From assembly GCF_000764655.1 (NCBI RefSeq), contig NZ_JRGL01000011.1, forward strand, positions 1-64,000: a stretch of DNA of 64,000 nt. The letters are read 5' to 3'. The position numbers were made by a program, and so were the translations under genes. This DNA is from Aeromonas aquatica. Its GTDB lineage: Bacteria > Pseudomonadota > Gammaproteobacteria > Enterobacterales > Aeromonadaceae. Under the pieces are notes generated by a model. It was not told the origin of the DNA, made no database searches, and worked only from the letters and a program-made list of their open reading frames with translations. Shown in pieces: positions 1-64,000 of this stretch (position 1 is its first letter; each line of letters begins with the position of its first letter).

Positions 1-1413
1 AGTTAATGCTGACGCATTAGTGGCCGGATAATATACGCCGCCGCCACGACGGGCCGTTTCGGCCAGCAAGTTACCGGCGCCACTGATTGCCTCATCCCCA
101 AAACCTACAGTAAAGGTGGTAACTGTTTGGGTTCCGGGGGAAACTGAATTAACATCCTTATGTTTCATATAGCCAGCCAGTGCGGCCAGATAGCTGGTTG
201 GCTTGGTTCTGCCAGATCCATAGGCTACTGTCGTACCGTAAGCGGCCTTTTCATCAGTCGACAGTGTATTAATCAGTCCCTGTACAAAGGTATCTGACGC
301 AGAGTCCTGAGTCGGCTCGCCATCGGTAATATAGATGACATAGCCATTATTTGAGCAATTATCGTAGGGAGCCTGATAGGTACCACTCGGGCTCTCGGCT
401 GTTGTATCTCTCGGGCTGCCTTGCAAACCATAAACAACGGCTTTGTTGCCGAAGAACTGGTATGCTTCCCGCAATGTCTCACAGAGTGGCGTATTAGTAC
501 TGGCCGTTAATCCTTCGACTCTGTCCAATAGATCTTGCTCCCCTGTTTTACCATTGCTCAATGTAATTTCACTGCCAAGGATATCCCTGATAATACGCCC
601 GCCATTGTTATTCGTATCATCATTTCGGTTGAATATAGCCAAACCAAAATCTACTCCAGGGGTGGAGGAGATCAAGCCTTTTACTGCATCCTTGGCAATA
701 CGAAGCCGAGACTGTACTGAATAGCCGGTTGGACCATAATACCAACGAACATAATTAGCTGAATAAAGAGTCACAGCCGTATTACTTGCATTGACCGCGT
801 CTTTCGTAGCAGCGGTATAAAACCATGTTCCTTGGTTATTACTGGTTTTGTCCACTGGGTATCCTGTACCTACGGACCATGAACCTGTATAAGGGTTAGC
901 AGAATTACTCGCTGTCACATCTTGTTTGCAATCAACAAGAGCTATGTTACTTTCTTGGTACCCACTTAGAGAATACCAAGCTCCACGTCCCCTTCCAGGA
1001 GGGGTACCATTATTAACTTCATAACTCCATACTTGAGACTGAAAATATCCAATATTTGACAATGGTGTTTTTGAGGTAGCGCAGGCGTTCAACTTATCGG
1101 AAAAACGTTTGGTACTGTTGATGGCAGGGATGCTACCGTCTGTGGAAAAATAAATATATTTTTTACTATTTCCAGAGTCAGGATCATTACTCAATGCAGG
1201 ATAGACGGTGGCAGGATTATAGACCTCTTTAATCTGTTCCATTGTATCAGCCATACTGCCTGAATTATCAAAAATCAGCAAAACCTTGGGTCTAAAATCC
1301 CCTGCTTTGTTGAAGTCATAAATAAAAAGCTCGGTATCATCGGCTTTTACCATCGTCGCAGCCAGCACCATGCCGAACCAGCCGAGTGTCATTCCAAGTT
1401 GACGTAACCACAT
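1..1413 (-). CDS. pilY1: PilY1-like type IV pilus tip adhesin, 3' end cut off by window edge
   Basis: The first 471 codons are present and the rest lies beyond position 1. The protein opens with a hydrophobic signal segment (MWLRQLGMTLGWFGMVLAA). A von Willebrand A-type domain follows, with the MIDAS motif DNSGSM near residue 50 and a later VIYITDGEPT strand. PilY1 proteins sit at the pilus tip, prime assembly together with the minor pilins and often bind surfaces. The ATG at 1413 is preceded by a GGAG-type ribosome-binding site and lies 11 bases after pilX. The gene is clearly richer in A+T than the genes to its right, as is common for surface-exposed pilus genes. The vWA domain and operon position make the call firm; ligand specificity cannot be read. 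Confidence 0.9.
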   Translation of the reverse strand, partial: MWLRQLGMTLGWFGMVLAATMVKADDTELFIYDFNKAGDFRPKVLLIFDNSGSMADTMEQIKEVYNPATVYPALSNDPDSGNSKKYIYFSTDGSIPAINSTKRFSDKLNACATSKTPLSNIGYFQSQVWSYEVNNGTPPGRGRGAWYSLSGYQESNIALVDCKQDVTASNSANPYTGSWSVGTGYPVDKTSNNQGTWFYTAATKDAVNASNTAVTLYSANYVRWYYGPTGYSVQSRLRIAKDAVKGLISSTPGVDFGLAIFNRNDDTNNNGGRIIRDILGSEITLSNGKTGEQDLLDRVEGLTASTNTPLCETLREAYQFFGNKAVVYGLQGSPRDTTAESPSGTYQAPYDNCSNNGYVIYITDGEPTQDSASDTFVQGLINTLSTDEKAAYGTTVAYGSGRTKPTSYLAALAGYMKHKDVNSVSPGTQTVTTFTVGFGDEAISGAGNLLAETARRGGGVYYPATNASALT

Positions 1414-1424
1414 ATCCTTCGCTC

Positions 1425-1856
1425 CTATTTGGTGAGCAGTGGCTGTTCTACACCCGCAGCCCAATTCAAGGGACGGGAATATTTTCCATAATTCACATTT
1501 GCCTGCAGCTCGACATATTTACAAACAGGAATCACATTGTTACTACTGGCATCGACCTTGCGTTTGCAAATAGTTTCGGTGCGATTCGTGAGGGCTACGG
1601 CTGCAGAGACATTGCTGCTATTGACGTTGATAGCTGCACTGGCCCCCATATTGGCGATCAGTGTCGAGAAATTGTTGCTCTGCATCGCCGCCTCAATAAT
1701 GCCCTCGAGCCGGTGCTCTGCCTGCCGAAAGCTGGCTGCCGCCCCCGCCATCTTGAGATCCTGTCCCGATGATTGCATCACCACCACGGCAATCAGGGTC
1801 AGGGGGACCAGAATGATCAAGGCGACAATCAGGGCGACACCACGCTGACTTCTCAT
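1425..1856 (-). CDS. pilX: Minor pilin PilX
   Basis: A 143-residue protein with a class III-like prepilin start: short basic leader MRSQRG, then the hydrophobic stretch VALIVALIILVPLTLIAVVV. As in other PilX proteins, the glutamate normally found at mature position 5 is missing. PilX joins the priming complex at the pilus tip and is processed by the prepilin peptidase. The ATG at 1856 overlaps the pilW stop by four bases (ATGA), so translation is probably coupled. The downstream part is poorly conserved, and the call rests on the N-terminus and the pilV-W-X-Y1 order. Confidence 0.85.
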   Translation of the reverse strand: MRSQRGVALIVALIILVPLTLIAVVVMQSSGQDLKMAGAAASFRQAEHRLEGIIEAAMQSNNFSTLIANMGASAAINVNSSNVSAAVALTNRTETICKRKVDASSNNVIPVCKYVELQANVNYGKYSRPLNWAAGVEQPLLTK

Positions 1857-2857
1857 GCCCCACCCCCAGCCATCACTGCTAGGTTGCGTAGTGACACACT
1901 AGTTTCCAGTAACAAGCGCCGAAAACCATCCCCATTGCCCGATACGCTAGTACTGCCAACCTGATAGACGTTGTTATTCACATAGCTGCTGGATGGTTGT
2001 AGAGAACGCACCAAGATAAAGACCCGAGCAGCTACGACCCGCCCCTCACTCCATTCCTGTTCAGTGACATTGTTGGTAGCAACATAACGATCAATGACTC
2101 CATCCGGCACCAAGCTGTCGTCAACGCCAAACAAAACCGTCATTCTTTCAATTCCCTCGGCCATGGGGCCGGAAATCAGTACAGAGCCACCATTTGCGGT
2201 CAAATAACGTTTCCTCAATTCAGGATTACCGGCAGCATTAGGGGACAGGTAATAGATAAAATGCTGGTATTCCCAGAGTTGACGCTCCGACGGCATAGTG
2301 GGTATCGTTTCTCCGCCCTTGAACATCTGGGCAGTCTGTGTCGTCGTGGCGAGATAAAAGCGATTGGCAGTAGCGGCTGCATCGGCCAGAGGAAGACCAA
2401 TCAGCCGTTTGATGCTGATGACATCCGTATTGGCGATTCGTGAGGTCACAGGAATACAGGAAAATGCACCTCCGACAATCGCTTTATTGTTGTCAATTCG
2501 TGTTACCCAGATCGATCTATTTGTCCTATTTGTTCCTACACTGGGCGGTAGACTACCCTGCCCCAAATTATCTAGACAGTCATTCGATGCTGTCACAGCA
2601 GATCCACTGCTCAAGGTAACTCCTTGTCCTTCCGCCATAGGCGAACCGGTATAGTCCCCCCAGAAGCCGGCCCATTTCAGGTCCTGGGTGAGCAGGCGCA
2701 TGGCGATACGGCCATTTTCCTGCAATTCACTTTGATCGAAGGAGTCCTCGGTGGTCGCACGGGACGCCACGAAGATGCTCAGGCCGCCCCCCACCAGAAA
2801 CACACCGATCAACATGGCGATCAGCCACTCGATCAGGGTAAAGCCATGGGCTTTCAT
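1853..2857 (-). CDS. pilW: Minor pilin PilW
   Basis: A 334-residue protein beginning MKAHGFTLIEWLIAMLIGVF. This is a textbook prepilin site: cleavage after G5, mature F1 and E5. The rest is a long pilin-like C-terminal domain typical of PilW, which is larger than the other minor pilins. It acts at the inner membrane and pilus tip in the type IV pilus priming complex. It overlaps pilV upstream and pilX downstream by four bases each, so the three are almost certainly co-translated. Confidence 0.87.
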   Translation of the reverse strand: MKAHGFTLIEWLIAMLIGVFLVGGGLSIFVASRATTEDSFDQSELQENGRIAMRLLTQDLKWAGFWGDYTGSPMAEGQGVTLSSGSAVTASNDCLDNLGQGSLPPSVGTNRTNRSIWVTRIDNNKAIVGGAFSCIPVTSRIANTDVISIKRLIGLPLADAAATANRFYLATTTQTAQMFKGGETIPTMPSERQLWEYQHFIYYLSPNAAGNPELRKRYLTANGGSVLISGPMAEGIERMTVLFGVDDSLVPDGVIDRYVATNNVTEQEWSEGRVVAARVFILVRSLQPSSSYVNNNVYQVGSTSVSGNGDGFRRLLLETSVSLRNLAVMAGGGA

Positions 2858-3417
2858 AATGTGGTCGTCAGTACAAACTGACGCCTCTGACGATCTGTTA
2901 CCGTACTCAGTCCACAGCTGTTTTGCACTGCAGCTGCTGCGCTTGCCCCATCAAACAGGGACTGACGGCCACGCCAGAAAATCCCCACCGTCAGGCTGTT
3001 ATTAACCCCCCGGATCACGCAACCGGTGGGGGCTTGCAGGGAGGATACCGAGCCGGAGACAGCGGTCCCCAGCAGGGAGCGTTGCCAATAGTAGAGATCG
3101 AGCGCTTGTCGATCGCTGCGACTGCAACCCGACATGGTGCCATCGACGTTGGCGCAGTTCGGCATACTCAATATCGCGTTACCGGATACGACGGTCGTTC
3201 CTTGGGCAGACCAGCTGTCTTTGTTGATCCGGGCACGCTCCACCAGATCGTTGGCCAGCCAGCTGGCAATGGTGCGCTGGCGTGCCTCATAACCAGCAAA
3301 CTTGGCCGTCGCCTGCATAGCCACCAGGCCAAGCAGACCAAAGGAGAGCACCACCGCCGCGATCATTACTTCCAGCAGGCTGAATCCAGTTTGATTAAAA
3401 CGGCGATTCAGTTTCAT
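2854..3417 (-). CDS. pilV: Minor pilin PilV
   Basis: A 187-residue protein with prepilin signal MKLNRRFNQTGFSLLEVMIA: cleavage after G11, glutamate at mature position 5, then a hydrophobic helix. It resembles the PilV minor pilins that form the tip complex with PilW, PilX and PilY1. The C-terminal half contains several cysteines (near NCANVDGTMSGC and NSCG) that could form disulphides. It starts 3 bases after the pilE stop and overlaps pilW by 4 bases. Confidence 0.85.
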   Translation of the reverse strand: MKLNRRFNQTGFSLLEVMIAAVVLSFGLLGLVAMQATAKFAGYEARQRTIASWLANDLVERARINKDSWSAQGTTVVSGNAILSMPNCANVDGTMSGCSRSDRQALDLYYWQRSLLGTAVSGSVSSLQAPTGCVIRGVNNSLTVGIFWRGRQSLFDGASAAAAVQNSCGLSTVTDRQRRQFVLTTTL

Positions 3418-3420
3418 TGG

Positions 3421-3828
3421 TTAATCCCAGCAGGCGTTGTTGGTGGTATTGCCAAGCCGGGTGGCACTGCGGGTTCCGTTCTGATCGATGGAGAAAATAA
3501 TGCAATCGCTATCAGAACCTTGTGCTCCTGAGGCCGTTGCAAACATGGTAAATGTATTGCCGGCAGCCGAGATCACCAGATGATAAAAACCAGAATCTGA
3601 GTTATCGGAGATATTCAGCGCAGCACTAGATGCAGCATATTGGTTGAAGTCCATAAAAAAGGTTTCTTGTCTGTTGGCAGCATCCAACAGCATTTTTTTG
3701 GCTTCAACACGGTGACTGGTCAGCAGATAGCGTTGATAGGAGGGATAGGCAATAGCACCAAGAATCGCCACAATTGCGACGACAATCATCAATTCAATAA
3801 GAGAAAAGCCTCGATAGAGCCCAATCAT
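3421..3828 (-). CDS. pilE: PilE/FimU-type minor pilin, first gene of the cluster
   Basis: A 135-residue type IV pilin-like protein starting [20 protein letters not shown], with cleavage after G7 and mature F1/E5. The C-terminus has two cysteines (DCIIF and NACWD), matching the disulphide-bounded D-region of pilins. It is the promoter-proximal gene of the pilE-V-W-X-Y1 set. The ATG at 3828 follows AAGGATGGG. Whether it is the orthologue of PilE or of FimU/FimT in other species cannot be settled from sequence alone. Confidence 0.8.
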
Positions 3829-3865
3829 ATCCCATCCTTGGTGACTGGTTGTCTTGACAGTCTAA

Positions 3866-3896
3866 TGCCGGATAGGTCGCAACAACAAATCCGGCA
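3866..3896 (-). terminator. Hairpin between ispH and the pilin cluster
   Basis: Inverted repeat TGCCGGAT / ATCCGGCA (3866-3873 and 3889-3896) with a 15-base loop, about 40 bases downstream of the ispH stop. There is no clear T-run, so it may be a weak terminator or an RNA structure in the pilE leader. Confidence 0.4.
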
Positions 3897-3938
3897 TCAG
3901 AAACATCGCACTTTATTCTTAGGCCATCCTGGCCACAT

Positions 3939-4874
3939 TTAAATAATTCTAAGCTCGGGCGGTACCTCGAACACGACGTTTTCTTCACGCCCCGGGTGCT
4001 CTGTCACTATCTTGCCGCCCAGCTCACGCAGGCGGGCGATGACGTTCTGTACCAGGATGTCGGGGGCAGAAGCGCCTGCCGTCACGCCAATGCGCAGAAC
4101 CCCTTCCAACCACTGCGGCTCTATCATGGAGGCGTCGTCGATAAGGTAAGCACGCGCTCCCACCTTCTCGGCCAGCTCCCGCAGGCGATTGGAGTTGGAG
4201 GAGTTGCGCGAACCGACCACCAGCATGGCATCCACCAGTCCCGCCATCTCCCGTACCGCATCCTGACGGTTCTGGGTGGCGTAGCAGATGTCGTCCTTGC
4301 GCGGCCCCTGGATCCTGGGGAAGTGCTTGCGCAGGGCATCGATGACGTCCGAGGTTTCATCCACGCTCAGGGTAGTCTGGGTGACGAAGCAGAGGTCGTC
4401 CGGGTTCTTCACGCTGAGCTTGGCCACGTCCTCCGGCGTCTCCACCAGATACATCCCCCCCTCGCGGTTCTCGTACTGACCCATGGTGCCGATCACCTCA
4501 GGGTGGCCGGCGTGGCCGATGAGCACGGCCTCGGATCCCTTGCGGCTGGCACGGTGGACTTCCATATGCACCTTGGTCACCAGCGGGCAGGTGGCATCGA
4601 ACACCTTGAGGGCGCGGGACTTGGCCATCTCACGCACCGACTTGGCGACGCCGTGAGCGGAGAAGATAACGATGCTGTCGTCCGGCACCTCGTCCAACTC
4701 CTCGACGAACACGGCGCCCGCTTCTTTGAGCTTGTTCACCACATAGCGGTTGTGCACTACTTCGTGGCGCACATAGATGGGGGCACCAAACTTCTCCAAC
4801 GCGCTCTCGACGATGCTGATGGCACGATCGACACCAGCACAAAAGCCGCGTGGATTGGCGAGTAGAATATCCAT
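3939..4874 (-). CDS. ispH: 4-hydroxy-3-methylbut-2-enyl diphosphate reductase
   Basis: A 311-residue enzyme of the MEP isoprenoid pathway. It reduces HMBPP to IPP and DMAPP in the cytoplasm with a [4Fe-4S] cluster. The N-terminus [19 protein letters not shown] carries the first cluster cysteine (C12). Further conserved cysteines lie in [11 protein letters not shown] (about 96) and [11 protein letters not shown] (about 197), and the substrate-binding [10 protein letters not shown] is intact. Length matches the family (E. coli 316). It is the last gene of ribF-ileS-lspA-fkpB-ispH. The start is overlapped by the stop of an 80-base echo of its own 5' end (see 4874-4954). Confidence 0.97.
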
Positions 4875-4954
4875 CAGATCACCTCGCTCATATTAATGAC
4901 ACGATCGATGCCAACACGACAGAAGCCACGGGGGTAAGCCTGCAGGATATCCAT
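4874..4954 (-). pseudogene. Mini-ORF: diverged duplicate of the fkpB/ispH junction
   Basis: A 26-codon open frame lies exactly between fkpB and ispH. It starts MDILQAYPRGFCRVGIDR, clearly a copy of the IspH N-terminus, with a one-residue insertion. It ends with a copy of the fkpB tail (GAGGTGATC before TGATG, compared with AAGGTGCAC before TGATG in fkpB). Both junctions are TGATG stop/start overlaps: fkpB stop with the mini-ORF start, and mini-ORF stop with the ispH start. This looks like an old tandem duplication of the gene junction that kept translational coupling. It cannot encode a functional IspH domain. Whether the peptide is made is unknown. Confidence 0.75.
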
Positions 4955-5406
4955 CAGTGCACCTTCTCCTCGTCATCGACGGCCAAGATCTCCACCTCGA
5001 AGGTGACGGTATGACCGGCCAGTGGGTGATTGAAATCGACAGTCACCGACATGCCTTCCACCGCCCGGATGATGCCGGGCAGCTCGCTGCCATTGGGCTG
5101 ATCGAAGACCATGATGGTGCCGACCTTGGGTTCCACATCGGCGCCGAACTTGGCGCGATCCAGATGGTAGATGTTGTCCGGATTGGAGAGGCCGAAGGCC
5201 TGCTCCGGGCTCAAGGTGAAACTCTTGGCTTCACCCTGCTGCAGGCCCAGCAAGCACTGTTCGAAGCTGTCGGTCAGGCTACCATCCCCCATCCGCAGGC
5301 GGGCCGGCTTGCCGTGCAGCGCCGTGCTGTCGGCAACCGAACCATCTTCCAGCTTGATAGAAAAGTGAAACAGCACGCTGCTGTCAGCGCCGATGATCTG
5401 GCTCAT
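4954..5406 (-). CDS. fkpB: FKBP-type peptidyl-prolyl cis-trans isomerase (SlpA family)
   Basis: A 150-residue SlpA/FkpB-type proline isomerase, close to E. coli FkpB in length (149). An FKBP core (VLFHFSIKLEDGSVADST ... GDGSLTDSFEQCLLGL) is split by an IF/SlyD-like insert domain around residues 70-120, and the chain ends VTFEVEILAVDDEE. It acts as a cytoplasmic folding helper. The start overlaps the lspA stop by four bases. The stop overlaps the following mini-ORF start (TGATG). Confidence 0.95.
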   Translation of the reverse strand: MSQIIGADSSVLFHFSIKLEDGSVADSTALHGKPARLRMGDGSLTDSFEQCLLGLQQGEAKSFTLSPEQAFGLSNPDNIYHLDRAKFGADVEPKVGTIMVFDQPNGSELPGIIRAVEGMSVTVDFNHPLAGHTVTFEVEILAVDDEEKVH

Positions 5407-5918
5407 GCCGTCTCTTCCTTCTTTTTCTCACTGCGAAAGCCTTCCAGCACTATCATGGCGGCGCCGATGAAGATGAAGCTGTCGGCCAGGTTGAACGCCG
5501 GCCAATGGGCGCGCTGCCAGTAGAAGTCGAGGAAGTCGACCACGTGGCCAAGCACCAGCCGATCGAACACGTTACCAAGGGCCCCGCCGATGATCAGGGA
5601 GTAGGCGATGCCACTCCAGCGCTGGGTGACAGACTGCTTGCGCAACCAGTGAATCAGCAGGCCACAGATGGCAAACGCCAGCACCGCGAAGAACCAGCGC
5701 TGCCAGCCCCCCTGATCGGCCAGGAAGCTGAATGCCGCCCCCTTGTTGTAGACGTGCACCAGGTTGAAGAAGGGGGTGATCTCCACCCCCGGGTAGCCAA
5801 ACGGCAGCAGCTTGACCACGGCGAGCTTGCTCCCCTGATCCAGCACGAAGGTCAGCACCGCCAGCCACAGCCAACGCAGGCCCGTTTTGTTATGAATAGC
5901 GTTATGAGTCATGTTCAT
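5403..5918 (-). CDS. lspA: Lipoprotein signal peptidase (signal peptidase II)
   Basis: A 171-residue inner-membrane aspartyl protease that cleaves prolipoprotein signal peptides after diacylglyceryl modification by Lgt (also in this window). Four hydrophobic segments are visible. The conserved motifs carrying the two catalytic aspartates are present: GGALGNVFDRL and VVDFLDFYW. The N-terminal segment before TGLRWLWLAVL is slightly longer than usual. The start at 5918 overlaps the ileS stop (TGATG), fixing it within the operon. Confidence 0.96.
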   Translation of the reverse strand: MNMTHNAIHNKTGLRWLWLAVLTFVLDQGSKLAVVKLLPFGYPGVEITPFFNLVHVYNKGAAFSFLADQGGWQRWFFAVLAFAICGLLIHWLRKQSVTQRWSGIAYSLIIGGALGNVFDRLVLGHVVDFLDFYWQRAHWPAFNLADSFIFIGAAMIVLEGFRSEKKKEETA

Positions 5919-8779
5919 CAGGCAAATTGACGCGTTTCGCCGTCACCCTCGACGTTGGTGACGCAGCGGCCACAGATCTCTTCGTGACCCTTGATGGTGC
6001 CCACGTCTTCCACATGGTGCCAGCAACGATCGCACTTGGCGGCGGCAGACTGAGCCACGCTCAGCCACAGATCGTCGCGCTCGGTGGCGACGGCGCCTTC
6101 CGGCGCCGCATCAGCGACCACCACCTTGGCCTTGGAGGTGAGCAGCACGAAGCGCAGCTCATCGGCCAGGGCGTTCAGGCGGGTCGCCAGTGCCGGTTTG
6201 GCGAACAGGGTCAGCTCGGCCTGCAGGGAGCCGCCGATGCGCTTCTCACCACGGGCCGCTTCCAGCGCCTTGTTGACCTCACCCCGGACTTCCAGGATCT
6301 CGGCCCAGAAGGCATCGCCCATCTGCTCGCCGGCATCCAGCCCGAACAGGCCGTCATACCACTCCTCGGTGAACACGAACTCGCCGCGCTCGCCCGGCAA
6401 CAGGGCCCAGATCTCGTCGGCGGTAAAGCTCATGATGGGTGCCATCCAGCGCACCATGGCCTCGACGATGTGATACAGAGCGGTCTGGCAGGAGCGACGG
6501 GCCAGGCTGTCGGCCTTGGCGGTGTACTGACGGTCCTTGATCACGTCCAGGTAGAAGGAGCCCATCTCGATGGAGCAGAACTGCATCAGCTTCTGGGTCA
6601 CACCGTGGAAGTTGTACTCGTCGAACGCGGTCACGATCTCGGCCTGTACCGCCTTGGCACGACCCACGGCCCAACGATCCACCACCACCATGTCGGCCGG
6701 AGCCACCATGTCGGTCGCCGGATTGAAGCCGTTCAGGTTCGCCAGCAGGAAGCGGGCGGTGTTGCGGATGCGACGATAGGCATCGGCGGAGCGCTTGAGG
6801 ATCTCGTCGGAGACGGTCATCTCACCGGTGTAGTCGGTGCTGGCAACCCACAGCCGCAGGATGTCGGCGCCGAGCTTGTTCATCACGTCCTGCGGGCTGA
6901 CCACGTTGCCGATGGACTTGGACATCTTGCGGCCCTGACCATCCACGGTGAAACCGTGGGTCAGCACCTGGTTGTAGGGGGCCTTGTTCTTCATGGCCAC
7001 GCCGATCATCAGGGAGGACATGAACCAGCCACGGTGCTGGTCGGAGCCTTCCAGATACATGTCGGCCGACTTGCCGTTGAACTCGGGGCGGGCATCCACT
7101 ACTGAGGAGTGGGTCGAACCTGAGTCGAACCAGACGTCCAGGGTATCGGGCACCTTGTCGTACAAGTCGGCGTCGCTGCCAAGCAGCTCGGCCTTGTCCA
7201 GATCCCACCAGGCCTGGATGCCAGACTGCTCGACCCGCTTGGCGACTTCGTGCATCAGGCGCACGGATTCCGGGTGCAACTGCTGGGTCTCCTTGTGAAC
7301 GAACAGGGAGATGGGCACACCCCAGGTGCGCTGACGGGAGATGCACCAGTCAGGGCGGTTCTCGACCATGGCCTGGATACGGTTCTTGCCCCAGGCCGGC
7401 ACCCAGCCGCTCTGGCCATGCTGGGCGATGCCATCGGTCTCGATGCGCTCGATCTCGGCAAGAGCCTGCTTGCGAAGCCCCTTCTGCTCCATGCTGATGA
7501 ACCACTGCGGGGTGGCACGGAAGATGATGGGGGTCTTGTGACGCCAGCAATGCGGATAGGAGTGGTTGAACACCTTGTGGTGCAGCAGGGCACCGCGCTC
7601 GGTCAACACCTCGACGACAGAGGCATTGGCCTTGAATACGTGCTGGCCGGCGAACAGCTCGGTATCCGGCAGGTAAACGCCGTTGCTGCCCACCGGGTTG
7701 GCGACTTCCAGACCGTACTTCTGGCCGACCACGAAGTCTTCCTGACCGTGACCAGGGGCCGTGTGCACGGCGCCGGTACCGGCATCCAGGGTGACATGAT
7801 CACCCAGCACAACGGGCACATCGAAGTGGTAGAAGGGGTGGTTGAAGCGCAGCAGCTCGAGCGCTGCCCCCTTGGCATAACCCAGATTGTGGTACTTCTC
7901 GATGCCAGCGCGGTCCATCACATCCTTGACCAGCTCGGCGGCCAGGATCAGGCGCTCGGGGTTATCCCCTTCCACCTGCACCAGGGCATAGTCCAAGTCG
8001 GCGTGCATGGCGATGGCGCGGTTGGCCGGCAGGGTCCAGGGGGTGGTAGTCCAGATCACGGCAGAGAGCGGGCCACGGCCGGTGTGACCTTCAGGGCAGT
8101 CAAACTTGGCAGCCACAGTCGCCTCATCGACGGCCTTGAAGCGCACGTCGATGGAGGGGGAGTTCTTGTCGTAATACTCCACCTCGGCTTCCGCCAGGGC
8201 GGAGCCGCAGTCGGTACACCAGTGCACCGGCTTGGAGCCTTTGTGCAGGTGGCCGTTCTCGACGATCTTGGCCATGGAGCGGATGATGTTCGCTTCGGTG
8301 CCAAAGTCCATGGTCAGGTAGGGATGTTCCCAGTCACCCAGCACGCCCAGACGGATGAAGTCGGTCTTCTGCGCTTCGATCTGGGTCTTGGCATATTTGC
8401 GGCACTCGGCGCGGAATTCGGCGGCAGAGACCTTCACACCAGGCTTGCCGACGAGCCCCTCGACCTTAAGCTCGATGGGCAGACCATGGCAATCCCAGCC
8501 CGGCACATAGGGGGAATCGAAACCGGAGAGGCCCTTGGACTTGATGATGATGTCTTTGAGGATCTTGTTGACCGAGTGACCGATGTGAATGCTGCCGTTC
8601 GCGTAGGGAGGGCCGTCATGCAGAATGAACGAAGGCTTGCCCGCTTTGGCGCGGCGAATAGCGCCGTAAAGATCCTGATCGTACCAACGCTTCAGCATGT
8701 TGGGTTCGCGCTTGGCCAGATCGCCACGCATCGGAAACTCGGTTTCCGGCAGATTCAGGGTGTGTTTATAGTCGCTCAT
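5918..8779 (-). CDS. ileS: Isoleucyl-tRNA synthetase
   Basis: A 953-residue class I aminoacyl-tRNA synthetase that charges tRNA-Ile and edits misactivated valine. Visible signatures are HIGH at residues 65-68 ([12 protein letters not shown]), the CP1 editing insert ([24 protein letters not shown]), KMSKS near residue 610, and a C-terminal zinc-binding region with paired cysteines (KCDRCWHH ... CGRC). Length fits the bacterial family. Start and stop both share TGATG overlaps with ribF and lspA, so the start choice is secure. Confidence 0.98.
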
Positions 8780-9753
8780 CAGTCCTGGGTTCCCTTCTTT
8801 GCTAAAAGAGTGCTGGGTAAATTGAATGGTGGCAGCCCGAACCAGGCTCGGGCCGCCAGGGCATCTCGTTCGATCTGCTCTTTCAAGGCGGTGAAAGAGG
8901 CAAATTTCTGCTCTTCGCGCAGCTTGTGGCGAAGCAGCACCTTGACCTGCTGACCATATAGATCACCAGAAAAATCAAATAAATGTACTTCCAATCTGGC
9001 TTGTGTGCCGCTCAAGGTCGGCCGTACGCCCACGTTGGCAACGCCGGGGAAGGTCTTGCCGGAACATAACACTTCCACCGCGAACACGCCACCGACCGGG
9101 ATCACCTGCCGCTTGAGGGCCAGATTGGCAGTGGGAAAACCTATGGTACGGCCCAGCTTGTCGCCGTGGGCGACCCGACCGCTGATGGCGTAGGGGCGGC
9201 CAAGCATCAGCTCCACCTCCGCCATCCGGCCCGCCTTCAGGGCCTCGCGCACCAAGGTGCTGCTGATCCGCTGACGTTCGATCTGGAAGCTTTGAGTGCT
9301 GATTACCTCGAAACCGTAGCGGCGTCCCGCCGCTTCCAGCAGGTGGAAGTCCCCTTCCCGGCCGCGGCCGAAGCGAAAATCATCCCCCACCACCAGATAG
9401 TGCACGCCGAGTTTTTCCACCAACAGCTGCTCGATGAAGGCGTTGGCCGTCTGCTCGGCGAAACGATGGGTGAAGTGCACGCACAGCATGCGATCGATCC
9501 GCATCCCCCTGAGCGCCTCGTACTTCTCACGCCAGCGGCTGAGGCGAGCAGGGGCATCAGCCCCGGCAAACAGCTCAAGGGGCTGGGGTTCGAACAGCAT
9601 GACGCAGGCGGGCAGGCCCAGCTCGGTGGCTTTTTCCTGCAGCCGAGCCAGCACAGCGTGGTGCCCCTGATGAACCCCATCGAAGTTACCTATGGTCAAT
9701 ACACAGCCCCGATGACGGGGCTTGATATTGTGAATGCCGCGAATAAGCTCCAT
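8779..9753 (-). CDS. ribF: Bifunctional riboflavin kinase / FAD synthetase
   Basis: A 324-residue enzyme that phosphorylates riboflavin to FMN and adenylates it to FAD. The N-terminal nucleotidyltransferase domain shows [14 protein letters not shown] (about residue 23) and [13 protein letters not shown]. The C-terminal riboflavin kinase domain shows [11 protein letters not shown] and a GVANVG motif. Family length is about 310-320. It precedes ileS as in many gammaproteobacteria, with the stop overlapping the ileS start. Confidence 0.97.
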
Positions 9754-9814
9754 CAGTGCCTTGTGCGTTGCTGCCGGGAAATCGGCGGATTATATATCAG
9801 GCGGCAGGCAGGGT

Positions 9815-9886
9815 CAGCCCTCCCCGCCCGATTTCAGGTATCTTGCTCAAATGCTGACGCCAGCGATCCCGCACGAAACAGCAGGA
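9815..9886 (-). repeat. Diverged tandem copy of the murJ 3' end
   Basis: The murJ tail around CCCGATTTCAGGT (9903-9915, plus-strand reading) recurs 76 bases away at 9827-9839. Flanking matches extend on both sides, including CAGCAGGA and ATCCCG blocks. The copy lies just downstream of the murJ stop in the ribF leader. It is too degraded to code for more than a short tail and is best read as a decayed junction duplication. Confidence 0.6.
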
Positions 9887-11455
9887 TCAGTCCTGCTGCT
9901 GACCCGATTTCAGGTGCCTCGGTCGAATGCCGAGCACCAGCAGGACTATCCCGTACAGGGCCCCGCCGAGGCAGAGCAGCAGAGTCAGCTCCAGGCTGGC
10001 CTTGCCCATGCTCCAAGCCCCCCATTGGGCGAGATCCGGCGAGAGGTACGCAAGCAGGCCCCCCATCAGCAGGGTCGCCGCCAGCAACTTGAGGCAAAAC
10101 ACCCCGGTCTCGCGGGACGGCCGGTAGACCTTCTGCTCATAGAGTCCCTTGAACAGCAGGGCCGCGTTCAGGGTGCCGGAGCAGGCGGTGGCGAGCGCCA
10201 GCCCCACATAGCCGAGCGGATAGATGAAGATGAGGTTGCACACCATGTTGGCCACCATGGCCATCACCCCGATCCGCACCGGGGTTCGGGTGTCCTGGCG
10301 GGCGTAGTAACCGGGGGCCAGCACCTTGATCAACATCAGGGAGAGCAGGCCCGTGGTGGAGGCCAGCAGGCTGGCGCTGGACATGCTGACCTCGTGCAGG
10401 CCGAACTCCCCGCGCATGAACAGCACCCGCAGGATGGGCTCGCGCAACACGGCGATCCCCACCATGGCGGGCAGGCCCAGCAGCATCACCATCCGCACCC
10501 CCCAGTCCATGGTGCGGGAGAAGTCGGCGAGATCCGCATCCACGTGCTTCTTCGCCAGTGCCGGCAGGATCACCGTGCTGATGGCGACCGCAAACAGGCC
10601 TAGCGGGAACTCCAGCAGCCGATCCGAGTAATAGAGGTAGCTGATAGCACCGGTCGCCAGGAAAGAGGCGAGCATGGTGTTGATCAGCAAGTTGATCTGG
10701 CTGACCGAAACGCCAAACAGCGCCGGGATCATCAGTGTGCGGATCTTGACGACCCCGGGGTGATGCCAACCCCACTTGGGCCACACCAGCATGTTCATCT
10801 GGCGCAGGAAAGGATACTGGAACAGGAACTGCACCAGCCCCCCGAGGAAGACCCCGATCGCCAGCGCGATTTCGGGATTGTCCATCAAGGGCGCTATCCA
10901 CCAGGCGGCCGCAATCATGGTGAGGTTGAGGAACACCGGAGTAAAGGAAGAGACGGCGAAGCGGCCGTAGGTGTTGAGGATGGCCCCCGCCATGGCGGTA
11001 AAGGTAATGAACCAGAGATAGGGGAAGGTGATCTTGAGCATCAGGCTGGCCAGCTCGAACTTCTCGGCCGCCGGGCCGCCATGCAGCCAGTCCCAGAACC
11101 AGCCCCAGCCAAACAGGGCGGTCAATACCCCCGAGCCCAGTACCCCGAGCAGGGTGACGACGGTGACTATGCCACCCAGGGTCCCCGCCACCGCAGCCAG
11201 CAATTCACGCACCTCATCCTCATTACCCTTCTTCTTGTACTCCGTCATCACCGGCACGAAAGCCTGGTTGAAGGCCCCTTCGGCGAACAGGCGACGCAGG
11301 AAGTTGGGAATGCGGTTGGCGAAAAAGAAGACGTCTGCGGCCATCCCGGCGCCGAGCAGGTTGGCGATGACCACATCGCGAACCAGGCCCATCACACGGG
11401 ACGCCAGCGTCATTGCGGACACTATCATGCCGGATTTGATCAATTTCTTACTCAA
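9887..11455 (-). CDS. murJ: Lipid II flippase MurJ
   Basis: A 522-residue integral membrane protein of the MOP superfamily with about 14 hydrophobic segments. It flips lipid II across the inner membrane for peptidoglycan synthesis. The N-terminus shows SGMIVSAMTLASRVMGLVRD and the conserved ANRIPNFLRRLFAEGAFNQA segment, with functionally important arginines. Length agrees with E. coli MurJ (511). It is divergent from rpsT, an arrangement shared with enterics and vibrios. Its 3' end is echoed downstream (9815-9886). Confidence 0.96.
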   Translation of the reverse strand: MSKKLIKSGMIVSAMTLASRVMGLVRDVVIANLLGAGMAADVFFFANRIPNFLRRLFAEGAFNQAFVPVMTEYKKKGNEDEVRELLAAVAGTLGGIVTVVTLLGVLGSGVLTALFGWGWFWDWLHGGPAAEKFELASLMLKITFPYLWFITFTAMAGAILNTYGRFAVSSFTPVFLNLTMIAAAWWIAPLMDNPEIALAIGVFLGGLVQFLFQYPFLRQMNMLVWPKWGWHHPGVVKIRTLMIPALFGVSVSQINLLINTMLASFLATGAISYLYYSDRLLEFPLGLFAVAISTVILPALAKKHVDADLADFSRTMDWGVRMVMLLGLPAMVGIAVLREPILRVLFMRGEFGLHEVSMSSASLLASTTGLLSLMLIKVLAPGYYARQDTRTPVRIGVMAMVANMVCNLIFIYPLGYVGLALATACSGTLNAALLFKGLYEQKVYRPSRETGVFCLKLLAATLLMGGLLAYLSPDLAQWGAWSMGKASLELTLLLCLGGALYGIVLLVLGIRPRHLKSGQQQD

Positions 11456-11569
11456 GACGAAGCCTCTGGAACTGTCAGAATGGAAAGAATGCTGGTAGAA
11501 TCGGCCGACAGTTTAACCGCCTCCCAACTGACACACCACCGGGGGGCGGTGTTTATTTGCACAAATCAT

Positions 11570-11598
11570 TTGACAATATGTGGTTGGAAGGGCATATT
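11570..11598 (+). promoter_or_regulatory. Probable rpsT promoter
   Basis: TTGACA at 11570-11575, a 17-base spacer and CATATT at 11593-11598, about 50 bases upstream of the rpsT start. The -35 is perfect and the -10 matches at 4 of 6 positions. Confidence 0.6.
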
Positions 11599-11646
11599 TC
11601 CGGGCCTTTTCAATACACTCGCTAAGACAGTTTTAGGAGTTTTACC

Positions 11647-11910
11647 TTGGCTAATATCAAATCTGCTAAGAAGCGCGCGATTCAGTCAGAGAAACGTCGT
11701 CAACACAACGCCAGCCGTCGTTCCATGACCCGTACCTATCTGAAGAAAGTAATTGCTGCCATCGCTTCTGGCGACAAGGCTGCTGCCACTGCCGCTTTCG
11801 CTGTTGCCCAGCCGATCATGGATCGTATGGCTACCAAAGGCCTGATCCACAAGAACAAAGCTGCTCGTCACAAGAGCCGCCTGTCTGCCCAGATCAAAGC
11901 TATGGCTTAA
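11647..11910 (+). CDS. rpsT: 30S ribosomal protein S20
   Basis: An 87-residue basic, helical protein that binds 16S rRNA at the bottom of the small subunit. [20 protein letters not shown] and the end [13 protein letters not shown] are diagnostic. Translation starts at TTG behind TAGGAG. A UUG start is also used in E. coli, where it takes part in S20 autoregulation. The gene stands alone between murJ and a bidirectional terminator. Confidence 0.98.
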
Positions 11911-11934
11911 GCAGCTTCGGCTGTATAAAGCTCA

Positions 11935-11962
11935 AAAAACCGGCCCTAGGGCCGGTTTTTTA
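11935..11962. terminator. Bidirectional terminator between rpsT and hlyU
   Basis: AAAAAACCGGCCC TAG GGCCGGTTTTTT-type perfect hairpin with A- and T-runs on either side. It serves rpsT on the plus strand and the hlyU end on the minus strand. Confidence 0.9.
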
Positions 11963-12262
11963 TTTCTCTGCGCTGCAGTAAAGCCTGTGCAGCAGCCCTA
12001 TCATTTCGCGCACCTCATGGCTGCGCAGCGAATAGTAGACCGTCTGGGCCTCCTTTCGCGTCGTCACCAGCTCATCGCGCCGCAGCACCGCCAAATGTTG
12101 TGACAGGGCCGATTGGCTCAACCTGAGCACCTCGTTAATTTCCCCCACCGAGAGCTCCCGCTCCAGCAACTGACACAGAATGAACAAGCGCCGTTCATTG
12201 GCCAGCGCCTTGAGCAGAGTCACCGCGCGCCCGGCATTCGCCTCCATCTCTTCCAGCTGCAT
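11960..12262 (-). CDS. hlyU: ArsR-family transcriptional regulator, HlyU-like
   Basis: A 100-residue winged-helix protein. It has the HlyU signature KALANERRLFILCQLLE at the N-terminus, the recognition helix LSQSALSQHLAVLRRDEL, and the ending GLLHRLYCSAEK. Two cysteines (about 30 and 95) sit where HlyU-type proteins carry redox-reactive thiols rather than metal ligands. In Vibrio, HlyU derepresses haemolysin/RTX toxin genes by displacing H-NS. A similar role here is inference. The start ATG at 12262 follows GGAGAGGG. It is the last gene downstream of nhaA and nhaR. Confidence 0.85.
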   Translation of the reverse strand: MQLEEMEANAGRAVTLLKALANERRLFILCQLLERELSVGEINEVLRLSQSALSQHLAVLRRDELVTTRKEAQTVYYSLRSHEVREMIGLLHRLYCSAEK

Positions 12263-12312
12263 CTCATTCCCTCTCCTGCAAGGCAGGCATAATACCCCCT
12301 TGCCCCTTCCAT

Positions 12313-13245
12313 TTAAAACGACAGGGGCGCCGGCTGGATAGCGGTAAAATCCTCCTGCCCGGCAAACAAGAAGGAGAAATCGCTCTCGCACACCCGTTTC
12401 ACCGCAGGATGTTGGATCATGCGCTCGGCAAAGATGACGTAATACTCTTCCATCAGATCCTGGGTTTCCCCCAGCAGCATGACTCCCTCTCCCTCCAAGA
12501 TCTCCTCCCGATAGATGGTCGGCGCCATGAAGATGCCCTGATTGAAGAAGCCGAATGCCTTCATCAGCGCCGCATCGTCGAACTCCCCCAGGATGCTGGG
12601 AGAGATACCCTGCTGCTCGAACCAGTGGGTCAGCTGGCGGCCCATGGCGGTGCGGCGGCCGGGAATGAGCAGCTTGCGCTCCTCCAGACAGGCGGGGAAC
12701 GGCAGCGAAGGCAGGGGCGCTTTGCAGAAGAAGCTGACACCGCAGCCACCGAGCCGCTTGGAGAGCAGGCCCGCATGCTGGCTGGAATCCACCGGGCAGT
12801 CGGAGAGGATCATGTCGAGCTTGTGCTCGCTCAGTTGCTCCAGCAGCAGCTCGTGGGTCGATTCGAAGCAGCGCAGGTGGATGGAACCGTCGTTGGGGAT
12901 GACCGAGAGCAATACCCGGCTGGCGAGGCGTTTGGAGAGCGCATCGGCGATGCCGACGTCGAACAGAATCTGGCTCTCCTTGCGGTAGTTGACGATATCC
13001 AGCATCTCGTAGGAGAGGCTGAACATCTTGTCGGCATAGCGGAATACCAACTGGCCGAGCTCGGTGGCCTCGAGAGAACGCCCCTTGCGCATCAGCAACT
13101 TGCCACCGAGCCGCTGCTCCAGCAGCTTGATCTGGCCGGTGACCGTCTGCGGAGTCAAGAAGAGGGCTTCCGCCGCTTGCGTGACGGAGCCCTTCTTCTG
13201 CGTCATCCAAAAGTAATAGAGATGATTGTAATTAAGGTGTGACAT
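12313..13245 (-). CDS. nhaR: LysR-family activator of sodium/proton antiport, NhaR
   Basis: A 310-residue LysR-type regulator beginning [20 protein letters not shown], with the HTH at 20-40 ([19 protein letters not shown]). The YYFW start is typical of NhaR. NhaR activates nhaA in response to Na+ and also controls envelope genes in enterics. The start at 13245 was chosen because it matches NhaR proteins and overlaps the preceding small gene by 14 bases; an in-frame extension to 13341 has no family support. Downstream of nhaA as in E. coli, but with one gene inserted between. Confidence 0.94.
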
Positions 13246-13636
13246 CCGATGGGGTTCCCGCGCCAGGCGGGCTCCGGTAGCAGCTGAGTTCAACCGCCAG
13301 AATGTCATACATGTCGCTGATCGAGTCAACCTTGTTCGCATCGAACTGCGCCTGCAGGCTGAGCTTGAGTGCAGCCGGCTCCGGCATCCGCTCCCCGCAA
13401 TAGCGCTTGTTGGACTTCTTGACCCGCTCCCCGGCCCGGCTGCTCAGGGCCCGCTCGGCAAAGGTCTCACCGAACCTGGCCTTGGCTTGTTGCTCCCCCA
13501 GCATCAGGGCACCGTCGACCACCCCGTTGAGATAAGCCGAGCAGCCGACCGAGGCCGCATCCTGCTGGCAATCCGTCAGGCTGCCCGCCCAGAGTGTCGG
13601 GCTCGCCAGCATGATCAACCATCCCAGTCCTCTCAT
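13232..13636 (-). CDS. Small secreted protein of Rap1a/Tai type
   Basis: A 134-residue protein starting [18 protein letters not shown], a signal peptide, so it is probably periplasmic. The mature part keeps the cysteine pattern of the Rap1a/Tai family: [13 protein letters not shown], then RYCGERMP, then [11 protein letters not shown] near the end. Members include type VI immunity proteins, but many are orphan secreted proteins. No effector gene is nearby, so the role is unknown. The ATG at 13636 overlaps the nhaA stop (ATGA) and the end overlaps nhaR, so it is co-expressed with Na+/H+ antiport genes. Confidence 0.75.
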
Positions 13637-14823
13637 AACCCCTCCGTGCTCTGATCCGCCTCCCGGTTGGGCAGCGACATCCGCAGGGCGAGATAACCGA
13701 CCACGGCCGCCAGGCTGGATCCCACCAGGATCCCGAGGCGTGAGTAACTGCCGTAATCCAATCCGCCATGCTCGAACGCCAGCGATGCGATGAACATCGA
13801 CATGGTAAAGCCGATGCCGCACAGGATGCTGACCGCAAAGATCTGCTTGAAGTTGACCCCGCTCGGCAGCTGGGCGATGCCCAGCTTCACCGCCAGCCAG
13901 CTGATGGTGAATACCCCGAGCGGCTTGCCGATGAAGAGCCCCAGCATGATGCCGAGCGGCACCGGGCTTAGCAGGGCCGACAGACCGATCCCGTCCAGCG
14001 ACACCCCGGCGTTGGCAAAGGCAAACAGCGGCAGGATCAGGTAGGCACACCAGGGATGCAGCACATGCTCCAGATGCTTGAGCGGCGAGGCATAGCGCTT
14101 GCCGTTAAGCGGGATCATGAAACCCAGTACCACGCCCGCCAGGGTCGCATGGACACCGGATTTGAGCACCGCCACCCAGAGCACCAGGCCGACCAGCATG
14201 TAGAGACCGATCCTGTCCTCGCCACGGCGATTCATCCACAGCAGGGTCAGGATCGCCAGGATGCCGACCGCCAGTGCCGTCAGCGACAGCTGCTGGGTAT
14301 AGAAGAGGGCGATGATGATGATGACCCCGAGGTCATCCATGATGGCCAGCGCCAGCAGGAACACCTTCAGGCTCACCGGTACCCGCTTGCCCAGCAGCGC
14401 CATCACCCCGAGGGCGAAGGCGATGTCGGTCGCGGCCGGAATGGCCCAACCAGCGCGGGCGACATCGTCCGAGTAGTTGAAGAAGGCGTAGATCAGCGCC
14501 GGTGCCAGCATGCCGCCCACCGCGGCAATGGCCGGGAAGGTCGCCTGCACCCGGGACGAGAGCGCCCCCTCCAGCATCTCACGCTTGACCTCCAGCCCGA
14601 CTAGCAGGAAGAAGATCGCCATGAAGCCATCGTTGATCCAGAGCAGCAACGGCTTGTCGATGTCGAGGGCGGCGATGCGCACCTGCACGGGCGTATCCAG
14701 GAAGGCCCGATAGTGATCAGCCAGGGCCGAGTTGGCCAAGCCAATGGCCAACAAGGCCGCCAGGATCAGAATAATTCCGGAGGCTGACTCCAGCTTGAGA
14801 AATCTCTTGATTACGTCGCTCAT
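13633..14823 (-). CDS. nhaA: Na+/H+ antiporter NhaA
   Basis: A 396-residue inner-membrane antiporter with about 12 hydrophobic segments that exports Na+ in exchange for H+. Conserved features are [23 protein letters not shown], the [13 protein letters not shown] segment and [17 protein letters not shown], with the two adjacent transport aspartates. It reads through [13 protein letters not shown] to a family-typical end. ATG at 14823 (MSDVIKRF) is preferred; an in-frame ATG at 14838 would add five residues, and neither has a strong Shine-Dalgarno. First gene of nhaA-Rap1a-like-nhaR-hlyU. Confidence 0.95.
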
Positions 14824-15163
14824 GATCTGACTACCCATAAAATTGCATTTTTTTCAGTCTAGAGCGGGAGTGAGTTAATGAAAAATCGTTTCTAACTGCC
14901 ATTAACAACGAGAAAACCGAAAGCAAAAATAGCCGAGTCTGCTATACCCCGTTTTTACTCGCTTTTTCAAGCCACAGCGGCATTCATAAATTTGAATGGA
15001 AATTCATATTTTGGCTGAGTGAATCCCCTCAGTTCTGTTGCCTGGAGGGGGTCACACCACGGTCTGATGGGGATGAGCCACAAATGAGAAAGGCACCCGA
15101 GGGTGCCTGTCGATAAGGTGCTGTCGTACCCTATCTTGATGCCGGCGAGGGCCCCGACCTGAG
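14824..15163. other. 340-base intergenic region upstream of nhaA, downstream of thyA
   Basis: No ORF is supported. It holds the nhaA promoter region (A+T-rich, 14840-15020) and, near thyA, a hairpin AGGCACCC GA GGGTGCCT at 15091-15108. The A-rich side of that hairpin reads as T's on the minus strand, so it is a likely weak thyA terminator. NhaR sites are expected in the A+T-rich half but I could not identify one with confidence. Confidence 0.5.
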
Positions 15164-15958
15164 TCAGATGGCGACCGGTGCCTTGATGCCGGGGTGCGGA
15201 TCGTAGCCCTGGATCTCGAAGTCCTCGAAGCGATAGTCGAAGATGGAGTCAGGCCGGCGCTTGATCACCAACTGCGGCAAGGGGCGCGGCTCGCGGGAGA
15301 GCTGCAGCGCGGTCTGCTCCATGTGGTTCGAATAGAGATGCACGTCGCCGCCGGTCCAGACGAAGTCACCCACCGCCAGATCACACTGCTGGGCCACCAT
15401 GTGGGTCAGCAGTGCGTAGCTCGCGATGTTGAACGGCAGGCCGAGGAAGACGTCACAGCTGCGCTGGTAGAGCTGGCAGGAGAGCTTGCCATCCGCCACG
15501 TAGAACTGGAAAAAGGCGTGGCAAGGGGCCAGCGCCATCTTGTCCAGCTCACCCACGTTCCAGGCCGAGACGATGATGCGGCGTGAATCCGGGTTGTGCT
15601 TGACGTCCTCCACAGCCCGCTGGATCTGGTCGATGACGGCGCCATCGGCCGCCGGCCAGGAGCGCCACTGGGCACCGTAGACCGGGCCCAGATCGCCGTG
15701 CTCGTCGGCCCACTCATCCCAGATGCTGACGCCGTGTTCCTTCAGGTAGGCGGTATTGGTGTCGCCATTGAGGAACCAGAGCAGCTCGTGAATGATAGAG
15801 CGCAGGTGACACTTCTTGGTGGTGACCAGCGGGAAACCCTCGGCCAGGTTGAAGCGCATCTGATGGCCGAACAGAGAGACGGTCCCGGTGCCGGTACGGT
15901 CGGACTTGACGGTGCCCTCATCCAGGATCTTCTGCATCAGATCGAGATAAGCCCTCAT
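15164..15958 (-). CDS. thyA: Thymidylate synthase
   Basis: A 264-residue cytoplasmic enzyme, identical in length to E. coli ThyA, that methylates dUMP to dTMP using methylene-tetrahydrofolate. The catalytic cysteine is in [14 protein letters not shown] (about 146). The folate/dUMP motifs [17 protein letters not shown] and [12 protein letters not shown] are intact, and the chain ends with the usual PGIKAPVAI. The start overlaps the lgt stop by four bases, the classic lgt-thyA pairing. Confidence 0.98.
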
Positions 15959-16782
15959 GACTTTGCCTCCTTCGCCACATTACCGAACAGCTGTGGCCGC
16001 TTGTAGGCGACCCAGATCATGATGGCACCGATGATGATCATCGGGGTAGAGAGGATCTGGCCCATGCTGATCTCCTGGAAGTAGAGACCGAGCTGGCTGT
16101 CCGGCTGGCGCACAAACTCCACCAGGAAGCGGAACAGGCCGTAGAACAGCAGGAACATGCCCGAGATGGCGCCTCGTGGCGGATTTTTACGCCAGAACAG
16201 GTTGAGGATGATGAACAGCACTACCCCTTCCAGGGCGAACTGATAGAGCTGGGAGGGATGGCGCGGCTCCGGGCCGGCTTCCGGGAAGATGATGGCCCAG
16301 GGCACGTCGGTCACCCGGCCCCACAACTCGCCATTCATGAAGTTGCCGATGCGACCCACCCCCAGCCCGAACGGGATCAGGGGTGCCACGAAGTCGGCCA
16401 CGGTAAAGAAGTGGCGCTTGGTCTTGTGGGCAAACCAGCACATGGCCGTGATGACCCCGATCAAGCCACCGTGGAACGACATGCCGCCGGTCCAGATCTT
16501 GAACAGATAGAGGGGGTCTGCCAGGAAGAGATCGAAGTTATAGAACAGCACATAGCCAATGCGGCCGCCCAGGATCACCCCGAGGAAGCCGTAGAACAGC
16601 AGATCCGACACCTCTTCACGGGTCCAGCCGCTGTTCGGCGCATCGGCACGACGCCCCGCAAGCCACATGGCGAAGGCGAAACCAAACAGGTACATGAGAC
16701 CATACCAGCGTACCGATAGTGGTCCCAAACTGAATGCTACGGGATCAATCTGCGAGAAAACCCAATATCCATCGTGCTGCAT
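15955..16782 (-). CDS. lgt: Phosphatidylglycerol--prolipoprotein diacylglyceryl transferase
   Basis: A 275-residue membrane enzyme, the first step of lipoprotein maturation. Seven hydrophobic segments are visible. Signature motifs are [17 protein letters not shown], the catalytic-loop [10 protein letters not shown] histidine, and the Lgt signature [14 protein letters not shown]. The ATG at 16782 (MQHDGYW) is preferred over a TTG at 16794. It lies 66 bases downstream of ptsP and overlaps thyA. Confidence 0.97.
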
Positions 16783-16848
16783 GTGCGGCCCCAATCATAA
16801 GAAAAGCCGCATTCTCCGATCATTCGTCAGCAGGAACAAGACTGAATA

Positions 16849-19128
16849 TCAATCTGGCAGCTTGGCCTTGTGGCCGGCCCGCAGCAAACCGCCGAGGCCG
16901 TGCTCCTCCAGATAGCGCGCAAACAGGCCGCGCAGCACATGAGGGTTGTCGTGCTTGAGGCCATCGGCCAGTATCTTGGTCAATTCGCCGAGATGGGATT
17001 GGCGCAGCACGTATTTGATGCGGGAAATGTTGTGGGTATTCATGCTGAAGCGGCGATAGCCCATGGCCAGCAGCAACAGCACACCCACCGGATCCCCGGC
17101 CAGTTCGCCGCACACCGAGACCGGCTTCTGGTAGCGATGGGAGGCATCGACCAGCAGTTGCAGGGCGCGGATCACCGCTGGATGGAAGGCGTCGTAGATG
17201 TTGGCGACCCGGGCGTTATTGCGATCCACCGCCAGCAAATACTGGGTCAGATCGTTGCTGCCCACCGACCAGAAATCGATGAGGGGGGCCATCTCCGGCA
17301 GGATATAGAGGGCGGAGGGCACCTCTATCATCACCCCGAGGCTGGGGTAACGGATCAATGCATTACGGCTGGCCGCCTCTTCCGATACTTCCCGCCAGGC
17401 CTGATCCAGCAAGCGGCGGGAGGCTCGGATCTCGCCCACGCTGCTGATCATCGGCAGCATGATGGCCAGGTTGTCCAATCCCTCGCTCGCCCTCAGCATG
17501 GCCTTGAGCTGCACCAGGAAGAGCTCAGGGTGATCCAGGGTGAGCCGGATCCCCCGCCAGCCAAGGAAAGGATTTTCTTCGACGATGGGGAAATAAGGCA
17601 GTTGTTTATCCCCCCCCACATCCAGGGTGCGCATGCACACCGGCCGATCGCGATAGGTCTCCAGGATGCCTCGGTAGCGGGCAGTCTGCTCCCATTCTGA
17701 GGGGAAGCTGTCTTGCAGCATGAAGGGGATCTCGGTGCGATAGAGCCCGACCCCGTCCGCCAAATGGTTGAGGGATATCTCGGTGTCGGCACTGAGGCCG
17801 GCGTTCAGCAACAGCGACACCGGCGTGCCGTCGGCCGTCTCGGAGGGCAGGTTGTCGACGCTGCGCACCAGGGTATCGAGTTCCCGCTCCTCATTGAGCA
17901 GCTGCCGATACTCGGTCAGGATCACCTGATTGGGTTCGATGAAAAGATCGCCGCTGTAGCCATCGACCACCAGGGTGCGGCCACCGATATCGCCGAGCGG
18001 CAGATCCACCCCCATGATGGCGGCCACCCCCATGGCCCGTGCCAGGATGGCGGCATGGGAGTTGGTGCCGCCCTTGAGGGACACCACCCCGCTCAGAAAC
18101 TCCCGCGGGATCTCGGCCAGTATGGTCGCAGTCACCTCATCGGCGACCAGTACCACGGGCTCCCCTACGGTGAGTTGTTCGGGCTCATCCTGCACCAGGC
18201 GGCTGATGAGCCGCTGGGCGATGTCCTTCACATCGGCGGAACGCTCCCGCAGGTAGGGATCCTTCATCCCCTTGAACTGCTCGATCAGGCGATCGCTGAT
18301 GAGCTTGACCGCAGAGATCGCGGTCCAGTGCTCCTTGCTGACCTTGTTGCGGATCGGCTTGATGTAACCGGGATCGTTGAGCAGGTGCAGATAGATGTCG
18401 AAGATGGCGACCGAGTCCTGGCTGTAGCTCTCGCGAAAACGCAGCGCCAGGCTCTCCAGATCGTGGCGCACCTCTTCTACCGCGAGCTCGAGGCGCGCCA
18501 GCTGCTTGCCATGCTCTTCGTCTTTGCGCGGGGTGATGCTATTGAGCGCCTTGCGCGGACGCCACACCCAGGCCTTGGCGATGGCGATGCCGCTGGCGCC
18601 GGCAATGCCGCGCAGGGGCTTGCTCCAGTCAGTCTTCTGCAACCAGCCCTTGGCCTGGGCCTGGGCGATGCGGGCCGCCAGCTGCGCCGCCAGCGTGACC
18701 ATGAAGGACTCTTCCCCCTCATCGAACAGCCGACTCTCTTTCTGCTGTACCACCAGGATGCCCACCACCTGGCGTTGATGCATGATGGGGGCGCCGAGGA
18801 AGGAGCGAAATGCCTCTTCGGCCACGTCGGGCAGGAACTTGAAGCTGGGGTGGGAAGGCGCATCGGCCAGGTTGATCAACTCTTCGCGCTGACCCACCAG
18901 ACCGACGATGCCCTGCTCGAACGGCAGCGTGGCCTTGCCCACCGCCGACTCGGCCAGGCCATCGGTGGCCGCCAGTCGATAACGCCGCAGTTCGGGTTCG
19001 GCGACGTAAACGGAGCAGCAGTCGACCGTCATGGCGAGCCGGGTCTGGCTCACCAATGCCTGCAAGGCCTGCTCGAGGGTATTGGCCTCGGCCATGCTCT
19101 CGACGATGCGTCTGAGTTCCGTCAGCAA
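16849..19128 (-). CDS. ptsP: Phosphoenolpyruvate--protein phosphotransferase of the nitrogen PTS (EI-Ntr)
   Basis: A 759-residue protein with an N-terminal GAF domain (about 1-150), unlike sugar-PTS enzyme I. The EI module follows: phospho-histidine swivel motif GGTNSHAAILARAMG (about 355), and the PEP-binding C-terminal barrel with GVMIEVPSALYILPEM and VCGELAGDP. It takes phosphate from PEP to NPr and PtsN, linking nitrogen/carbon status to K+ and stress regulation. It sits 13 bases after rppH, the order conserved in E. coli. Confidence 0.97.
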   Translation of the reverse strand: MLTELRRIVESMAEANTLEQALQALVSQTRLAMTVDCCSVYVAEPELRRYRLAATDGLAESAVGKATLPFEQGIVGLVGQREELINLADAPSHPSFKFLPDVAEEAFRSFLGAPIMHQRQVVGILVVQQKESRLFDEGEESFMVTLAAQLAARIAQAQAKGWLQKTDWSKPLRGIAGASGIAIAKAWVWRPRKALNSITPRKDEEHGKQLARLELAVEEVRHDLESLALRFRESYSQDSVAIFDIYLHLLNDPGYIKPIRNKVSKEHWTAISAVKLISDRLIEQFKGMKDPYLRERSADVKDIAQRLISRLVQDEPEQLTVGEPVVLVADEVTATILAEIPREFLSGVVSLKGGTNSHAAILARAMGVAAIMGVDLPLGDIGGRTLVVDGYSGDLFIEPNQVILTEYRQLLNEERELDTLVRSVDNLPSETADGTPVSLLLNAGLSADTEISLNHLADGVGLYRTEIPFMLQDSFPSEWEQTARYRGILETYRDRPVCMRTLDVGGDKQLPYFPIVEENPFLGWRGIRLTLDHPELFLVQLKAMLRASEGLDNLAIMLPMISSVGEIRASRRLLDQAWREVSEEAASRNALIRYPSLGVMIEVPSALYILPEMAPLIDFWSVGSNDLTQYLLAVDRNNARVANIYDAFHPAVIRALQLLVDASHRYQKPVSVCGELAGDPVGVLLLLAMGYRRFSMNTHNISRIKYVLRQSHLGELTKILADGLKHDNPHVLRGLFARYLEEHGLGGLLRAGHKAKLPD

Positions 19129-19141
19129 CTAGTTGTGCTCC

Positions 19142-19681
19142 TTAGCGCGAGCGGTTACGCCGCCCATCCTTCCGATTAGCCTGCCCCGCCTGCACCAACA
19201 CAGGCACCGGCATGGCCAGTGGGGCAAACTCCTTCATCACCCGGCGGTAGACTTCCCGCTTGAAGGAGACGACCTGACGAACCGGGTACCAGAAGCTGAC
19301 CCAACGCCAATCATCGAATTCCGGGTGACCATGACAACCGAACTGGATCCTGGACTCTTTGCCCGGATCGAGTTGTAACAAAAACCATTTCTGCTTTTGG
19401 CCAATACAGACCGGTGAACTGTCCCAGCGAACGAGTCGTTTGGGTAAGCGGTACTTCAGCCAGTTGCGACTGATCGCCAAGATGGTCACGTCTTCGGGCT
19501 TGAGGCCTATCTCCTCGTATAGCTCACGATACATGGCCTGTTCCGGCGACTCACCATCATCAACCCCCCCCTGCGGAAACTGCCAGGAGTGCTGCCCATA
19601 GCGCTTAGCCCACAATACTTGTCCGTCACGGTTACAGATCACGATGCCGACATTGGGACGAAATCCGTCACCATCTATCAC
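19142..19681 (-). CDS. rppH: RNA pyrophosphohydrolase
   Basis: A 179-residue Nudix hydrolase that converts 5'-triphosphate mRNA ends to monophosphate, which triggers RNase E decay. [17 protein letters not shown] and [16 protein letters not shown] are family-typical. The Nudix box (about 38-60) has the full GX5EX7REXXEEXG pattern, with REL and EEIG visible. The C-terminal basic tail [11 protein letters not shown] is usual. It is the first gene before ptsP. Upstream lies an unusual DnaA-box-rich region. Confidence 0.97.
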
Positions 19682-20413
19682 GTGATCACCTTATAAAGGC
19701 TGAATCTATAAAGAGATTGTTCCACATTCACCCCGTGGCGGCAAACAAGGACTGTCATCTTCCATTCATGAATAACTTGCCATTTCAAGCTAAGTTATAA
19801 ACAAACGCTAGGATCAGCCGCCATGAGTTGCCCACCCAGACTGTGCATAAGCCTGTGATCAAACGGGTATATACAGTAGTTTCATACCGGGGTACCAAAT
19901 TATTCCTTATCATACCGCATTCGCCATTAAACAAAATATTCATTTAAATACATGTAGTTAATATTTAAATGCTGGATCAAGATCCATGTCTTTTGCCACC
20001 GAGGATCCTCCCCCCGGATTGTGAACAAGTTCGACTGCTCAAAGATCCATCACGGCTGATTTATCCACAAGCTTGGCGCATTATCTGCACCGATATGGCG
20101 GGAAAAATCGGTGCACTCTCACATTTTTTTCCGGTGAAGGGGCCACTATGATCACTTTATGCCAGTTATCCAAGATTTCTGTGGATAACTATGTGCAACA
20201 GCCAGGCCAAACCCTTGGACAACTCGTTTCAGCGAGGATCCTCCGATCCCAACGGCTGGCATAAAAAGTCAAATTCCTTTAAAATCATCACCATAGATGA
20301 TTATTGGCAATCTCCCCTCCCCTGTGCACAGTTGGCCAGTGATCGGTTATAAAAACAGCGATCCTCAGCGAAAAGCAGATTTGCTAGACTCATTCATCTC
20401 ACAGGAGTCCTTC
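19682..20413. promoter_or_regulatory. 732-base rppH-mutH gap with DnaA boxes and dense GATC sites (DARS2/origin-like)
   Basis: No ORF is supported. Consensus DnaA boxes lie at 20061-20069 (plus, TTATCCACA), 20180-20188 (minus, TTATCCACA) and 19842-19850 (minus, TTATGCACA). A one-mismatch box lies at 20020-20028. Several weaker ones exist, such as TTATCCAAG at 20166. I count 12 GATC sites, against about three expected by chance. A strongly A+T-rich stretch runs from about 19895 to 19975. GAGGATCCTC occurs twice (20001 and 20234). In E. coli the DnaA-reactivating site DARS2 lies next to mutH, so this is a candidate equivalent. It also contains the rppH and mutH promoters. Confidence 0.6.
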
Positions 20414-21088
20414 ATGCCCACCAGTCCCCAGTCAGAGCAAGAATTATTGGCGCGCGCCTATGCCATGGCGGGGCTTCCCCTGGCCCAGCTCGCCGCCGAT
20501 GCGAGTATCCCGGTGCCACGGGATCTGCGGCGGGACAAGGGCTGGATCGGCCAGTTGATCGAATGGCAACTGGGCGCCAGCGCGGGCAGCAGGCCGGAGC
20601 AGGACTTCCCGGAATTGGGGATAGAGCTCAAGACGATCCCGGTGGATCCTCAGGGCAAGCCGCTGGAGACCACCTTCGTCTGCGTCGCGCCGTTGATCGG
20701 TGTCAGCGGCCAGCGCTGGGAAGAGTCGAACGTGCGCAACAAGCTCTCCCGGGTACTCTGGATCCCGGTGGAGGGCAGCCGCGAGATCCCGATCGGCGAG
20801 CGCCGGGTCGGCATGCCGCTGCTGTGGAGCCCAAACGAGGAAGAAGATCGGTTGCTGCGTCAGGACTGGGAAGAGTTGATGGACATGATAGTGCTGGGGG
20901 AAGTGGAGCAGATCAGCGCCCGCCATGGCCAGGTGATGCAGCTAAGGCCCAAGGCGGCGAACAGCAAGGCCCTGACCCGCGCCATCGGCCGCAACGGCCA
21001 GCCGATCCAGACCCTGCCACGGGGTTTTTATCTCAAGATTGAGTTCACCCATCGGCTGCTGCAACGCCACTTCGCCCTGCCCGTTTGA
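20414..21088 (+). CDS. mutH: DNA mismatch repair endonuclease MutH
   Basis: A 224-residue GATC-specific nicking endonuclease that cuts the unmethylated strand when activated by MutS/MutL. Catalytic D, E and K appear in [13 protein letters not shown] (about 70-82). The recognition region [16 protein letters not shown] closes the protein. Length is near E. coli MutH (229). The ATG at 20414 follows ACAGGAGTCC; an in-frame extension to 20297 has no family support. Its presence implies Dam-directed mismatch repair. Confidence 0.97.
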
Positions 21089-21171
21089 TCTTCACTATCA
21101 ACATTCCTGTCATAAAGTGGTATAAAAATAACCAACACCATTTTCTTCGCAGTCAGTGACAAGGAGGCTAC

Positions 21172-21495
21172 ATGCCGATAAACAAGCAGTTTCTCAAGTC
21201 GCGTCCCGAGGTCAAGGTGACCTTTGCAGTGGAAAAAGAGGCCGCGGGCGAGGCCGAGCAGATCTTGCTACTGGGGGAGTTCAGCCAGTGGCAACCCATC
21301 GAACTCAAACGAATGAAGAACGGGGAATTCAAGACGACCCTCAATCTGCCCACCGATGGTCCCAACCATTTCGAGTACTGTTACCAGCTGGTGCAACCCG
21401 GGGGAGAGACCCATTACGACAACGACTGGGCGGCAGATGACTATGTGCCCGGCCCCTTCGGACGTGACAACTCAGTGGTGCGGGTCAGTCAGTAG
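21172..21495 (+). CDS. Isoamylase-type early-set (CBM48/AMPK glycogen-binding-like) domain protein
   Basis: A 107-residue single-domain protein. LLLGEFSQWQPIELKRMKNGEFKTTLNLP and YCYQLVQPGG...YDNDWAADDY show the beta-sandwich early-set fold found before glycogen branching/debranching enzymes and in AMPK. No catalytic domain is attached. Start ATG at 21172 has ACAAGGAGGCTAC upstream. Stand-alone versions are common in gammaproteobacteria and their role is not defined; carbohydrate binding is inference. Confidence 0.75.
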   Translation: MPINKQFLKSRPEVKVTFAVEKEAAGEAEQILLLGEFSQWQPIELKRMKNGEFKTTLNLPTDGPNHFEYCYQLVQPGGETHYDNDWAADDYVPGPFGRDNSVVRVSQ

Positions 21496-21545
21496 GCGAC
21501 GACCAGAACACTGGCGCGTCTGGCCGGTACCCGAATTGCGGACAC

Positions 21546-21574
21546 AAAAAAGGCTCGCCATTGGCGAGCCTTTT
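21546..21574. terminator. Bidirectional terminator between the CBM48 gene and rplS
   Basis: AAAAAAGGCTCGCC AT TGGCGAGCCTTTT hairpin with A- and T-runs, placed between convergent genes. Confidence 0.9.
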
Positions 21575-21624
21575 CACTACCTGTCGAGCTTTTCGCCGAC
21601 ATGTCGACACCAATTCGAATCGAA

Positions 21625-21972
21625 TTAGTTGAGCTTCTCTTTGATACGAGCAGCTTTGCCGGACAGGTTGCGCAGGTAGTACAGTTTGGCGCGGCGAACA
21701 TCACCACGACGCTTCAGTTCTACACTGTGGATCAGCGGAGAGTGAGTCTGGAATACACGCTCAACACCTTCGCCGTTGGAGATCTTGCGAACGGTGAAAG
21801 CAGAGTGCAGACCGCGGTTACGCTTGGCAATGACGATGCCTTCGAAAGCCTGCAGACGCTCTTTACCACCTTCTTTAACACGAACTTGAACACGTACGGT
21901 GTCGCCCTGGGCAAATGCCGGGATGTCGGTACGCAGTTGCTCTTGTTCAAGCTGCTGAATAATCTTGCTCAT
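21625..21972 (-). CDS. rplS: 50S ribosomal protein L19
   Basis: A 115-residue ribosomal protein located at the 30S-50S interface. [20 protein letters not shown] and [20 protein letters not shown] identify it without doubt. It is the last gene of rpsP-rimM-trmD-rplS and is followed by a bidirectional terminator. Confidence 0.98.
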
Positions 21973-22008
21973 TGTCTTTCCTTACCTAGGATAAACTGAA
22001 AACTCTAC

Positions 22009-22755
22009 TTAGACGCAGTCACGCACTTCGCGGACATATTCGGCAAGAAGTGATTCTTGCTCGTCAGTCAGAGCTAGGTTGTTAATAAGTTCCGGCCTTC
22101 TCTGCCAGGTTCGTCCGAGCGATTGCTTGAGCCGCCAGCGCCGAATCACTTCGTGATTGCCGCTTGTCAGCGCCTCCGGCACCGCCAATCCATCCAACAA
22201 CTCCGGCCGAGTGTAGTGGGGATGATCCAGCAGGCCATCCGTGAAGGAGTCCTGCTCGGCACTGGCCTGATCACCCAGGACCCCTGGGACCAGACGCGAA
22301 ACCGCATCGATCAGGGTCATGGCAGGCAACTCGCCACCACTTAACACGTAATCCCCGATAGACCACTCTTCGTCGACTTCGGTTTGTATCACGCGTTCAT
22401 CGATACCTTCGTATCGACCGGCGACCAGAATCAATCTCTGATTCGTCGCCAACTCGGTCACGCCCGCTTGAGTCAGCTTGCGTCCCTGAGGAGAGAGATA
22501 GATGACTTTCGCCCCGTCTCCCGCCGCTTGCTTGGCTGCATGAATCGCATCACGCAGCGGCTGCACCATCATCAGCATTCCGGGCCCACCACCATAAGGA
22601 CGATCATCGACCGTACGGTGTTTGTCGTGGGTGAAATCCCGAGGGTTCCAGCACTCAATCTGCAGCAGGCCACTCTTGACGGCCCGACCCGTTACCCCGT
22701 GCTCGGTAATGGCTCGGAACATTTCCGGGAAGAGGCTAATGACCCCAATCCACAT
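22009..22755 (-). CDS. trmD: tRNA (guanine-N1-)-methyltransferase
   Basis: A 248-residue SPOUT-class enzyme making m1G37 in tRNAs, which prevents +1 frameshifting. Motifs: [13 protein letters not shown] at the start, [13 protein letters not shown], the trefoil-knot segment [16 protein letters not shown], and [16 protein letters not shown]. Length matches E. coli (255). It lies between rimM and rplS. Confidence 0.98.
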
Positions 22756-22789
22756 AAGAAACCTCCGGCACCCGTGTTAGCGCGGGAAA

Positions 22790-23311
22790 CTAGAAACCAG
22801 GATCCCAATCAACTTCGATTGTTCGAGCAGTCAGATCAATGTTCTTGATCACCTGCTCTTCCAGGAACGGAATCAACCGTTCCTTAGCACCAAAGGCATC
22901 TTTTACATTGGCCTCAACCACCAACACATCGTTGGAGCCGGTTTCCATCAATTCGGTCACCTTGCCCAGGTCGTATCCCTTGGTAGTCGATACCGAGCAA
23001 CCAATCAGGTCACGCCAGTAGAACTCACCTTCGGGCAACGCAGGCAACAGATCGGCGGGTACGCCAATCTCGACATTGGTCAATGCCAGGGCATCCTCGC
23101 GCACATCGATACCATCGAGCTTGCAGATCAGACCCTTGTTGTGACGCTTCCAGGCCGAAACCTGAATCTCACGCCATACCCCGTTCTGATTGATCAGCCA
23201 GGGGTTGTAATCGAAAATCGCTTCGGCAACATCGGTGAAGGAGTTCACTTTAAGCCAGCCCTTGATGCCGTATACGGTACCCAGGGTGCCCAGAACAATA
23301 GGTTTTTCCAC
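22790..23311 (-). CDS. rimM: Ribosome maturation factor RimM
   Basis: A 173-residue 16S rRNA processing factor for 30S head assembly. The N-terminal domain has [20 protein letters not shown]. The C-terminal PRC-barrel has the conserved [14 protein letters not shown] with the functionally important YW pair, and it ends IEVDWDPGF. It is 24 bases after rpsP and 34 before trmD. Confidence 0.97.
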
Positions 23312-23335
23312 CTTAACTCCCTACCGTTTGACTGA

Positions 23336-23584
23336 TTAAGCAGCTTTGGCAGCGTCTTTGATCAGCTTGGCAACGCGGTCAGAAACAGCGGCACCAGTAG
23401 CAACCCAATGCTCGATACGAGCCAGGTCCAGCTTCAGCTTTTCAGCGTTGCCGGTAGCAACCGGGTTGAAGAAACCAACACGTTCGATGAAACGACCGTC
23501 ACGGGCGCAACGGCTGTCAGTAACTACTACCTGGTAAAACGGACGCTTTTTCGCGCCACCACGTTGTAAACGAATGGTTACCAT
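23336..23584 (-). CDS. rpsP: 30S ribosomal protein S16
   Basis: An 82-residue protein starting [20 protein letters not shown], the standard S16 N-terminus. First gene of the rpsP-rimM-trmD-rplS operon; the leader at 23585-23700 presumably holds the promoter. Confidence 0.98.
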
Positions 23585-23717
23585 ATCGTCCTCATTAACA
23601 TCTAATGAACAAGGCCCGCAAACACGCGGACCCTAGCTTAAAATAAGCCGCGTAATTCTACTTGGATTCGTAATAATTGCAACCAAACCAGCCATTTTTT
23701 GCGCAGGATGCATCATG

Positions 23718-23747
23718 AAAAAGGCCCACATACATCTTGTGGGCCCT
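23718..23747 (-). terminator. ffh terminator
   Basis: GGCCCACA...TGTGGGCC hairpin preceded on the plus strand by AAAAA (T's on the minus strand), about 25 bases beyond the ffh stop. Confidence 0.8.
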
Positions 23748-23770
23748 TGCGCTGGTTGAATCACTCGGGA

Positions 23771-25150
23771 TCAGAACGGGCCACGACCACCGCCGCCGAA
23801 TCCGGGTGGCAGCATGTTCTTCATCTGACCCATCATCTTGCGCATGCCACCCTTGCCGGACATCTTCTTCATCATGCGCTGCATCTCGGTGAACTGCTTG
23901 AGCAGCTTGTTCACGTCCTGCACCTGCATGCCGGAGCCCGCGGCGATGCGGCGCTTGCGGGAGCCCTTAATGAGATCTGGATGAGCACGTTCCTTGGGCG
24001 TCATGGAGCTGATGATGGCCTCCATGCGCACGGTGAGCTTGTCGTCCATCTGATCCTTGACGTTATCCGGCAGGCCGGACATGCCGGGCAACTTGTCGAG
24101 CATGCCCATCATGCCGCCCATGTTGCGCATCTGCGCCAGTTGCTCGCGGAAGTCTTCCAGATCGAAGCCCTTGCCACTCTTGACCTTGTTGGCCAGCTTG
24201 GCGGCCTTCTCTTTATCGACGGTACGCTCCACCTCCTCAATGAGCGACAGCACGTCCCCCATGCCGAGGATGCGGGAAGCGAGACGGTCCGGGTGGAAGG
24301 GCTCCAGCGCGTCTGTCTTCTCGCCCATACCGATGAACTTGACCGGCTTGCCGGTGATGTGGCGCACGGACAGGGCGGCACCGCCGCGGGCGTCGCCGTC
24401 CGCCTTGGTGAGGATCACGCCGGTGAGCGGCAGCGCCTCGTTGAACGCCTTGGCGGTATTGGCCGCATCCTGGCCCGTCATGGCATCGACCACGAACAGG
24501 GTCTCGACCGGCTTGATGGTGGCGTGCAGATCCTGGATCTCCGCCATCATCTCGCCATCGACGTGCAAGCGACCGGCGGTATCGACGATCACCACGTCAT
24601 AGAATTTCTTGCGCGCCTGATCGATGGCGGCGGTGGCGATCGCCACCGGCTTCTGGGTCACGTCGCTCGGGAAGAAGTCGACCCCGATGTCGCCGGCCAG
24701 GGTCTCCAACTGCTTGATCGCCGCGGGACGATAAACGTCCGCACTGACCACCAGCACCTTCTTCTTACTGCGCTCTTTGAGCAACTTGGCCAGCTTGGCC
24801 ACGGTCGTTGTCTTACCGGCACCCTGCAGACCGGCCATCAGGATGATGGCCGGCGGCTGGGCGGCCAGGTTGAGCTGCTCGTTCGCCTCGCCCATGACCG
24901 AGACCAGCTCGCCATGCACTATCTTGATGAATGCCTGGCCCGGGCTTAAGGACTTGGCCACTTCCTGACCGACGGCCCGTTCCTTGACCCGCGCCACGAA
25001 GTCACGCACGACCGGCAGGGCGACGTCCGCCTCGAGCAGCGCCATGCGCACTTCACGCAAGGTATCCTTGATGTTCTCTTCGGTCAGTCGGCCACGGCCG
25101 CTGACATTGCGCAGGGTGCGCGAGAGTCGTTCAGTCAAATTCTCAAACAT
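23771..25150 (-). CDS. ffh: Signal recognition particle GTPase
   Basis: A 459-residue SRP54 protein that binds 4.5S RNA and signal sequences at the ribosome and docks with FtsY. N domain MFENLTERLSRTLRNV, then the G domain with G1 MAGLQGAGKTTT (about 100), DTAGRLH and TKADGDARGG. A methionine-rich M domain ends GFGGGGRGPF. ATG at 25150 gives the standard N-terminus; a longer in-frame start at 25177 is not supported. The upstream promoter region is tandemly duplicated (25180-25345). Confidence 0.98.
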   Translation of the reverse strand: MFENLTERLSRTLRNVSGRGRLTEENIKDTLREVRMALLEADVALPVVRDFVARVKERAVGQEVAKSLSPGQAFIKIVHGELVSVMGEANEQLNLAAQPPAIILMAGLQGAGKTTTVAKLAKLLKERSKKKVLVVSADVYRPAAIKQLETLAGDIGVDFFPSDVTQKPVAIATAAIDQARKKFYDVVIVDTAGRLHVDGEMMAEIQDLHATIKPVETLFVVDAMTGQDAANTAKAFNEALPLTGVILTKADGDARGGAALSVRHITGKPVKFIGMGEKTDALEPFHPDRLASRILGMGDVLSLIEEVERTVDKEKAAKLANKVKSGKGFDLEDFREQLAQMRNMGGMMGMLDKLPGMSGLPDNVKDQMDDKLTVRMEAIISSMTPKERAHPDLIKGSRKRRIAAGSGMQVQDVNKLLKQFTEMQRMMKKMSGKGGMRKMMGQMKNMLPPGFGGGGRGPF

Positions 25151-25179
25151 GACGCATTCCGGTTCTTGGCGTAACAAAT

Positions 25180-25345
25180 GGGGTGCATTATACCCCAGTC
25201 AGCACTATGAGGACGATGATTCGCCGCACAGCGGCCACCTGCCATCAGCATGGTCAGGCGTAATAGATGAGGCGCATTATACCTCAGTCAACGCCAGAGG
25301 ACGATTATTCACCGCACGGGGCGGTCACCTGCTACTTATATATGG
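25180..25345. repeat. Diverged 89-base tandem duplication in the ffh/ypjD divergent region
   Basis: Copy 1 starts GCATTATACCCCAGTCA near 25185 and copy 2 starts GCATTATACCTCAGTCA near 25274. Both continue with AGGACGAT, ATTC, CCGCAC, GCGG and CACCTGC blocks. By eye about 80% of 65 positions match. Each copy holds a perfect -10 hexamer TATAAT on the minus strand (25187-25192 and 25276-25281), so the ffh promoter appears duplicated. No ORF is conserved across the copies. Confidence 0.7.
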
Positions 25346-25437
25346 GCAGTTAGTCCCTGGCACAACTGGCGAGCATATCTTGTGCAAGGTATACTGCCTC
25401 TCTTTACTCATAAAGCTTGTTTAACAACGACCTGGTT

Positions 25438-26229
25438 ATGATCGTGATCTCTGTTCTGGCCCTGGCGTTTTACCTGCTGGCCATCATCGCCTCGCTGCAT
25501 CTGCTGCTCAGTGCCAAGCCCGTCGGGCAAGTGTCGCTGTTTGCCTGCATCGGTCTGGCCCTGACGGCCCACGGTATCGCTGTGGGCAGCGAAGTGCTGG
25601 CCACTCAGTCCGGCCAGAATCTCAGCATGCTGAACGTCGCCTCTCTGGTCGCCCTCATCATCAGCTGCTTCATGACCTGCGTGACCCGCCGCTTCAACGG
25701 CTGGATCCTGCTGCCCGTGGTCTACAGTTTCTCGGCCTTGCTGCTCGCGGCGAGCGCCCTCATCCCCGGCCGCTACATCACTCACCTGGAGGCCCACCCC
25801 CAGTTGCTGCTGCACATCGGGCTCGCCCTGATGGCCTACTCGGTGCTGATGATTGCCTGCCTCTTTGCATTGCAGTTGGCCTACTTGGACAGGCAGCTGA
25901 AATCCAGAAAGATCAGCAACCTGCCCGCCATGCCACCGCTCATGACGGTAGAGAGGCGTCTGTTCCAGCTCATCTCGGCCGGCCTGTTCCTGCTGACGCT
26001 GTCCATCGCCTCCGGCATGTTCTTCCTCGAAGACATGTTTGCTCAGGGCAAGTCCCACAAGGCGGTCCTGTCGATCCTCGCCTGGTGTGTCTACGTGTTG
26101 CTGCTATGGGGCCATCACAGCCGCGGCTGGCGTGGCCGCAAGGTCATCACCCTGAGCCTCGTCGGCAGCGTCATCCTGACCCTGGCCTATTTTGGCAGCC
26201 GTTTCGTCAAGGAAGTCTTGCTGAGCTGA
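25438..26229 (+). CDS. ypjD: Cytochrome c assembly (CcsA/CcmC-like) inner-membrane protein YpjD
   Basis: A 263-residue protein with eight hydrophobic segments, the same length as E. coli YpjD. QNLSMLNVASLVALIIS, YITHLEAHPQLLLHIGLALMAYS and the closing WGHHSRGWRGRKV...LTLAYFGSRFV match the family. The conserved histidines suggest haem handling, but E. coli work links YpjD (CorE) to CorC-type transport. The ATG at 25438 aligns with YpjD; a TTG at 25417 is possible and neither has a strong Shine-Dalgarno. Upstream of yfjD, as in E. coli. Confidence 0.88.
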   Translation: MIVISVLALAFYLLAIIASLHLLLSAKPVGQVSLFACIGLALTAHGIAVGSEVLATQSGQNLSMLNVASLVALIISCFMTCVTRRFNGWILLPVVYSFSALLLAASALIPGRYITHLEAHPQLLLHIGLALMAYSVLMIACLFALQLAYLDRQLKSRKISNLPAMPPLMTVERRLFQLISAGLFLLTLSIASGMFFLEDMFAQGKSHKAVLSILAWCVYVLLLWGHHSRGWRGRKVITLSLVGSVILTLAYFGSRFVKEVLLS

Positions 26230-26268
26230 CGGCCCGTCCATCGCCTCACCATCCAACAGGAGCCTTTT

Positions 26269-27549
26269 TTGGACAGTATCTCGACGAGCACATTGCTGAT
26301 TGTCCTCGTTATCTTGATCCTCTTGTCAGCCTTCTTCTCCAGCTCCGAAACCGGCCTGATGTCCCTCAACCGATACAAGTTGCGGCATCTGGCCCAGACC
26401 AAACACAAGGCAGCCCGCCGGGTAGAAAAACTGCTGGCCAGGCCGGACCGTCTGCTCGGCCTCATCCTCATCGGCAACAACCTGGTCAACATCCTGGCGT
26501 CCGCCATCGCCACCATCGTCTGCATCCGGTTGTTCGGGGATCTCGGCATCGCAATCGCCACCGTAGGCCTGACCCTGGTGGTTCTGGTCTTCGGCGAAGT
26601 CACCCCCAAGACCCTGGCCGCCATGTTCCCCGAGAAGATTGCCTATCCGGCCTCCTGGATCCTCAAGGGATTGATGGTCCCCCTCTCCCCCTTCGTCTGG
26701 CTCATCAACGGCATCACCACCGTGCTGCTCCGGCTGATGGGGCTGAACCACGCCAAGAATGACTCGCTCAACGCAGAAGAGCTGCGCACCATCGTCAACG
26801 AGGCGGGCAGCCTGATCCCCCAGCGCCATCAGGAGATGCTGATCGGTATCCTGGATCTGGACAAGATGACGGTGGAGAACATCATGGTGCCGCGCAGCGA
26901 GATCTTCGCCATCGACATCAACGATGACTGGAAGACGATACTGCGTCAGCTGGCTCACTGCGCCCATACCAAGATCCTGCTTTATCGCGACAACATCGAT
27001 GATGTTGTCGGCTTCTTGCACGCACGGGATGCTCTCAGGCTGGTCGCCAAGGATCAATTCAACAAGTCCAGCCTGCTGCGGGAGGTCGATCCCATCTACT
27101 TCATTCCCGAGGGAACACCGCTCAACGTGCAACTGGCCAAGTTCCAGCGCAACAAGGAGCGGATCGGGCTGATTGTCGATGAATATGGGGATATTCAGGG
27201 GCTGATCACCCTGGATGACATACTCGAGGAGATAGTCGGTGACTTCACCACCTCCATGACGCCGACCCCGAGCGACGAGATCCACCCCCAGCCGGACGGC
27301 TCCTTCCTGGTGGAAGGCTCCGCCAGCATCCGCGAGCTGAACAAGGAGATGAACTGGCACCTGCCCATCGAGGGCCCACGCACTCTCAACGGGGTGATCC
27401 TGGAATACCTGGAGGAGATCCCCCAACCGAACATCAGCGTCAGGCTGGCGGGCTATCCCATCGAGATCATTGAAGTTGAGAACAACATGGTGAAAATGGC
27501 GCGGATCATGCCGCATCTCTACCGCAACGAATCGGGTTACGAGGATTGA
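26269..27549 (+). CDS. yfjD: CNNM/CBS-domain transporter (HlyC/CorC family, YfjD/CorB)
   Basis: A 426-residue inner-membrane protein. The N-terminal CNNM (DUF21) domain (about 1-190) has FFSSSETGLMSLNRY and LVFGEVTPKTLAAMFPEK. It is followed by a CBS pair (MTVENIMVPRSEIFAID; LIVDEYGDIQGLITLDDILEE shortened here) and a C-terminal CorC_HlyC domain. Members transport Mg2+ or support Mg2+/Co2+ export. Translation starts at TTG 26269 behind CAGGAGCC. It is 39 bases after ypjD and ends at a strong terminator. Confidence 0.92.
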   Translation: MDSISTSTLLIVLVILILLSAFFSSSETGLMSLNRYKLRHLAQTKHKAARRVEKLLARPDRLLGLILIGNNLVNILASAIATIVCIRLFGDLGIAIATVGLTLVVLVFGEVTPKTLAAMFPEKIAYPASWILKGLMVPLSPFVWLINGITTVLLRLMGLNHAKNDSLNAEELRTIVNEAGSLIPQRHQEMLIGILDLDKMTVENIMVPRSEIFAIDINDDWKTILRQLAHCAHTKILLYRDNIDDVVGFLHARDALRLVAKDQFNKSSLLREVDPIYFIPEGTPLNVQLAKFQRNKERIGLIVDEYGDIQGLITLDDILEEIVGDFTTSMTPTPSDEIHPQPDGSFLVEGSASIRELNKEMNWHLPIEGPRTLNGVILEYLEEIPQPNISVRLAGYPIEIIEVENNMVKMARIMPHLYRNESGYED

Positions 27550-27576
27550 AAAAAGGCTGCCGATGGCAGCCTTTTT
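27549..27576. terminator. Bidirectional terminator between yfjD and nsrR
   Basis: AAAAAAGGCTGCC GA TGGCAGCCTTTTT-like perfect hairpin between convergent genes. Confidence 0.9.
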
Positions 27577-27580
27577 CGTC

Positions 27581-28054
27581 TCACTCGTTTTCTTCGTCCG
27601 GCTCCAGCTCAAGCACCAGGGTCGGGATCAGCTCGCCGAACACCTGTTGCAACTCGGCGCGGTTGGCCAGCAAGTCTTGCAGCGTATAGCTGTCCATCAC
27701 CGCCAGGAAGGCATTCATCGCCTCTTTCAAGGCACTCTTCAGCAGACAGACCGAGACGATATGACAGACCGGCGAGTTGCAGTCTATCCCGTCCAGATTG
27801 CCTTCCAGTGCCCGGATCACCTGACCGATATTGACCGTCTCCGGCGCACAGGCCATGCGGATCCCGCCGTTCTTGCCGCGCTGGGACTGCAGATAGCCCA
27901 GCTTCACCAGCTGGTTCACCACCTTCACCATGTGATTGCGGGACACGTCGTACAGGGCGGACACCTTGGCCACGCTCGACAGTTCGCCTTCCGGCAGGGT
28001 CGCCAGATAGAGCAGGGCTCTCAATCCAAAATCGGTATAGCTAGTTAGTCTCAT
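27581..28054 (-). CDS. nsrR: Rrf2-family nitric oxide-sensing repressor NsrR
   Basis: A 157-residue Rrf2 winged-helix protein starting MRLTSYTDFGLRALLYLA. The HTH includes YDVSRNHMVKVVNQL, and the Fe-S cysteines are spaced CX4CX5C in GIDCNSPVCHIVSVC, as in NsrR. Apo or nitrosylated protein releases DNA and derepresses NO detoxification. It is divergent from hmp with an NsrR-type operator between. The ATG at 28054 gives the family start. Confidence 0.94.
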   Translation of the reverse strand: MRLTSYTDFGLRALLYLATLPEGELSSVAKVSALYDVSRNHMVKVVNQLVKLGYLQSQRGKNGGIRMACAPETVNIGQVIRALEGNLDGIDCNSPVCHIVSVCLLKSALKEAMNAFLAVMDSYTLQDLLANRAELQQVFGELIPTLVLELEPDEENE

Positions 28055-28115
28055 AGTGCCTGTGGCGCATAGCGCAAGAAATTGATGATTGATCCAGATC
28101 AATTAAACATTTAGG

Positions 28116-28136
28116 ATGCAACTTATTAAGTGGCAT
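28116..28136 (+). promoter_or_regulatory. NsrR-type operator upstream of hmp
   Basis: A 21-base imperfect palindrome, ATGCAACTTA at the left and TAAGTGGCAT at the right around a central T. It resembles the NsrR consensus of paired ATGCAT-like half sites. It lies 30-50 bases upstream of the hmp start, in the hmp/nsrR divergent region. Confidence 0.7.
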
Positions 28137-28165
28137 TTTATATGTTCAATTAAAAAGGACCTCCT

Positions 28166-29359
28166 ATGTTAGACCAAGGCACCATCGCCGTCATCAAAAG
28201 CACCATCCCTTTGCTCGAATCGGCGGGGCCGGCCCTCACCCAGCACTTCTATCAACGCATGTTCAGCCACAATCCCGAGCTGAAGGATGTGTTCAACCTG
28301 GCCCATCAACGCAGCGGTGGCCAGCCGCTGGCGTTGTTCAACGCCGTGGCCGCCTACGCCAAGAACATCGACAACCTAGGTGCCCTGGCCGGCGCGGTGG
28401 AACGCATCGCCCACAAGCACACGGGTTTCCTTATCCAGCCGGAACAATATCACATTGTAGGTAGTCATCTCTTGGCCACGCTCAAAGAATTGGGTGGTAG
28501 TGCGGTAACCGACGAGGTGCTGGATGCCTGGGGCAAGGCCTATGGGGTGCTGGCTGGCATCTTCATCGGCCGGGAGAGCGAGATCTATCAGGAGCGAGCC
28601 GCGCAGGCCGGTGGCTGGCAGGGTGCCCGCCCCTTCATCATCAAGGAGAAGCGCAAAGAGAGCGAACTCATCACCTCCTTCGTGCTGGCCCCTGCCGATG
28701 GCAAGCCCGTACTCGCCTTCAAACCGGGCCAATACCTCAGCATCCAGCTCAACCACCCGACGCTGGAGTATCAGGAGATCCGCCAATACTCCCTCTCCGA
28801 TGCCCCCAACGGCCGCGACTATCGCATCAGCGTCAAGCGCGAGCCCCAGGGTCAGGTCTCCAACCTGCTGCACGACCAGCTGCAGGCGGGTGACGAGGTG
28901 GCGCTGATGCCGCCGACCGGTGACTTCTTCCTGCAGGCCGACGCCAGCAGTCCAGTGGTGTTGCTCAGTGCCGGCGTGGGCCTCACCCCCATGCTGAGTA
29001 TGCTCAACCAGCGGCTGGCCGAGCCGCAGGCTGCCGACATCCGCTGGCTGCACGCCTGCGAACAGGGCGCCGTCCATGCCTTCAAGGAGGAAATCCAGGC
29101 CAAGAGCCGGCAACACGCCCACCTGCAGAGTCGAGTCTGGTATCGCACCCCTGCCGAGCAGGATGTGGAAGGGGAAGATTATGATTTCAGCGGCACCATG
29201 GCGCTGGAGCAGGTCACCGACCTCATTCCGGCCCATGCCCACTACTACTTCTGCGGCCCCCTCCCGTTCATGAAGGCGATCAAGGCCCAGCTGCTCGCGC
29301 TGGGTGTGCCTGCCGAGCGGATGCACTACGAGGTCTTTGGTCCCCATCAGGATCTATAA
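28166..29359 (+). CDS. hmp: Flavohaemoprotein, nitric oxide dioxygenase
   Basis: A 397-residue enzyme oxidising NO to nitrate with O2 and NAD(P)H. Globin domain about 1-140: proximal histidine in IAHKHTGFLIQPEQY, and a distal pocket near YQRMFSHNPELKDVF. FAD domain with RQYSLSDAPNGRDYRISVKRE, then the NAD domain with LLSAGVGLTPMLSML and YFCGPLPFMKAI. Full family length. The neighbouring nsrR and operator indicate NO induction. Confidence 0.98.
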   Translation: MLDQGTIAVIKSTIPLLESAGPALTQHFYQRMFSHNPELKDVFNLAHQRSGGQPLALFNAVAAYAKNIDNLGALAGAVERIAHKHTGFLIQPEQYHIVGSHLLATLKELGGSAVTDEVLDAWGKAYGVLAGIFIGRESEIYQERAAQAGGWQGARPFIIKEKRKESELITSFVLAPADGKPVLAFKPGQYLSIQLNHPTLEYQEIRQYSLSDAPNGRDYRISVKREPQGQVSNLLHDQLQAGDEVALMPPTGDFFLQADASSPVVLLSAGVGLTPMLSMLNQRLAEPQAADIRWLHACEQGAVHAFKEEIQAKSRQHAHLQSRVWYRTPAEQDVEGEDYDFSGTMALEQVTDLIPAHAHYYFCGPLPFMKAIKAQLLALGVPAERMHYEVFGPHQDL

Positions 29360-29389
29360 GACGCCCGTATCCTGACACGGCGAGATGCA

Positions 29390-29423
29390 ACAAGGCCCAC
29401 GAACGCAGGTTCGTGGGCCTTGT
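29390..29423. terminator. Terminator between hmp and motX
   Basis: Perfect 14-base stem ACAAGGCCCACGAA / TTCGTGGGCCTTGT with a CGCAGG loop, between convergent genes. Confidence 0.85.
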
Positions 29424-29450
29424 CATATCCGGCATCACATCAGACAGAGA

Positions 29451-30263
29451 TCAGCGCATCGCCTTGGCGCGGGCGATAGCGTTGGCGGGCATGCGATTGC
29501 CGAGCCGGTTCAGCAGGCTCGCCGCCTTCTGGTGAGTGGCCTTGTCACCGATGACGGTGCCGTGCAGCCAGTGATAGGCCTCCTCATAATCCAGCGGACT
29601 GCCCATGCCCTGCAGTAGCATCTCGACCCATTCGATCTGTGCCCGCTGGAAGCCAAGGCTGGCCGCCTCTCGCATCAGGGTCTCGGCTCGCGCCAGATCC
29701 TTTTGCACCAGTATCCCCTTCCAGTAGTAGCGGCCCAACTGTTCAAGCGCGGGCGCCAGCCCCTGATCGGCCGCCTCCCACATGTATTGCACGCCCATCT
29801 GGGCATCGGGCTTGATGCAGACTCCCCAGGCCAGCATGTCACCCCACAGGAACTGGTAGGCGGGGATCTTCATCACGGAGGCGCGCGCCTCTATGTCCTG
29901 GGTCAGCTGGCATCTGTCCTGCTTCACCCGGGTCAGATGGCGGCCCTGTTCAATCCAGTTGAGCAGCTCATCCTGCCGATAGAGCTGTACCGCCTGCAGG
30001 CCCGTGCTCAGCGGCTCGGGCAAGGGGGCGGATGCCGGTGCCGGTGCTGATGTTGGGGCAGCCGCGGGAGCGGTCGGTATAGGAGCTGACGCTGTCACGA
30101 CGGGAACAGCCGGCGCCGGAGTGGATAAGGCGGGTATGGATGGCGCAATGGCAGCAGACACCGCAGGCGCCTGAGTTGGCGAGGCAGTCGAGACCGTCTC
30201 GGCCCCCTGCAAGGGGAGGCTGCATAAACAGATAAGGCCGACGAGGGTACTGGGTTTCATCAT
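29451..30263 (-). CDS. motX: Sodium-driven polar flagellar motor protein MotX
   Basis: A 270-residue secreted protein. After the signal peptide (MMKPSTLVGLICLCSLPLQG) comes an alanine/proline/threonine-rich stretch (about 22-87). A conserved domain with Sel1-like helical repeats follows: LYRQDELLNWIEQGRHL, QDIEARASVMKIPAYQFLWG, EQLGRYYWKGILVQKD. In Vibrio, MotX with MotY forms the T-ring that holds PomA/B stators of the polar flagellum. Vibrio MotX is about 211 residues and lacks the long low-complexity stretch. The start ATG at 30263 follows GGAGATCTCC. Confidence 0.85.
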   Translation of the reverse strand: MMKPSTLVGLICLCSLPLQGAETVSTASPTQAPAVSAAIAPSIPALSTPAPAVPVVTASAPIPTAPAAAPTSAPAPASAPLPEPLSTGLQAVQLYRQDELLNWIEQGRHLTRVKQDRCQLTQDIEARASVMKIPAYQFLWGDMLAWGVCIKPDAQMGVQYMWEAADQGLAPALEQLGRYYWKGILVQKDLARAETLMREAASLGFQRAQIEWVEMLLQGMGSPLDYEEAYHWLHGTVIGDKATHQKAASLLNRLGNRMPANAIARAKAMR

Positions 30264-30352
30264 GGAGATCTCCTGCTGCTCTCGGTTATCGGCAGCAAGC
30301 GCCATCTCCTTAGTTCCTCTCACTCGGTGATCGGGCAGTCCCCATCATGACA

Positions 30353-30374
30353 AAGGGGAGCCGAAGCTCCCCTT
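30353..30374. terminator. Terminator after mdh
   Basis: AAGGGGAGC CGAA GCTCCCCTT hairpin, about 20 bases beyond the mdh stop on the minus strand. Confidence 0.75.
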
Positions 30375-30391
30375 ATGGCTGACGATGCGGC

Positions 30392-31327
30392 TTATTTGAC
30401 GAAGTCGACGCCCAGCTGGATGTCGGCCTTCAGGGTGGCCAGCATGCTGTTCATGGACTCTTGCTCGAAGGCGCTCAGCTTGCCGTAGTCCAGTACGGAC
30501 TCGACGCCGTTCTTGCCAAGCAGGATGGGCTGGGCGAAGAAGGTGGCGTGCTCGCCGTTGCCTTCCACATAGGCACATTCGATGACGTTGGCTTCGCCCT
30601 GCAGACCCTTGATCAGGGACAGACCGAAGCGGCAGGCCGCCTGACCCATGGACAGGGTGGCAGAACCGCCACCGGCCTTGGCTTCCACCACTTCGGTACC
30701 GGCATTCTGGATGCGCTTGGTCATGGCAGCCGCTTCTTCTGCGGTGAAGCTGGCCCCTTCGATCTGGGACAGCAGCGGCAGAATGGTCACGCCACTGTGG
30801 CCACCGATCACGTTGACACGGATCTTGTCGATGTTCAGGCCCTTGGCCTCGGACACGAAGGTCTCGCCGCGGATGACGTCCAGAGTGGTCACGCCGAACA
30901 GGCGACGCTTGTCATAGACACCGGCTTTCTTCAGCACTTCGGCGGCGATGGCGACCGTGGTGTTGACCGGGTTGGTGATGATGCCGATCAGCGCCTTCGG
31001 GCAGCTGGCCGCGCACTTCTCCACCAGATTCTTGACGATACCGGCGTTGATGTTGAACAGGTCGGAACGATCCATGCCGGGCTTGCGGGCCACACCGGCG
31101 GAGATCAGCACGACATCGGCGCCGACCAGAGCAGGGCTCGGATCTTCACCGCAGAAACCTTTTACTTTCACGTCAGTCGGGATATGGCTCAGATCCGCCG
31201 CCACGCCCGGGGTGACCGGGGCAATGTCATACAGGCTCAGTTCGGAACCAGCAGGCAGGCGATTTTTCAACAGCAGAGCGAGGGCTTGGCCGATGCCACC
31301 GGCGGCACCCAGAACGGCAACTTTCAT
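30392..31327 (-). CDS. mdh: Malate dehydrogenase
   Basis: A 311-residue NAD-dependent TCA-cycle enzyme. The Rossmann start [20 protein letters not shown], substrate arginines in [14 protein letters not shown], and active-site histidine region [17 protein letters not shown] are all present. Length equals E. coli Mdh within one residue. The ATG at 31327 has GGAG about ten bases upstream. In E. coli mdh is divergent from argR; here an arginine-type ABC operon lies between them. Confidence 0.98.
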
Positions 31328-31447
31328 GATCAACTCCATGTTTCAGCGTAGGTTTAAGGTTGTTTCTAGTTGGATTAAAGCTGTTTCTTATTGTGGGCCT
31401 CACCTTAAAGGATCCCCTGCGAAAAAACAATCTGATAACAGTTGTAA

Positions 31448-31462
31448 TCACAGGTTCTGTGA
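31448..31462. promoter_or_regulatory. Inverted repeat in the mdh upstream region
   Basis: TCACAG GTT CTGTGA, a perfect 6-base inverted repeat about 120 bases upstream of mdh. It is the reverse arrangement of a CRP site, so I do not assign it to CRP. A possible operator; the regulator is unknown. Confidence 0.35.
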
Positions 31463-31518
31463 GCCAGGAAACAAGCGGTGATGAAAATGGAGAGGAATCT
31501 GCGATAAATGGGAGGAAA

Positions 31519-31537
31519 GGCACAGATTTCCTGTGCC
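31519..31537 (-). terminator. Terminator of the art operon
   Basis: GGCACAG ATTTC CTGTGCC hairpin, 33 bases beyond the artM stop. The minus strand continues with TTTCC. Confidence 0.6.
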
Positions 31538-31569
31538 TCTCTCACCATTAAGAGGTAATTACGGCTGTT

Positions 31570-32232
31570 TCAAGACTGAAATGCCAGAGCTCGTCTTTCA
31601 CACCAACGGAAACCAATTGTTAACAATCCATTCATGGTCAGGTAGAGCGCACCGGCCACGGTGAACACCGCCAGGGTGTCATAGGTCTGGGCGTTGAGAC
31701 GCTGGGCCAGCCCCATAACATCCATGATGGTGATGGTGCTGGCAAGCGAGCTGCCCTTGAGCACCAGGATCACCTCGTTGGAGTAGGCGGGCACCAGCCG
31801 GCGAGCGGCGTGACGCGCCTTCATCCACAGGGTCTGTCCGGCCGAGAAGCCGAGCGAGCGACAAGCCTCCACCTCGCCGGCCGGGATGGCGTCGAGCGCC
31901 CCCTTGAACAGCCGGGTGGAATAAGCCGCGGTGTTGAAGCCCAGGGCCAGCACGGCGCAGAACCAGGGCTGCTTGAGCAGCGGCCAGAGCGGGCCGGCCT
32001 TGAGCCACTCGAACTGACCCGGGCCGTAGTAGATGAGGAAGATCTGGATGAGCAGGGGCGTGCCGGTGAAGATCAGCACCCACAGCTGCACCAGCTGGGT
32101 CGCCACCGGAATGCGCCGCTCCAGCACCCAGGTCATGCCAATCGCCAGCAGCACGCCGAGCAACAAACTGAATGCCGTCAGCTGCAGGGTGATCGCCAGA
32201 CCACCCAGCAGGGTCATGAGATAGTCCTGCAT
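31570..32232 (-). CDS. artM: Arginine-type ABC transporter permease ArtM
   Basis: A 220-residue inner-membrane permease of the polar amino acid family, with about five hydrophobic segments. It has the ATPase-contact EAA loop in GALDAIPAGEVEACRSLGFSAGQTLW. IFTGTPLLIQIFLIYYG and KGSSLASTITIMDVMGLAQR are typical of ArtM. It pairs with ArtQ in the membrane. It is separated from artQ by two mini-ORFs that echo the artQ/artM junction. The start follows GGAGGCTGACC. Confidence 0.93.
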   Translation of the reverse strand: MQDYLMTLLGGLAITLQLTAFSLLLGVLLAIGMTWVLERRIPVATQLVQLWVLIFTGTPLLIQIFLIYYGPGQFEWLKAGPLWPLLKQPWFCAVLALGFNTAAYSTRLFKGALDAIPAGEVEACRSLGFSAGQTLWMKARHAARRLVPAYSNEVILVLKGSSLASTITIMDVMGLAQRLNAQTYDTLAVFTVAGALYLTMNGLLTIGFRWCERRALAFQS

Positions 32233-32234
32233 GG

Positions 32235-32360
32235 TCAGCCTCCGTAATGGCGGATATAAAAGGATGCCTGCTTGGGCCCGAATTCACTCAGCTGACTGAC
32301 GACGATCGGTTGCAGGGTGGTCACTAATCCCCCCAGCAGGGTCAAGAAATAGTCCTGCAT
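32235..32360 (-). pseudogene. Mini-ORF B: fused echo of ArtM start and ArtQ end
   Basis: A 41-codon open frame between artQ and artM. It begins MQDYFLTLLGGLVTTLQ, nearly the ArtM N-terminus, and ends LSEFGPKQASFYIRHYGG, nearly the ArtQ C-terminus. The GGAGGCTGACC leader with stop and Shine-Dalgarno is the same as that of artM. It is in frame throughout. Best explained as tandem duplication of the artQ/artM junction that kept start and stop. It cannot span the membrane as a permease; translation is unproven. Confidence 0.75.
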
Positions 32361-32362
32361 GG

Positions 32363-32461
32363 TCAGCCTCCGTAACGACGGGTATAGGGGGCCGCCAGTG
32401 TGAGATTGAGGCCAAACTCCCTCACCAAGTTCACCAACGGGGTCATGAGATAGTTATTCAT
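32363..32461 (-). pseudogene. Mini-ORF A: second fused echo of the artQ/artM junction
   Basis: A 32-codon open frame starting MNNYLMTPLVNLVREFGL and ending APYTRRYGG, identical in its last seven residues (YTRRYGG) to ArtQ. The start lies five bases after the artQ stop behind GGAGGTTAAGG, and the stop is TGA two bases before mini-ORF B. It is shorter and more diverged at its start than mini-ORF B, suggesting a different deletion history. Confidence 0.72.
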
Positions 32462-32466
32462 CGTCC

Positions 32467-33117
32467 TTAACCTCCGTAGCGACGGGTATAACGGGCAGCC
32501 TGCTTGAGGCCGAACTCACTCACCAGGCTGATGCCTAAGTAAATGAGGGCCGCAGCGGCATACCAGGTGAAGGGTTCATAGGTGCTGGCCGATGCCATCT
32601 GCGCCTGACGCATCATCTCGTTCACCCCGATAAGGGAGACCAGGGCCGTGTCTTTGAGCAGCACCAGCCACTGGTTACCGAGCCCGGGCAAGGCGTGGCG
32701 CCAGGCCTGGGGCAGCACGATACGAAAGAAGATGTGGCCCCTGCCGAGGCCGAGTGCCAGCGCCGCCAGCCGCTGCCCCGAGGGCACCGCATTGAGCGCG
32801 GCCCGCAGGGTCTGGGTGGCGTAGCTGGCAAACAGCAGGGAGAGCGCCAATACGCCGCAGGCGAAGGGACTGAACTCCACATACTCGCCGGTGATGAGGA
32901 ACAGCACCTGGGTCGAGCCGAAGTAGATGAACAGCACCACCAGCAGCTCGGGCAGGCCACGGATAAGCGTAGTCAGGGTGGCCACCGGCCACACCAACCA
33001 ACTGCGCTTGCTGAGCTCGGCGGCGCTGAACCCCAGCGCCAGCGCCATGCCCCCGACCAGTGATGCCAAGGCCAGCCCCAGGGTCATCCAGGCTGCGTCC
33101 AACAACAGGCTCAACAT
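32467..33117 (-). CDS. artQ: Arginine-type ABC transporter permease ArtQ
   Basis: A 216-residue permease with about five hydrophobic segments and the EAA loop ALNAVPSGQRLAALALGLG. LIRGLPELLVVLFIYFGSTQ and LLKDTALVSLIGVNEMMRQA are close to ArtQ. It forms the ArtQM channel for arginine or related basic amino acids. It starts three bases after the binding-protein gene. Its C-terminal sequence SEFGLKQAARYTRRYGG is repeated twice downstream in the mini-ORFs. Confidence 0.93.
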   Translation of the reverse strand: MLSLLLDAAWMTLGLALASLVGGMALALGFSAAELSKRSWLVWPVATLTTLIRGLPELLVVLFIYFGSTQVLFLITGEYVEFSPFACGVLALSLLFASYATQTLRAALNAVPSGQRLAALALGLGRGHIFFRIVLPQAWRHALPGLGNQWLVLLKDTALVSLIGVNEMMRQAQMASASTYEPFTWYAAAALIYLGISLVSEFGLKQAARYTRRYGG

Positions 33118-33120
33118 GGT

Positions 33121-33861
33121 TTATTTCTGCGCGAAGTATTTGTCATAGATCTTCTGATAGGTGCCATTGGCCTTGATCTCGGCCAGCCCCTTGTTCAGTT
33201 GACCCAGCAGCTCCTGGTTGTCCTTGGCCACCGCGATGCCAAAGCCGGTACCGAAGTACTTGGCGTCGGTCACGGGGGCGCCGATCACGCCGTAATCCTT
33301 GTGCTGCTTGAGCCAGTCGGCGGCGACGGCGGTGTCGGCGAAGACGCCGTCGGTACGACCGTTCATCATGTCGAGGAAGGCGCTCTGGTAGCTGGCGTAA
33401 GGCACGGTCAGCAGGCCCTTGCTGATCCAGTTATCCACCAGGTAGGACTGATGGGAGGAGCCGTTCTGCACGCCGACCGTCTTGTCGACCATCTCTTCCG
33501 GGCCCTTGAAGCTGCCCTTCTTGGCCACGAATACGGCGGAGTTTTCGTAATAGATGTCGGAGAAGTCGACCTGGGCGGCCCGCTCCGGGGTCACGTCCAT
33601 GGCGGCGATGGCGGCATCGTAGCGACGGAATTTGAGGCTGGGGATCAGGCTGTCGAAGGCCTGGTTGTGGAAGCTGCACTCCAGCTTGGCCTGGGCGCAG
33701 ATGGCGCGGGCCAGGTCGATGTCGAAGCCCTGGAACTCGTTCTTGTCATCCAGGTATTCAAACGGCGCGTAGGTCGCCTCGGTGGCGAACTTGATCTCCT
33801 TGGCCAGCACTGAGGTGCTCAGCAGGCCCATGGCGGCGATCAACAGCAGACTCTTTTTCAT
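33121..33861 (-). CDS. artI: Arginine-type ABC transporter periplasmic binding protein
   Basis: A 246-residue protein with signal peptide MKKSLLLIAAMGLLSTSVLA. The mature part starts KEIKFATEATYAPFEYLDD. The type II binding fold is clear: QAFDSLIPSLKFRRYDAAIA, AAMDVTPERAAQVDF, and YFGTGFGIAVAKDN. It resembles E. coli ArtI and ArtJ about equally, so the exact letter is uncertain. It delivers arginine or a similar cationic amino acid to ArtQM. Second gene of artP-artI-artQ-artM. Confidence 0.9.
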   Translation of the reverse strand: MKKSLLLIAAMGLLSTSVLAKEIKFATEATYAPFEYLDDKNEFQGFDIDLARAICAQAKLECSFHNQAFDSLIPSLKFRRYDAAIAAMDVTPERAAQVDFSDIYYENSAVFVAKKGSFKGPEEMVDKTVGVQNGSSHQSYLVDNWISKGLLTVPYASYQSAFLDMMNGRTDGVFADTAVAADWLKQHKDYGVIGAPVTDAKYFGTGFGIAVAKDNQELLGQLNKGLAEIKANGTYQKIYDKYFAQK

Positions 33862-33885
33862 GACAGCTTCCTTATCGACTCAGTA

Positions 33886-34626
33886 TCAATGCATCAAGAA
33901 TTCGGCAAACCGGCTGGTTTGCGGGGCCTGGAAGATGGCGGCGCTACCGGACTCGATGATCCGCCCCTTCTCCAGATAGATCACCTGACTGGCCACCTTG
34001 CGGGCGAACTCCACCTCGTGGGTCACCACCACCTGGGTGATGCCGGTCTGGCTCAGGGTGCGGATGATCTCCGCCACCTCTTTGGTTATTTCAGGATCGA
34101 GTGCCGCGGTCGGCTCATCAAACAGCAGCACCTGCGGATCCATCATCAGGGTACGGGCGATGGCCACCCGCTGCTGCTGACCACCGGACAGGCGCGCCGG
34201 CCAGGCGTCGCGCTTGTCGGCCAGTTGCAGCTGGGCGAGCAGGTAGGCCCCCTTGTCGATGGCGGCCTCGCGGCTCATGCCGAGCACCTTGACCGGCGCC
34301 TCGATGAGGTTCTCCATCACGGTGAGATGGGGCCAGAGGTTGTACTGCTGGAACACCATGCCCACCTTGCGGCGCAGGGCCTGTGCCTGACGGTTGAATT
34401 CCGCCGTCGACAGGGAGGACGGGAAAGAAAATTCATTGTCGCCGATGCGCAGTACACCGGCATCCGGGGTATCCAGCAGGTTCATCATGCGCAGCAGCGA
34501 ACTCTTGCCTGCACCGCTTGGGCCCAGTAATACCAAGGTCTCGCCGGGAGCGGTCTTGAAGCTGACCTGTTGCAGTACCTGCACCTTGTGCCAGGATTTT
34601 TCGATGCCGATTAATTCAATACCCAT
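33886..34626 (-). CDS. artP: Arginine-type ABC transporter ATP-binding protein
   Basis: A 246-residue ATPase: Walker A LGPSGAGKSSLLR (about 37), Q-loop VFQQYNLWPHLTV, signature [15 protein letters not shown], Walker B LLFDEPTAALDPE, H-loop VVVTHEVEFARKV. The Q-loop and length match ArtP (242 in E. coli). ATG at 34626 is preferred to TTG at 34635. First gene of the art operon, divergent from argR with an ARG-box-like site between. Confidence 0.95.
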   Translation of the reverse strand: MGIELIGIEKSWHKVQVLQQVSFKTAPGETLVLLGPSGAGKSSLLRMMNLLDTPDAGVLRIGDNEFSFPSSLSTAEFNRQAQALRRKVGMVFQQYNLWPHLTVMENLIEAPVKVLGMSREAAIDKGAYLLAQLQLADKRDAWPARLSGGQQQRVAIARTLMMDPQVLLFDEPTAALDPEITKEVAEIIRTLSQTGITQVVVTHEVEFARKVASQVIYLEKGRIIESGSAAIFQAPQTSRFAEFLMH

Positions 34627-34699
34627 ACAGCCCAATTGAATAAGTTTTCAAAATTTCGTCCTGATTCTAGCGCCAGGTTGGGTGGATGCAAGCTATATT

Positions 34700-34713
34700 T
34701 GAATCAATATGCA
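34700..34713. promoter_or_regulatory. Candidate ARG box in the artP/argR divergent region
   Basis: TGAATCAATATGCA fits the ArgR operator pattern TGnATnnnnATnCA at all fixed positions. A second, weaker half (CATATGAATGCA) lies about 30 bases further. The position between artP and argR fits autoregulation of argR and arginine control of the transporter. Confidence 0.55.
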
Positions 34714-34826
34714 GAACAAGCGCCGCTTCCTTGCCAAAACCGGCATATGAATGCAAAATAGCAGCGCTGTTCGTATCTGCCGCCTGAGCGTGACAGGCGG
34801 CCACACCCCTCATTCGTGAGTCCAAG

Positions 34827-35297
34827 ATGAAACATAACGACAAGCAAGAAAAACTGGCAAAGGCCTTTAAAGCCCTGCTGAAAGAGGAGCGCTTCGGCTC
34901 CCAGGCAGAGATAGTCACTGCCTTGCAAGAGATGGGCTTCGAGAACATCAACCAATCCAAGGTCTCGCGCATGCTGAGCCGCTTCGGCGCCGTTCGCACC
35001 CGCAATGCCAAGATGGAAATGGTCTACTGCCTGCCGGTGGAACTGGGTGTGCCCACCACCTCCAGCCCGCTCAAGAACCTGGTGCTGGATGTCGACCACA
35101 ACGGTGCCCTGGTGGTGATCCACACCAGCCCGGGTGCGGCCCAGCTGATCGCCCGCCTGCTCGACTCCCTCGGCAAGGCCGAAGGGATCCTCGGCACCAT
35201 CGCCGGTGATGACACCATCTTCATCACCCCGACCAGCGACACCGACATCGAAGAACTCTACCTCTCGGCGCTCGAGCTGTTCGAACAGACTCCTTGA
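34827..35297 (+). CDS. argR: Arginine repressor
   Basis: A 156-residue hexameric repressor, the same length as E. coli ArgR. N-terminal winged helix with [20 protein letters not shown] and [20 protein letters not shown]. The C-terminal arginine-binding and oligomerisation domain has [17 protein letters not shown] and [13 protein letters not shown]. Arginine-loaded ArgR represses biosynthesis and uptake. It is followed by a strong terminator. Confidence 0.98.
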
Positions 35298-35331
35298 TCA
35301 GGCAGGCCTTCCCGGCCCTGTGACCTGAACG

Positions 35332-35359
35332 AAAAATCCCGGCCTAGGCCGGGATTTTT
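35332..35359 (+). terminator. argR terminator
   Basis: AAAAATCCCGGCC TAG GCCGGGATTTTT-type hairpin with T-run, 35 bases after argR. Confidence 0.9.
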
Positions 35360-35491
35360 GTTATCTGTGCGGCCTGCATGCCGCCTGACGGGTACGCGGG
35401 CGCTGCTGCCACTGCCACAGCTGAGCCGACAGGGTCAGAGATCCATATCAGACCGCTTGCTTAGGCTCATTTCTACAGCGTATTCGTGCTG

Positions 35492-36397
35492 TCATTTCCC
35501 CTGGGATAGCAGGAAATCTTGCGAGGGGGCGAAGAGAGCCACACCAGTCACCGCCTTGGTGAAACGCAGCAGATGATCGTAGTGGCTGCCCTCCCCCTTG
35601 TACATGCTGGCCAGCATGGCGTTGAAGTGCTGGGGGGTGCGGCAGCAGGAGATGAAGTAGAGCCCCTGCTCGCGCATGGTGCCCCAGGGCATGCTCTGGC
35701 GCAGGATCTCCATGGACTCGCCCTTCGGAGTCTTGAGATTGACCCGCTTGATGTGGGAGGTCAGCGGCTTGTCGGCAGACTCGTATTCGATGTTGTCGAC
35801 CTTGGTGCGGCCTATGATGTCTTCCTGCTCCTTCAGCGCCAGCTTCTGCCAGTCGGTCAGGGCATGGACCCAGCGCTGCACATGGATGTAGGAGCCGCCG
35901 GCGAACTCGCCGCCTTCCAGCAGTGCCACCTCGGCCCTGTGCTCATCCTGCGGGTTCTCGGTGCCATCGACGAAACCGGTGAGATCCCGGCAGTCCAGGT
36001 TGCGGAAGCCCCGCACCTCTTCGGCAAGCGTTACCAGGCCCGCCAGCAGCGCCATCACCCGCTGACCGGCGTGATGCAGCACGTCCACCCGGTCGGCACG
36101 CAGTTGCACGAACAGATCGAAGGGGGTGTTCGGCGCTTCCTGGCCATTGGCGGACTGCGCCATAAAGCCGCGGAACTGGGGCGGACGGGCGGCCGGATAG
36201 ATGGCATCCCAGCCTTCGGCGCCCACGGCAACCAGACCGGAAAAACCGGCCGCCGGGAAGTCGGCGGCGACCGCATCCCACAGCAGCGGCAGCTTGGCCA
36301 GACGGGCCGCCAACTCGGCGCCGTCACCGGTGCGATTGAACATCAGATAGAGGGCGTGCAGATTCGGCTCTGCGCAGATCCCGGCTTGGGCTTTCAT
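35492..36397 (-). CDS. yfeX: Dye-decolorizing peroxidase, YfeX type
   Basis: A 301-residue haem peroxidase of the Dyp family. The hallmark GFVDGTENP carries the catalytic aspartate (about 150). IHVQRWVHALTDW includes the proximal haem histidine region. The tail MLRFTKAVTGVALFAPS matches YfeX (299 residues in E. coli). Cytoplasmic, since there is no signal peptide. The ATG at 36397 has GGAGAGAGAA upstream, so the in-frame ATG at 36415 is less likely. Confidence 0.93.
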   Translation of the reverse strand: MKAQAGICAEPNLHALYLMFNRTGDGAELAARLAKLPLLWDAVAADFPAAGFSGLVAVGAEGWDAIYPAARPPQFRGFMAQSANGQEAPNTPFDLFVQLRADRVDVLHHAGQRVMALLAGLVTLAEEVRGFRNLDCRDLTGFVDGTENPQDEHRAEVALLEGGEFAGGSYIHVQRWVHALTDWQKLALKEQEDIIGRTKVDNIEYESADKPLTSHIKRVNLKTPKGESMEILRQSMPWGTMREQGLYFISCCRTPQHFNAMLASMYKGEGSHYDHLLRFTKAVTGVALFAPSQDFLLSQGK

Positions 36398-36478
36398 TTC
36401 TCTCTCCAAAGACATTGGCTAAAGGCGTGGCGGGATTATAAACCGGAACCGGGCCAATTCCTTGATTTCACATCGCTA

Positions 36479-37513
36479 TCAGGGCAAAGAGTCGAACAGC
36501 ACCAGAGCATGGGGGGCCACAGTGACCCGCGCCCTCTCCCCCTCCAGCGGCTCGCCGATGCTGGCCTCCAGTAGTTGCTCCCCACACGCCACCAGCACCC
36601 GGCAGTGATGGCCGAGGAACTGCTGCTCCCGCACCAGCAAGTCGCCGTCAGCGGCGGCCGTCAACGCCAACTGCTGGGGCCTAAGCATCAGCTGCAGCCG
36701 CTCTCCCGGGACGCGACCGTGCGGCTCATGGCCACAGATGACCCCGAGCGCTGTCTGCACGCAGTGGCTGTCCACCACCTCGGCCGCCAGATAGTTGACC
36801 CCGCCGAGAAATTCCGCCACGAAGCGGTTCTCGGGGCGGCGATAGAGCTGCTCCGGCTGGCCCACCTGCTCGATATGACCGGCCCGGAACAGCGCCAGCC
36901 GATCGGCGAAGGCGAACGCCTCCTCCTTGCTGTGGCTGACGAAGATGGCGCCGATTCCCTGACGCTTGAGCAGGGCGCGGATCTCGAGGATCAGCTTCAT
37001 TCTCACCTGGGTATCAATGTTGGAGAAGGGCTCGTCCAGCAGCATCAACTTGGGCTTGCAGACCAAAGCGCGAGCGATGGCAACCCGCTGCTGCTGGCCA
37101 CCGGAGAGCTGATGGGGATAGCGATCCCCCAGCCCCTGCAGGTTGACCAGGGTCAGCGCCTCCTCGATCTGCTGCTGGCGGCTGTCGCGAGGCACCCGAG
37201 TCAGCCCGAAGCCGATGTTCTCGGCCACCGTCAGGTGGGGGAAGAGGGCGTAATCCTGAAAGATCATGCCGATGTGGCGGCGCTCAGGCGACACCGTCAC
37301 ACCGGGCCCATCCAGCAGGGTCTCGCCGAGACGAATGCTGCCTTCCGCCAGCGGCAGCAGGCCGGCGACGGCCTTGAGCAGCGTGGTCTTGCCACAGCCG
37401 CTCGCCCCGAGCAGGCAGACGATCTCGTTGTCGGCCACCGTCAGGGAGAGCTGTTCCAGCACGTTCTGGCCGTTATAACGGCAGCTTACCTTCTCTACTT
37501 GCAAGCAAGACAC
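36479..37513 (-). CDS. fbpC: Ferric iron ABC transporter ATP-binding protein
   Basis: A 344-residue ATPase: Walker [15 protein letters not shown] (about 34), signature [15 protein letters not shown], Walker [13 protein letters not shown]-loop [15 protein letters not shown]-terminal TOBE-like regulatory domain (MLRPQQLAL) follows, as in FbpC. It powers iron uptake through the permease upstream. Last gene of SBP-permease-ATPase; a hairpin (GGCATCCC...GGGATGCC, 37538-37562) lies between it and the permease gene. Confidence 0.9.
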
Positions 37514-37584
37514 GACTCGGTTCCTCTCGTTTCATGGCATCCCCGCCGCTGGCCGGGATGCCCTCATATACCCTGATAACGGGC

Positions 37585-39210
37585 CTAGTGACCCGGGCTG
37601 TCCAGGCTGCGGTTGACCCAGATAAGCGGCACCAGCCCCACCAGCACTATGACGATGGCGCCGAGCGCCCCCCGCTCCAGCATCTCGTCCGAGACGAACT
37701 GGTAGACGTGGGTGGCCAGGGTCTCGAAGTTGAACGGCCGCAGCAGCAAAGCCGCGGGCAGCTCCTTCATGGATTCGATGAACACCAGCATGGCACCGGC
37801 AAAGAGGCCGCGTCTCACCAGGGGCAGATGCACCCGGCGCAGCATGCCCCCCGTCCCCTGCCCCAGGGAGCGGGCCGCCATGTCGAGGCTGGGGGAGACC
37901 TTGCCCATGCTGCTCTCCACCGAGCCGATGGCGATGGCCACGAAGCGCACCAGGTAGCCGAATACGATGGCGGTGAGGGTGCCGGTCAGCAGCAGGCCTG
38001 GCCCCTGCATCCCGAGCCACTCGGCCAGATCGTTGAGACCAAAATCCAGCGCCGTCAGCGGCACCAGCACCCCGATGGCCAGCACTGTGCCCGGCATGGC
38101 ATAGCCGGTGGCGGCGATGCGCAGGGGCAGCAGGCTGCGGGTGCCGCCATCGAGGCGGCGGAAGAAGCCGAGCAGCAGGGCTATGGCCATGGCGAGCAGG
38201 GCAGTCAGGGCCGAGATGAGCAGACTGTTGCCAGCGAAACGCACGAATTCCGGCGTCCACGACAACTCGAAGTAGCGCACCCCGTAGTCCAGCAGTATGA
38301 CGAACGGCAGGCCGAAACCGGCCAGCACCAGTCCCCAGCACCAGAGCCCGGCCAGCAGACGGCTGGCCCCCTTGAGGGGGTAGCGCAGGGGCTGCTCATG
38401 GCCCATGGATTTCTGGAACACCTGCTGGCGCTGGCGGGAGCGGCGCTCCAGGGCGATGAGCAGCACCACAGCCAGCAACATCAGGCAGGAGAGCCGGGCG
38501 GCTGTGGCCAGGCTGCCATAGCCGAGCCAGGTGTCGTAAATGGCCGTCGTCAGGGTGTTGATGGCAAAGAAGTGGACTGTGGCGAAGTCTGCCAGTGTCT
38601 CCATCGCCACCAGCGACGCCCCCACCATGATGGCAGGACGGGCCAGGGGCAGGCTGAGGCGACGAAAGCTCTGCCAGGGGGTGCAACCGAGCAATCGGCT
38701 GGAGTGGATCAGGCTGACCGACTGCTCCAGGAAGGAGGCGCGCGCCAGCAGATAGACATAGGGGAAGAGCACCAGCGCCAGCACCCAGGCGGCACCGCCG
38801 AGGGAGCGGATGGCCGGGAACCAGTAATCGACCGGGCTTTGCCAGTCAAACAGGGATCTCAGCCCCGCCTGCAGCGGGCCCGAGTAGTCGAGCAGGTCGG
38901 TATAGACGTAAGCCACTATGTAGGAGGGCATGGCCATGGGCAGCATCAGCGCCCACTGCAGGGCGCGGCGCCCCGGCACCTGGCACATGGCGACCAGCCA
39001 GGCGGTGGGCACCCCGAACAGCAGGCTGAGCAGCACTACCCCCAGCACCAGCCCTGAGGTGTTGCCAAGGTAATCGAGCAGTACCGTATCGGCGAGGTGG
39101 CGAAACAGGTCTCCGTCTGCCGAGAAGGCAGAGAAGATGAGGGCAAGCACCGGCAAACCCAGCAGCAGGGCGGTGGCCCAGCTGCCGGCAATCCATCCAA
39201 AATTTTTCAT
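37585..39210 (-). CDS. fbpB: Ferric iron ABC transporter permease (two fused permease halves)
   Basis: A 541-residue inner-membrane protein with about twelve hydrophobic segments. It contains two EAA-type loops, SRLLGCTPWQSFRRLSLPL in the N-half and AARSLGQGTGGMLRRVHLPL in the C-half. This fused arrangement is typical of FbpB/SfuB. The start KNFGWIAGSWATALLLGLPVL is membrane-anchored. It lies between the binding protein and ATPase genes. Ferric specificity is inferred from the FutA/FbpA-like binding protein. Confidence 0.9.
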   Translation of the reverse strand: MKNFGWIAGSWATALLLGLPVLALIFSAFSADGDLFRHLADTVLLDYLGNTSGLVLGVVLLSLLFGVPTAWLVAMCQVPGRRALQWALMLPMAMPSYIVAYVYTDLLDYSGPLQAGLRSLFDWQSPVDYWFPAIRSLGGAAWVLALVLFPYVYLLARASFLEQSVSLIHSSRLLGCTPWQSFRRLSLPLARPAIMVGASLVAMETLADFATVHFFAINTLTTAIYDTWLGYGSLATAARLSCLMLLAVVLLIALERRSRQRQQVFQKSMGHEQPLRYPLKGASRLLAGLWCWGLVLAGFGLPFVILLDYGVRYFELSWTPEFVRFAGNSLLISALTALLAMAIALLLGFFRRLDGGTRSLLPLRIAATGYAMPGTVLAIGVLVPLTALDFGLNDLAEWLGMQGPGLLLTGTLTAIVFGYLVRFVAIAIGSVESSMGKVSPSLDMAARSLGQGTGGMLRRVHLPLVRRGLFAGAMLVFIESMKELPAALLLRPFNFETLATHVYQFVSDEMLERGALGAIVIVLVGLVPLIWVNRSLDSPGH

Positions 39211-39226
39211 GAGACCACAGCGATTG

Positions 39227-39245
39227 ATGGGGCCTTAGGCCCCAT
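39227..39245 (-). terminator. Intra-operon hairpin between binding protein and permease genes
   Basis: ATGGGGCC TTA GGCCCCAT perfect hairpin without a T-run, directly after the binding-protein stop. Such structures often stabilise the upstream mRNA or partly terminate, giving more binding protein than permease. Confidence 0.55.
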
Positions 39246-39249
39246 CTGA

Positions 39250-40257
39250 TTACAAGTCGAATTTCACTTCATCCAGCAGCTGCAAGGCGTCCTTGCGGTG
39301 CTTGGCATAGTCGCTGACCGGCAGGGAGTCAGACTTGAAACTGCCCCAGGACTTGACCATGGCGGAAGGCTCGACCCCGGCCTTGACCGGATACTCGGCA
39401 TTCACGTCCGCATACATGTGCTGGGCGGTGTCGCCAGAGAGGAACTCCATCAGCTTCTGGGCGGCGTCCTTGTTCTTGGCGTACTTGGTCATGGCCACGC
39501 CGCTCACGTTGACGTGGGCACCGCGATCAGCCTGGTTCGGGAAGTTGATGTAAACCGCCTCGGCCCAGGATTTCTGCGCCGGGTCTTTCAGCATGGCGCC
39601 CAGGTAGTAGCTGTTGCCCAGCGACAGATCGCAGATACCGTCCTTGATCGCCTTGACCTGATCCCGGTCGTTGCCTTGCGGCTTGCGCGCCAGGTTGGCC
39701 TTGACCCCTTCCAGCCAGGTCTTGGTGTCCGCCATACCGTGATGGGCAATCATGGACGAAACCAGCGCCACATTGTACTCGTGCTTGCCGCTGCGGGTAC
39801 AAATTTTTCCTTTGAATTCAGGCTTGACCAGATCTTCGTAGCGGATGGTGTCGAGCTTGCCGAGACGATCCTTGCTGGAGTAGATGGCGCGCACCCGGGT
39901 GGTCAGGGCGAACCACTTGTTGTCCGGATCACGATAGATGGAGGGGATGTTCTCCTGCAGTGTCTTGCTGTCCACCGGCTGCACCAGATCCTTGTCCACC
40001 AGATCGGTCAGACGGCTGATGTCGACGGTCAGCATCAGATCCGCCGGGGAGAGCTTGCCTTCCCGTTCCAGACGCTCGTTCAGCCCCTCTTTGGCGAACA
40101 CCACGTTGACCTTGATACCCGATTCCTTCTCGAACTGCTGGATGATGGGCTTGATCAGCTCATCTTGCCGGTTGGAGTAGACGTTCACCTCCCCTGCAGC
40201 CAATGCCGACTGGGTGACCAGCGAGGAGAAGAGCAGCGCCAACATCTTCATTTTCAT
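39250..40257 (-). CDS. fbpA: Ferric iron ABC transporter periplasmic binding protein
   Basis: A 335-residue protein: signal peptide MKMKMLALLFSSLVTQSALA, mature AGEVNVYSNRQDELIKPIIQ. ADLMLTVDISRLTDLVDKDL and the tyrosine pair in LSLGNSYYLGAML are hallmarks of FbpA/FutA transferrin-like proteins that bind Fe3+ through tyrosines. The ATG at 40257 gives the best spacing to AAGGA; several in-frame ATGs lie nearby. A Fur-box-like stretch (GAAAATAGTTATCAATC on the minus strand, about 40280-40300) precedes it, consistent with iron repression. Confidence 0.9.
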   Translation of the reverse strand: MKMKMLALLFSSLVTQSALAAGEVNVYSNRQDELIKPIIQQFEKESGIKVNVVFAKEGLNERLEREGKLSPADLMLTVDISRLTDLVDKDLVQPVDSKTLQENIPSIYRDPDNKWFALTTRVRAIYSSKDRLGKLDTIRYEDLVKPEFKGKICTRSGKHEYNVALVSSMIAHHGMADTKTWLEGVKANLARKPQGNDRDQVKAIKDGICDLSLGNSYYLGAMLKDPAQKSWAEAVYINFPNQADRGAHVNVSGVAMTKYAKNKDAAQKLMEFLSGDTAQHMYADVNAEYPVKAGVEPSAMVKSWGSFKSDSLPVSDYAKHRKDALQLLDEVKFDL

Positions 40258-40489
40258 CATCCATTCCTTGTACATGTATCGATTGATAACTATTTTCGTT
40301 TGCATTCTGCACAGTCGAGACAACAGTATCAAGGTCGTTTACACAGGTAGGATCACATATTTAACCATCGACCAAACAAAGAGGCCGGATGGAATCCCAC
40401 CCAGCCTCTCGATGATATATCACTCATTTCGGCCAGACTGGCTGTCCCCGCTCACCCCGACCGACAGGCAGCAAAATGGTCATAAGGGA

Positions 40490-40828
40490 TCACAGTGCCT
40501 CGTCGTCGCTCTCACCGGTACGGATGCGGACCGCCTGCAGCAGGTCGTAGACGAAAATCTTGCCATCACCGATCTTGCCGGTATAAGCCGCTTTGCAAAT
40601 GGCCTCGATCACCCCTTCCACGTTCTCGTCGGCGGTGGCGATCTCCAGTTTAACCTTCGGCAGGAAGTCGACCTGATACTCGGCTCCCCGGTATAATTCG
40701 GTGTGTCCCTTCTGACGACCGAAGCCCTTGACCTCGGACACGGTCAGGCCCTCGACCCCCAGGCTGGCGATGGCCTCGCGCACATCGTCCAACTTGAAGG
40801 GTTTGATAATCGCAGTAATCAGCTTCAT
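40490..40828 (-). CDS. glnK: PII nitrogen regulatory protein
   Basis: A 112-residue PII trimer subunit. The uridylylated Y51 lies in the T-loop GHTELYRGAEYQVDFLPK. Also present are the C-terminal nucleotide-binding KAAYTGKIGDGKIFVYDL and the end RIRTGESDDEAL. Overall it is nearer GlnK (MKLITAIIKPFKL, KAAYTGKIGDG) than GlnB. No amtB is adjacent, which is unusual for glnK. A sigma-54-like promoter lies upstream. Confidence 0.88.
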   Translation of the reverse strand: MKLITAIIKPFKLDDVREAIASLGVEGLTVSEVKGFGRQKGHTELYRGAEYQVDFLPKVKLEIATADENVEGVIEAICKAAYTGKIGDGKIFVYDLLQAVRIRTGESDDEAL

Positions 40829-40867
40829 CTGGTTGCTCCCAATCCATGGTATGTCGTGGATAGAGAC

Positions 40868-40885
40868 TTCAATTCTTGTGCCAAG
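40868..40885 (-). promoter_or_regulatory. Candidate sigma-54 promoter of glnK, with NtrC-like sites upstream
   Basis: On the minus strand TTGGCAC, five bases, then TTGAA. The -24 element is perfect and the -12 has GA instead of GC. It is about 40 bases upstream of glnK. Two TGCACCA half sites (40989-40995 and 41007-41013) lie about 110 bases further, where NtrC enhancers would be expected. Confidence 0.5.
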
Positions 40886-41030
40886 TATTTTTATTGTTTA
40901 TTTTCATAAAGATAGGCTTTAACCCTTGGGCCATTAGGACCCAGGATCACCAAGGAAGCGCATCTCGCCCCATATTGAGGCACCAAGCTGCACCAGACTC
41001 CCTTGATGCACCAAATGAGAGCATCACCCC

Positions 41031-41447
41031 ATGTTAGTCATCTCCAACAGCGTGACCATCCCCTGGCACGAGCTGCAGTTCCAGACCATGCGCGCCCAGG
41101 GCGCCGGCGGTCAGCACGTCAACAAGACCGACTCCGCCGTCTGGCTGCGCTTCGATTACCGCGACTCCCCCAGCCTGCCGGATCTCTACAAGGAGGGGCT
41201 GGAGAAGCTGAGCGACAGCCGGGTGCACGACGGCTTCATCCAGATCAGGGTCGAGACCCATCGCAGCCAGGACATGAATCGCAAGGAGGCCATGAGCCGG
41301 CTGACCGAGCTGCTGAAGAAGGCCGCCTGGCGCCCCAAGGCCCGCCACGCCACCAAGCCGACCCGCAGCTCCCAGCGCAAGCGGGTCGACGCCAAGAAGC
41401 GCAAGGGGGACATCAAGTCGGCCCGCGGCAAACCCGTGCTGGAGTGA
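41031..41447 (+). CDS. arfB: Alternative ribosome-rescue factor (peptidyl-tRNA hydrolase) ArfB
   Basis: A 138-residue release-factor-like protein with the catalytic GGQ in RAQGAGGQHVNKTDSAVWL (about 26-28). The basic C-terminal tail (RKRVDAKKRKGDIKSARGK) enters the empty mRNA channel of stalled ribosomes. Length equals E. coli ArfB (140). It is divergent from glnK and 32 bases before ogt. Confidence 0.95.
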   Translation: MLVISNSVTIPWHELQFQTMRAQGAGGQHVNKTDSAVWLRFDYRDSPSLPDLYKEGLEKLSDSRVHDGFIQIRVETHRSQDMNRKEAMSRLTELLKKAAWRPKARHATKPTRSSQRKRVDAKKRKGDIKSARGKPVLE

Positions 41448-41479
41448 CCTCGACTGCCCACGCCAAGGAATCAACACAG

Positions 41480-41980
41480 ATGAGATACAGCTTCTGCGAC
41501 AGCGCCCATGGTCCCTTGCTCGTCGCCATCGATCGGGACGGGCTGCGCTATGTGGAGTTCGTGCGAGGTGAGCGGCCCGTGATGCCGGCACCGGAATGGC
41601 AGCGGGACGAGGTGGCGCTCGCCCCCTTCATCGAGCAGTTCGAGGCCTACTTCGCCGGCCGGCTGCAACGCTTTGACCTGCCGCTCGCCGCCCGGGGCAC
41701 CCCCTTCCAGCAATCCGTCTGGCAGGCCCTGTGCGAGATCCCCTACGGCGAGACCACCAGCTATCTGGAGATCGCCCGGGCCATCGGCAATCCCAAGGCG
41801 ATGCGGGCGGTGGGCGCCGCCAACGGCCGCAATCCTTTGAGCATCATAGTGCCCTGCCACAGGGTCATAGGCCGCAGCGGCGAGCTGATCGGATATGGCG
41901 GAGGCCTGCCCATCAAACGCTGGCTATTGGCGCTGGAGCAGGAGAGCAGAGGCTTTGAACTGACCCCACCCGGCGTTTAG
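41480..41980 (+). CDS. ogt: Methylated-DNA--protein-cysteine methyltransferase
   Basis: A 166-residue suicide DNA repair protein that removes alkyl groups from O6-guanine. Active site IIVPCHRVIGRSGEL (cysteine about 135) and the HTH SYLEIARAIGNPKAMRAVG are intact. The N-terminal domain is short, as in Ogt rather than Ada. The ATG at 41480 begins MRYSFCDSAHG. It follows arfB closely and ends near a terminator. Confidence 0.94.
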   Translation: MRYSFCDSAHGPLLVAIDRDGLRYVEFVRGERPVMPAPEWQRDEVALAPFIEQFEAYFAGRLQRFDLPLAARGTPFQQSVWQALCEIPYGETTSYLEIARAIGNPKAMRAVGAANGRNPLSIIVPCHRVIGRSGELIGYGGGLPIKRWLLALEQESRGFELTPPGV

Positions 41981-42118
41981 CAAAATGAACATAGTATGAA
42001 GAATCGCCTCAGAAGGGCTTCAGACAGGAGCTGGCATCATGGCTTCATACTTGGATGGCACGGAACATCCTTCATCCAGGTACCACCCGTGTGACGCTTC
42101 CAATCTGTCTTTTTCCCC

Positions 42119-42144
42119 GCGCCTCCCCAGAGGCGCTTTTTTTT
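42119..42144 (+). terminator. ogt terminator
   Basis: GCGCCTC CCCA GAGGCGC followed by eight T's. Confidence 0.9.
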
Positions 42145-42161
42145 GCCTGTCGTCCGGCCAC

Positions 42162-42186
42162 AAAAAAGCCCGCCGAAGCGGGCCTT
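42162..42186 (-). terminator. Nucleoside transporter terminator
   Basis: AAAAAAGCCCGC CGAA GCGGGCCTT hairpin with T's on the minus strand, 30 bases beyond the transporter stop. Confidence 0.85.
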
Positions 42187-42215
42187 GACCGGAAGGTGCT
42201 AGCTTCGGGGTCACA

Positions 42216-43412
42216 TCAGAGGGCGAGGAAGAGCCCGGCCAGGGAGGCGCTCATCAGGTTCGCCAGCACCCCCGCCAGAATCGCACGCATGCCGTAACGG
42301 GCGATGAAGGCCTTGCGCTCCGGTACCATGGCCCCCAGGCCGCCGATCAGGATCGCCATGGAGGAGATGTTGGCGAAGCCGCACAGGGCGAAGGTGACGA
42401 TGGCCTTGCTCGAGGCATCCAGGGTCTGATCCTGCACCAGGGCGATGAAGGCGACGAACTCGTTGATGACGATCTTGGTGCCGATCAGGGCGCCGGCCGC
42501 CTGAGCCTGATCCCAGGGCACACCGATGAGCCAGGAGACGGGGGCAAACAGCCAGCCCAGGATGATCTGGAAGCTCAGCTCCAGCCCCACCAGATCCCCG
42601 GCCCAGCCGATCAGACCGTTGAACAGGGCGATCACCCCGACGAAGGCCAGCAGGGTGGCACCCACCGCCACCGCGATGTTCAGACCCGCCATGGCGCCGT
42701 CGGCCGCCGCTTCGATGACGTTGGTCGAGCGCGGCATCTCCACGTCCTGGTGGTGATCCACCTCATCGGCACTGGGGGGCACCAGGATCTTGGCCATGGC
42801 CAGACCGGCGGGGGCCGACATGAAGGCCGCCGCGATCAGGTATTTCAGCTCGACGCCGATGCTGGCGTAGCCCACCAGGGTGCCGCCGGCCACCGAGGCC
42901 AGGCCGCAGCTCATCACCGCGAAGAACTGGGAATCGGACATCTTGGAGAGGTAGGGCTTGACCACCAGGGGCGCCTCCACCATGCCGACGAAAATGTTGG
43001 CGGTGGCGGAGAGGCTCTCGGCACGGCCGGTGCCCAGCAGTTTCTGCAGGCCGCCGCCGAGCAGGGCGATCACCTTGGGCATCAGGCCGATGTGGTAGAG
43101 GATGGCGATGAGGGCGGAGAAGAAGATGATGACCGGCAGCACGTTGAACGCGAAGATGAAGCCCAGCTTGAACTTGGCCAGATCGCCGAACAGGAAGGCG
43201 ATCCCCTCCTGACCGTAGCCGATCACGCTGCTGACACTCTCGCTGACCCCGTTCAGCACGCTCTGACCGGCGGGCAGCCAGAGCACCAGCGCGGCGAAGA
43301 GGATTTGCAGACAGAGGGCCAGGCCGACTGTTCGCAACGGGATACGACGACGATTATCAGAGCAGAGTACGGCCATCGCCAGGATACTCAGGATGCCGAG
43401 CAGGGCAATCAT
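42216..43412 (-). CDS. nupC: Concentrative nucleoside transporter (CNT/NupC family)
   Basis: A 398-residue inner-membrane transporter with about ten hydrophobic segments. LGGGLQKLLGTGRAESLSA, ANIFVGMVEAPLVVKPYLSK and GTKIVINEFVAF form the nucleoside/Na+ site. Sequence is closer to Vibrio vcCNT than to E. coli NupC, so sodium coupling is likely. A PurR-like palindrome lies upstream. Downstream of a LysR gene but with a 182-base gap. Confidence 0.92.
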   Translation of the reverse strand: MIALLGILSILAMAVLCSDNRRRIPLRTVGLALCLQILFAALVLWLPAGQSVLNGVSESVSSVIGYGQEGIAFLFGDLAKFKLGFIFAFNVLPVIIFFSALIAILYHIGLMPKVIALLGGGLQKLLGTGRAESLSATANIFVGMVEAPLVVKPYLSKMSDSQFFAVMSCGLASVAGGTLVGYASIGVELKYLIAAAFMSAPAGLAMAKILVPPSADEVDHHQDVEMPRSTNVIEAAADGAMAGLNIAVAVGATLLAFVGVIALFNGLIGWAGDLVGLELSFQIILGWLFAPVSWLIGVPWDQAQAAGALIGTKIVINEFVAFIALVQDQTLDASSKAIVTFALCGFANISSMAILIGGLGAMVPERKAFIARYGMRAILAGVLANLMSASLAGLFLAL

Positions 43413-43504
43413 AGGGATTCCATCTAGTGGGGTAAAAGATGGGCGCGGATTCTGCTCCTCCCGCGTGGTTACTGCAAGCCCGCCTGGTTACGGATCTGTT
43501 AGCA

Positions 43505-43514
43505 AAAACGTTTT
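43505..43514. promoter_or_regulatory. PurR/LacI-type operator candidate upstream of the nucleoside transporter
   Basis: AAAACGTTTT centred in GCAAAAACGTTTTCAC, about 95 bases before the transporter start. It matches the core of the PurR consensus (AAACGTTTTC), with mismatches at the ends. Confidence 0.4.
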
Positions 43515-43594
43515 CACGATATCGGTTGCGCCAAGGTGCTGATTTGGTTCAATTTTGATATCAGGCGAAAGCCAGTGTTCGTATATGGAAACGA

Positions 43595-44551
43595 TTATTC
43601 CTCTGCACCGGACAATTTGCCGCCGAGCCAGGGAGCGAGCCGCTGCTCCCAATAGGGTTCGGGGCCGAAGCTCTCCTTGAGGAAGTCGATGAACAGCCGG
43701 ATCTTGGGATCCAGATGCTCGCGCCTAGCGTAGACGGCGTGCACCGCCATCTTCTGGTTCGGTCGCCACTGGGGCAGCAGGGGAATGAGCTGGCCTGATT
43801 GCAACTCCTTGTCCAGCAAGTAGTTGGCGACATAGGCGATGCCGAGCCCGGCCAGGGCGGCGTCCCGCACCGCCTCCGCCAGATCCACCCGGTAGTTGCC
43901 GGCCACCTGCACCGTCTGGCGCTCCTTGCCCTGGCGGAACGACCACTCGTGATAGCGCCGCTCCCGGCTCTGGTAGGTGATGCAGTTGTGCTGGGCCAGA
44001 TCCTTGGGCTGCAGCGGGGTACCGTGGCTCAGGAGGTAGTCCGGCGAGGCCACCAGCACGAAGTGGATGTCCGCCAGGCGCTGCCCCACCAGCGCCTGGG
44101 GCTTGTCCTCATAAGTAGTGATCCAGAGATCCAGCCCCTCATCCACCAGGTTGGTTCTGTGATCGAACAGGGAGACTTCCAGCTCCAGCCCGGGGTAGCG
44201 ATCCTGAAACGCCTTGAGGCGCGGGATCACGTGCAGTCGGCCGAAGGACTGGCCGACCCCAAGATGCAGCACGCCGCTCACCTTGCCACGGCGCTCCGCC
44301 ACCATGGAGTCCGCCTCCAGTCCAACCGCCACCAGGGCGCGACAGTGGCGGGCATACTCCTGGCCGAGCTCGGTCAGGGCGAAGCGACGGGTGGTGCGCT
44401 GCACCAGCTGGGCACCGAGCTCGGTCTCGAGCTGGGCCAGCTGCTTGCTGATGTGGGACTTGGAGACACCGAGCCGGCGCGCGGCGGCGGAGATGCCCTG
44501 CTCACGGACCAAGGCATCGAAGATCACCATTTGGGGAAGGCGTTGCAGCAC
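43595..44551 (-). CDS. LysR-family transcriptional regulator
   Basis: A 318-residue LysR protein of the CrgA/AaeR-like group. HTH at about 15-40 (QGISAAARRLGVSKSHISKQ) and an effector domain ending around 300. HVIPRLKAFQDRYPGLELEV and GLDLWITTYEDKPQALVGQR are typical of the group, where members control aromatic acid efflux, quinone or oxidative stress genes. No divergent target gene is obvious; the nearest are the nucleoside transporter downstream and gpx upstream, both on the same strand. The target cannot be named. Confidence 0.88.
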   Translation of the reverse strand: MLQRLPQMVIFDALVREQGISAAARRLGVSKSHISKQLAQLETELGAQLVQRTTRRFALTELGQEYARHCRALVAVGLEADSMVAERRGKVSGVLHLGVGQSFGRLHVIPRLKAFQDRYPGLELEVSLFDHRTNLVDEGLDLWITTYEDKPQALVGQRLADIHFVLVASPDYLLSHGTPLQPKDLAQHNCITYQSRERRYHEWSFRQGKERQTVQVAGNYRVDLAEAVRDAALAGLGIAYVANYLLDKELQSGQLIPLLPQWRPNQKMAVHAVYARREHLDPKIRLFIDFLKESFGPEPYWEQRLAPWLGGKLSGAEE

Positions 44552-44606
44552 GGGGTTACCAGATTGAGGGGGATGCCGCCATTATTCCAGAGCCGCCCGG
44601 CGAGGC

Positions 44607-45143
44607 CTAGCGATCGAGGGCCTGTTTCACCGCGGCCAGCAGCGGATCGGCATCCGGACTCTGATTGGCACCGTAGCTCGCGATCAGCTTGCCATCGCGG
44701 CCGATCAGGTACTTGTGGAAGTTCCAGCCAGGGGCATCGCCACCGGCGGCGGCCGCCAGTCCCTTGTAGAGCGGGCTGGCATCGTCCCCGCGCACGGCGA
44801 TCCGGTTGAACATGGGGAAGGTCACGCCGTAGTCGCGCCGACAGACAGAGGCGGTCTTGCCCTCATCCCCGGACTCCTGCCAGAAGTCGTTGGAGGGGAA
44901 GCCCAGCACGATCAGCCCCCGTTCCTTGTAACCCTGATAGAGCCGCTCCAGATCGGCGAACTGGCCGCGATAACCACAATAGGAGGCGGTGTTGACCACC
45001 AGCACCACCTTGCCCTCGGTCAGCTGACAGAGATTGTGGCGCTGGGTGCTGTTGAGCTCCCTCTGCTCCAGGTTGAAGTAATCGGGACAGGCCGCAGAGG
45101 CCGCACTCGCGCCGAGCAATAACAACAGGCTGAACCATTTCAT
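44607..45143 (-). CDS. Exported glutathione peroxidase-family protein
   Basis: A 178-residue thiol peroxidase with signal peptide MKWFSLLLLLGASAASA, so it is periplasmic. Conserved parts: VVLVVNTASYCGYRGQFADL with the peroxidatic cysteine (about 56), a changed second motif FPSNDFW in place of FPCNQF, CRRDYGVTFPMF, and WNFHKYLIGRDG with the active-site W and N. The substitutions mean the resolving chemistry may differ from cytoplasmic Gpx; in the periplasm the reductant would not be glutathione reductase-driven. Confidence 0.87.
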   Translation of the reverse strand: MKWFSLLLLLGASAASAACPDYFNLEQRELNSTQRHNLCQLTEGKVVLVVNTASYCGYRGQFADLERLYQGYKERGLIVLGFPSNDFWQESGDEGKTASVCRRDYGVTFPMFNRIAVRGDDASPLYKGLAAAAGGDAPGWNFHKYLIGRDGKLIASYGANQSPDADPLLAAVKQALDR

Positions 45144-45202
45144 TGACGTGACTCCTCAATTTTTTCGCATCATACGCGAGAACTCGCCATCTGGTTCAGG
45201 GA

Positions 45203-45766
45203 TCAGTACAAGGGGATCCCGGTCAGCCAGCCGTGGCCCCAGAAGATCATCAGCGCCGTCAGCGCCAGACCGGCGCCCACGCAGATCCCGGTGCCCTGCC
45301 AGTTCGCCTCGGGTCGCGGCTTCTGCCGCCAGTCGCGCACCGAAATCCAGACGATGCTGACCAGCGCCCAGAGCCCCAGCCCACCGAACAACACCAGGGA
45401 GCGAGCCTCGCTGTTCACCGCCAGATGGCTGCCCGCCCACAGCAGGGTGCCGATGAGCTGGGGATGCACCAGCCAGCGCCGAAAGTGGTTGGGTCCCTGA
45501 CCTGCGCAGAGCAGGATCAGCGCGACGGGCATGGTTGCCATCACCAGGGCGTGGCCCCAGGTTGGCAGAAAGTAGAGCGGCAGGGGGCTGGCACTGCGCC
45601 AGCCGGCGATGATGCAGGCGATGGCGACGAACACCAGCAGCGAGAAGAGCCCCTTGTAACGCTGCACTCCCAGCCGATCGCGCAGGCGGGCACGGTGGGT
45701 CACGGCGAAGCAGGGATAGAGGTGGATCAGGGTAAATAGCACTACCCCCAGGGTCAGCAAGATCAT
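45203..45766 (-). CDS. NnrU-family inner-membrane protein
   Basis: A 187-residue protein with six hydrophobic segments. LIHLYPCFAVTHRARLRDR, YFLPTWGHALVMATMPVALIL and NHFRRWLVHPQLIGTLLWAG place it in the NnrU family (related to isoprenylcysteine methyltransferase-like membrane proteins), first described near denitrification genes. No denitrification gene is nearby. Role unknown. Confidence 0.8.
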   Translation of the reverse strand: MILLTLGVVLFTLIHLYPCFAVTHRARLRDRLGVQRYKGLFSLLVFVAIACIIAGWRSASPLPLYFLPTWGHALVMATMPVALILLCAGQGPNHFRRWLVHPQLIGTLLWAGSHLAVNSEARSLVLFGGLGLWALVSIVWISVRDWRQKPRPEANWQGTGICVGAGLALTALMIFWGHGWLTGIPLY

Positions 45767-45867
45767 GGGTTGCTCCTCGCACGTTGCCCCTCAGTGTGGG
45801 GGGGGATCACTATGCCGCAAAGCATCCGGGCAGAATACAAAAACCACATAAAAGACAGCGGGATAAT

Positions 45868-45892
45868 GAAAAAAGCCGATCCAGGGATCGGC
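45868..45892 (-). terminator. Terminator of the glycerate operon
   Basis: AAAAAAGCCGATCC AGG GATCGGC hairpin, T-run on the minus strand. A second stem GGCCGGCGC/GCGCCGGCC (45955-45975) lies between it and the garK stop. Confidence 0.8.
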
Positions 45893-45985
45893 AAGGTGCG
45901 TCAGAGCGTTTGCTGCCAGGCAGCCAACCACATCCGCTACACGGGACAGGAAGTGGCCGGCGCCATGCGCCGGCCAGAAGAGGGA

Positions 45986-47119
45986 TTAGTTGCGCAGCAT
46001 ATAGAGGGCGGCCACGTTGCGGGCCGTGAGCTGCAGGTTGGTGGTGGCGGTCGCCAGCGCCTCTGGCAGGGACATGGCGCGGTTGACCACGGCAAACACC
46101 GCGTCCAGGCCGTGCTCGTGCACCACGCCGTAATCGTCGGTGAGGCAGCCGGAGATGCCGATCACCGGCTTGCCGAACTGCTTGGCGCAGCGCGCCACCC
46201 CGATGGGGGTCTTGCCATGGATGGTCTGGCTGTCGATCCGCCCCTCACCGGTGATGACCAGATCCGCATCGGCCACCGCCTCGGCCAGCTTCAGCGCCTC
46301 GATGACGATCTGGATGCCGGGCTTGAGTTCGGCGCCCAGCAACCCCACCAGGGCGGCGCCCATGCCACCGGCGGCGCCCGCCCCCGGGATGGCCTTCACC
46401 TGTTTGCCGAGGGCCTGCTCGATGCAATCCGCGTAATGGGCCAGATTGGCGTCCAGCTGGGCCACCATCTCCGGGGTCGCCCCCTTCTGCGGGCCGAACA
46501 CGGCGGAGGCGCCTTTCGGGCCGCACAGCGGGTTGTCCACGTCACAGGCCACCTCGATGGTGAGGCCGGTCAGGCGAGGATCCAGCCCGCTCAGATCGAT
46601 GCGCGCCAACTCACTCAAGGCCCCGCCGCCCAGGGCGATGGGGCTGCCATCGGCCTTGAGCAGCTTGCCACCGAGCGCCTGGATCATGCCGGCACCGCCG
46701 TCATTGGTGGCGCTGCCACCGATGCCGAGGATGAGGTGGGTCACCCCCATCTCCAGCGCCGCCAGGATCAGCTCACCCGTGCCCCAGCTGGAGGTGAGCA
46801 GCGGGTTGCGCCGCTCCGGTGCCACCAGGTGCAGGCCGGAGGCCGCCGCCATCTCGATGATGGCCCGCTCGCCATCCCCCAGCAGGCCGACGAAGCCCTG
46901 CACCTTGTTGCCGAGCGGCGCCGTCACTTCGACCGGCAGGATGCGACCACCGGTGGCGTCGATCAGCGACTGTACCGTGCCCTCGCCGCCATCGGCCATG
47001 GGCAGCTTGATGTAGGTGGCGTCGGGCAATATCTGCTTGAAACCGGCCTCGATGGCATCGGCCACCGCCATGGCGCTCAGGCTCTCCTTGAATGAATCTG
47101 GTGCGATAACAATTTTCAT
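45986..47119 (-). CDS. garK: Glycerate kinase (GarK/GlxK family)
   Basis: A 377-residue type 1 glycerate kinase that phosphorylates D-glycerate, feeding glycolysis. [35 protein letters not shown] and [20 protein letters not shown] are diagnostic. [19 protein letters not shown] is the nucleotide-side motif. Nine bases after the GntP-family transporter gene, so co-transcribed. Confidence 0.95.
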
Positions 47120-47128
47120 ATCAGTTCC

Positions 47129-48391
47129 TTAGGCGAGACCAAACACGCCAAACATCAGGGTGGAGACGGCTGCAATGGTCAGACCGACGGCAGTTTCGTA
47201 GGGGATGAGCTTCAGACGCTCGCTCACGCCCATGTGGACGCTGCCCCCGGTGGCATGGAAGAAGGAGCCGTGCGGCATGTGGTCAAACACGGTGGCACCG
47301 GCGTGGATCATGGCGGCGCCGGCCAGGCTGGTGATGCCGAGTTCGATCAGGGTGGAGCTGAACACGTTGGAGGCCACCACGGTACCGGCTGTGGTCGAGG
47401 CGGTCGCCAGCGACATCAGGGCACCGGAGATGGGGGCCAGCAGGTAGGAGGGCAGACCGGAGGCGGTCAGGCCGCTGATCAGCACATCCTTCAGACCGGA
47501 GTTGGCGATGATGCCCGCCAGGGTACCGGTACCCAGCAGCATGATGGCCACCGGCGCCATGCGGGCCAGACCGGATACCGCAAACTGGTTCACCTTGCTG
47601 AACTTGCCCATCATCAGGGCGCCGACCAGGCCGCCGAGCGGCAGGGCGATGAGCGGATCCACGACGATACCGGCCAGCGGGCGCAGGGCCAGCAGCAGGA
47701 TGGCGACCAGGGGCGCGCTGATGGCGGCCAGGAAGCCAGGCAGCTGGGCACCGTCAAAGCTCACTACCTCGTCGGCGGCGACCTTGCTGCCCTTGTTGTT
47801 GAGGCGCTTGGCCAGCCAGTAGGCCATCACCAGACCAAACAGGCCCGGGATGATGCCGGCCGCCATCACCGAGGTGAGCGGCAGGTGGAAGGCGTCGGAC
47901 GCGGCGATGGCGTTCGGGTTGGGGGACATGACGTTGCCCGCCTTGCCGCCACCTATCATGGCCAGCAGGATGGCGGCCTTGGAGAGGTCGGCACGGCGAG
48001 CGATGGCCAGGGCGATGGGGGCGACAGTGATGACGGCCACGTCCACGAACACGCCGACCGCGGTCAGGATCAGGGTGGCCAGCGCCAGCGCCAACAGGGC
48101 ACGGGTCTCGCCGAGCTTCTTGACGATGGTTTCGGCGATGGTGGTGGCGGCACCGGATTCGATCAGCACGCCGGCCAGCACGCCGGCCGCCAGGATCCGC
48201 ATCACGGCGGTGGTGATCCCCTGGGCGCCGCCGATCATCAGGGCGACGGTCTGGGTCAGGTCGGCTCCGCCGATCAGGCCACCGGCCAGGGCACCGACGA
48301 TCATGCCGTAAGCGGGCGGCACCTTCTTCAGGATGAGGAAGATGGCGATGGAGAGCGCAGCGAGAGCACCGAGCGCGGATACAGGGATCAT
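47129..48391 (-). CDS. GntP-family sugar-acid/glycerate permease
   Basis: A 420-residue transporter with about twelve hydrophobic segments. LKKVPPAYGMIVGALAGG, IGGGKAGNVMSPNPNAIA and GAAMIHAGATVFDHMPHGSF match the GntP/ion-transporter superfamily. With garK and cdaR next to it, glycerate or a diacid such as glucarate is the likely substrate, by context only. The ATG at 48391 has AAGGTG six bases upstream and is preferred to GTG at 48400. Two perfect palindromes precede it. Confidence 0.88.
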   Translation of the reverse strand: MIPVSALGALAALSIAIFLILKKVPPAYGMIVGALAGGLIGGADLTQTVALMIGGAQGITTAVMRILAAGVLAGVLIESGAATTIAETIVKKLGETRALLALALATLILTAVGVFVDVAVITVAPIALAIARRADLSKAAILLAMIGGGKAGNVMSPNPNAIAASDAFHLPLTSVMAAGIIPGLFGLVMAYWLAKRLNNKGSKVAADEVVSFDGAQLPGFLAAISAPLVAILLLALRPLAGIVVDPLIALPLGGLVGALMMGKFSKVNQFAVSGLARMAPVAIMLLGTGTLAGIIANSGLKDVLISGLTASGLPSYLLAPISGALMSLATASTTAGTVVASNVFSSTLIELGITSLAGAAMIHAGATVFDHMPHGSFFHATGGSVHMGVSERLKLIPYETAVGLTIAAVSTLMFGVFGLA

Positions 48392-48444
48392 GACGGGCAC
48401 CTTGAGTGGGAGTAAGTGGTGGCCATTATGGTGATCCCGGGTCG

Positions 48445-48474
48445 GAAAGCTTTGGCCGAAAAGCCAAAGCTTTC
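48445..48474. promoter_or_regulatory. Perfect 12-base inverted repeat upstream of the glycerate operon
   Basis: GAAAGCTTTGGC (48445-48456), six-base loop, GCCAAAGCTTTC (48463-48474), 54 bases before the transporter start and just beyond cdaR. No T-run follows on the minus strand, so an operator is more likely than a terminator for cdaR. Confidence 0.55.
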
Positions 48475-48492
48475 GTTTTCATATCGTCACTT

Positions 48493-48510
48493 TTTGTTCA
48501 TATGAACAAA
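48493..48510. promoter_or_regulatory. Perfect 18-base palindrome abutting the cdaR stop
   Basis: TTTGTTCATATGAACAAA, fully self-complementary, ending one base before the cdaR stop codon and about 100 bases upstream of the GntP-family gene. Candidate operator. Confidence 0.55.
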
Positions 48511-49626
48511 TCAACCGTCGAGATTGAGCCCGAGATAGAGCAGGAACTTGTCATCTAACTTGTTGAAATTTAACCCTGTTATCTGTTCTATCCGGGTCAG
48601 CCGGTAACGCAGGGTATTGGGATGAATGAACAAGGCATCGGCACAGGGATGCAGATCACAATCCTGCAAGAAATATTGGCGCAGCGTCTTTTGCAGCGTT
48701 CCCTTTGCATCCTCTTGCGCCAGCCTGAGCAGGGGGGCCCGCAGCTGATCCGCCTGCCAGGAGTCCGCCAGGCTGCCGAGCAGCACCGGCAGCCGGTAAT
48801 CCTCGAAGAAGTAGACCTGCTTGCGCGGCGCCTGGCGCATGCCACGGCGCAGGGTGTCGCGGGCGGTCTGATAGGAGCGGGCCAGGCCATCGATCCCGGA
48901 GAAGTAATCACCCACCCCGATGCGCACCTTGAAATGGGGAATGCGGGCCAGCAGCTGCTTGATGCGGCTGCGCTCCTGCGCCGATTGCCAGACGCCGTCG
49001 CTGAGCTGGGCCGGCTTGAGCACCACTATCTCGTCCAGGCCGTTGATGGCCACCAGGTTGTCCCGCTCCGGGTACTCCAGCAGATGCACCAGCTCCCGCA
49101 ACCGGGCGGGATCGGCCTCCTCCAGCGTCAGCACGGCCACCACCCGAGGCTGGGCCAGATCCAGCTCGAGGAAGCGGGCCGCCTGCTGCAGCTGATCGAC
49201 CCGCCCCTCGCCACGGATGAGCTGCAGCACCAGCTCCTCCTTGTGGCGCTTGTCCCACTGCAGTTGCTCGGTCAGCGCCGCCTGCTCGAGGATCAGCTCG
49301 GCGGTCATCCGCACCAGCTCGGCGTAAGCGCGCACTTCCTCCGGATCCCCCGAGATGCCGATGACCCCGAGCAGCTCCCCCTGATAGGCGATGGGCAGGT
49401 TGATGCCGGGTCGCACCCCCTTGAGCTGCTGGGCGGTGGCCTCGCTGATCTCCACCACCCGGTTCTCGGTCAGCGCCAGCACGGCCCCCTCGTGGCGCTG
49501 GTGCAGCCGCTCCGGATTGCCGGAGGCGATGATGAGGCCACGTTCATCCATCACGTTGACCGAGAATGAGAGGATCTTCATCGCCCGGCTGACGATCTGC
49601 CGGGCCAGGGTATCATTTAGCTGCAT
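48511..49626 (-). CDS. cdaR: Sugar diacid regulator CdaR
   Basis: A 371-residue regulator of the CdaR family. N-terminal diacid-recognition domain MQLNDTLARQIVSRAMKILS, NVMDERGLIIASGNPERLHQ and PGINLPIAYQGELLGVIGIS; GGDEF-like middle (VRIGVGDYFSGIDGLARSYQ); C-terminal PucR-type HTH ALFIHPNTLRYRLTRIEQIT. In E. coli it activates galactarate, glucarate and glycerate genes. It stands upstream of the GntP-type permease and garK. Its 5' end is duplicated upstream (49613-49753). Confidence 0.95.
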   Translation of the reverse strand: MQLNDTLARQIVSRAMKILSFSVNVMDERGLIIASGNPERLHQRHEGAVLALTENRVVEISEATAQQLKGVRPGINLPIAYQGELLGVIGISGDPEEVRAYAELVRMTAELILEQAALTEQLQWDKRHKEELVLQLIRGEGRVDQLQQAARFLELDLAQPRVVAVLTLEEADPARLRELVHLLEYPERDNLVAINGLDEIVVLKPAQLSDGVWQSAQERSRIKQLLARIPHFKVRIGVGDYFSGIDGLARSYQTARDTLRRGMRQAPRKQVYFFEDYRLPVLLGSLADSWQADQLRAPLLRLAQEDAKGTLQKTLRQYFLQDCDLHPCADALFIHPNTLRYRLTRIEQITGLNFNKLDDKFLLYLGLNLDG

Positions 49627-49753
49627 GGGCTCTCCTGATCTCGTCGGAGGCGATGATGGGGCCCTGCTCTCCCTCGTTCACATCGACCGGGAACCACAGG
49701 ATCTTTATCGCCAGACTGACAATCCGATGAGCGAGCGCGTCATTTAACTGCAT
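49613..49753 (-). pseudogene. Mini-ORF: diverged duplicate of the cdaR 5' end
   Basis: A 46-codon open frame starting MQLNDALAHRIVSLAIKIL behind GGAGATCCC. About 17 of the first 25 residues match the CdaR start, including a GPIIAS block matching GLIIAS. It runs past the cdaR start and stops 14 bases inside it in another frame. The period is 127 bases. It has its own Shine-Dalgarno, but no residual function is expected; it might affect cdaR translation by coupling. Confidence 0.75.
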
Positions 49754-49861
49754 GGGATCTCCGAACAAAAAACGAGGTAACGCTGCAAAGATGTCACATC
49801 ATCAAGACAAGCGCGGGGGGGATCGCTAGAATAGGCCACTTTACCTCAGGTGTGCCCCACC

Positions 49862-49900
49862 ATGGATCACGAATCGGCGCCAGACGCCACGCCGTGGTGA
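49862..49900 (+). pseudogene. Short echo of the yacL start
   Basis: ATG GAT CAC GAA at 49862 reads MDHESAPDATPW then stop, and resembles ATG GAC TAT GAA of yacL (MDYEFRRDPFGG) 69 bases downstream at nucleotide level. Just before yacL, CGCTATGGAC also occurs twice within 22 bases. Similarity is short, so chance is not excluded. Confidence 0.45.
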
Positions 49901-49930
49901 TGGCCCCACCCTTTCGCTATGGACCCCGCT

Positions 49931-50305
49931 ATGGACTATGAATTTCGCCGCGACCCGTTCGGTGGCTATCGCGCCCGGTTCTCCATGGGCCATGAAGCCA
50001 TCGGCCAATGGCTGATCGACGAGGTGGGCAAGGATGAGGAGAAACTCGATGAGCTGTTCACCATCATCGACCGGCTCTCCAGCCGCGCCCTGGTCGAATA
50101 CAGCCTGCCCGGCGGCGACTATTCGCTGTTGCTCACCCATGAAGAGGCGGAGGTGAAAGCCAACGTCCTCAATATCTCGCTGGACGAGGATCTCGACGAT
50201 CTCGCCTACTACGATGATGAGCAACTGGCCATGTGCGGGCTGGAAGATTTTGCCCAGGTGCTTGCCTCCTGGCGCGCCTTTATCCGCAACGAGGATATGG
50301 GCTGA
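49931..50305 (+). CDS. yacL: UPF0231 family protein YacL
   Basis: A 124-residue acidic protein matching E. coli YacL (120) in MDYEFRRD...RFSMGHEAIGQWLIDE and the end YYDDEQLAMCGLEDFAQVLA. Function is unknown in the family. The ATG at 49931 gives the E. coli-like start; an upstream in-frame ATG at 49919 adds MDPA and belongs to a small local repeat. Followed 51 bases later by an unknown acidic gene. Confidence 0.88.
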   Translation: MDYEFRRDPFGGYRARFSMGHEAIGQWLIDEVGKDEEKLDELFTIIDRLSSRALVEYSLPGGDYSLLLTHEEAEVKANVLNISLDEDLDDLAYYDDEQLAMCGLEDFAQVLASWRAFIRNEDMG

Positions 50306-50356
50306 ATAACCGTGATGATCGGGCAAACTGCCCGCCGCAAACCAACAGGATTGACT

Positions 50357-50650
50357 ATGTCTATTTACGATTTTGATGACGAACTGCCGGAAGACGAAGA
50401 ACAGGAATCCACCAAGAAAGCCGTCCCCCCCAAGAAGAAGGGCAAGCAGGTGATGAACACCCAGGTCAACCTGAGCCCGCGCGATGCCAGCCGTCTGAAC
50501 GGCATGCACGTGGAGGCCATCGCCACCCTGGACGACGTCAGTCTGCCGAAGAACGTCATCTTCAAGGCTGGCCTGATCGCCCTTGGCGAGCTGGAAGCCA
50601 CCAAGCGGGCCGATATCATCGCCCGCGTGATCGCCGAATCAGGTCGATAA
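50357..50650 (+). CDS. Unrecognised small protein with acidic N-terminus
   Basis: A 97-residue protein. The first 17 residues are strongly acidic (MSIYDFDDELPEDEEQE), then a lysine-rich stretch (KKAVPPKKKGKQ), then a predicted alpha/beta part with LSPRDASRLNGMHVEAI and LPKNVIFKAGLIALGELEA. I do not recognise the family. The N-terminal charge pattern suggests disorder. ATG at 50357 has CAGGA about eight bases upstream. The last 17 codons are repeated three times downstream. Confidence 0.75.
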   Translation: MSIYDFDDELPEDEEQESTKKAVPPKKKGKQVMNTQVNLSPRDASRLNGMHVEAIATLDDVSLPKNVIFKAGLIALGELEATKRADIIARVIAESGR

Positions 50651-50833
50651 GCCAGCGACCAAGCGTATCGATAGCATCATCGCCCGCGTGATCGCCGAAT
50701 CAGCTCGATAAGCCAGCGACCAAGCGTATCGATAGCATCATCGCCCGCGTGATCGCCGAATCAGGTCGATAAGCCAGCGACCAAGCGTATCGATAGCATC
50801 ATCGCCCGCGTGATCGCGGAATCTGGCCGATAA
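50651..50833 (+). repeat. Three 61-base tandem repeats derived from the 3' end of the preceding gene
   Basis: Units 50651-50711, 50712-50772 and 50773-50833 differ at only a few positions, mostly in the third. Each begins GCCAGCGACCAAGCG and ends with a TAA, and contains ATCATCGCCCGCGTGATCGC, which is the coding sequence for IIARVIA at the end of the gene just upstream. Read in the matching frame each unit encodes TKRIDSIIARVIAES and a stop. Not a CRISPR: there are no spacers. Confidence 0.92.
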
Positions 50834-50916
50834 GCATCTGCGTTGAGTCAGAAAATCAGTCTTTTATGCCGCCAGGATGCCAATGAATGGCACAAGGTCG
50901 CTACTGAGATAGCCAT

Positions 50917-50943
50917 AGCCGGAGCCTCTGCTCCGGCTTTTTT
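50917..50943 (+). terminator. Terminator after the 61-base repeats
   Basis: AGCCGGAGC CTCT GCTCCGGCT followed by T's. Confidence 0.9.
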
Positions 50944-51060
50944 GTATCCCGACACGCCCGCCTTGACCGGCAGTACAGGGATCCGACCCGTCTATTGACC
51001 CTTGTGTCACGGCATGGCGGCTCGTTAAGGTGCGTCCCCTCAAAGATGAAAGGAGACTCA

Positions 51061-51891
51061 ATGCTGCCACTATCTGATGCCCTGATCTGGGGAACCCTGG
51101 CGCTCGCCGTGCTGCTCTGCCTCGCTCGTCAGCAGAAGCCTGGTCTGCTCCTGCTCGGGGTGGCCCTGCTGGCCGCGCTCTGGTTTGAGCGACTCAGCCC
51201 CATCGCCCTGCTGGCCAGCCTCGCCGGCCTGTTGCTGGCCTGGCGAACCCCCAGGCTGTCCATGCCCTGGCGCGGGGTGTCACTCGGCCTGGTGCTGCTG
51301 TGGGCCATCGCCCTGACGCTGCATCTGGTGCCGGGTTTTGACAACCCCAGGGTGCTGGATCGGGTGCTGGCGGGCCCCGCCAGCGTGCCCTTCAGCCTCT
51401 ATCTCAACCTGGACAAGCCGCTGATCTTCTTCGGTCTGCTGCTGGCCTGGCCCGCCCTGCTCGGCCCGGGTGGGCCGATTCGCTGGCGACCGCTGGCCCT
51501 GCTCATCCTGCCACTGGCGGCCCTGTTGCTCCTCGCCTGGCAACTCGGCGCCCTCAAGCCGGAGCTGGGTCTGCCTCACTGGTGGTGGCTGTTTGCCCTC
51601 AACAACCTGCTGTTCACCTGCGTGGCGGAGGAGGCACTGTTTCGGGGCTTTATCCAGCAGGCCATCGCCAAGCGCCGTCAGATCTGGGTGGGCATCCTGA
51701 TCGCCAGCCTGCTGTTCGGGGCCGCGCACCTGGCCGGTGGCCCGCTGCTAATGCTGTTTGCCGCCCTGGCGGGAGCCTGCTACGGGCTGGCATTCCTGTG
51801 GAGCGGACGGCTGAGTGTCGCCATCCTGCTGCATTTCCTGTTCAACTTCGCTCACCTGGCCTTCTTCACCTACCCGCTGGCCAGCCGCTGA
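51061..51891 (+). CDS. CPBP-family intramembrane metalloprotease
   Basis: A 276-residue inner-membrane protein with eight or more hydrophobic segments. The CPBP/Abi motifs are in order near the C-terminus: AEEALFRGFIQQ (paired glutamates), LLFGAAHLAGG, and LLHFLFNFAH. These residues form the zinc/catalytic site in CAAX-like proteases. The N-terminal half (1-120) is a membrane region without a known motif. Start ATG 51061 follows AAAGGAGACTCA. Substrate unknown. Confidence 0.9.
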   Translation: MLPLSDALIWGTLALAVLLCLARQQKPGLLLLGVALLAALWFERLSPIALLASLAGLLLAWRTPRLSMPWRGVSLGLVLLWAIALTLHLVPGFDNPRVLDRVLAGPASVPFSLYLNLDKPLIFFGLLLAWPALLGPGGPIRWRPLALLILPLAALLLLAWQLGALKPELGLPHWWWLFALNNLLFTCVAEEALFRGFIQQAIAKRRQIWVGILIASLLFGAAHLAGGPLLMLFAALAGACYGLAFLWSGRLSVAILLHFLFNFAHLAFFTYPLASR

Positions 51892-51925
51892 GGCCACTGG
51901 CATCGCCTTTTGGGCGAACGACGGA

Positions 51926-51962
51926 CAAAAAAATGCCCCGAACACAGGTTCGGGGCATTTTT
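51926..51962. terminator. Bidirectional terminator between the protease and DUF4426 genes
   Basis: ATGCCCCGAAC ACA GGTTCGGGGCAT stem with seven A's before and T's after, between convergent genes. Confidence 0.9.
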
Positions 51963-51974
51963 CATCGACCCGGA

Positions 51975-52394
51975 TCAGTCGACGTAGAAGGTCTGCTGGA
52001 AGGTCAGGGTCTGCTGCTGCCCCTCCCCTATGATCTTCAGGGTGAACTGGTAGGTGTCCTCATTGCGATAGGGCAGCACCGCCAGATAGTAGATGGACTC
52101 CCCCTCCTTCACCTCCTGAAAACTCAGGGTGCGGATGGTACCGGTCAGGTTCTTGGCCTCGCCGCTGATGCCAACCGCCTGGGCTACCCCTTGCTTGTTC
52201 TGCACCGCGATATTGATGATGCCGTTATAACGGCTGCGCTCCAGACCGTAGGCCTTGGCCACCTCGGGGGTGAGGAAGCTGGAGTTGAAGGCGTTGTAAT
52301 GCACCTGCCAGGGGCCCAGCTCCTTCATCTGTTCGGCCCGCAATGGCAGCGTCATCAACAGTGCCAACAGGCAGCTAATCCAGGCTGTTTTCAT
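51975..52394 (-). CDS. DUF4426 exported protein
   Basis: A 139-residue protein with signal peptide MKTAWISCLLALLMTLPLRA. The mature part begins EQMKELGPWQVHYNAFNSSF, with RYNGIINIAVQN and TLTFQQTFYVD at the end, matching DUF4426, a beta-rich periplasmic family. It is usually found, as here, downstream of yggT/yggU. Function unknown. ATG 52394 follows AAGGATGACATC. Confidence 0.85.
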   Translation of the reverse strand: MKTAWISCLLALLMTLPLRAEQMKELGPWQVHYNAFNSSFLTPEVAKAYGLERSRYNGIINIAVQNKQGVAQAVGISGEAKNLTGTIRTLSFQEVKEGESIYYLAVLPYRNEDTYQFTLKIIGEGQQQTLTFQQTFYVD

Positions 52395-52398
52395 GATG

Positions 52399-52707
52399 TC
52401 ATCCTTCTCGTGTTCCGCTCTCCAGCAGGGCTTCAATCTCGGCGGGGATCTGCCTTGGCGCCTCTATGGTGACCGTCTTGTGCCGCCCAAGCTCCCCCCG
52501 CACGATGCGAACCTGCCCCTTGGCCACCTTGAATTGCTTGGCCAGGTACTTGATCAAATGGCCATTGGCCTGGCCATCCACCGGCGGTGCCGTGATGGCC
52601 ACTTTCAACTCGTCGCCATGCAATCCGACGATCTGATCCCGGCTCGCCTTGGGCTGGATCATCAGATGCAGCGTCAGCCCGTCCCCCTCTTGCAGGACGG
52701 CTGGCAT
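52399..52707 (-). CDS. yggU: DUF167 family protein YggU
   Basis: A 102-residue protein. [20 protein letters not shown] and [20 protein letters not shown] are nearly identical to E. coli YggU (96 residues). Role unknown. ATG 52707 overlaps the yggT stop (TGATG), so translation is coupled. Confidence 0.93.
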
Positions 52708-53258
52708 CAGATCATCCACCACAGCTGGCCGAACAGATCTCCTAACAGATAGTTTATGGCCTGCAGCGCGATAAAGGCGACCAGCACCGAAAGATCCAGC
52801 CCACCCAGGGCCGGCAGGATACGGCGGATCGGCGCAAGGAAGGGCTCGGTCAACTGATGCATCACGTATTCGATGGGGTTGCGGCCTTGGCTGACCCAGC
52901 TCAGGATGGCGCGGATCAACAGCACCCAGAAGATCATGGAGCCCGCTTTCTTCAGCACGGTGAGGAAGGCGAACAGGCTGAGGGTGAGCCAGTCGGTCAA
53001 CAGCACGTTCATGCTCTTGAGCAGCGCCAGCTTGGCGAAGGCGATGACCAGGGCCAGCAACACCGAGGCCATGTCCAGCCCGCCGAAGCCGGGAATGACG
53101 CGGCGCAGCGGGATCACCAGCGGATTGGTCAGCTTGACCACCATCTGGCTCATGGGATTGTAGAAATCGGCGCGGGCCCACTGCAGCCAGACGCGCAGCA
53201 ACACCACCATGAGGTAGATATCGAAAATCGTGTTAATCAGAAAGTAAGCGGTGTTCAT
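52707..53258 (-). CDS. yggT: YggT family inner-membrane protein
   Basis: A 183-residue protein with two copies of the YggT repeat, each with hydrophobic helices: [19 protein letters not shown]...[15 protein letters not shown] and [15 protein letters not shown]...[13 protein letters not shown]. In E. coli it is linked to osmotic and K+ tolerance. It lies 24 bases after proC and overlaps yggU. Confidence 0.93.
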
Positions 53259-53282
53259 CCGGGCTCCTGTTCAAAAAAAGGT

Positions 53283-54107
53283 TCAGAAAAGAGTTTCCAT
53301 TTCGGCGGCTCGGGTGACGGCCGCCTGCATGGCACGCGCGGTCAGCGGCATCAGCCCCTGCTCCTGGAAGGTCTTGACGGCCTCGGCCGTGGTGCCGCCC
53401 TTGCTGGTCACTTGCTCGCGCAGGGTCTGCAGGGAGAGCTGCGGGTTCTGCTCCACCATGGCGGCAGCCCCGAGCGCGGTCTGCTGCACCAGCAGGCGAG
53501 CCTGCTCCGGTGAGAAGCCCATGGCCTCGGCCTCTTCGGCGATCGCCTGCATGAACAGGAAGAAGTAGGCCGGCGCACTGCCCGCCGCCGCGATGACGCC
53601 GTTGATGCCTGACTCCTGCGAGGTCCAGAGGGTCTTGCCCACAGACTGCATCATCTGCTCGGCAAAATCGCGATCCTCCTGCCCTATGGCAGGCGGCGCA
53701 TACAGGCCCGTCATCCCCAATCCCAGCAGGGAAGGGGTGTTCGGCATGGTACGAATGATGCGCCCATGACCCCCTGCCATCTCCTGCAACCGCTCGACCT
53801 TGATGCCGGCGGCGATGGAGATGAGCAGCCTGCCTTCCAGCGAGCCCAGCTCGGCGACCAGGGAGCTAAGCATGCCCGCCATCAGCTGTGGCTTGACCGC
53901 CAGCACTATGACATCGCTCGCCCGGGCCGCCTCGGCGTTATCCTGAGTGACGCGGATACCAAACTGGCTGGCCAGTGCGTCGAGTTTGGGACGGCTCGGG
54001 TTGGCGGCCAGGATCCGATCCGCCGGATAGCCCGCCTGCACCAGGCCGGCAATGATACTGCGGCTCATGTTGCCCGCCCCGATAAAGGCGAGGATCTTAT
54101 GCTGCAT
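53283..54107 (-). CDS. proC: Pyrroline-5-carboxylate reductase
   Basis: A 274-residue NADPH enzyme for the last step of proline synthesis. Rossmann start HKILAFIGAGNMSRSIIAGL; VILAVKPQLM; RTMPNTPSLLGLGMTGLY; and the C-terminal signature GSAPAYFFLFMQA and LREQVTSKGGTTAEAV. Standard length. Its 5' end and leader are duplicated upstream (54097-54183). Confidence 0.97.
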   Translation of the reverse strand: MQHKILAFIGAGNMSRSIIAGLVQAGYPADRILAANPSRPKLDALASQFGIRVTQDNAEAARASDVIVLAVKPQLMAGMLSSLVAELGSLEGRLLISIAAGIKVERLQEMAGGHGRIIRTMPNTPSLLGLGMTGLYAPPAIGQEDRDFAEQMMQSVGKTLWTSQESGINGVIAAAGSAPAYFFLFMQAIAEEAEAMGFSPEQARLLVQQTALGAAAMVEQNPQLSLQTLREQVTSKGGTTAEAVKTFQEQGLMPLTARAMQAAVTRAAEMETLF

Positions 54108-54183
54108 CTTGCTCTCCTGCTGATGAAATGACTGCGGAGCCCTGCGTGCCCGCCCCGATAAAGGCGAGAGTTCTATGCTGCAT
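54097..54183 (-). pseudogene. Mini-ORF: diverged duplicate of the proC 5' end
   Basis: A 28-codon open frame starting MQHRTLAFIGAG, then TQGSAVISSAGEQDAA. Its start region matches the first dozen codons of proC, with a 76-base period; the plus strand shows TGCCCGCCCCGATAAAGGCG in both. A CAGGAG Shine-Dalgarno precedes both copies. It ends 11 bases inside proC. After the Rossmann glycines it diverges, so no enzyme function. Confidence 0.8.
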
Positions 54184-54260
54184 CAAACGCTCCTGAATTG
54201 ATGACGTGAACGCGGACAGGTCTGCTTACCCTGCAGGCGCGCTGCATTCACTGTGCCTGT

Positions 54261-54962
54261 TTATGAGTAATCACGGGCACCGAAGATGGCGGTGCCGACC
54301 CGCACCATGGTGCTGCCATGGGCGATCGCCGGCTCGAGATCCTCGGTCATGCCCATCGAGAGGGTGTCGACGCTCGGGTATTGTCGCGCAAGTTCGGTGA
54401 ACAGAGTCTGCATACGCCGCATCTGCACGGCCAATACCGCTTCGTCGCTGGTGTGCTCGGGGATGGCCATCAGACCGCGCAGCCGCAGTCGTTCGCAGTG
54501 GGAGACCAGCTCTGCCAATCGGAAAATCTCTTGCTCCGACGTACCGGATTTGCTGCTCTCTCCGCTAATATTGATTTGCAGACAGACATTTAGCGCAGGC
54601 AGTCCGGCTGGACGCTGGCTGTTGAGGCGCTCGATCAGCTTGTCGCGATCGACACTTTGCACCCAATCGAATCGCTCTGCCACCAGCCTGGATTTGTTGG
54701 ATTGCAGCGGGCCGATAAAGTGCCACTCTATGTCTGCGTAGTCTGGTTGGGCACGCAGGGTGTCGATCTTGGCGGCGGCCTCCTGAGCATAGGATTCGCC
54801 GAAGCGGCGCTGACCCGCGGCATAGGCGGCCTGGATGTCCTCCAGCGGCTTGGTCTTGCTGACAGCCAATAACTGGATATGATCGGCACCACGGCCAACC
54901 CGCCGGGCGGCCTGTACAATACGTTCCTTTACCTGAAGCAGGTGCTGGGCAATCTGGCTCAT
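54261..54962 (-). CDS. yggS: PLP homeostasis protein YggS
   Basis: A 233-residue alanine-racemase-like TIM-barrel protein that binds pyridoxal phosphate and buffers its supply. PLP lysine in LLAVSKTKPLEDIQAAYAAG (about 36); EWHFIGPLQSNK; CLQINISGESSKSG; LSMGMTEDLEPAIAHGSTMV. Family length. First gene of yggS-proC-yggT-yggU-DUF4426, divergent from pilT as in many gammaproteobacteria. Confidence 0.95.
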   Translation of the reverse strand: MSQIAQHLLQVKERIVQAARRVGRGADHIQLLAVSKTKPLEDIQAAYAAGQRRFGESYAQEAAAKIDTLRAQPDYADIEWHFIGPLQSNKSRLVAERFDWVQSVDRDKLIERLNSQRPAGLPALNVCLQINISGESSKSGTSEQEIFRLAELVSHCERLRLRGLMAIPEHTSDEAVLAVQMRRMQTLFTELARQYPSVDTLSMGMTEDLEPAIAHGSTMVRVGTAIFGARDYS

Positions 54963-55001
54963 ATTTCGTTCGTGATCTTGTGATGGGAGAATAACAAGTC
55001 T

Positions 55002-56036
55002 ATGGATATCACAGAGTTATTGGCTTTCAGTGTAAAGCATAAGGCCTCGGATCTACACCTCTCGGCCGGGGTTCCCCCGATGATCAGGGTTGATGGAGAG
55101 GTTCGCAAGATCAATTTGCCCGCCCTGGACCACAGGGAAGTTCACGCCCTCATCTACGACATCATGAACGACCACCAGCGCAAGGAGCTGGAGGAGAATT
55201 TCGAGGTAGACTTCTCCTTCGAGGTGCCCGGCATGGCCCGCTTCCGGGTCAACGCCTTCCAGCAGGCACGCGGATCCGGCGCAGTGTTCCGTACCATCCC
55301 CAGCACAGTGCTGAGCCTGGACGATCTGGGGGCGCCGGAGATGTTTCGCAAGATAGCCGAATTCCCTCGCGGTCTGGTGCTGGTCACGGGCCCGACCGGC
55401 TCGGGCAAGTCCACCACCCTGGCGGCCATGGTCGACTACATCAACGACAACTTCCACCACCACATCCTCACCATCGAGGATCCCATTGAATTCGTGCACG
55501 AGAACAAGCGTTGCCTGGTCAACCAGCGCGAGGTCCATCGTGACACCAAGAGTTTCTCCAACGCTCTGCGCTCGGCGCTGCGGGAAGATCCGGACATCAT
55601 ACTGGTGGGCGAGATGCGCGATCTGGAGACCATACGTCTGGCCATGACCGCGGCCGAGACCGGCCATCTGGTGTTTGGCACCCTGCACACCTCGTCGGCT
55701 GCCAAGACCATAGACCGTATTATCGACGTCTTCCCCGGCTCCGAGAAAGACATGGTGCGCTCCATGCTCTCCGAATCCCTGCGGGCGGTCATCTCCCAGA
55801 CCCTGCTCAAACGGATCGGCGGTGGCCGGGTGGCGGCCCATGAGATCATGATGGGGATCCCGGCGGTGCGAAATCTCATCCGGGAAGACAAGATCGCCCA
55901 GCTCTACTCGGTGATCCAGACCGGGATGACCCACGGCATGCAGACCATGGATCAGAGCCTCAAGCAGTTGGTCAATCGGGGCATAGTCGCCGCCCTCGAT
56001 GCCAAGGCCAAGGCGGCCGATCCCAACAGCATTTGA
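55002..56036 (+). CDS. pilT: Type IV pilus retraction ATPase PilT
   Basis: A 344-residue hexameric ATPase that retracts type IV pili. Starts MDITELLAFSVKHKASDLHL; Walker A VTGPTGSGKSTTLAAM (about 130-140); Asp box ILTIEDPIEFVH; Walker B DPDIILVGEMRD; His box TGHLVFGTLHTSSAA; C-terminal AIRNLIRE-like helix (AVRNLIREDKIAQLY). Same length as P. aeruginosa PilT (344). Works with the pili whose tip genes are at the left edge. Confidence 0.98.
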   Translation: MDITELLAFSVKHKASDLHLSAGVPPMIRVDGEVRKINLPALDHREVHALIYDIMNDHQRKELEENFEVDFSFEVPGMARFRVNAFQQARGSGAVFRTIPSTVLSLDDLGAPEMFRKIAEFPRGLVLVTGPTGSGKSTTLAAMVDYINDNFHHHILTIEDPIEFVHENKRCLVNQREVHRDTKSFSNALRSALREDPDIILVGEMRDLETIRLAMTAAETGHLVFGTLHTSSAAKTIDRIIDVFPGSEKDMVRSMLSESLRAVISQTLLKRIGGGRVAAHEIMMGIPAVRNLIREDKIAQLYSVIQTGMTHGMQTMDQSLKQLVNRGIVAALDAKAKAADPNSI

Positions 56037-56062
56037 TAGGCTTTCACACCCAAGGAGACGCT

Positions 56063-57172
56063 ATGAACATGGATGTTCTGCTCGCTGCACTGGTTGAACA
56101 GAAGGGCTCGGATCTGTTTATCACGGTCGACGCCCCCCCCACCCTCAAGGTCAATGGCCGTCTGGTACCGTTGGCGGCCCCCCCCCTCGACAAGCAGACG
56201 ACCCTCAGCCTGGTCAGAGAGAGCCTGGATACCGAGCACTTCGAGCGCTACCTGCGCACCCGGGAGGCCAACTACGCCATCCATCGCGAAGGGCTTGGGC
56301 GGTTCCGGGTCAGCGCCTTCTGGCAGCAGGATCTGCCGGGCATGGTGCTGCGCCGCATCGAGACCCGCATTCCCACCTTCGACGAACTGATGTTACCCCC
56401 CGTACTGCGGGACGTCGCCATGGCCAAACGCGGCTTGGTGCTCTTTGTCGGCGCCACCGGCGCCGGCAAGTCCACCACCCAGGCGGCCATGATTGGCCAT
56501 CGCAATCAGCACGGCGACGGCCATATCCTGACGGTGGAGGATCCGGTGGAGTTCGTTCATCAGCACGGCCGCTGTCTGGTGACCCAGCGGGAGGTGGGGA
56601 TAGACACCGAATCTTTCGATGTGGCGCTCAAGAACTCCATGCGCCAGGCGCCGGACGTTATTCTCATCGGCGAGATCCGAAGTACAGAGACCATGGAGCT
56701 CGCCATCCAGTTTGCCGAGACCGGCCACCTCTGCCTCGCCACCCTGCACGCCAACAACGCGAACCAGGCGCTGGATCGCATCCTCCATCTGGTGCCGCAG
56801 GAGAAGCACCGCCAGTTCCTGTTCGATCTCTCCTTCAACCTGCGTGCCATCGTCGCACAACAACTGCTGCCGAATGCCAATGGTCAGCGCCGGGTCGCCG
56901 CCTTCGAGATCCTGCTCAACACCCCGCTCATCACCGACATCGTCCGCAAGGGGGAGGTGCACCGGCTCAAGGAGGTGATGACCAAATCCACCGAACTCGG
57001 CATGCAGACCTTCGATCAGGCGCTGTTCACCCTGTTCTGTGCCGGCCAAATTGGCTACAGTGAGGCCCTTGCCCATGCCGACTCGGCCAATGACCTGCGA
57101 CTGCTGATCAAGCTGTCCGGCCGCGAGCAGCTGGGTGCAGGCACTCTCGACAACGTCACCCTGGATGAATGA
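56063..57172 (+). CDS. pilU: PilT-like ATPase PilU
   Basis: A 369-residue paralogue of PilT. Walker A FVGATGAGKSTTQAAM, ILTVEDPVEFVH, Walker B PDVILIGEIRSTETME, and TGHLCLATLHANNANQA are present, with a longer C-terminal tail typical of PilU. PilU depends on PilT and adds force to retraction. ATG 56063 follows CAAGGAGACGCT, 26 bases after pilT, so the in-frame TTG at 56033 is unlikely. Confidence 0.96.
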   Translation: MNMDVLLAALVEQKGSDLFITVDAPPTLKVNGRLVPLAAPPLDKQTTLSLVRESLDTEHFERYLRTREANYAIHREGLGRFRVSAFWQQDLPGMVLRRIETRIPTFDELMLPPVLRDVAMAKRGLVLFVGATGAGKSTTQAAMIGHRNQHGDGHILTVEDPVEFVHQHGRCLVTQREVGIDTESFDVALKNSMRQAPDVILIGEIRSTETMELAIQFAETGHLCLATLHANNANQALDRILHLVPQEKHRQFLFDLSFNLRAIVAQQLLPNANGQRRVAAFEILLNTPLITDIVRKGEVHRLKEVMTKSTELGMQTFDQALFTLFCAGQIGYSEALAHADSANDLRLLIKLSGREQLGAGTLDNVTLDE

Positions 57173-57203
57173 GGTGCGTGTGTCACCGCTATAAAGGATC
57201 GTT

Positions 57204-57977
57204 ATGCTGATTGTGGTTTCCCCGGCCAAGACGCTGGATTACGAGTCGCCGCTGGTGACGTCCCGCCATACCCTGCCCGAGTTACTGGATCACTCCGCCC
57301 GGCTGATCGGCCGGGCCCGCCAACTGACCCCGGATCAGATCGCCAGCCTGATGAAGATCAGCGACAAGCTGGCGGGGTTGAATGCGGCGCGCTTCGCCCA
57401 GTGGCAGCCGGACTTCACCCCGGCCAACGCCCGTCAGGCGTTGCTGGCGTTCAAGGGCGACGTCTATACGGGACTGGCGGTGGAAGATTTCAGCGAGGCC
57501 GATCTCGACTTTGCCCAGGCACACCTGCGCATGCTGTCCGGCCTCTATGGCGTGCTGCGCCCGCTCGACCTGATGATGCCCTACCGGCTGGAGATGGGGA
57601 TCCGTCTCGACAACGAGCGCGGCAAGGATCTGTATCAGTTCTGGGGCGACATCATCACCGAGCACCTCAACCAGGCGCTGGCAGCCCAGGGGGATGAGGT
57701 GCTGATCAACCTGGCATCCGACGAATACTTCAAGTCCGTTCGCCCGAAGGCGCTGAAGGGGCGGATCATCACCCCTGTGTTCAAGGACGAGAAGAACGGT
57801 CAGTTCAAGATCATCAGCTTCTATGCCAAGAAGGCCCGCGGCATGATGGCCCGTCACATCATCAAGCACCGGCTGACCGAGGTGGCGCAGCTGACCGGCT
57901 TCAATGAGGGGGGCTACTATTTTGTGCCGACAGAGTCGGATGAAAGCACCCTGATGTTCAAGCGCGCCGAAAATTAA
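57204..57977 (+). CDS. yaaA: Peroxide stress protein YaaA
   Basis: A 257-residue protein like E. coli YaaA (258). [59 protein letters not shown] and [17 protein letters not shown] are conserved. In E. coli it lowers free iron during H2O2 stress. Starts 31 bases after pilU and is followed by a terminator. Confidence 0.95.
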
Positions 57978-58052
57978 TTACAAAAAGAGGGAACCAACCG
58001 CAGGATCCTCGGGTCTTAATCTGTGAATCCTCTGTTGTAAGCACTTTTTATT

Positions 58053-58079
58053 AGCCGATGTCTATGCATCGGCTTTTTT
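58053..58079 (+). terminator. yaaA terminator
   Basis: AGCCGATG TCTATG CATCGGCT followed by T's. Confidence 0.85.
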
Positions 58080-58127
58080 CTGTCCGCAATCCAGCCAGCC
58101 GCACCTTTGCCGACCCTCCATAAACAC

Positions 58128-58151
58128 AACGGCCATCCGAGGATGGCCGTT
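58128..58151 (-). terminator. srmB terminator
   Basis: AACGGCCATCC GA GGATGGCCGTT perfect hairpin just beyond the srmB stop. Confidence 0.75.
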
Positions 58152-58161
58152 GCTGCTGCGA

Positions 58162-59385
58162 TTATTTCTTTTTCTTCTTGGCGGACTTCTTCTTGCCGTC
58201 CTTCGGTTTCTTCTTCTTCACCGGCACCCGCGCCTCCTTGTGCCTGGGGCGCAGCTCCTCGATCACCCGGCGCTTGAGGCGTTCCTCGGTGTAACGCTCG
58301 ATCTTGGAGACCATGGCCATGTCGTGAGCCTCTACCAGGCTGATGGCGCAGCCACGGTTGCCGGCCCGACCGGTACGGCCGATACGGTGCACATAGACGT
58401 CGGTGCCGTAGGGCATGTCGTAGTTGATGACATGGCTGACGTTGGGCAAGTCGATGCCCCGGGCGGCGACGTCGGTGGCGATGAGGAAGGGCACTTCCCC
58501 GGCGTGGAACTTGCGGATCGACTCGATGCGCTTGCTCTGCTCCATCTCGCCCCGGATCCAGGCGCAGGACACGCCGGCCGCCTGCAGCTGGCCGGAGAGC
58601 TCCGCCAACCGCTCGCGGGTCTTGACGAAGACGATGGCCTTCTGGGTTTCCGGATCCTTCAGGATGTGGATCAACAGCGCCAGCTTGTGGGCAGCGTCAT
58701 CGGCCAGATGCACCCACTGGGTGATGGGGCGGCGTTCGCTGCGGGGCGGCTCGGCATGCAGCTCGACCGGATCCTTGAGGATCTCGTTGGCAAACTTCTC
58801 GAGGCCGGCGCCCTCCAGGGTCGCGGAGAACAGCATGGTGTGCTTGCGGTAGCGCGCCTCGGCCACGATCCGGTTCACGTCCTTGATGAAGCCCATGTCC
58901 AGCATGCGGTCGGCTTCATCCAACACCAGCACTTCGATGTCGTGGCTCTCGAACTCTTCCTTCTCGATGTATTCGAGCAGGCGGCCCGGGGTCGCCACTA
59001 CGATGTCGGTGGTCTTGGTCAGCGCCGGCAGCTGCTCTTCATGGCTGACACCGCCGATGATGGTCTCGATGCTGAGGTGGGTGTGCACCGCCAGCGCCTT
59101 GGCGTGGGCGCTGACCTGCAGCGCCAGCTCGCGGGTCGGGGTCAGGATCAGCATGCGGCACGGGCCCGGCTTGCGGCGCGGGAAGTCCAGCAGGTGCTGC
59201 ATGGCGGGCAGCAGGAAGGCGGCGGTCTTGCCGGTGCCGGTCGGGGCGGATGCCAGAATATCGCGGCCGTCCAGGGCTGGCTCCAGCACCATCTGCTGAA
59301 TGGTAGTGGGGCGGGTGAAACCCATCTCGGCCAGGGCCCGGTTGAGGGCTGGATTCAGGTCGAAATCATCAAAGGACTGGCTCAT
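58162..59385 (-). CDS. srmB: DEAD-box RNA helicase SrmB
   Basis: A 407-residue helicase. Q motif GFTRPTTIQQ, motif I SAPTGTGKTAAF, Ia PTRELALQV, II VLDEADRMLD, III FSATLEG, VI YVHRIGRTGRAG. The C-terminal tail is very lysine-rich (KKKKPKDGKKKSAKKKKK), suited to RNA binding. SrmB acts early in 50S assembly. Identified over RhlE by the divergent trmN6 neighbour, the arrangement seen in E. coli. Confidence 0.93.
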   Translation of the reverse strand: MSQSFDDFDLNPALNRALAEMGFTRPTTIQQMVLEPALDGRDILASAPTGTGKTAAFLLPAMQHLLDFPRRKPGPCRMLILTPTRELALQVSAHAKALAVHTHLSIETIIGGVSHEEQLPALTKTTDIVVATPGRLLEYIEKEEFESHDIEVLVLDEADRMLDMGFIKDVNRIVAEARYRKHTMLFSATLEGAGLEKFANEILKDPVELHAEPPRSERRPITQWVHLADDAAHKLALLIHILKDPETQKAIVFVKTRERLAELSGQLQAAGVSCAWIRGEMEQSKRIESIRKFHAGEVPFLIATDVAARGIDLPNVSHVINYDMPYGTDVYVHRIGRTGRAGNRGCAISLVEAHDMAMVSKIERYTEERLKRRVIEELRPRHKEARVPVKKKKPKDGKKKSAKKKKK

Positions 59386-59514
59386 GTCAATACTCGGTCA
59401 TTTAGGAAACCGCAGATTATAGGCGATTATGCCGCCAGCTCCTATGGCGACTATGGCTTAGTCGCTATAATCGCCGACCATTTTTGGATGTTGCGGGCAG
59501 AAGACGGGGGTCAG

Positions 59515-60225
59515 ATGGGACGAAGCAGTGGTTTTACCTTCAAGCAGTTTCACATCGAGCACGATCGCTGCGCCATGAAGGTGGGCACCGACGGCATACT
59601 GCTGGGGGCCTGGGCGCCCATCACCGGTGCGCGTCGGGTGCTGGATATCGGCACCGGCAGCGGCCTCATCGCCCTGATGCTGGCCCAGCGCAGCGCCGCC
59701 GACTGCCAGATCGATGGTGTGGAACTGGATCCCGCCGCCGCCGTCCAAGCCAGGGAGAACGTGGCCGCCTCCCCCTGGGCCCCACGGGTCAACATCATCG
59801 AGAGCGCGATCCAGGATTATCAGGCGCCCCCTTACGATCTCATCGTCTCCAACCCTCCCTACTTCGGAGCTGGCCAGTCATTCAGCGATCCGGCCAGGGC
59901 CCTGGCCCGCCACACCGGCGCCCTCGACAGCCGGGCCCTGCTGGCGGCCTGCGACCGCTTGCTGAGCCAGGACGGACAGCTGGCGCTGGTGCTGCCCACC
60001 GCCATGGCCGCCGAGATTTTAGACATGTCGACGGATTATGATCTGTATGGCGCTTGTTACGTAGCTGTTATCACCAGAGAGGGTAAAGCGGCAAATCGCG
60101 TTTTATTGCGACTTGCTAGAGGATCAAACAGGTGTGAACAGGGTGAAATCTTGATCCATTCTGCTGATGGAGCCTATTCCAACAGATATATCCAACTAGC
60201 CCACCCCTTCTATTTGAAGATGTAA
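59515..60225 (+). CDS. trmN6: tRNA1(Val) (adenine37-N6)-methyltransferase
   Basis: A 236-residue AdoMet-dependent enzyme (YfiC). GRSSGFTFKQFHIEHDRCAM is the characteristic N-terminus; motif I VLDIGTGSGLIALMLAQR; catalytic DLIVSNPPYF. The ATG at 59515 has GGGGGT upstream; the in-frame ATG at 59488 lacks a Shine-Dalgarno. Divergent from srmB. A terminator follows at 60314. Confidence 0.93.
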   Translation: MGRSSGFTFKQFHIEHDRCAMKVGTDGILLGAWAPITGARRVLDIGTGSGLIALMLAQRSAADCQIDGVELDPAAAVQARENVAASPWAPRVNIIESAIQDYQAPPYDLIVSNPPYFGAGQSFSDPARALARHTGALDSRALLAACDRLLSQDGQLALVLPTAMAAEILDMSTDYDLYGACYVAVITREGKAANRVLLRLARGSNRCEQGEILIHSADGAYSNRYIQLAHPFYLKM

Positions 60226-60313
60226 ATTTTGCCTTGAACTATTTTTTCACATCATTATGCTGAACCTTAAATGAGCGCCCGCTCAAGACCAGCTCAAACC
60301 ACTGGTCGTGATG

Positions 60314-60339
60314 AAAAAAGCAGCGGGGCTCTTTTTTTT
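60314..60339 (+). terminator. trmN6 terminator inside the brnQ upstream region
   Basis: AAAAAAG with one bulge, AGC, GGG loop, GCT, C and eight T's. Its place between trmN6 and brnQ argues against a brnQ start at 60271 that would read through it. Confidence 0.6.
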
Positions 60340-60414
60340 ACCCCTGAGGAATATTACTCAGCGATCAATAAAAACGATAACAAGCAATTGTTTACAAGAC
60401 AGACGAGGTTGAAC

Positions 60415-61722
60415 TTGACGAAATCACTCACTACGTCCGATGTGCTCGGATTGGGCTTCATGACCTTTGCCTTCTATTTGGGCGCCGGTAACATCATCTT
60501 CCCACCGCTGGCTGGCTACATGGCCGGTGAGCACCTCTCCGTCGCCATGCTGGGTTTCCTGGTCACCGCCGTGGGCCTGCCGCTCATCACCATCCTCGCC
60601 GTCGCCAAGGCGGGCAATGGTTGGGCTGGCATGACCAAGTTGCTGCCCACCGGTATCGCCACCGCCCTGGCCGTAGCCATCTACATCATCATAGGCCCGG
60701 CCTTTGCCGCACCCCGTACCGGTCTGGTGGCCTACGAGATGGGCCTCAAGCCCTTCATCGGCGACATGGGTCAGGCTGGGCTCGCGGCCTACACGGTGAT
60801 CTTCTTTGGCATCGCCATCCTGGTCTCCATGAATCAGGGCAAGCTGATGGATGCCATCGGCAAGTACCTGACCCCGGTGCTGATGCTGTTGCTGCTGACC
60901 CTGGCCATCGGCGTCTTCGTCGCGCCCCAGGGCACCATGCCTGCCGCCTCCGGTGACTATCAGAACAGCCCCTTCGTGAAGGGGATCCTGGAAGGCTACA
61001 ACACCATGGACACCCTGGCGTCCCTGATGTTTGGCGCCCTGATCGTCGATCTGCTGCGCAAGAAAGGCATCAACGACTACCAGAGCCAGTTCAAGTATCT
61101 GGCCATCGCCGGCATCATCTCCGCCATCGGCCTGTCCGTGGTCTATGTCTCCCTGTTCCAGCTGGGGAACACCGCCGCCGGTGTGGCGAACGATGTCAGC
61201 AATGGTGGCGCCATCGTCAACGCCTACGTGCTGAGCCTGTTCGGTCAACCGGGTCAATTCATCCTGGCGGCCATCATCACCCTGGCCTGCTTCACCACCG
61301 CCGTGGGCCTGATCTCCGCCTGCTCCGACTTCTTCCACAACCTCACCGGCGTGGCTTACAAGAAGCTGGTGGTGGTGCTGGGGGTTATCTGCGCCGTGGT
61401 CGCCAACGTCGGCCTGAGCCAGCTCATCAGCCTCTCCATCCCGGTGCTGGTTGCCATCTATCCGGTCGCCGTGGCGCTGGTGCTGGTCACCTTCCTGAAG
61501 GGCTATTTCGGTCGCCCACGCCTGGTGTTCCGCTCCGTGCTGGTGGTTGCCTTCCTGTTCGGCTGCCTTGACGGTCTGGGCGCCGCCGGCATGAAGATGG
61601 ATACCTTCGCCTTCCTGCCGCTGTTTGACAAGGGCCTGGCCTGGTTGCTGCCGACCCTGCTGGCCTGTGGCCTCGGCATGGTGGGACGCAGCAGCGACAA
61701 GCTGGCCGTCGAAGCCGCCTGA
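60415..61722 (+). CDS. brnQ: Branched-chain amino acid transporter BrnQ
   Basis: A 435-residue Na+-coupled transporter for leucine, isoleucine and valine with about twelve hydrophobic segments. LGFMTFAFYLGAGNIIFPPL, GPAFAAPRTGLVAYEMGLKP, and NVGLSQLISLSIPVLVAIYP match BrnQ. Start is TTG 60415 (MTKSLTTSDVLGLGF), aligned with E. coli BrnQ and behind GAGGTTGAAC. An in-frame ATG at 60271 would add 48 residues with no family match. Confidence 0.93.
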   Translation: MTKSLTTSDVLGLGFMTFAFYLGAGNIIFPPLAGYMAGEHLSVAMLGFLVTAVGLPLITILAVAKAGNGWAGMTKLLPTGIATALAVAIYIIIGPAFAAPRTGLVAYEMGLKPFIGDMGQAGLAAYTVIFFGIAILVSMNQGKLMDAIGKYLTPVLMLLLLTLAIGVFVAPQGTMPAASGDYQNSPFVKGILEGYNTMDTLASLMFGALIVDLLRKKGINDYQSQFKYLAIAGIISAIGLSVVYVSLFQLGNTAAGVANDVSNGGAIVNAYVLSLFGQPGQFILAAIITLACFTTAVGLISACSDFFHNLTGVAYKKLVVVLGVICAVVANVGLSQLISLSIPVLVAIYPVAVALVLVTFLKGYFGRPRLVFRSVLVVAFLFGCLDGLGAAGMKMDTFAFLPLFDKGLAWLLPTLLACGLGMVGRSSDKLAVEAA

Positions 61723-61744
61723 GTGTCGCGTTTTCCAGAATAAA

Positions 61745-61772
61745 AAAGAGGCCAGCATCTGCTGGCCTCTTT
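61745..61772. terminator. Bidirectional terminator after brnQ
   Basis: AAAGAGGCCAGCA TC TGCTGGCCTCTTT perfect hairpin between brnQ and the convergent small gene. Confidence 0.9.
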
Positions 61773-61797
61773 AGTTGGGAAACTGAACCGACTGCAT

Positions 61798-62025
61798 TTA
61801 GAGCACGGAGACCGGCTTGGGCTTGCCCGCGAAGCCATACCAGTGGGTCTCGACCAGACCTGCATGCCACTGGAAGGTGCCCCAGGGCTGCTCCGCCTGC
61901 CAGCGCGGGAAACTGATCCGCACCTTGTTGTCTTCGTACTTGTAGATGGAGGTGCTTATCTGGATATCAGACAGGATAAGCAGCAGCACGCTACCGATGA
62001 CACTCCATTTCAGCACAGTCCACAT
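61798..62025 (-). CDS. Small membrane-anchored protein of unknown function
   Basis: A 75-residue protein with one N-terminal membrane segment (LKWSVIGSVLLLILSDIQIS) and a tryptophan-rich periplasmic part (FPRWQAEQPWGTFQWHAG). It starts five bases after the cheX stop, so probably shares its transcript. I do not recognise the family. Supported by good spacing, a clean hydrophobic profile and the terminator just beyond it. Confidence 0.65.
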   Translation of the reverse strand: MWTVLKWSVIGSVLLLILSDIQISTSIYKYEDNKVRISFPRWQAEQPWGTFQWHAGLVETHWYGFAGKPKPVSVL

Positions 62026-62030
62026 GATGA

Positions 62031-62492
62031 TTACTCGAAGCAGATTTCGATGGTGGCACGACCATAATCCGAATCAAACGGCATCATGATCTTGGCCCCA
62101 TCGGCTCTGTGGGTGATGGTGTGATTGGGGCCAGAGACGATGATGGGGGTCGCCATGTCGAACTCGTAACCTTTCTCCCCCAGCATGCGCTTGGCCCCGC
62201 CGGTCACCATGTTGGTGATCTCGCCCACCATGTCGGTGACCTCTTCGTTGATGGAGGTCGGCGCCTCCCCCAGCATGCGGCGCATGATCTCCAGCGCCAG
62301 CCCCTTCTCGAAGCTGATGGAGAGCGATCCCCGGGTCTGCGGTCCCACCATGCCGATGAGGCCGGACACATCCCCGCGCGCCAGCTCGTCCGTCTTGCGC
62401 TTGGGGGCGCCCGGCTTGAGCTCCAGCTGTGCCATGGTGGAGAGTACGTTGAGCAGAGAGAGCAGGAAGGGGTTTACAAAATCAGCCTTCAT
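62031..62492 (-). CDS. cheX: CheX-type chemotaxis phosphatase
   Basis: A 153-residue protein of the CheC/CheX/FliY family. INEEVTDMVGEITNMVTGGAK carries the ExxN phosphatase motif (E and N in GEITN). MKADFVNPFLLSLLNVLSTM opens it, as in CheX. It likely dephosphorylates a CheY-type receiver. It overlaps the zur stop by 11 bases; no chemotaxis operon is nearby, so its partner is elsewhere. Confidence 0.87.
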   Translation of the reverse strand: MKADFVNPFLLSLLNVLSTMAQLELKPGAPKRKTDELARGDVSGLIGMVGPQTRGSLSISFEKGLALEIMRRMLGEAPTSINEEVTDMVGEITNMVTGGAKRMLGEKGYEFDMATPIIVSGPNHTITHRADGAKIMMPFDSDYGRATIEICFE

Positions 62493-62940
62493 CTTGATGT
62501 CCTAGGGTGTCGGAACAGCGGGCACATTGACCATGGGCCTCTATGGTCTTGTTGGTAATAGTAAAGCCATGCAGGTGAGCCTGCTCGGAAAAGGCGCTAT
62601 CGATGGCCGGATCATGCAGCTCGACCACGTCTTTGCAGCGATCGCAGATCAGCAACTGCATCGGATGGGCATGATCGAAATGGCAGCAGAAGATGAAGGC
62701 GTTGAGGGATTCCACCTTGTGGGCGAAGCCCTGCTCGAGCAGAAAGTCGAGCGCCCGGTAGACGGTGGGCGGCTTGGCGTGCGCCTCGGTCTGCTGCAAC
62801 TGGGCCAGCAGATCATAGGCACTGATGGCATTGCCGTGGGCGGCAAGCAGCCGAAACACCTGGCGTCGGGTCGGGGTGAAACGGATCCCCCGTTGTTCGC
62901 AGAGGCGTTCCGCCCGTAGTAAGAGTTGGTCTTGGTTCAT
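62482..62940 (-). CDS. zur: Zinc uptake regulator Zur
   Basis: A 152-residue Fur-family repressor. HTH RFTPTRRQVFRLLAAHGNAI and PPTVYRALDFLLEQGFAHKV; metal site HFDHAHPMQLLICDRCKDVV; C-terminal zinc cysteines CARC. Zn-loaded Zur represses zinc import genes. ATG at 62940 (MNQDQ) preferred; a GTG at 62946 adds two residues. Divergent from dusA as in E. coli. Confidence 0.93.
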   Translation of the reverse strand: MNQDQLLLRAERLCEQRGIRFTPTRRQVFRLLAAHGNAISAYDLLAQLQQTEAHAKPPTVYRALDFLLEQGFAHKVESLNAFIFCCHFDHAHPMQLLICDRCKDVVELHDPAIDSAFSEQAHLHGFTITNKTIEAHGQCARCSDTLGHQDEG

Positions 62941-63076
62941 GATCACGCAGATACCCTGTCAATTAGCCGGATACTATCACAGGGCCCCATAGCCGCGGCG
63001 ACAAAATTCATTTTCTGGGGCTCCCTCACGTTGTGGTAGAATCCGCCCCCTTGTTTTGCGAACCCGGATGATTTTT

Positions 63077-63121
63077 ATGCAGGCGCAGCGTTTTTCTATC
63101 GCCCCCATGCTGGATTGGTGA
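63077..63121 (+). pseudogene. dusA: 5' remnant of dusA cut by an integrated element
   Basis: Reads MQAQRFSIAPMLDW and then TGA. RFSIAPMLDW is the invariant start of tRNA-dihydrouridine synthase A, which normally continues with TDRHCR. An in-frame ATG at 63068 would add MIF. The break right after MLDW is the known integration point of dusA-associated integrative elements, which usually rebuild dusA at the far end. That end is outside this window, so whether dusA is functional here is unknown. Confidence 0.85.
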
Positions 63122-63371
63122 GATTTTTTCTCTAGCCCTTATCAGGCGTGGCCTTCAATTTCCATGGGGCAGATATGGGGCAGGTGGTTGCCAAAACGGC
63201 TTTAATTAGGGTTTTTTCTCAAGCCTTTCAGCTCTTCTTGTCTACTCTGCGAATATGTCCCAACAACTTTGTTCGTTAAATGCAAAAGTAAGCATCATCA
63301 ACAGGTTATGTTGATGTAGGTGACCATTTTATTATACTCACTCCAGATCTTAAGAGCGAATAGGAGAGATC

Positions 63372-63455
63372 ATGGGTAGCAGTATCGTCATACTGTTCTG
63401 CCTATGTGCATTCCTTGATCTGTTTGCTGTGCTGGCAGGAGCGTCTACAACCTGA
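63372..63455 (+). CDS. Possible 27-residue hydrophobic protein
   Basis: ATG at 63372 behind ATAGGAGAGATC, an excellent Shine-Dalgarno at six bases. Reads MGSSIVILFCLCAFLDLFAV and LAGASTT then stop: a single membrane-spanning helix. Size and ribosome-binding site recall small toxin or holin-like phage proteins, but there is no sequence family I can name. Supported only by the Shine-Dalgarno and hydrophobicity. Confidence 0.4.
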   Translation: MGSSIVILFCLCAFLDLFAVLAGASTT

Positions 63456-63488
63456 ACCAGACCACTGACAAAGACCAAAAATGAAAAA

Positions 63489-63509
63489 AAGCCCGCGATT
63501 CGCGGGCTT
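63489..63509 (-). terminator. Terminator of the PrtN-like gene
   Basis: AAGCCCGCG ATT CGCGGGCTT hairpin, preceded by seven A's on the plus strand (T-run on the minus). Confidence 0.9.
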
Positions 63510-63523
63510 GCCTTTCCAGGAGA

Positions 63524-63787
63524 TTATCTTCGAGCCTCCATCTTCGTGATCGCCGTTAACCTGCGTGTTTCTTTCTCCCTCTGCTGGTCTATATAGTTGG
63601 CCAAGTCACTCAGGTGCACCAGATAGTCGCTCTTTTGGCTGGTTCTGAATGTCGGGATGGGTAACATCCCGGCATTTGCCCGCTGTCTAGCAGTTTGATA
63701 TGACAGACCAAAGTACTCACTACAGATCTCTTTAAGCGGTACGATGGGTTTCTCGTATTGCGCCAGGAGCATAAAAACGGTTTGCAT
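63524..63787 (-). CDS. PrtN-like (pyocin activator family) protein
   Basis: An 87-residue protein. MQTVFMLLAQYEKPIVPLKE and ICSEYFGLSYQTARQRANAG form a helix-turn-helix, and SDYLVHLSDLANYIDQQREK closes it, all matching the PrtN family. In Pseudomonas PrtN activates pyocin genes; in prophages such proteins often control integrase/excision genes. ATG 63787 has GAGGTGA upstream. Followed by a strong terminator at the element edge. Confidence 0.8.
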   Translation of the reverse strand: MQTVFMLLAQYEKPIVPLKEICSEYFGLSYQTARQRANAGMLPIPTFRTSQKSDYLVHLSDLANYIDQQREKETRRLTAITKMEARR

Positions 63788-63838
63788 GCTGTCACCTCAA
63801 AACAGAGCTGATGGAACTGGGAAAATCGGGAAATCCAT

Positions 63839-64000
63839 TCAATCAACCTCCAGCTCGGTTAGGCCTCTCTTGATACGTTCTGGCCAGATGGCAAAATAGC
63901 GGGCCGATTTTTTCTCCTGTACGACTTTGAGAGTCAATCTATCTAACTCATTGAATTGCAACCAATCTCTTTTGACTAATCGCAGCATCTGTGAGCGGTA
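63839..64000 (-). CDS. Partial unknown gene of the integrated element, C-terminal 53 residues
   Basis: Open to the window edge; ends IKRGLTELEVD at 63839. Visible sequence is basic (MLRLVKRDWLQFNELDRL, VVQEKKSARYFAIWPE). About 50 bases upstream of the PrtN-like gene, probably the same transcript. No family recognised. Confidence 0.5.
   Translation of the reverse strand, partial: YRSQMLRLVKRDWLQFNELDRLTLKVVQEKKSARYFAIWPERIKRGLTELEVD

Follow-up and report, generated by a model that had tools for sequence, protein, structure and literature searches.

Phase variation of pneumococcal cap3A reportedly rests on short tandem duplications, tens to hundreds of bases long, and microhomology-mediated tandem duplications of the same size range are said to occur in fission yeast; in both systems the copies are described as recent, reversible and located inside genes. 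On the side of translation, termination-reinitiation has measured stop-start spacing needs, according to an excerpt of the source (PMC10666635), and an excerpt of a review (PMC12548453) proposes that short upstream reading frames supply the following gene with ribosomes. Here we analysed a window, that is, the whole stretch of 64,000 nt at positions 1–64,000 of contig NZ_JRGL01000011.1 from Aeromonas aquatica (GCF_000764655.1), together with samples of its source genome and of other genomes. The account that we prefer, and consider probable, is that short duplications arise frequently and are then filtered, and that copied gene starts survive mostly as translated, coupled mini-ORFs. No published description of this boundary-copy pattern appeared among the matches listed, in a search of titles and abstract openings with most subscription journals outside its scope.

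Tandem copies at gene boundaries of the window

The first-pass annotation had claimed diverged tandem copies at eight gene boundaries. The window was compared with itself without gaps (scoring +1/-1.2), and segments scoring at least 17 were counted by offset range, which yielded 14 segments, several of them parts of one array, at offsets of 30–330, and none at either 3000–3300 or 9000–9300. Across 74 loci from 24 congeneric genomes, where events counted in different species are not independent, we found 44 N-free segments of at least 20 versus 3 at the far-offset control, with N excluded from matches. These far-offset controls, in the window and in the congeneric genomes, rule out chance or base composition as the source of the copies. 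With each locus scored by its highest value within the period range claimed for it, seven of the eight boundaries lay above chance. The exception is the 5' end of yacL (49855..49943, no strand assigned, period 69), whose score of 9.0 falls inside the null built from random 301-base window pieces at periods 66–72 (90th percentile 8.4, 95th 9.6), and this duplication was rejected as unsupported.

Homologous regions were extracted from all 25 genomes for fkpB/ispH, murJ, ffh and art, from 24 for proC, from 17 for cdaR and from 12 for the gene at 50357. Between fkpB (4954..5406, reverse strand; FKBP-type isomerase, Pfam PF00254) and ispH (3939..4874, reverse strand; LytB family, Pfam PF02401) lies a 26-codon mini-ORF (4874..4954, reverse strand), which fuses duplicates of the ispH start and the fkpB end and has a TGATG overlap at each of its ends (score 20.0, period 80). 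The region measures 641 bases in 3 of the 25 genomes and 561 in 19. The artQ/artM junction carries a duplication of period 128 (score 52.4) and a further diverged copy about 104 bases off. Specifically, the 128-base unit holds a 41-codon mini-ORF (32235..32360, reverse strand) that, by sequence comparison, joins an ArtM-like start to an ArtQ-like end and stops 5 bases ahead of the artM ATG, while the unit of about 104 bases holds a 32-codon mini-ORF (32363..32461, reverse strand; ORF call) directly after artQ. Among the 25 genomes examined, six carry the 128-base unit, and the 41-codon ORF is open in all six; the region grows by exactly 128, from 539–545 bases to 667 with the unit. At both junctions the copies lie head-to-tail and unduplicated relatives are shorter by exactly one unit, as in short tandem duplication.

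Two copied starts lie on the reverse strand upstream of their genes. A 46-codon mini-ORF copies the cdaR start with period 127 (49613..49753, score 41.0) and stops at +11 of the cdaR start, and a 28-codon mini-ORF copies the proC start with period 76 (54097..54183, score 31.4) and stops at +8 of the proC start. The statement that the copies stay open and keep their ribosome-binding sites and stop/start overlaps is correct for the four start or junction copies in the window. The upstream region of ffh is duplicated with period 88–89 (25168..25317, reverse strand, score 23.0 at 89); it scores at least 16.6 in 10 of 25 genomes, all from one clade of a species tree from which 2 of 16 regions were left out because species were missing from them. 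The duplicated 3' end of murJ (9827..9933, reverse strand, period 76) has the weakest score of those accepted, 17.8, and was accepted because the same place scores at least 16.6 in 7 of 25 genomes, with a maximum of 44.2 in G001. Finally, the terminal bases of the gene at 50357 are present in four copies, an array with 61-base spacing (50615..50835, forward strand, score 149.0).

Reading frames of copied gene starts

Among 24 copied starts, 21 possess a start codon and three do not. The stops of these 21 relics fall at -6 to +13 of the real start in 15 cases, a range chosen after the data were seen, and earlier in six, and none lies later, versus 9% coupled and 36% later in frame-shifted controls (P = 7e-12). 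Gene starts were assigned by an in-house caller, and several of them (L126, L119 and L052) look mis-called; the window and sample starts were retained in this frame test. The pattern persists with the window excluded (11 of 17 coupled, P = 2e-8) and in comparison with newly made duplications placed randomly at 468 real starts, of which 21% are coupled and 44% run later (P = 1e-6). In later stretches, 3 of 4 relics fit (control 13%, P = 0.007). As in coupled gene pairs, the stop and the start that follows lie no more than about 20 nt apart in 15 of 21 relics and in 3 of 4 of the later set, and the commonest coupled stops are TGATG and ATGA, each in 4 of 15. Additionally, where an upstream ORF has a ribosome-binding motif, it ends at the gene start in 10 of 25 cases in the source genome (G000) and 13 of 30 in its relative G002; the corresponding values without the motif are 10% and 16%. 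Coupled upstream ORFs are likewise over-represented with the motif in duplication-poor Aeromonas groups (32% vs 13%, 35% vs 19%), and in E. coli two of seven upstream ORFs with a binding motif are coupled.

The same arrangement recurs across species at single genes. Three cdaR mini-ORFs start at -127, -136 and -139 and all stop at +11, and +8 is the shared stop of ten proC mini-ORFs, whose starts lie at -76 or -79. Length differences among the proC and cdaR relics are mostly multiples of three; the exceptions, proC relics of 77 bases (G011, G018) and 71 bases (G012) and a cdaR relic of 137 bases (G019), have shifted or lost stops, and the proC relic of G018 is broken. Judged by their stop positions, the persisting start copies appear to be translated and to pass their ribosomes to the gene that follows. 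The earlier proposal of selection for short coupled ORFs is thus strongly backed for copied starts and unsupported for copied ends.

An alternative, unlikely in our judgement, is that the mini-ORFs act through their peptide sequence, as adaptive leader peptides or small proteins of the attenuator or microprotein kind. The proC relics of six species are 78–97% identical without gaps, versus 17–54% in the DNA just upstream, as this alternative would expect; part of the conserved stretch is the proC ribosome-binding region, which weakens the argument. The relics also have pN/pS below 1, namely 0.56 for the six art sequences and 0.23 for the four from cdaR, but the real ArtM and ArtQ ends (0.08 and 0.02) and the real cdaR (0.05) lie lower. 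Moreover, the cdaR relics of G002 and G007 are 98% like their own real copies, so sequence exchange between relic and gene may depress the ratio there. The peptides also differ between species at one and the same gene, as seen for ispH in G006 and for cdaR in G001, G012 and G015. Together, the art and cdaR ratios may leave room for peptide constraint or for copying between the two copies.

Frequency, lineage distribution and boundary placement

We observed about 8 non-CDS events per 100 kb in the sample of the source genome, taken mostly from contig beginnings, and about 6 in G002, with masked bases of both samples excluded. All 23 clusters in 245 kb of the former and 26 of 27 in 395 kb of the latter are private at periods of 40–200. 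Four genomes of other families contain 0, 1, 2 and 1 private clusters per 100 kb, 4 of 5 clusters are private in 200 kb of E. coli, and 8 of 15 are private in 69 non-Aeromonas ffh loci (1411 kb), all at these periods. The other 7 clusters of the ffh set score as dispersed, possibly since related species share that set. Two other Aeromonas lineages showed no events in 100 kb. The best reading is that short tandem duplications arise often in this Aeromonas lineage; the recurrent process suggested earlier is therefore supported in its high frequency, with an uneven distribution between lineages, and the predicted excess of copies over controls was found in genome samples.

Outside coding sequences, 38 of 40 sample events touch a gene boundary versus about 80% of random non-CDS spans, and within coding sequences the period is divisible by three in 4 of 4 events from samples and 13 of 13 from blocks. 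On these grounds, most of the boundary placement is explained by the loss of gene-breaking duplications. A duplication process targeted to boundaries, for example through transcription-replication conflict, paused polymerase or R-loops, would account for the same 38 of 40 and for several boundaries being hit in many species. The excess over what the filter predicts is small, however, and recurrence at art is explained by shared descent or transfer, so such targeting, which had been suggested as one origin of the copies, is needless as the main cause and appears improbable to us.

The copies might also be neutral relics that arise and decay without a translational role, their frames being open by chance. 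Copied gene ends, which need no function, account for 20 of 50 events in the window and samples, about as many as copied starts; purifying selection would by itself yield the boundary placement, and 6 of 21 relics end early. Against this stand the 15 of 21 coupled relics with none running later, where frame-shifted controls give 9% and 36%, and the 3 of 4 in the later set, which make a purely neutral origin quite improbable. It is very improbable that the copies are footprints of integrated elements that left gene-end copies as attachment sites and were later excised. Integrated elements use gene ends, but here the copies are head-to-tail, both starts and ends are copied, growth is exactly 80 at fkpB/ispH and 128 at art, and no foreign DNA was seen between the copies at these two loci, the two checked. 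One E. coli match is an array of REP or ERIC type, with 19 further matches. As an explanation of the Aeromonas copies, dispersed intergenic repeats of this kind that merely sit at boundaries can hardly be credited, since within the sequence sampled from each genome 0 of 23 G000 units and 1 of 27 G002 units recur away from their own locus, far from the many copies that define such families.

Proposed fate of the copies and relation to known systems

For the account of frequent duplication followed by filtering, we propose the following steps. Tandem duplications of about 40–200 bases would arise often in one Aeromonas lineage; those within genes would be purged by selection unless their period is a multiple of three, and those spanning a gene start, a gene end or both would spare the gene and persist. 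Because a copied start includes both a ribosome-binding site and an initiation codon, translation of the upstream copy would follow. A copy that reads through in frame into the gene itself, or that runs far beyond the gene's start, would spoil expression, and a frame closing only a few bases from that start would let the terminating ribosome restart there; the survivors would therefore mostly be ribosome-relaying mini-ORFs. Once a gene relies on the relay, frame and openness would be retained while the peptide drifts.

Alleles bearing a duplication could also cross between species by homologous recombination. The last array copy at 50357, a diverged one, agrees with the single-copy allele of G016, and the sequences at this locus, and in part those at cdaR, point to such transfer. 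Divergence by foreign DNA was not seen by eye in the sequences at art, and those at ispH gave an equivocal picture. Birth of the copies in diverged form through foreign DNA was accordingly dropped as a general origin and kept solely as a route of spread, and the earlier conclusion that the copies are old because they are diverged is unsafe, the divergence at 50357 and partly at cdaR including alleles of different species.

More tentatively, and with somewhat less than even confidence, boundary duplication may be a standing route to translated mini-genes that are chimeric, relay ribosomes and move between species. If so, a genome would hold about a hundred relay mini-ORFs (extrapolated from 15 in 640 kb), and each duplicated junction would be a chimeric ORF that either joins the start of gene B to gene A's end or repeats B's own start. 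Such units could move between species because both of their ends are homologous to the recipient's single copy, and the recipient's own gene end would thereby become the next relic. 

The duplicated starts, apparently sorted by selection according to the stop position of their ORFs, represent a natural experiment in reading frames that suggests translation and reveals the stop-start spacings tolerated by cells. They also offer a visible path by which small ORFs may originate, and the cause of this lineage-specific mutational trait could be traced by sister-clade comparison.

Compared with REP and BIME elements, the Aeromonas copies share intergenic tandem arrangement and a similar period, whereas their units are private to one place. 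They resemble the duplications reported for cap3A and fission yeast in size range and tandem layout, but are fixed in assemblies, often diverged and located at boundaries. The mini-ORF stops fit the spacings of translational coupling at overlapping gene pairs (ATGA, TGATG), as given in excerpts of two sources (PMC10666635, PMC6728339); in those pairs the upstream partner is a gene, whereas here it is a duplication by-product of about 17–50 codons, for which coupling is a probable role. Relative to the upstream ORFs proposed to deliver ribosomes, the upstream ORF here can be traced to its source, the duplicated start of the gene that it precedes.

Duplicated gene boundaries and their frequency

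The first-pass annotation had claimed duplications at eight gene boundaries, namely the murJ 3′ end, fkpB/ispH, the region upstream of ffh, artQ/artM, cdaR, yacL, the gene at 50357 and proC; seven are clear by score, while that at yacL is not distinct. When every offset was scanned in a self-comparison of the window, which lies on contig 13 of a draft genome (4.58 Mb, 171 contigs), 14 segments scored at least 17 at offsets of 30 to 330, and none did so in two equal-sized far-offset controls. Pfam matches were obtained for ispH, fkpB, murJ, cdaR, proC, yacL (UPF0231) and two permease subunits, whose names ArtQ and ArtM are those of the first annotation; none was found for the gene at 50357, which encodes 97 aa. 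Between the two permease genes (32235-32461), two mini-ORFs, short reading frames formed by the copy, lie in series, and each of the five further genomes that carry the unit has one. No description of such a pattern was found among the open-licence papers listed.

Events were counted at score 20 and periods of 25-300 in the window, in a sample of its genome (G000) and in stretches sampled evenly along the complete chromosome of another Aeromonas, G002. The window contains 6 in 64 kb, a density that is not a random sample since the place was selected, and the samples contain 17 in 181 kb (G000) and 27 in 395 kb (G002), of which 15 and 25 lie outside CDS (~8 and ~6 per 100 kb). At period 40-200, G000 yielded 23 clusters (245 kb), none of them dispersed, and G002 yielded 27 (395 kb), one of them dispersed; the corresponding counts for G000 and G002 are 4 and 4 at 200-300, 1 and 3 at 300-460, and 1 and 3 at 460-620. 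Four other-family genomes gave 0, 1, 2 and 1 clusters at period 40-200 (100 kb each), E. coli gave 5 clusters in 200 kb (4 private), and 69 non-Aeromonas ffh neighbourhoods gave 15 in 1411 kb (8 private). On contig 8 of G000 (L093, 4626-18287), four separate duplicated gene 3′ ends, with copies 77-91% identical, occur within 14 kb.

The duplication frequency is uneven among Aeromonas lineages. Later random stretches gave 7.5 (G019, 80 kb), 3.3 (G015, 60 kb) and 2.5 (G003, 80 kb) non-CDS events per 100 kb, and none in G020 (60 kb), which the tree places as sister to a veronii genome, or in G021 (40 kb), apparently A. diversa. A simple lineage picture is opposed by the Aeromonas ffh neighbourhood, unremarkable by itself (4 events in 219 kb, 11 loci), and by three core blocks in which 8 of 24 species lack any event, including G024 of the duplication-rich clade.

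Placement and history of the copies

Of the 44 events in the two samples, 4 fall within CDS, against ~68% expected of random spans, and 38 of the other 40 touch a gene start or end. Contact with a boundary is also seen in ~80% of random non-CDS spans, so this pattern alone argues only weakly for a process specific to boundaries. All in-CDS events (4 in the samples, 13 in relatives' blocks) have periods divisible by three. Such placement is expected from random duplication followed by purifying selection, and the pattern shows this filter.

On a species tree of 25 genomes (17,077 columns), duplication presence is patchy. The art unit occurs in six genomes of two clades; the fkpB/ispH duplication is present in G000, G001 and G015 and absent from G016, the closest relative of G000 among the genomes searched; and that at ffh is consistent with a single gain in one clade, apart from G015. 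Between species, the relics, or upstream copies of gene starts, are about as conserved as the flanking real ends, except at ispH of G001 (62-68%), and by eye the art relics are alike beyond the likeness of their real genes. Compared with the single gene end of G016 at 50357, the last G000 copy is 99% identical and the first 59%. At cdaR, G000 matches G019 at 97-99% over the real start and the 190 bases that follow, where its identity to G016 is 88% and 96%. Upstream of the first copy the relation is reversed, 45 bases there sharing 98% with G016 and 44% with G019; the relic itself, however, shares only 78% with the start of G016. These identities suggest recombination between species at 50357 and, in part, at cdaR, so that divergence between copies is not a safe clock. 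At 50357, the recipient's own gene end would have been left behind as the relic.

Reading frames of the copied starts

The coupling range, a mini-ORF stop at -6 to +13 of the real start, was set after a first frame inspection in which the ORFs formed by copied starts tended to end at the real start. Among 24 cases from the window and two samples in which a called gene start falls within the duplicated segment, 21 upstream copies have a start codon, and their frames stop within the range (coupled) in 15, before it (early) in 6 and after it (later) in 0. In frame-shifted controls, made by deleting one or two bases from these sequences, 9% were coupled, 55% were early and 36% later (P = 7e-12); with the window left out, 11 of 17 were coupled (P = 2e-8). 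Fresh duplications simulated at 468 real gene starts gave 21%, 35% and 44%, respectively (P = 1e-6 for 15 of 21), and 16%, 50% and 34% after 18% random substitution. In a later set, for which the range had been fixed beforehand, three copies were coupled and one was early (control 13%, P = 0.007).

Irrespective of duplication, upstream ORFs with a binding motif ending at the gene start, per 100 ATG starts with room, number 7.0 in G000, 5.4 in G002 and 6.2 in nine further clade members, 2.9 and 3.2 in other Aeromonas groups, 0.6 in Vibrionaceae, 0.4 in Alteromonadales and 3.1 in E. coli (2/64), with 0 in Oceanimonas and relatives and in four other-family genomes. The within-group contrast is safer, since base composition differs between groups: the coupled share is 40-44% with the motif versus 10-18% without it in the clade, but a similar contrast, 32% versus 13% and 35% versus 19%, is seen in the other Aeromonas groups.

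Mini-ORFs across species and their proposed coupling

At proC, a mini-ORF with a ribosome-binding motif ends at the gene start in 11 of 24 genomes, starting at -76 in six and -79 in four (stop +8 in all ten) and at -71 in one (stop -2); one other genome has an uncoupled motif-bearing ORF and twelve have none. Counter to this pattern, G011 and G018 have 77-base relics, the former with stop -2 and the latter broken. In G013 (L078, about 11572-11713), two motif-bearing starts lie in series at -142 and -76, both with stop +8, and by eye G019 and G024 carry farther upstream an extra proC-start-like stretch without a start codon, apparently an older relic. At cdaR, seven of 17 genomes have a coupled motif-bearing mini-ORF, starting at -127, -136 and -139 (stop +11), -137 (+7), and -43, -43 and -55 (+8); one is uncoupled and nine have none. 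The fkpB/ispH mini-ORF is open in 4 genomes (stop -2 in all). G006, in which the scan found no duplicate at this junction, has a coupled mini-ORF of 30 codons that may be an old relic or of separate origin. The 41-codon ORF at artM is found in 6 of 25 genomes, each time open and at a distance of 128 bases from the real start. One gene start, apparently shared as judged from the peptide start only, has relics of 110 bases in G002 (L125, 15652-15852) and 107 in G019 (L239, 12973-13146), both with stop +1.

For the relics, pN/pS amounts to 0.56 (art) and 0.23 (cdaR), compared with 0.02-0.08 at real ends. In G002 and G007 the cdaR relic is 98% like the real copy of its own genome, a likeness that points to copying of one from the other. 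Peptide constraint seems unlikely to us, but on re-examination we rate it slightly higher, and our preferred explanation slightly lower, because of the cdaR pN/pS, the multiple-of-three exceptions and the coupled contrast in duplication-poor groups. That explanation, which we hold to be probable, is that short tandem duplications are frequent in this lineage and filtered by selection, and that copied starts are kept as translated, coupled mini-ORFs. We infer duplication as the origin of the copies, and the frame points to putative translation and coupling.

The 15 coupled stops comprise TGATG overlaps (4), ATGA overlaps (4), -5 (2), -4 (1), +8 (3) and +11 (1). In published work, coupling was almost abolished at distances of ~20 nt in tested pairs, and the commonest spacings were -4 and -1 nt (PMC10666635); the relic stop positions fit these spacings.
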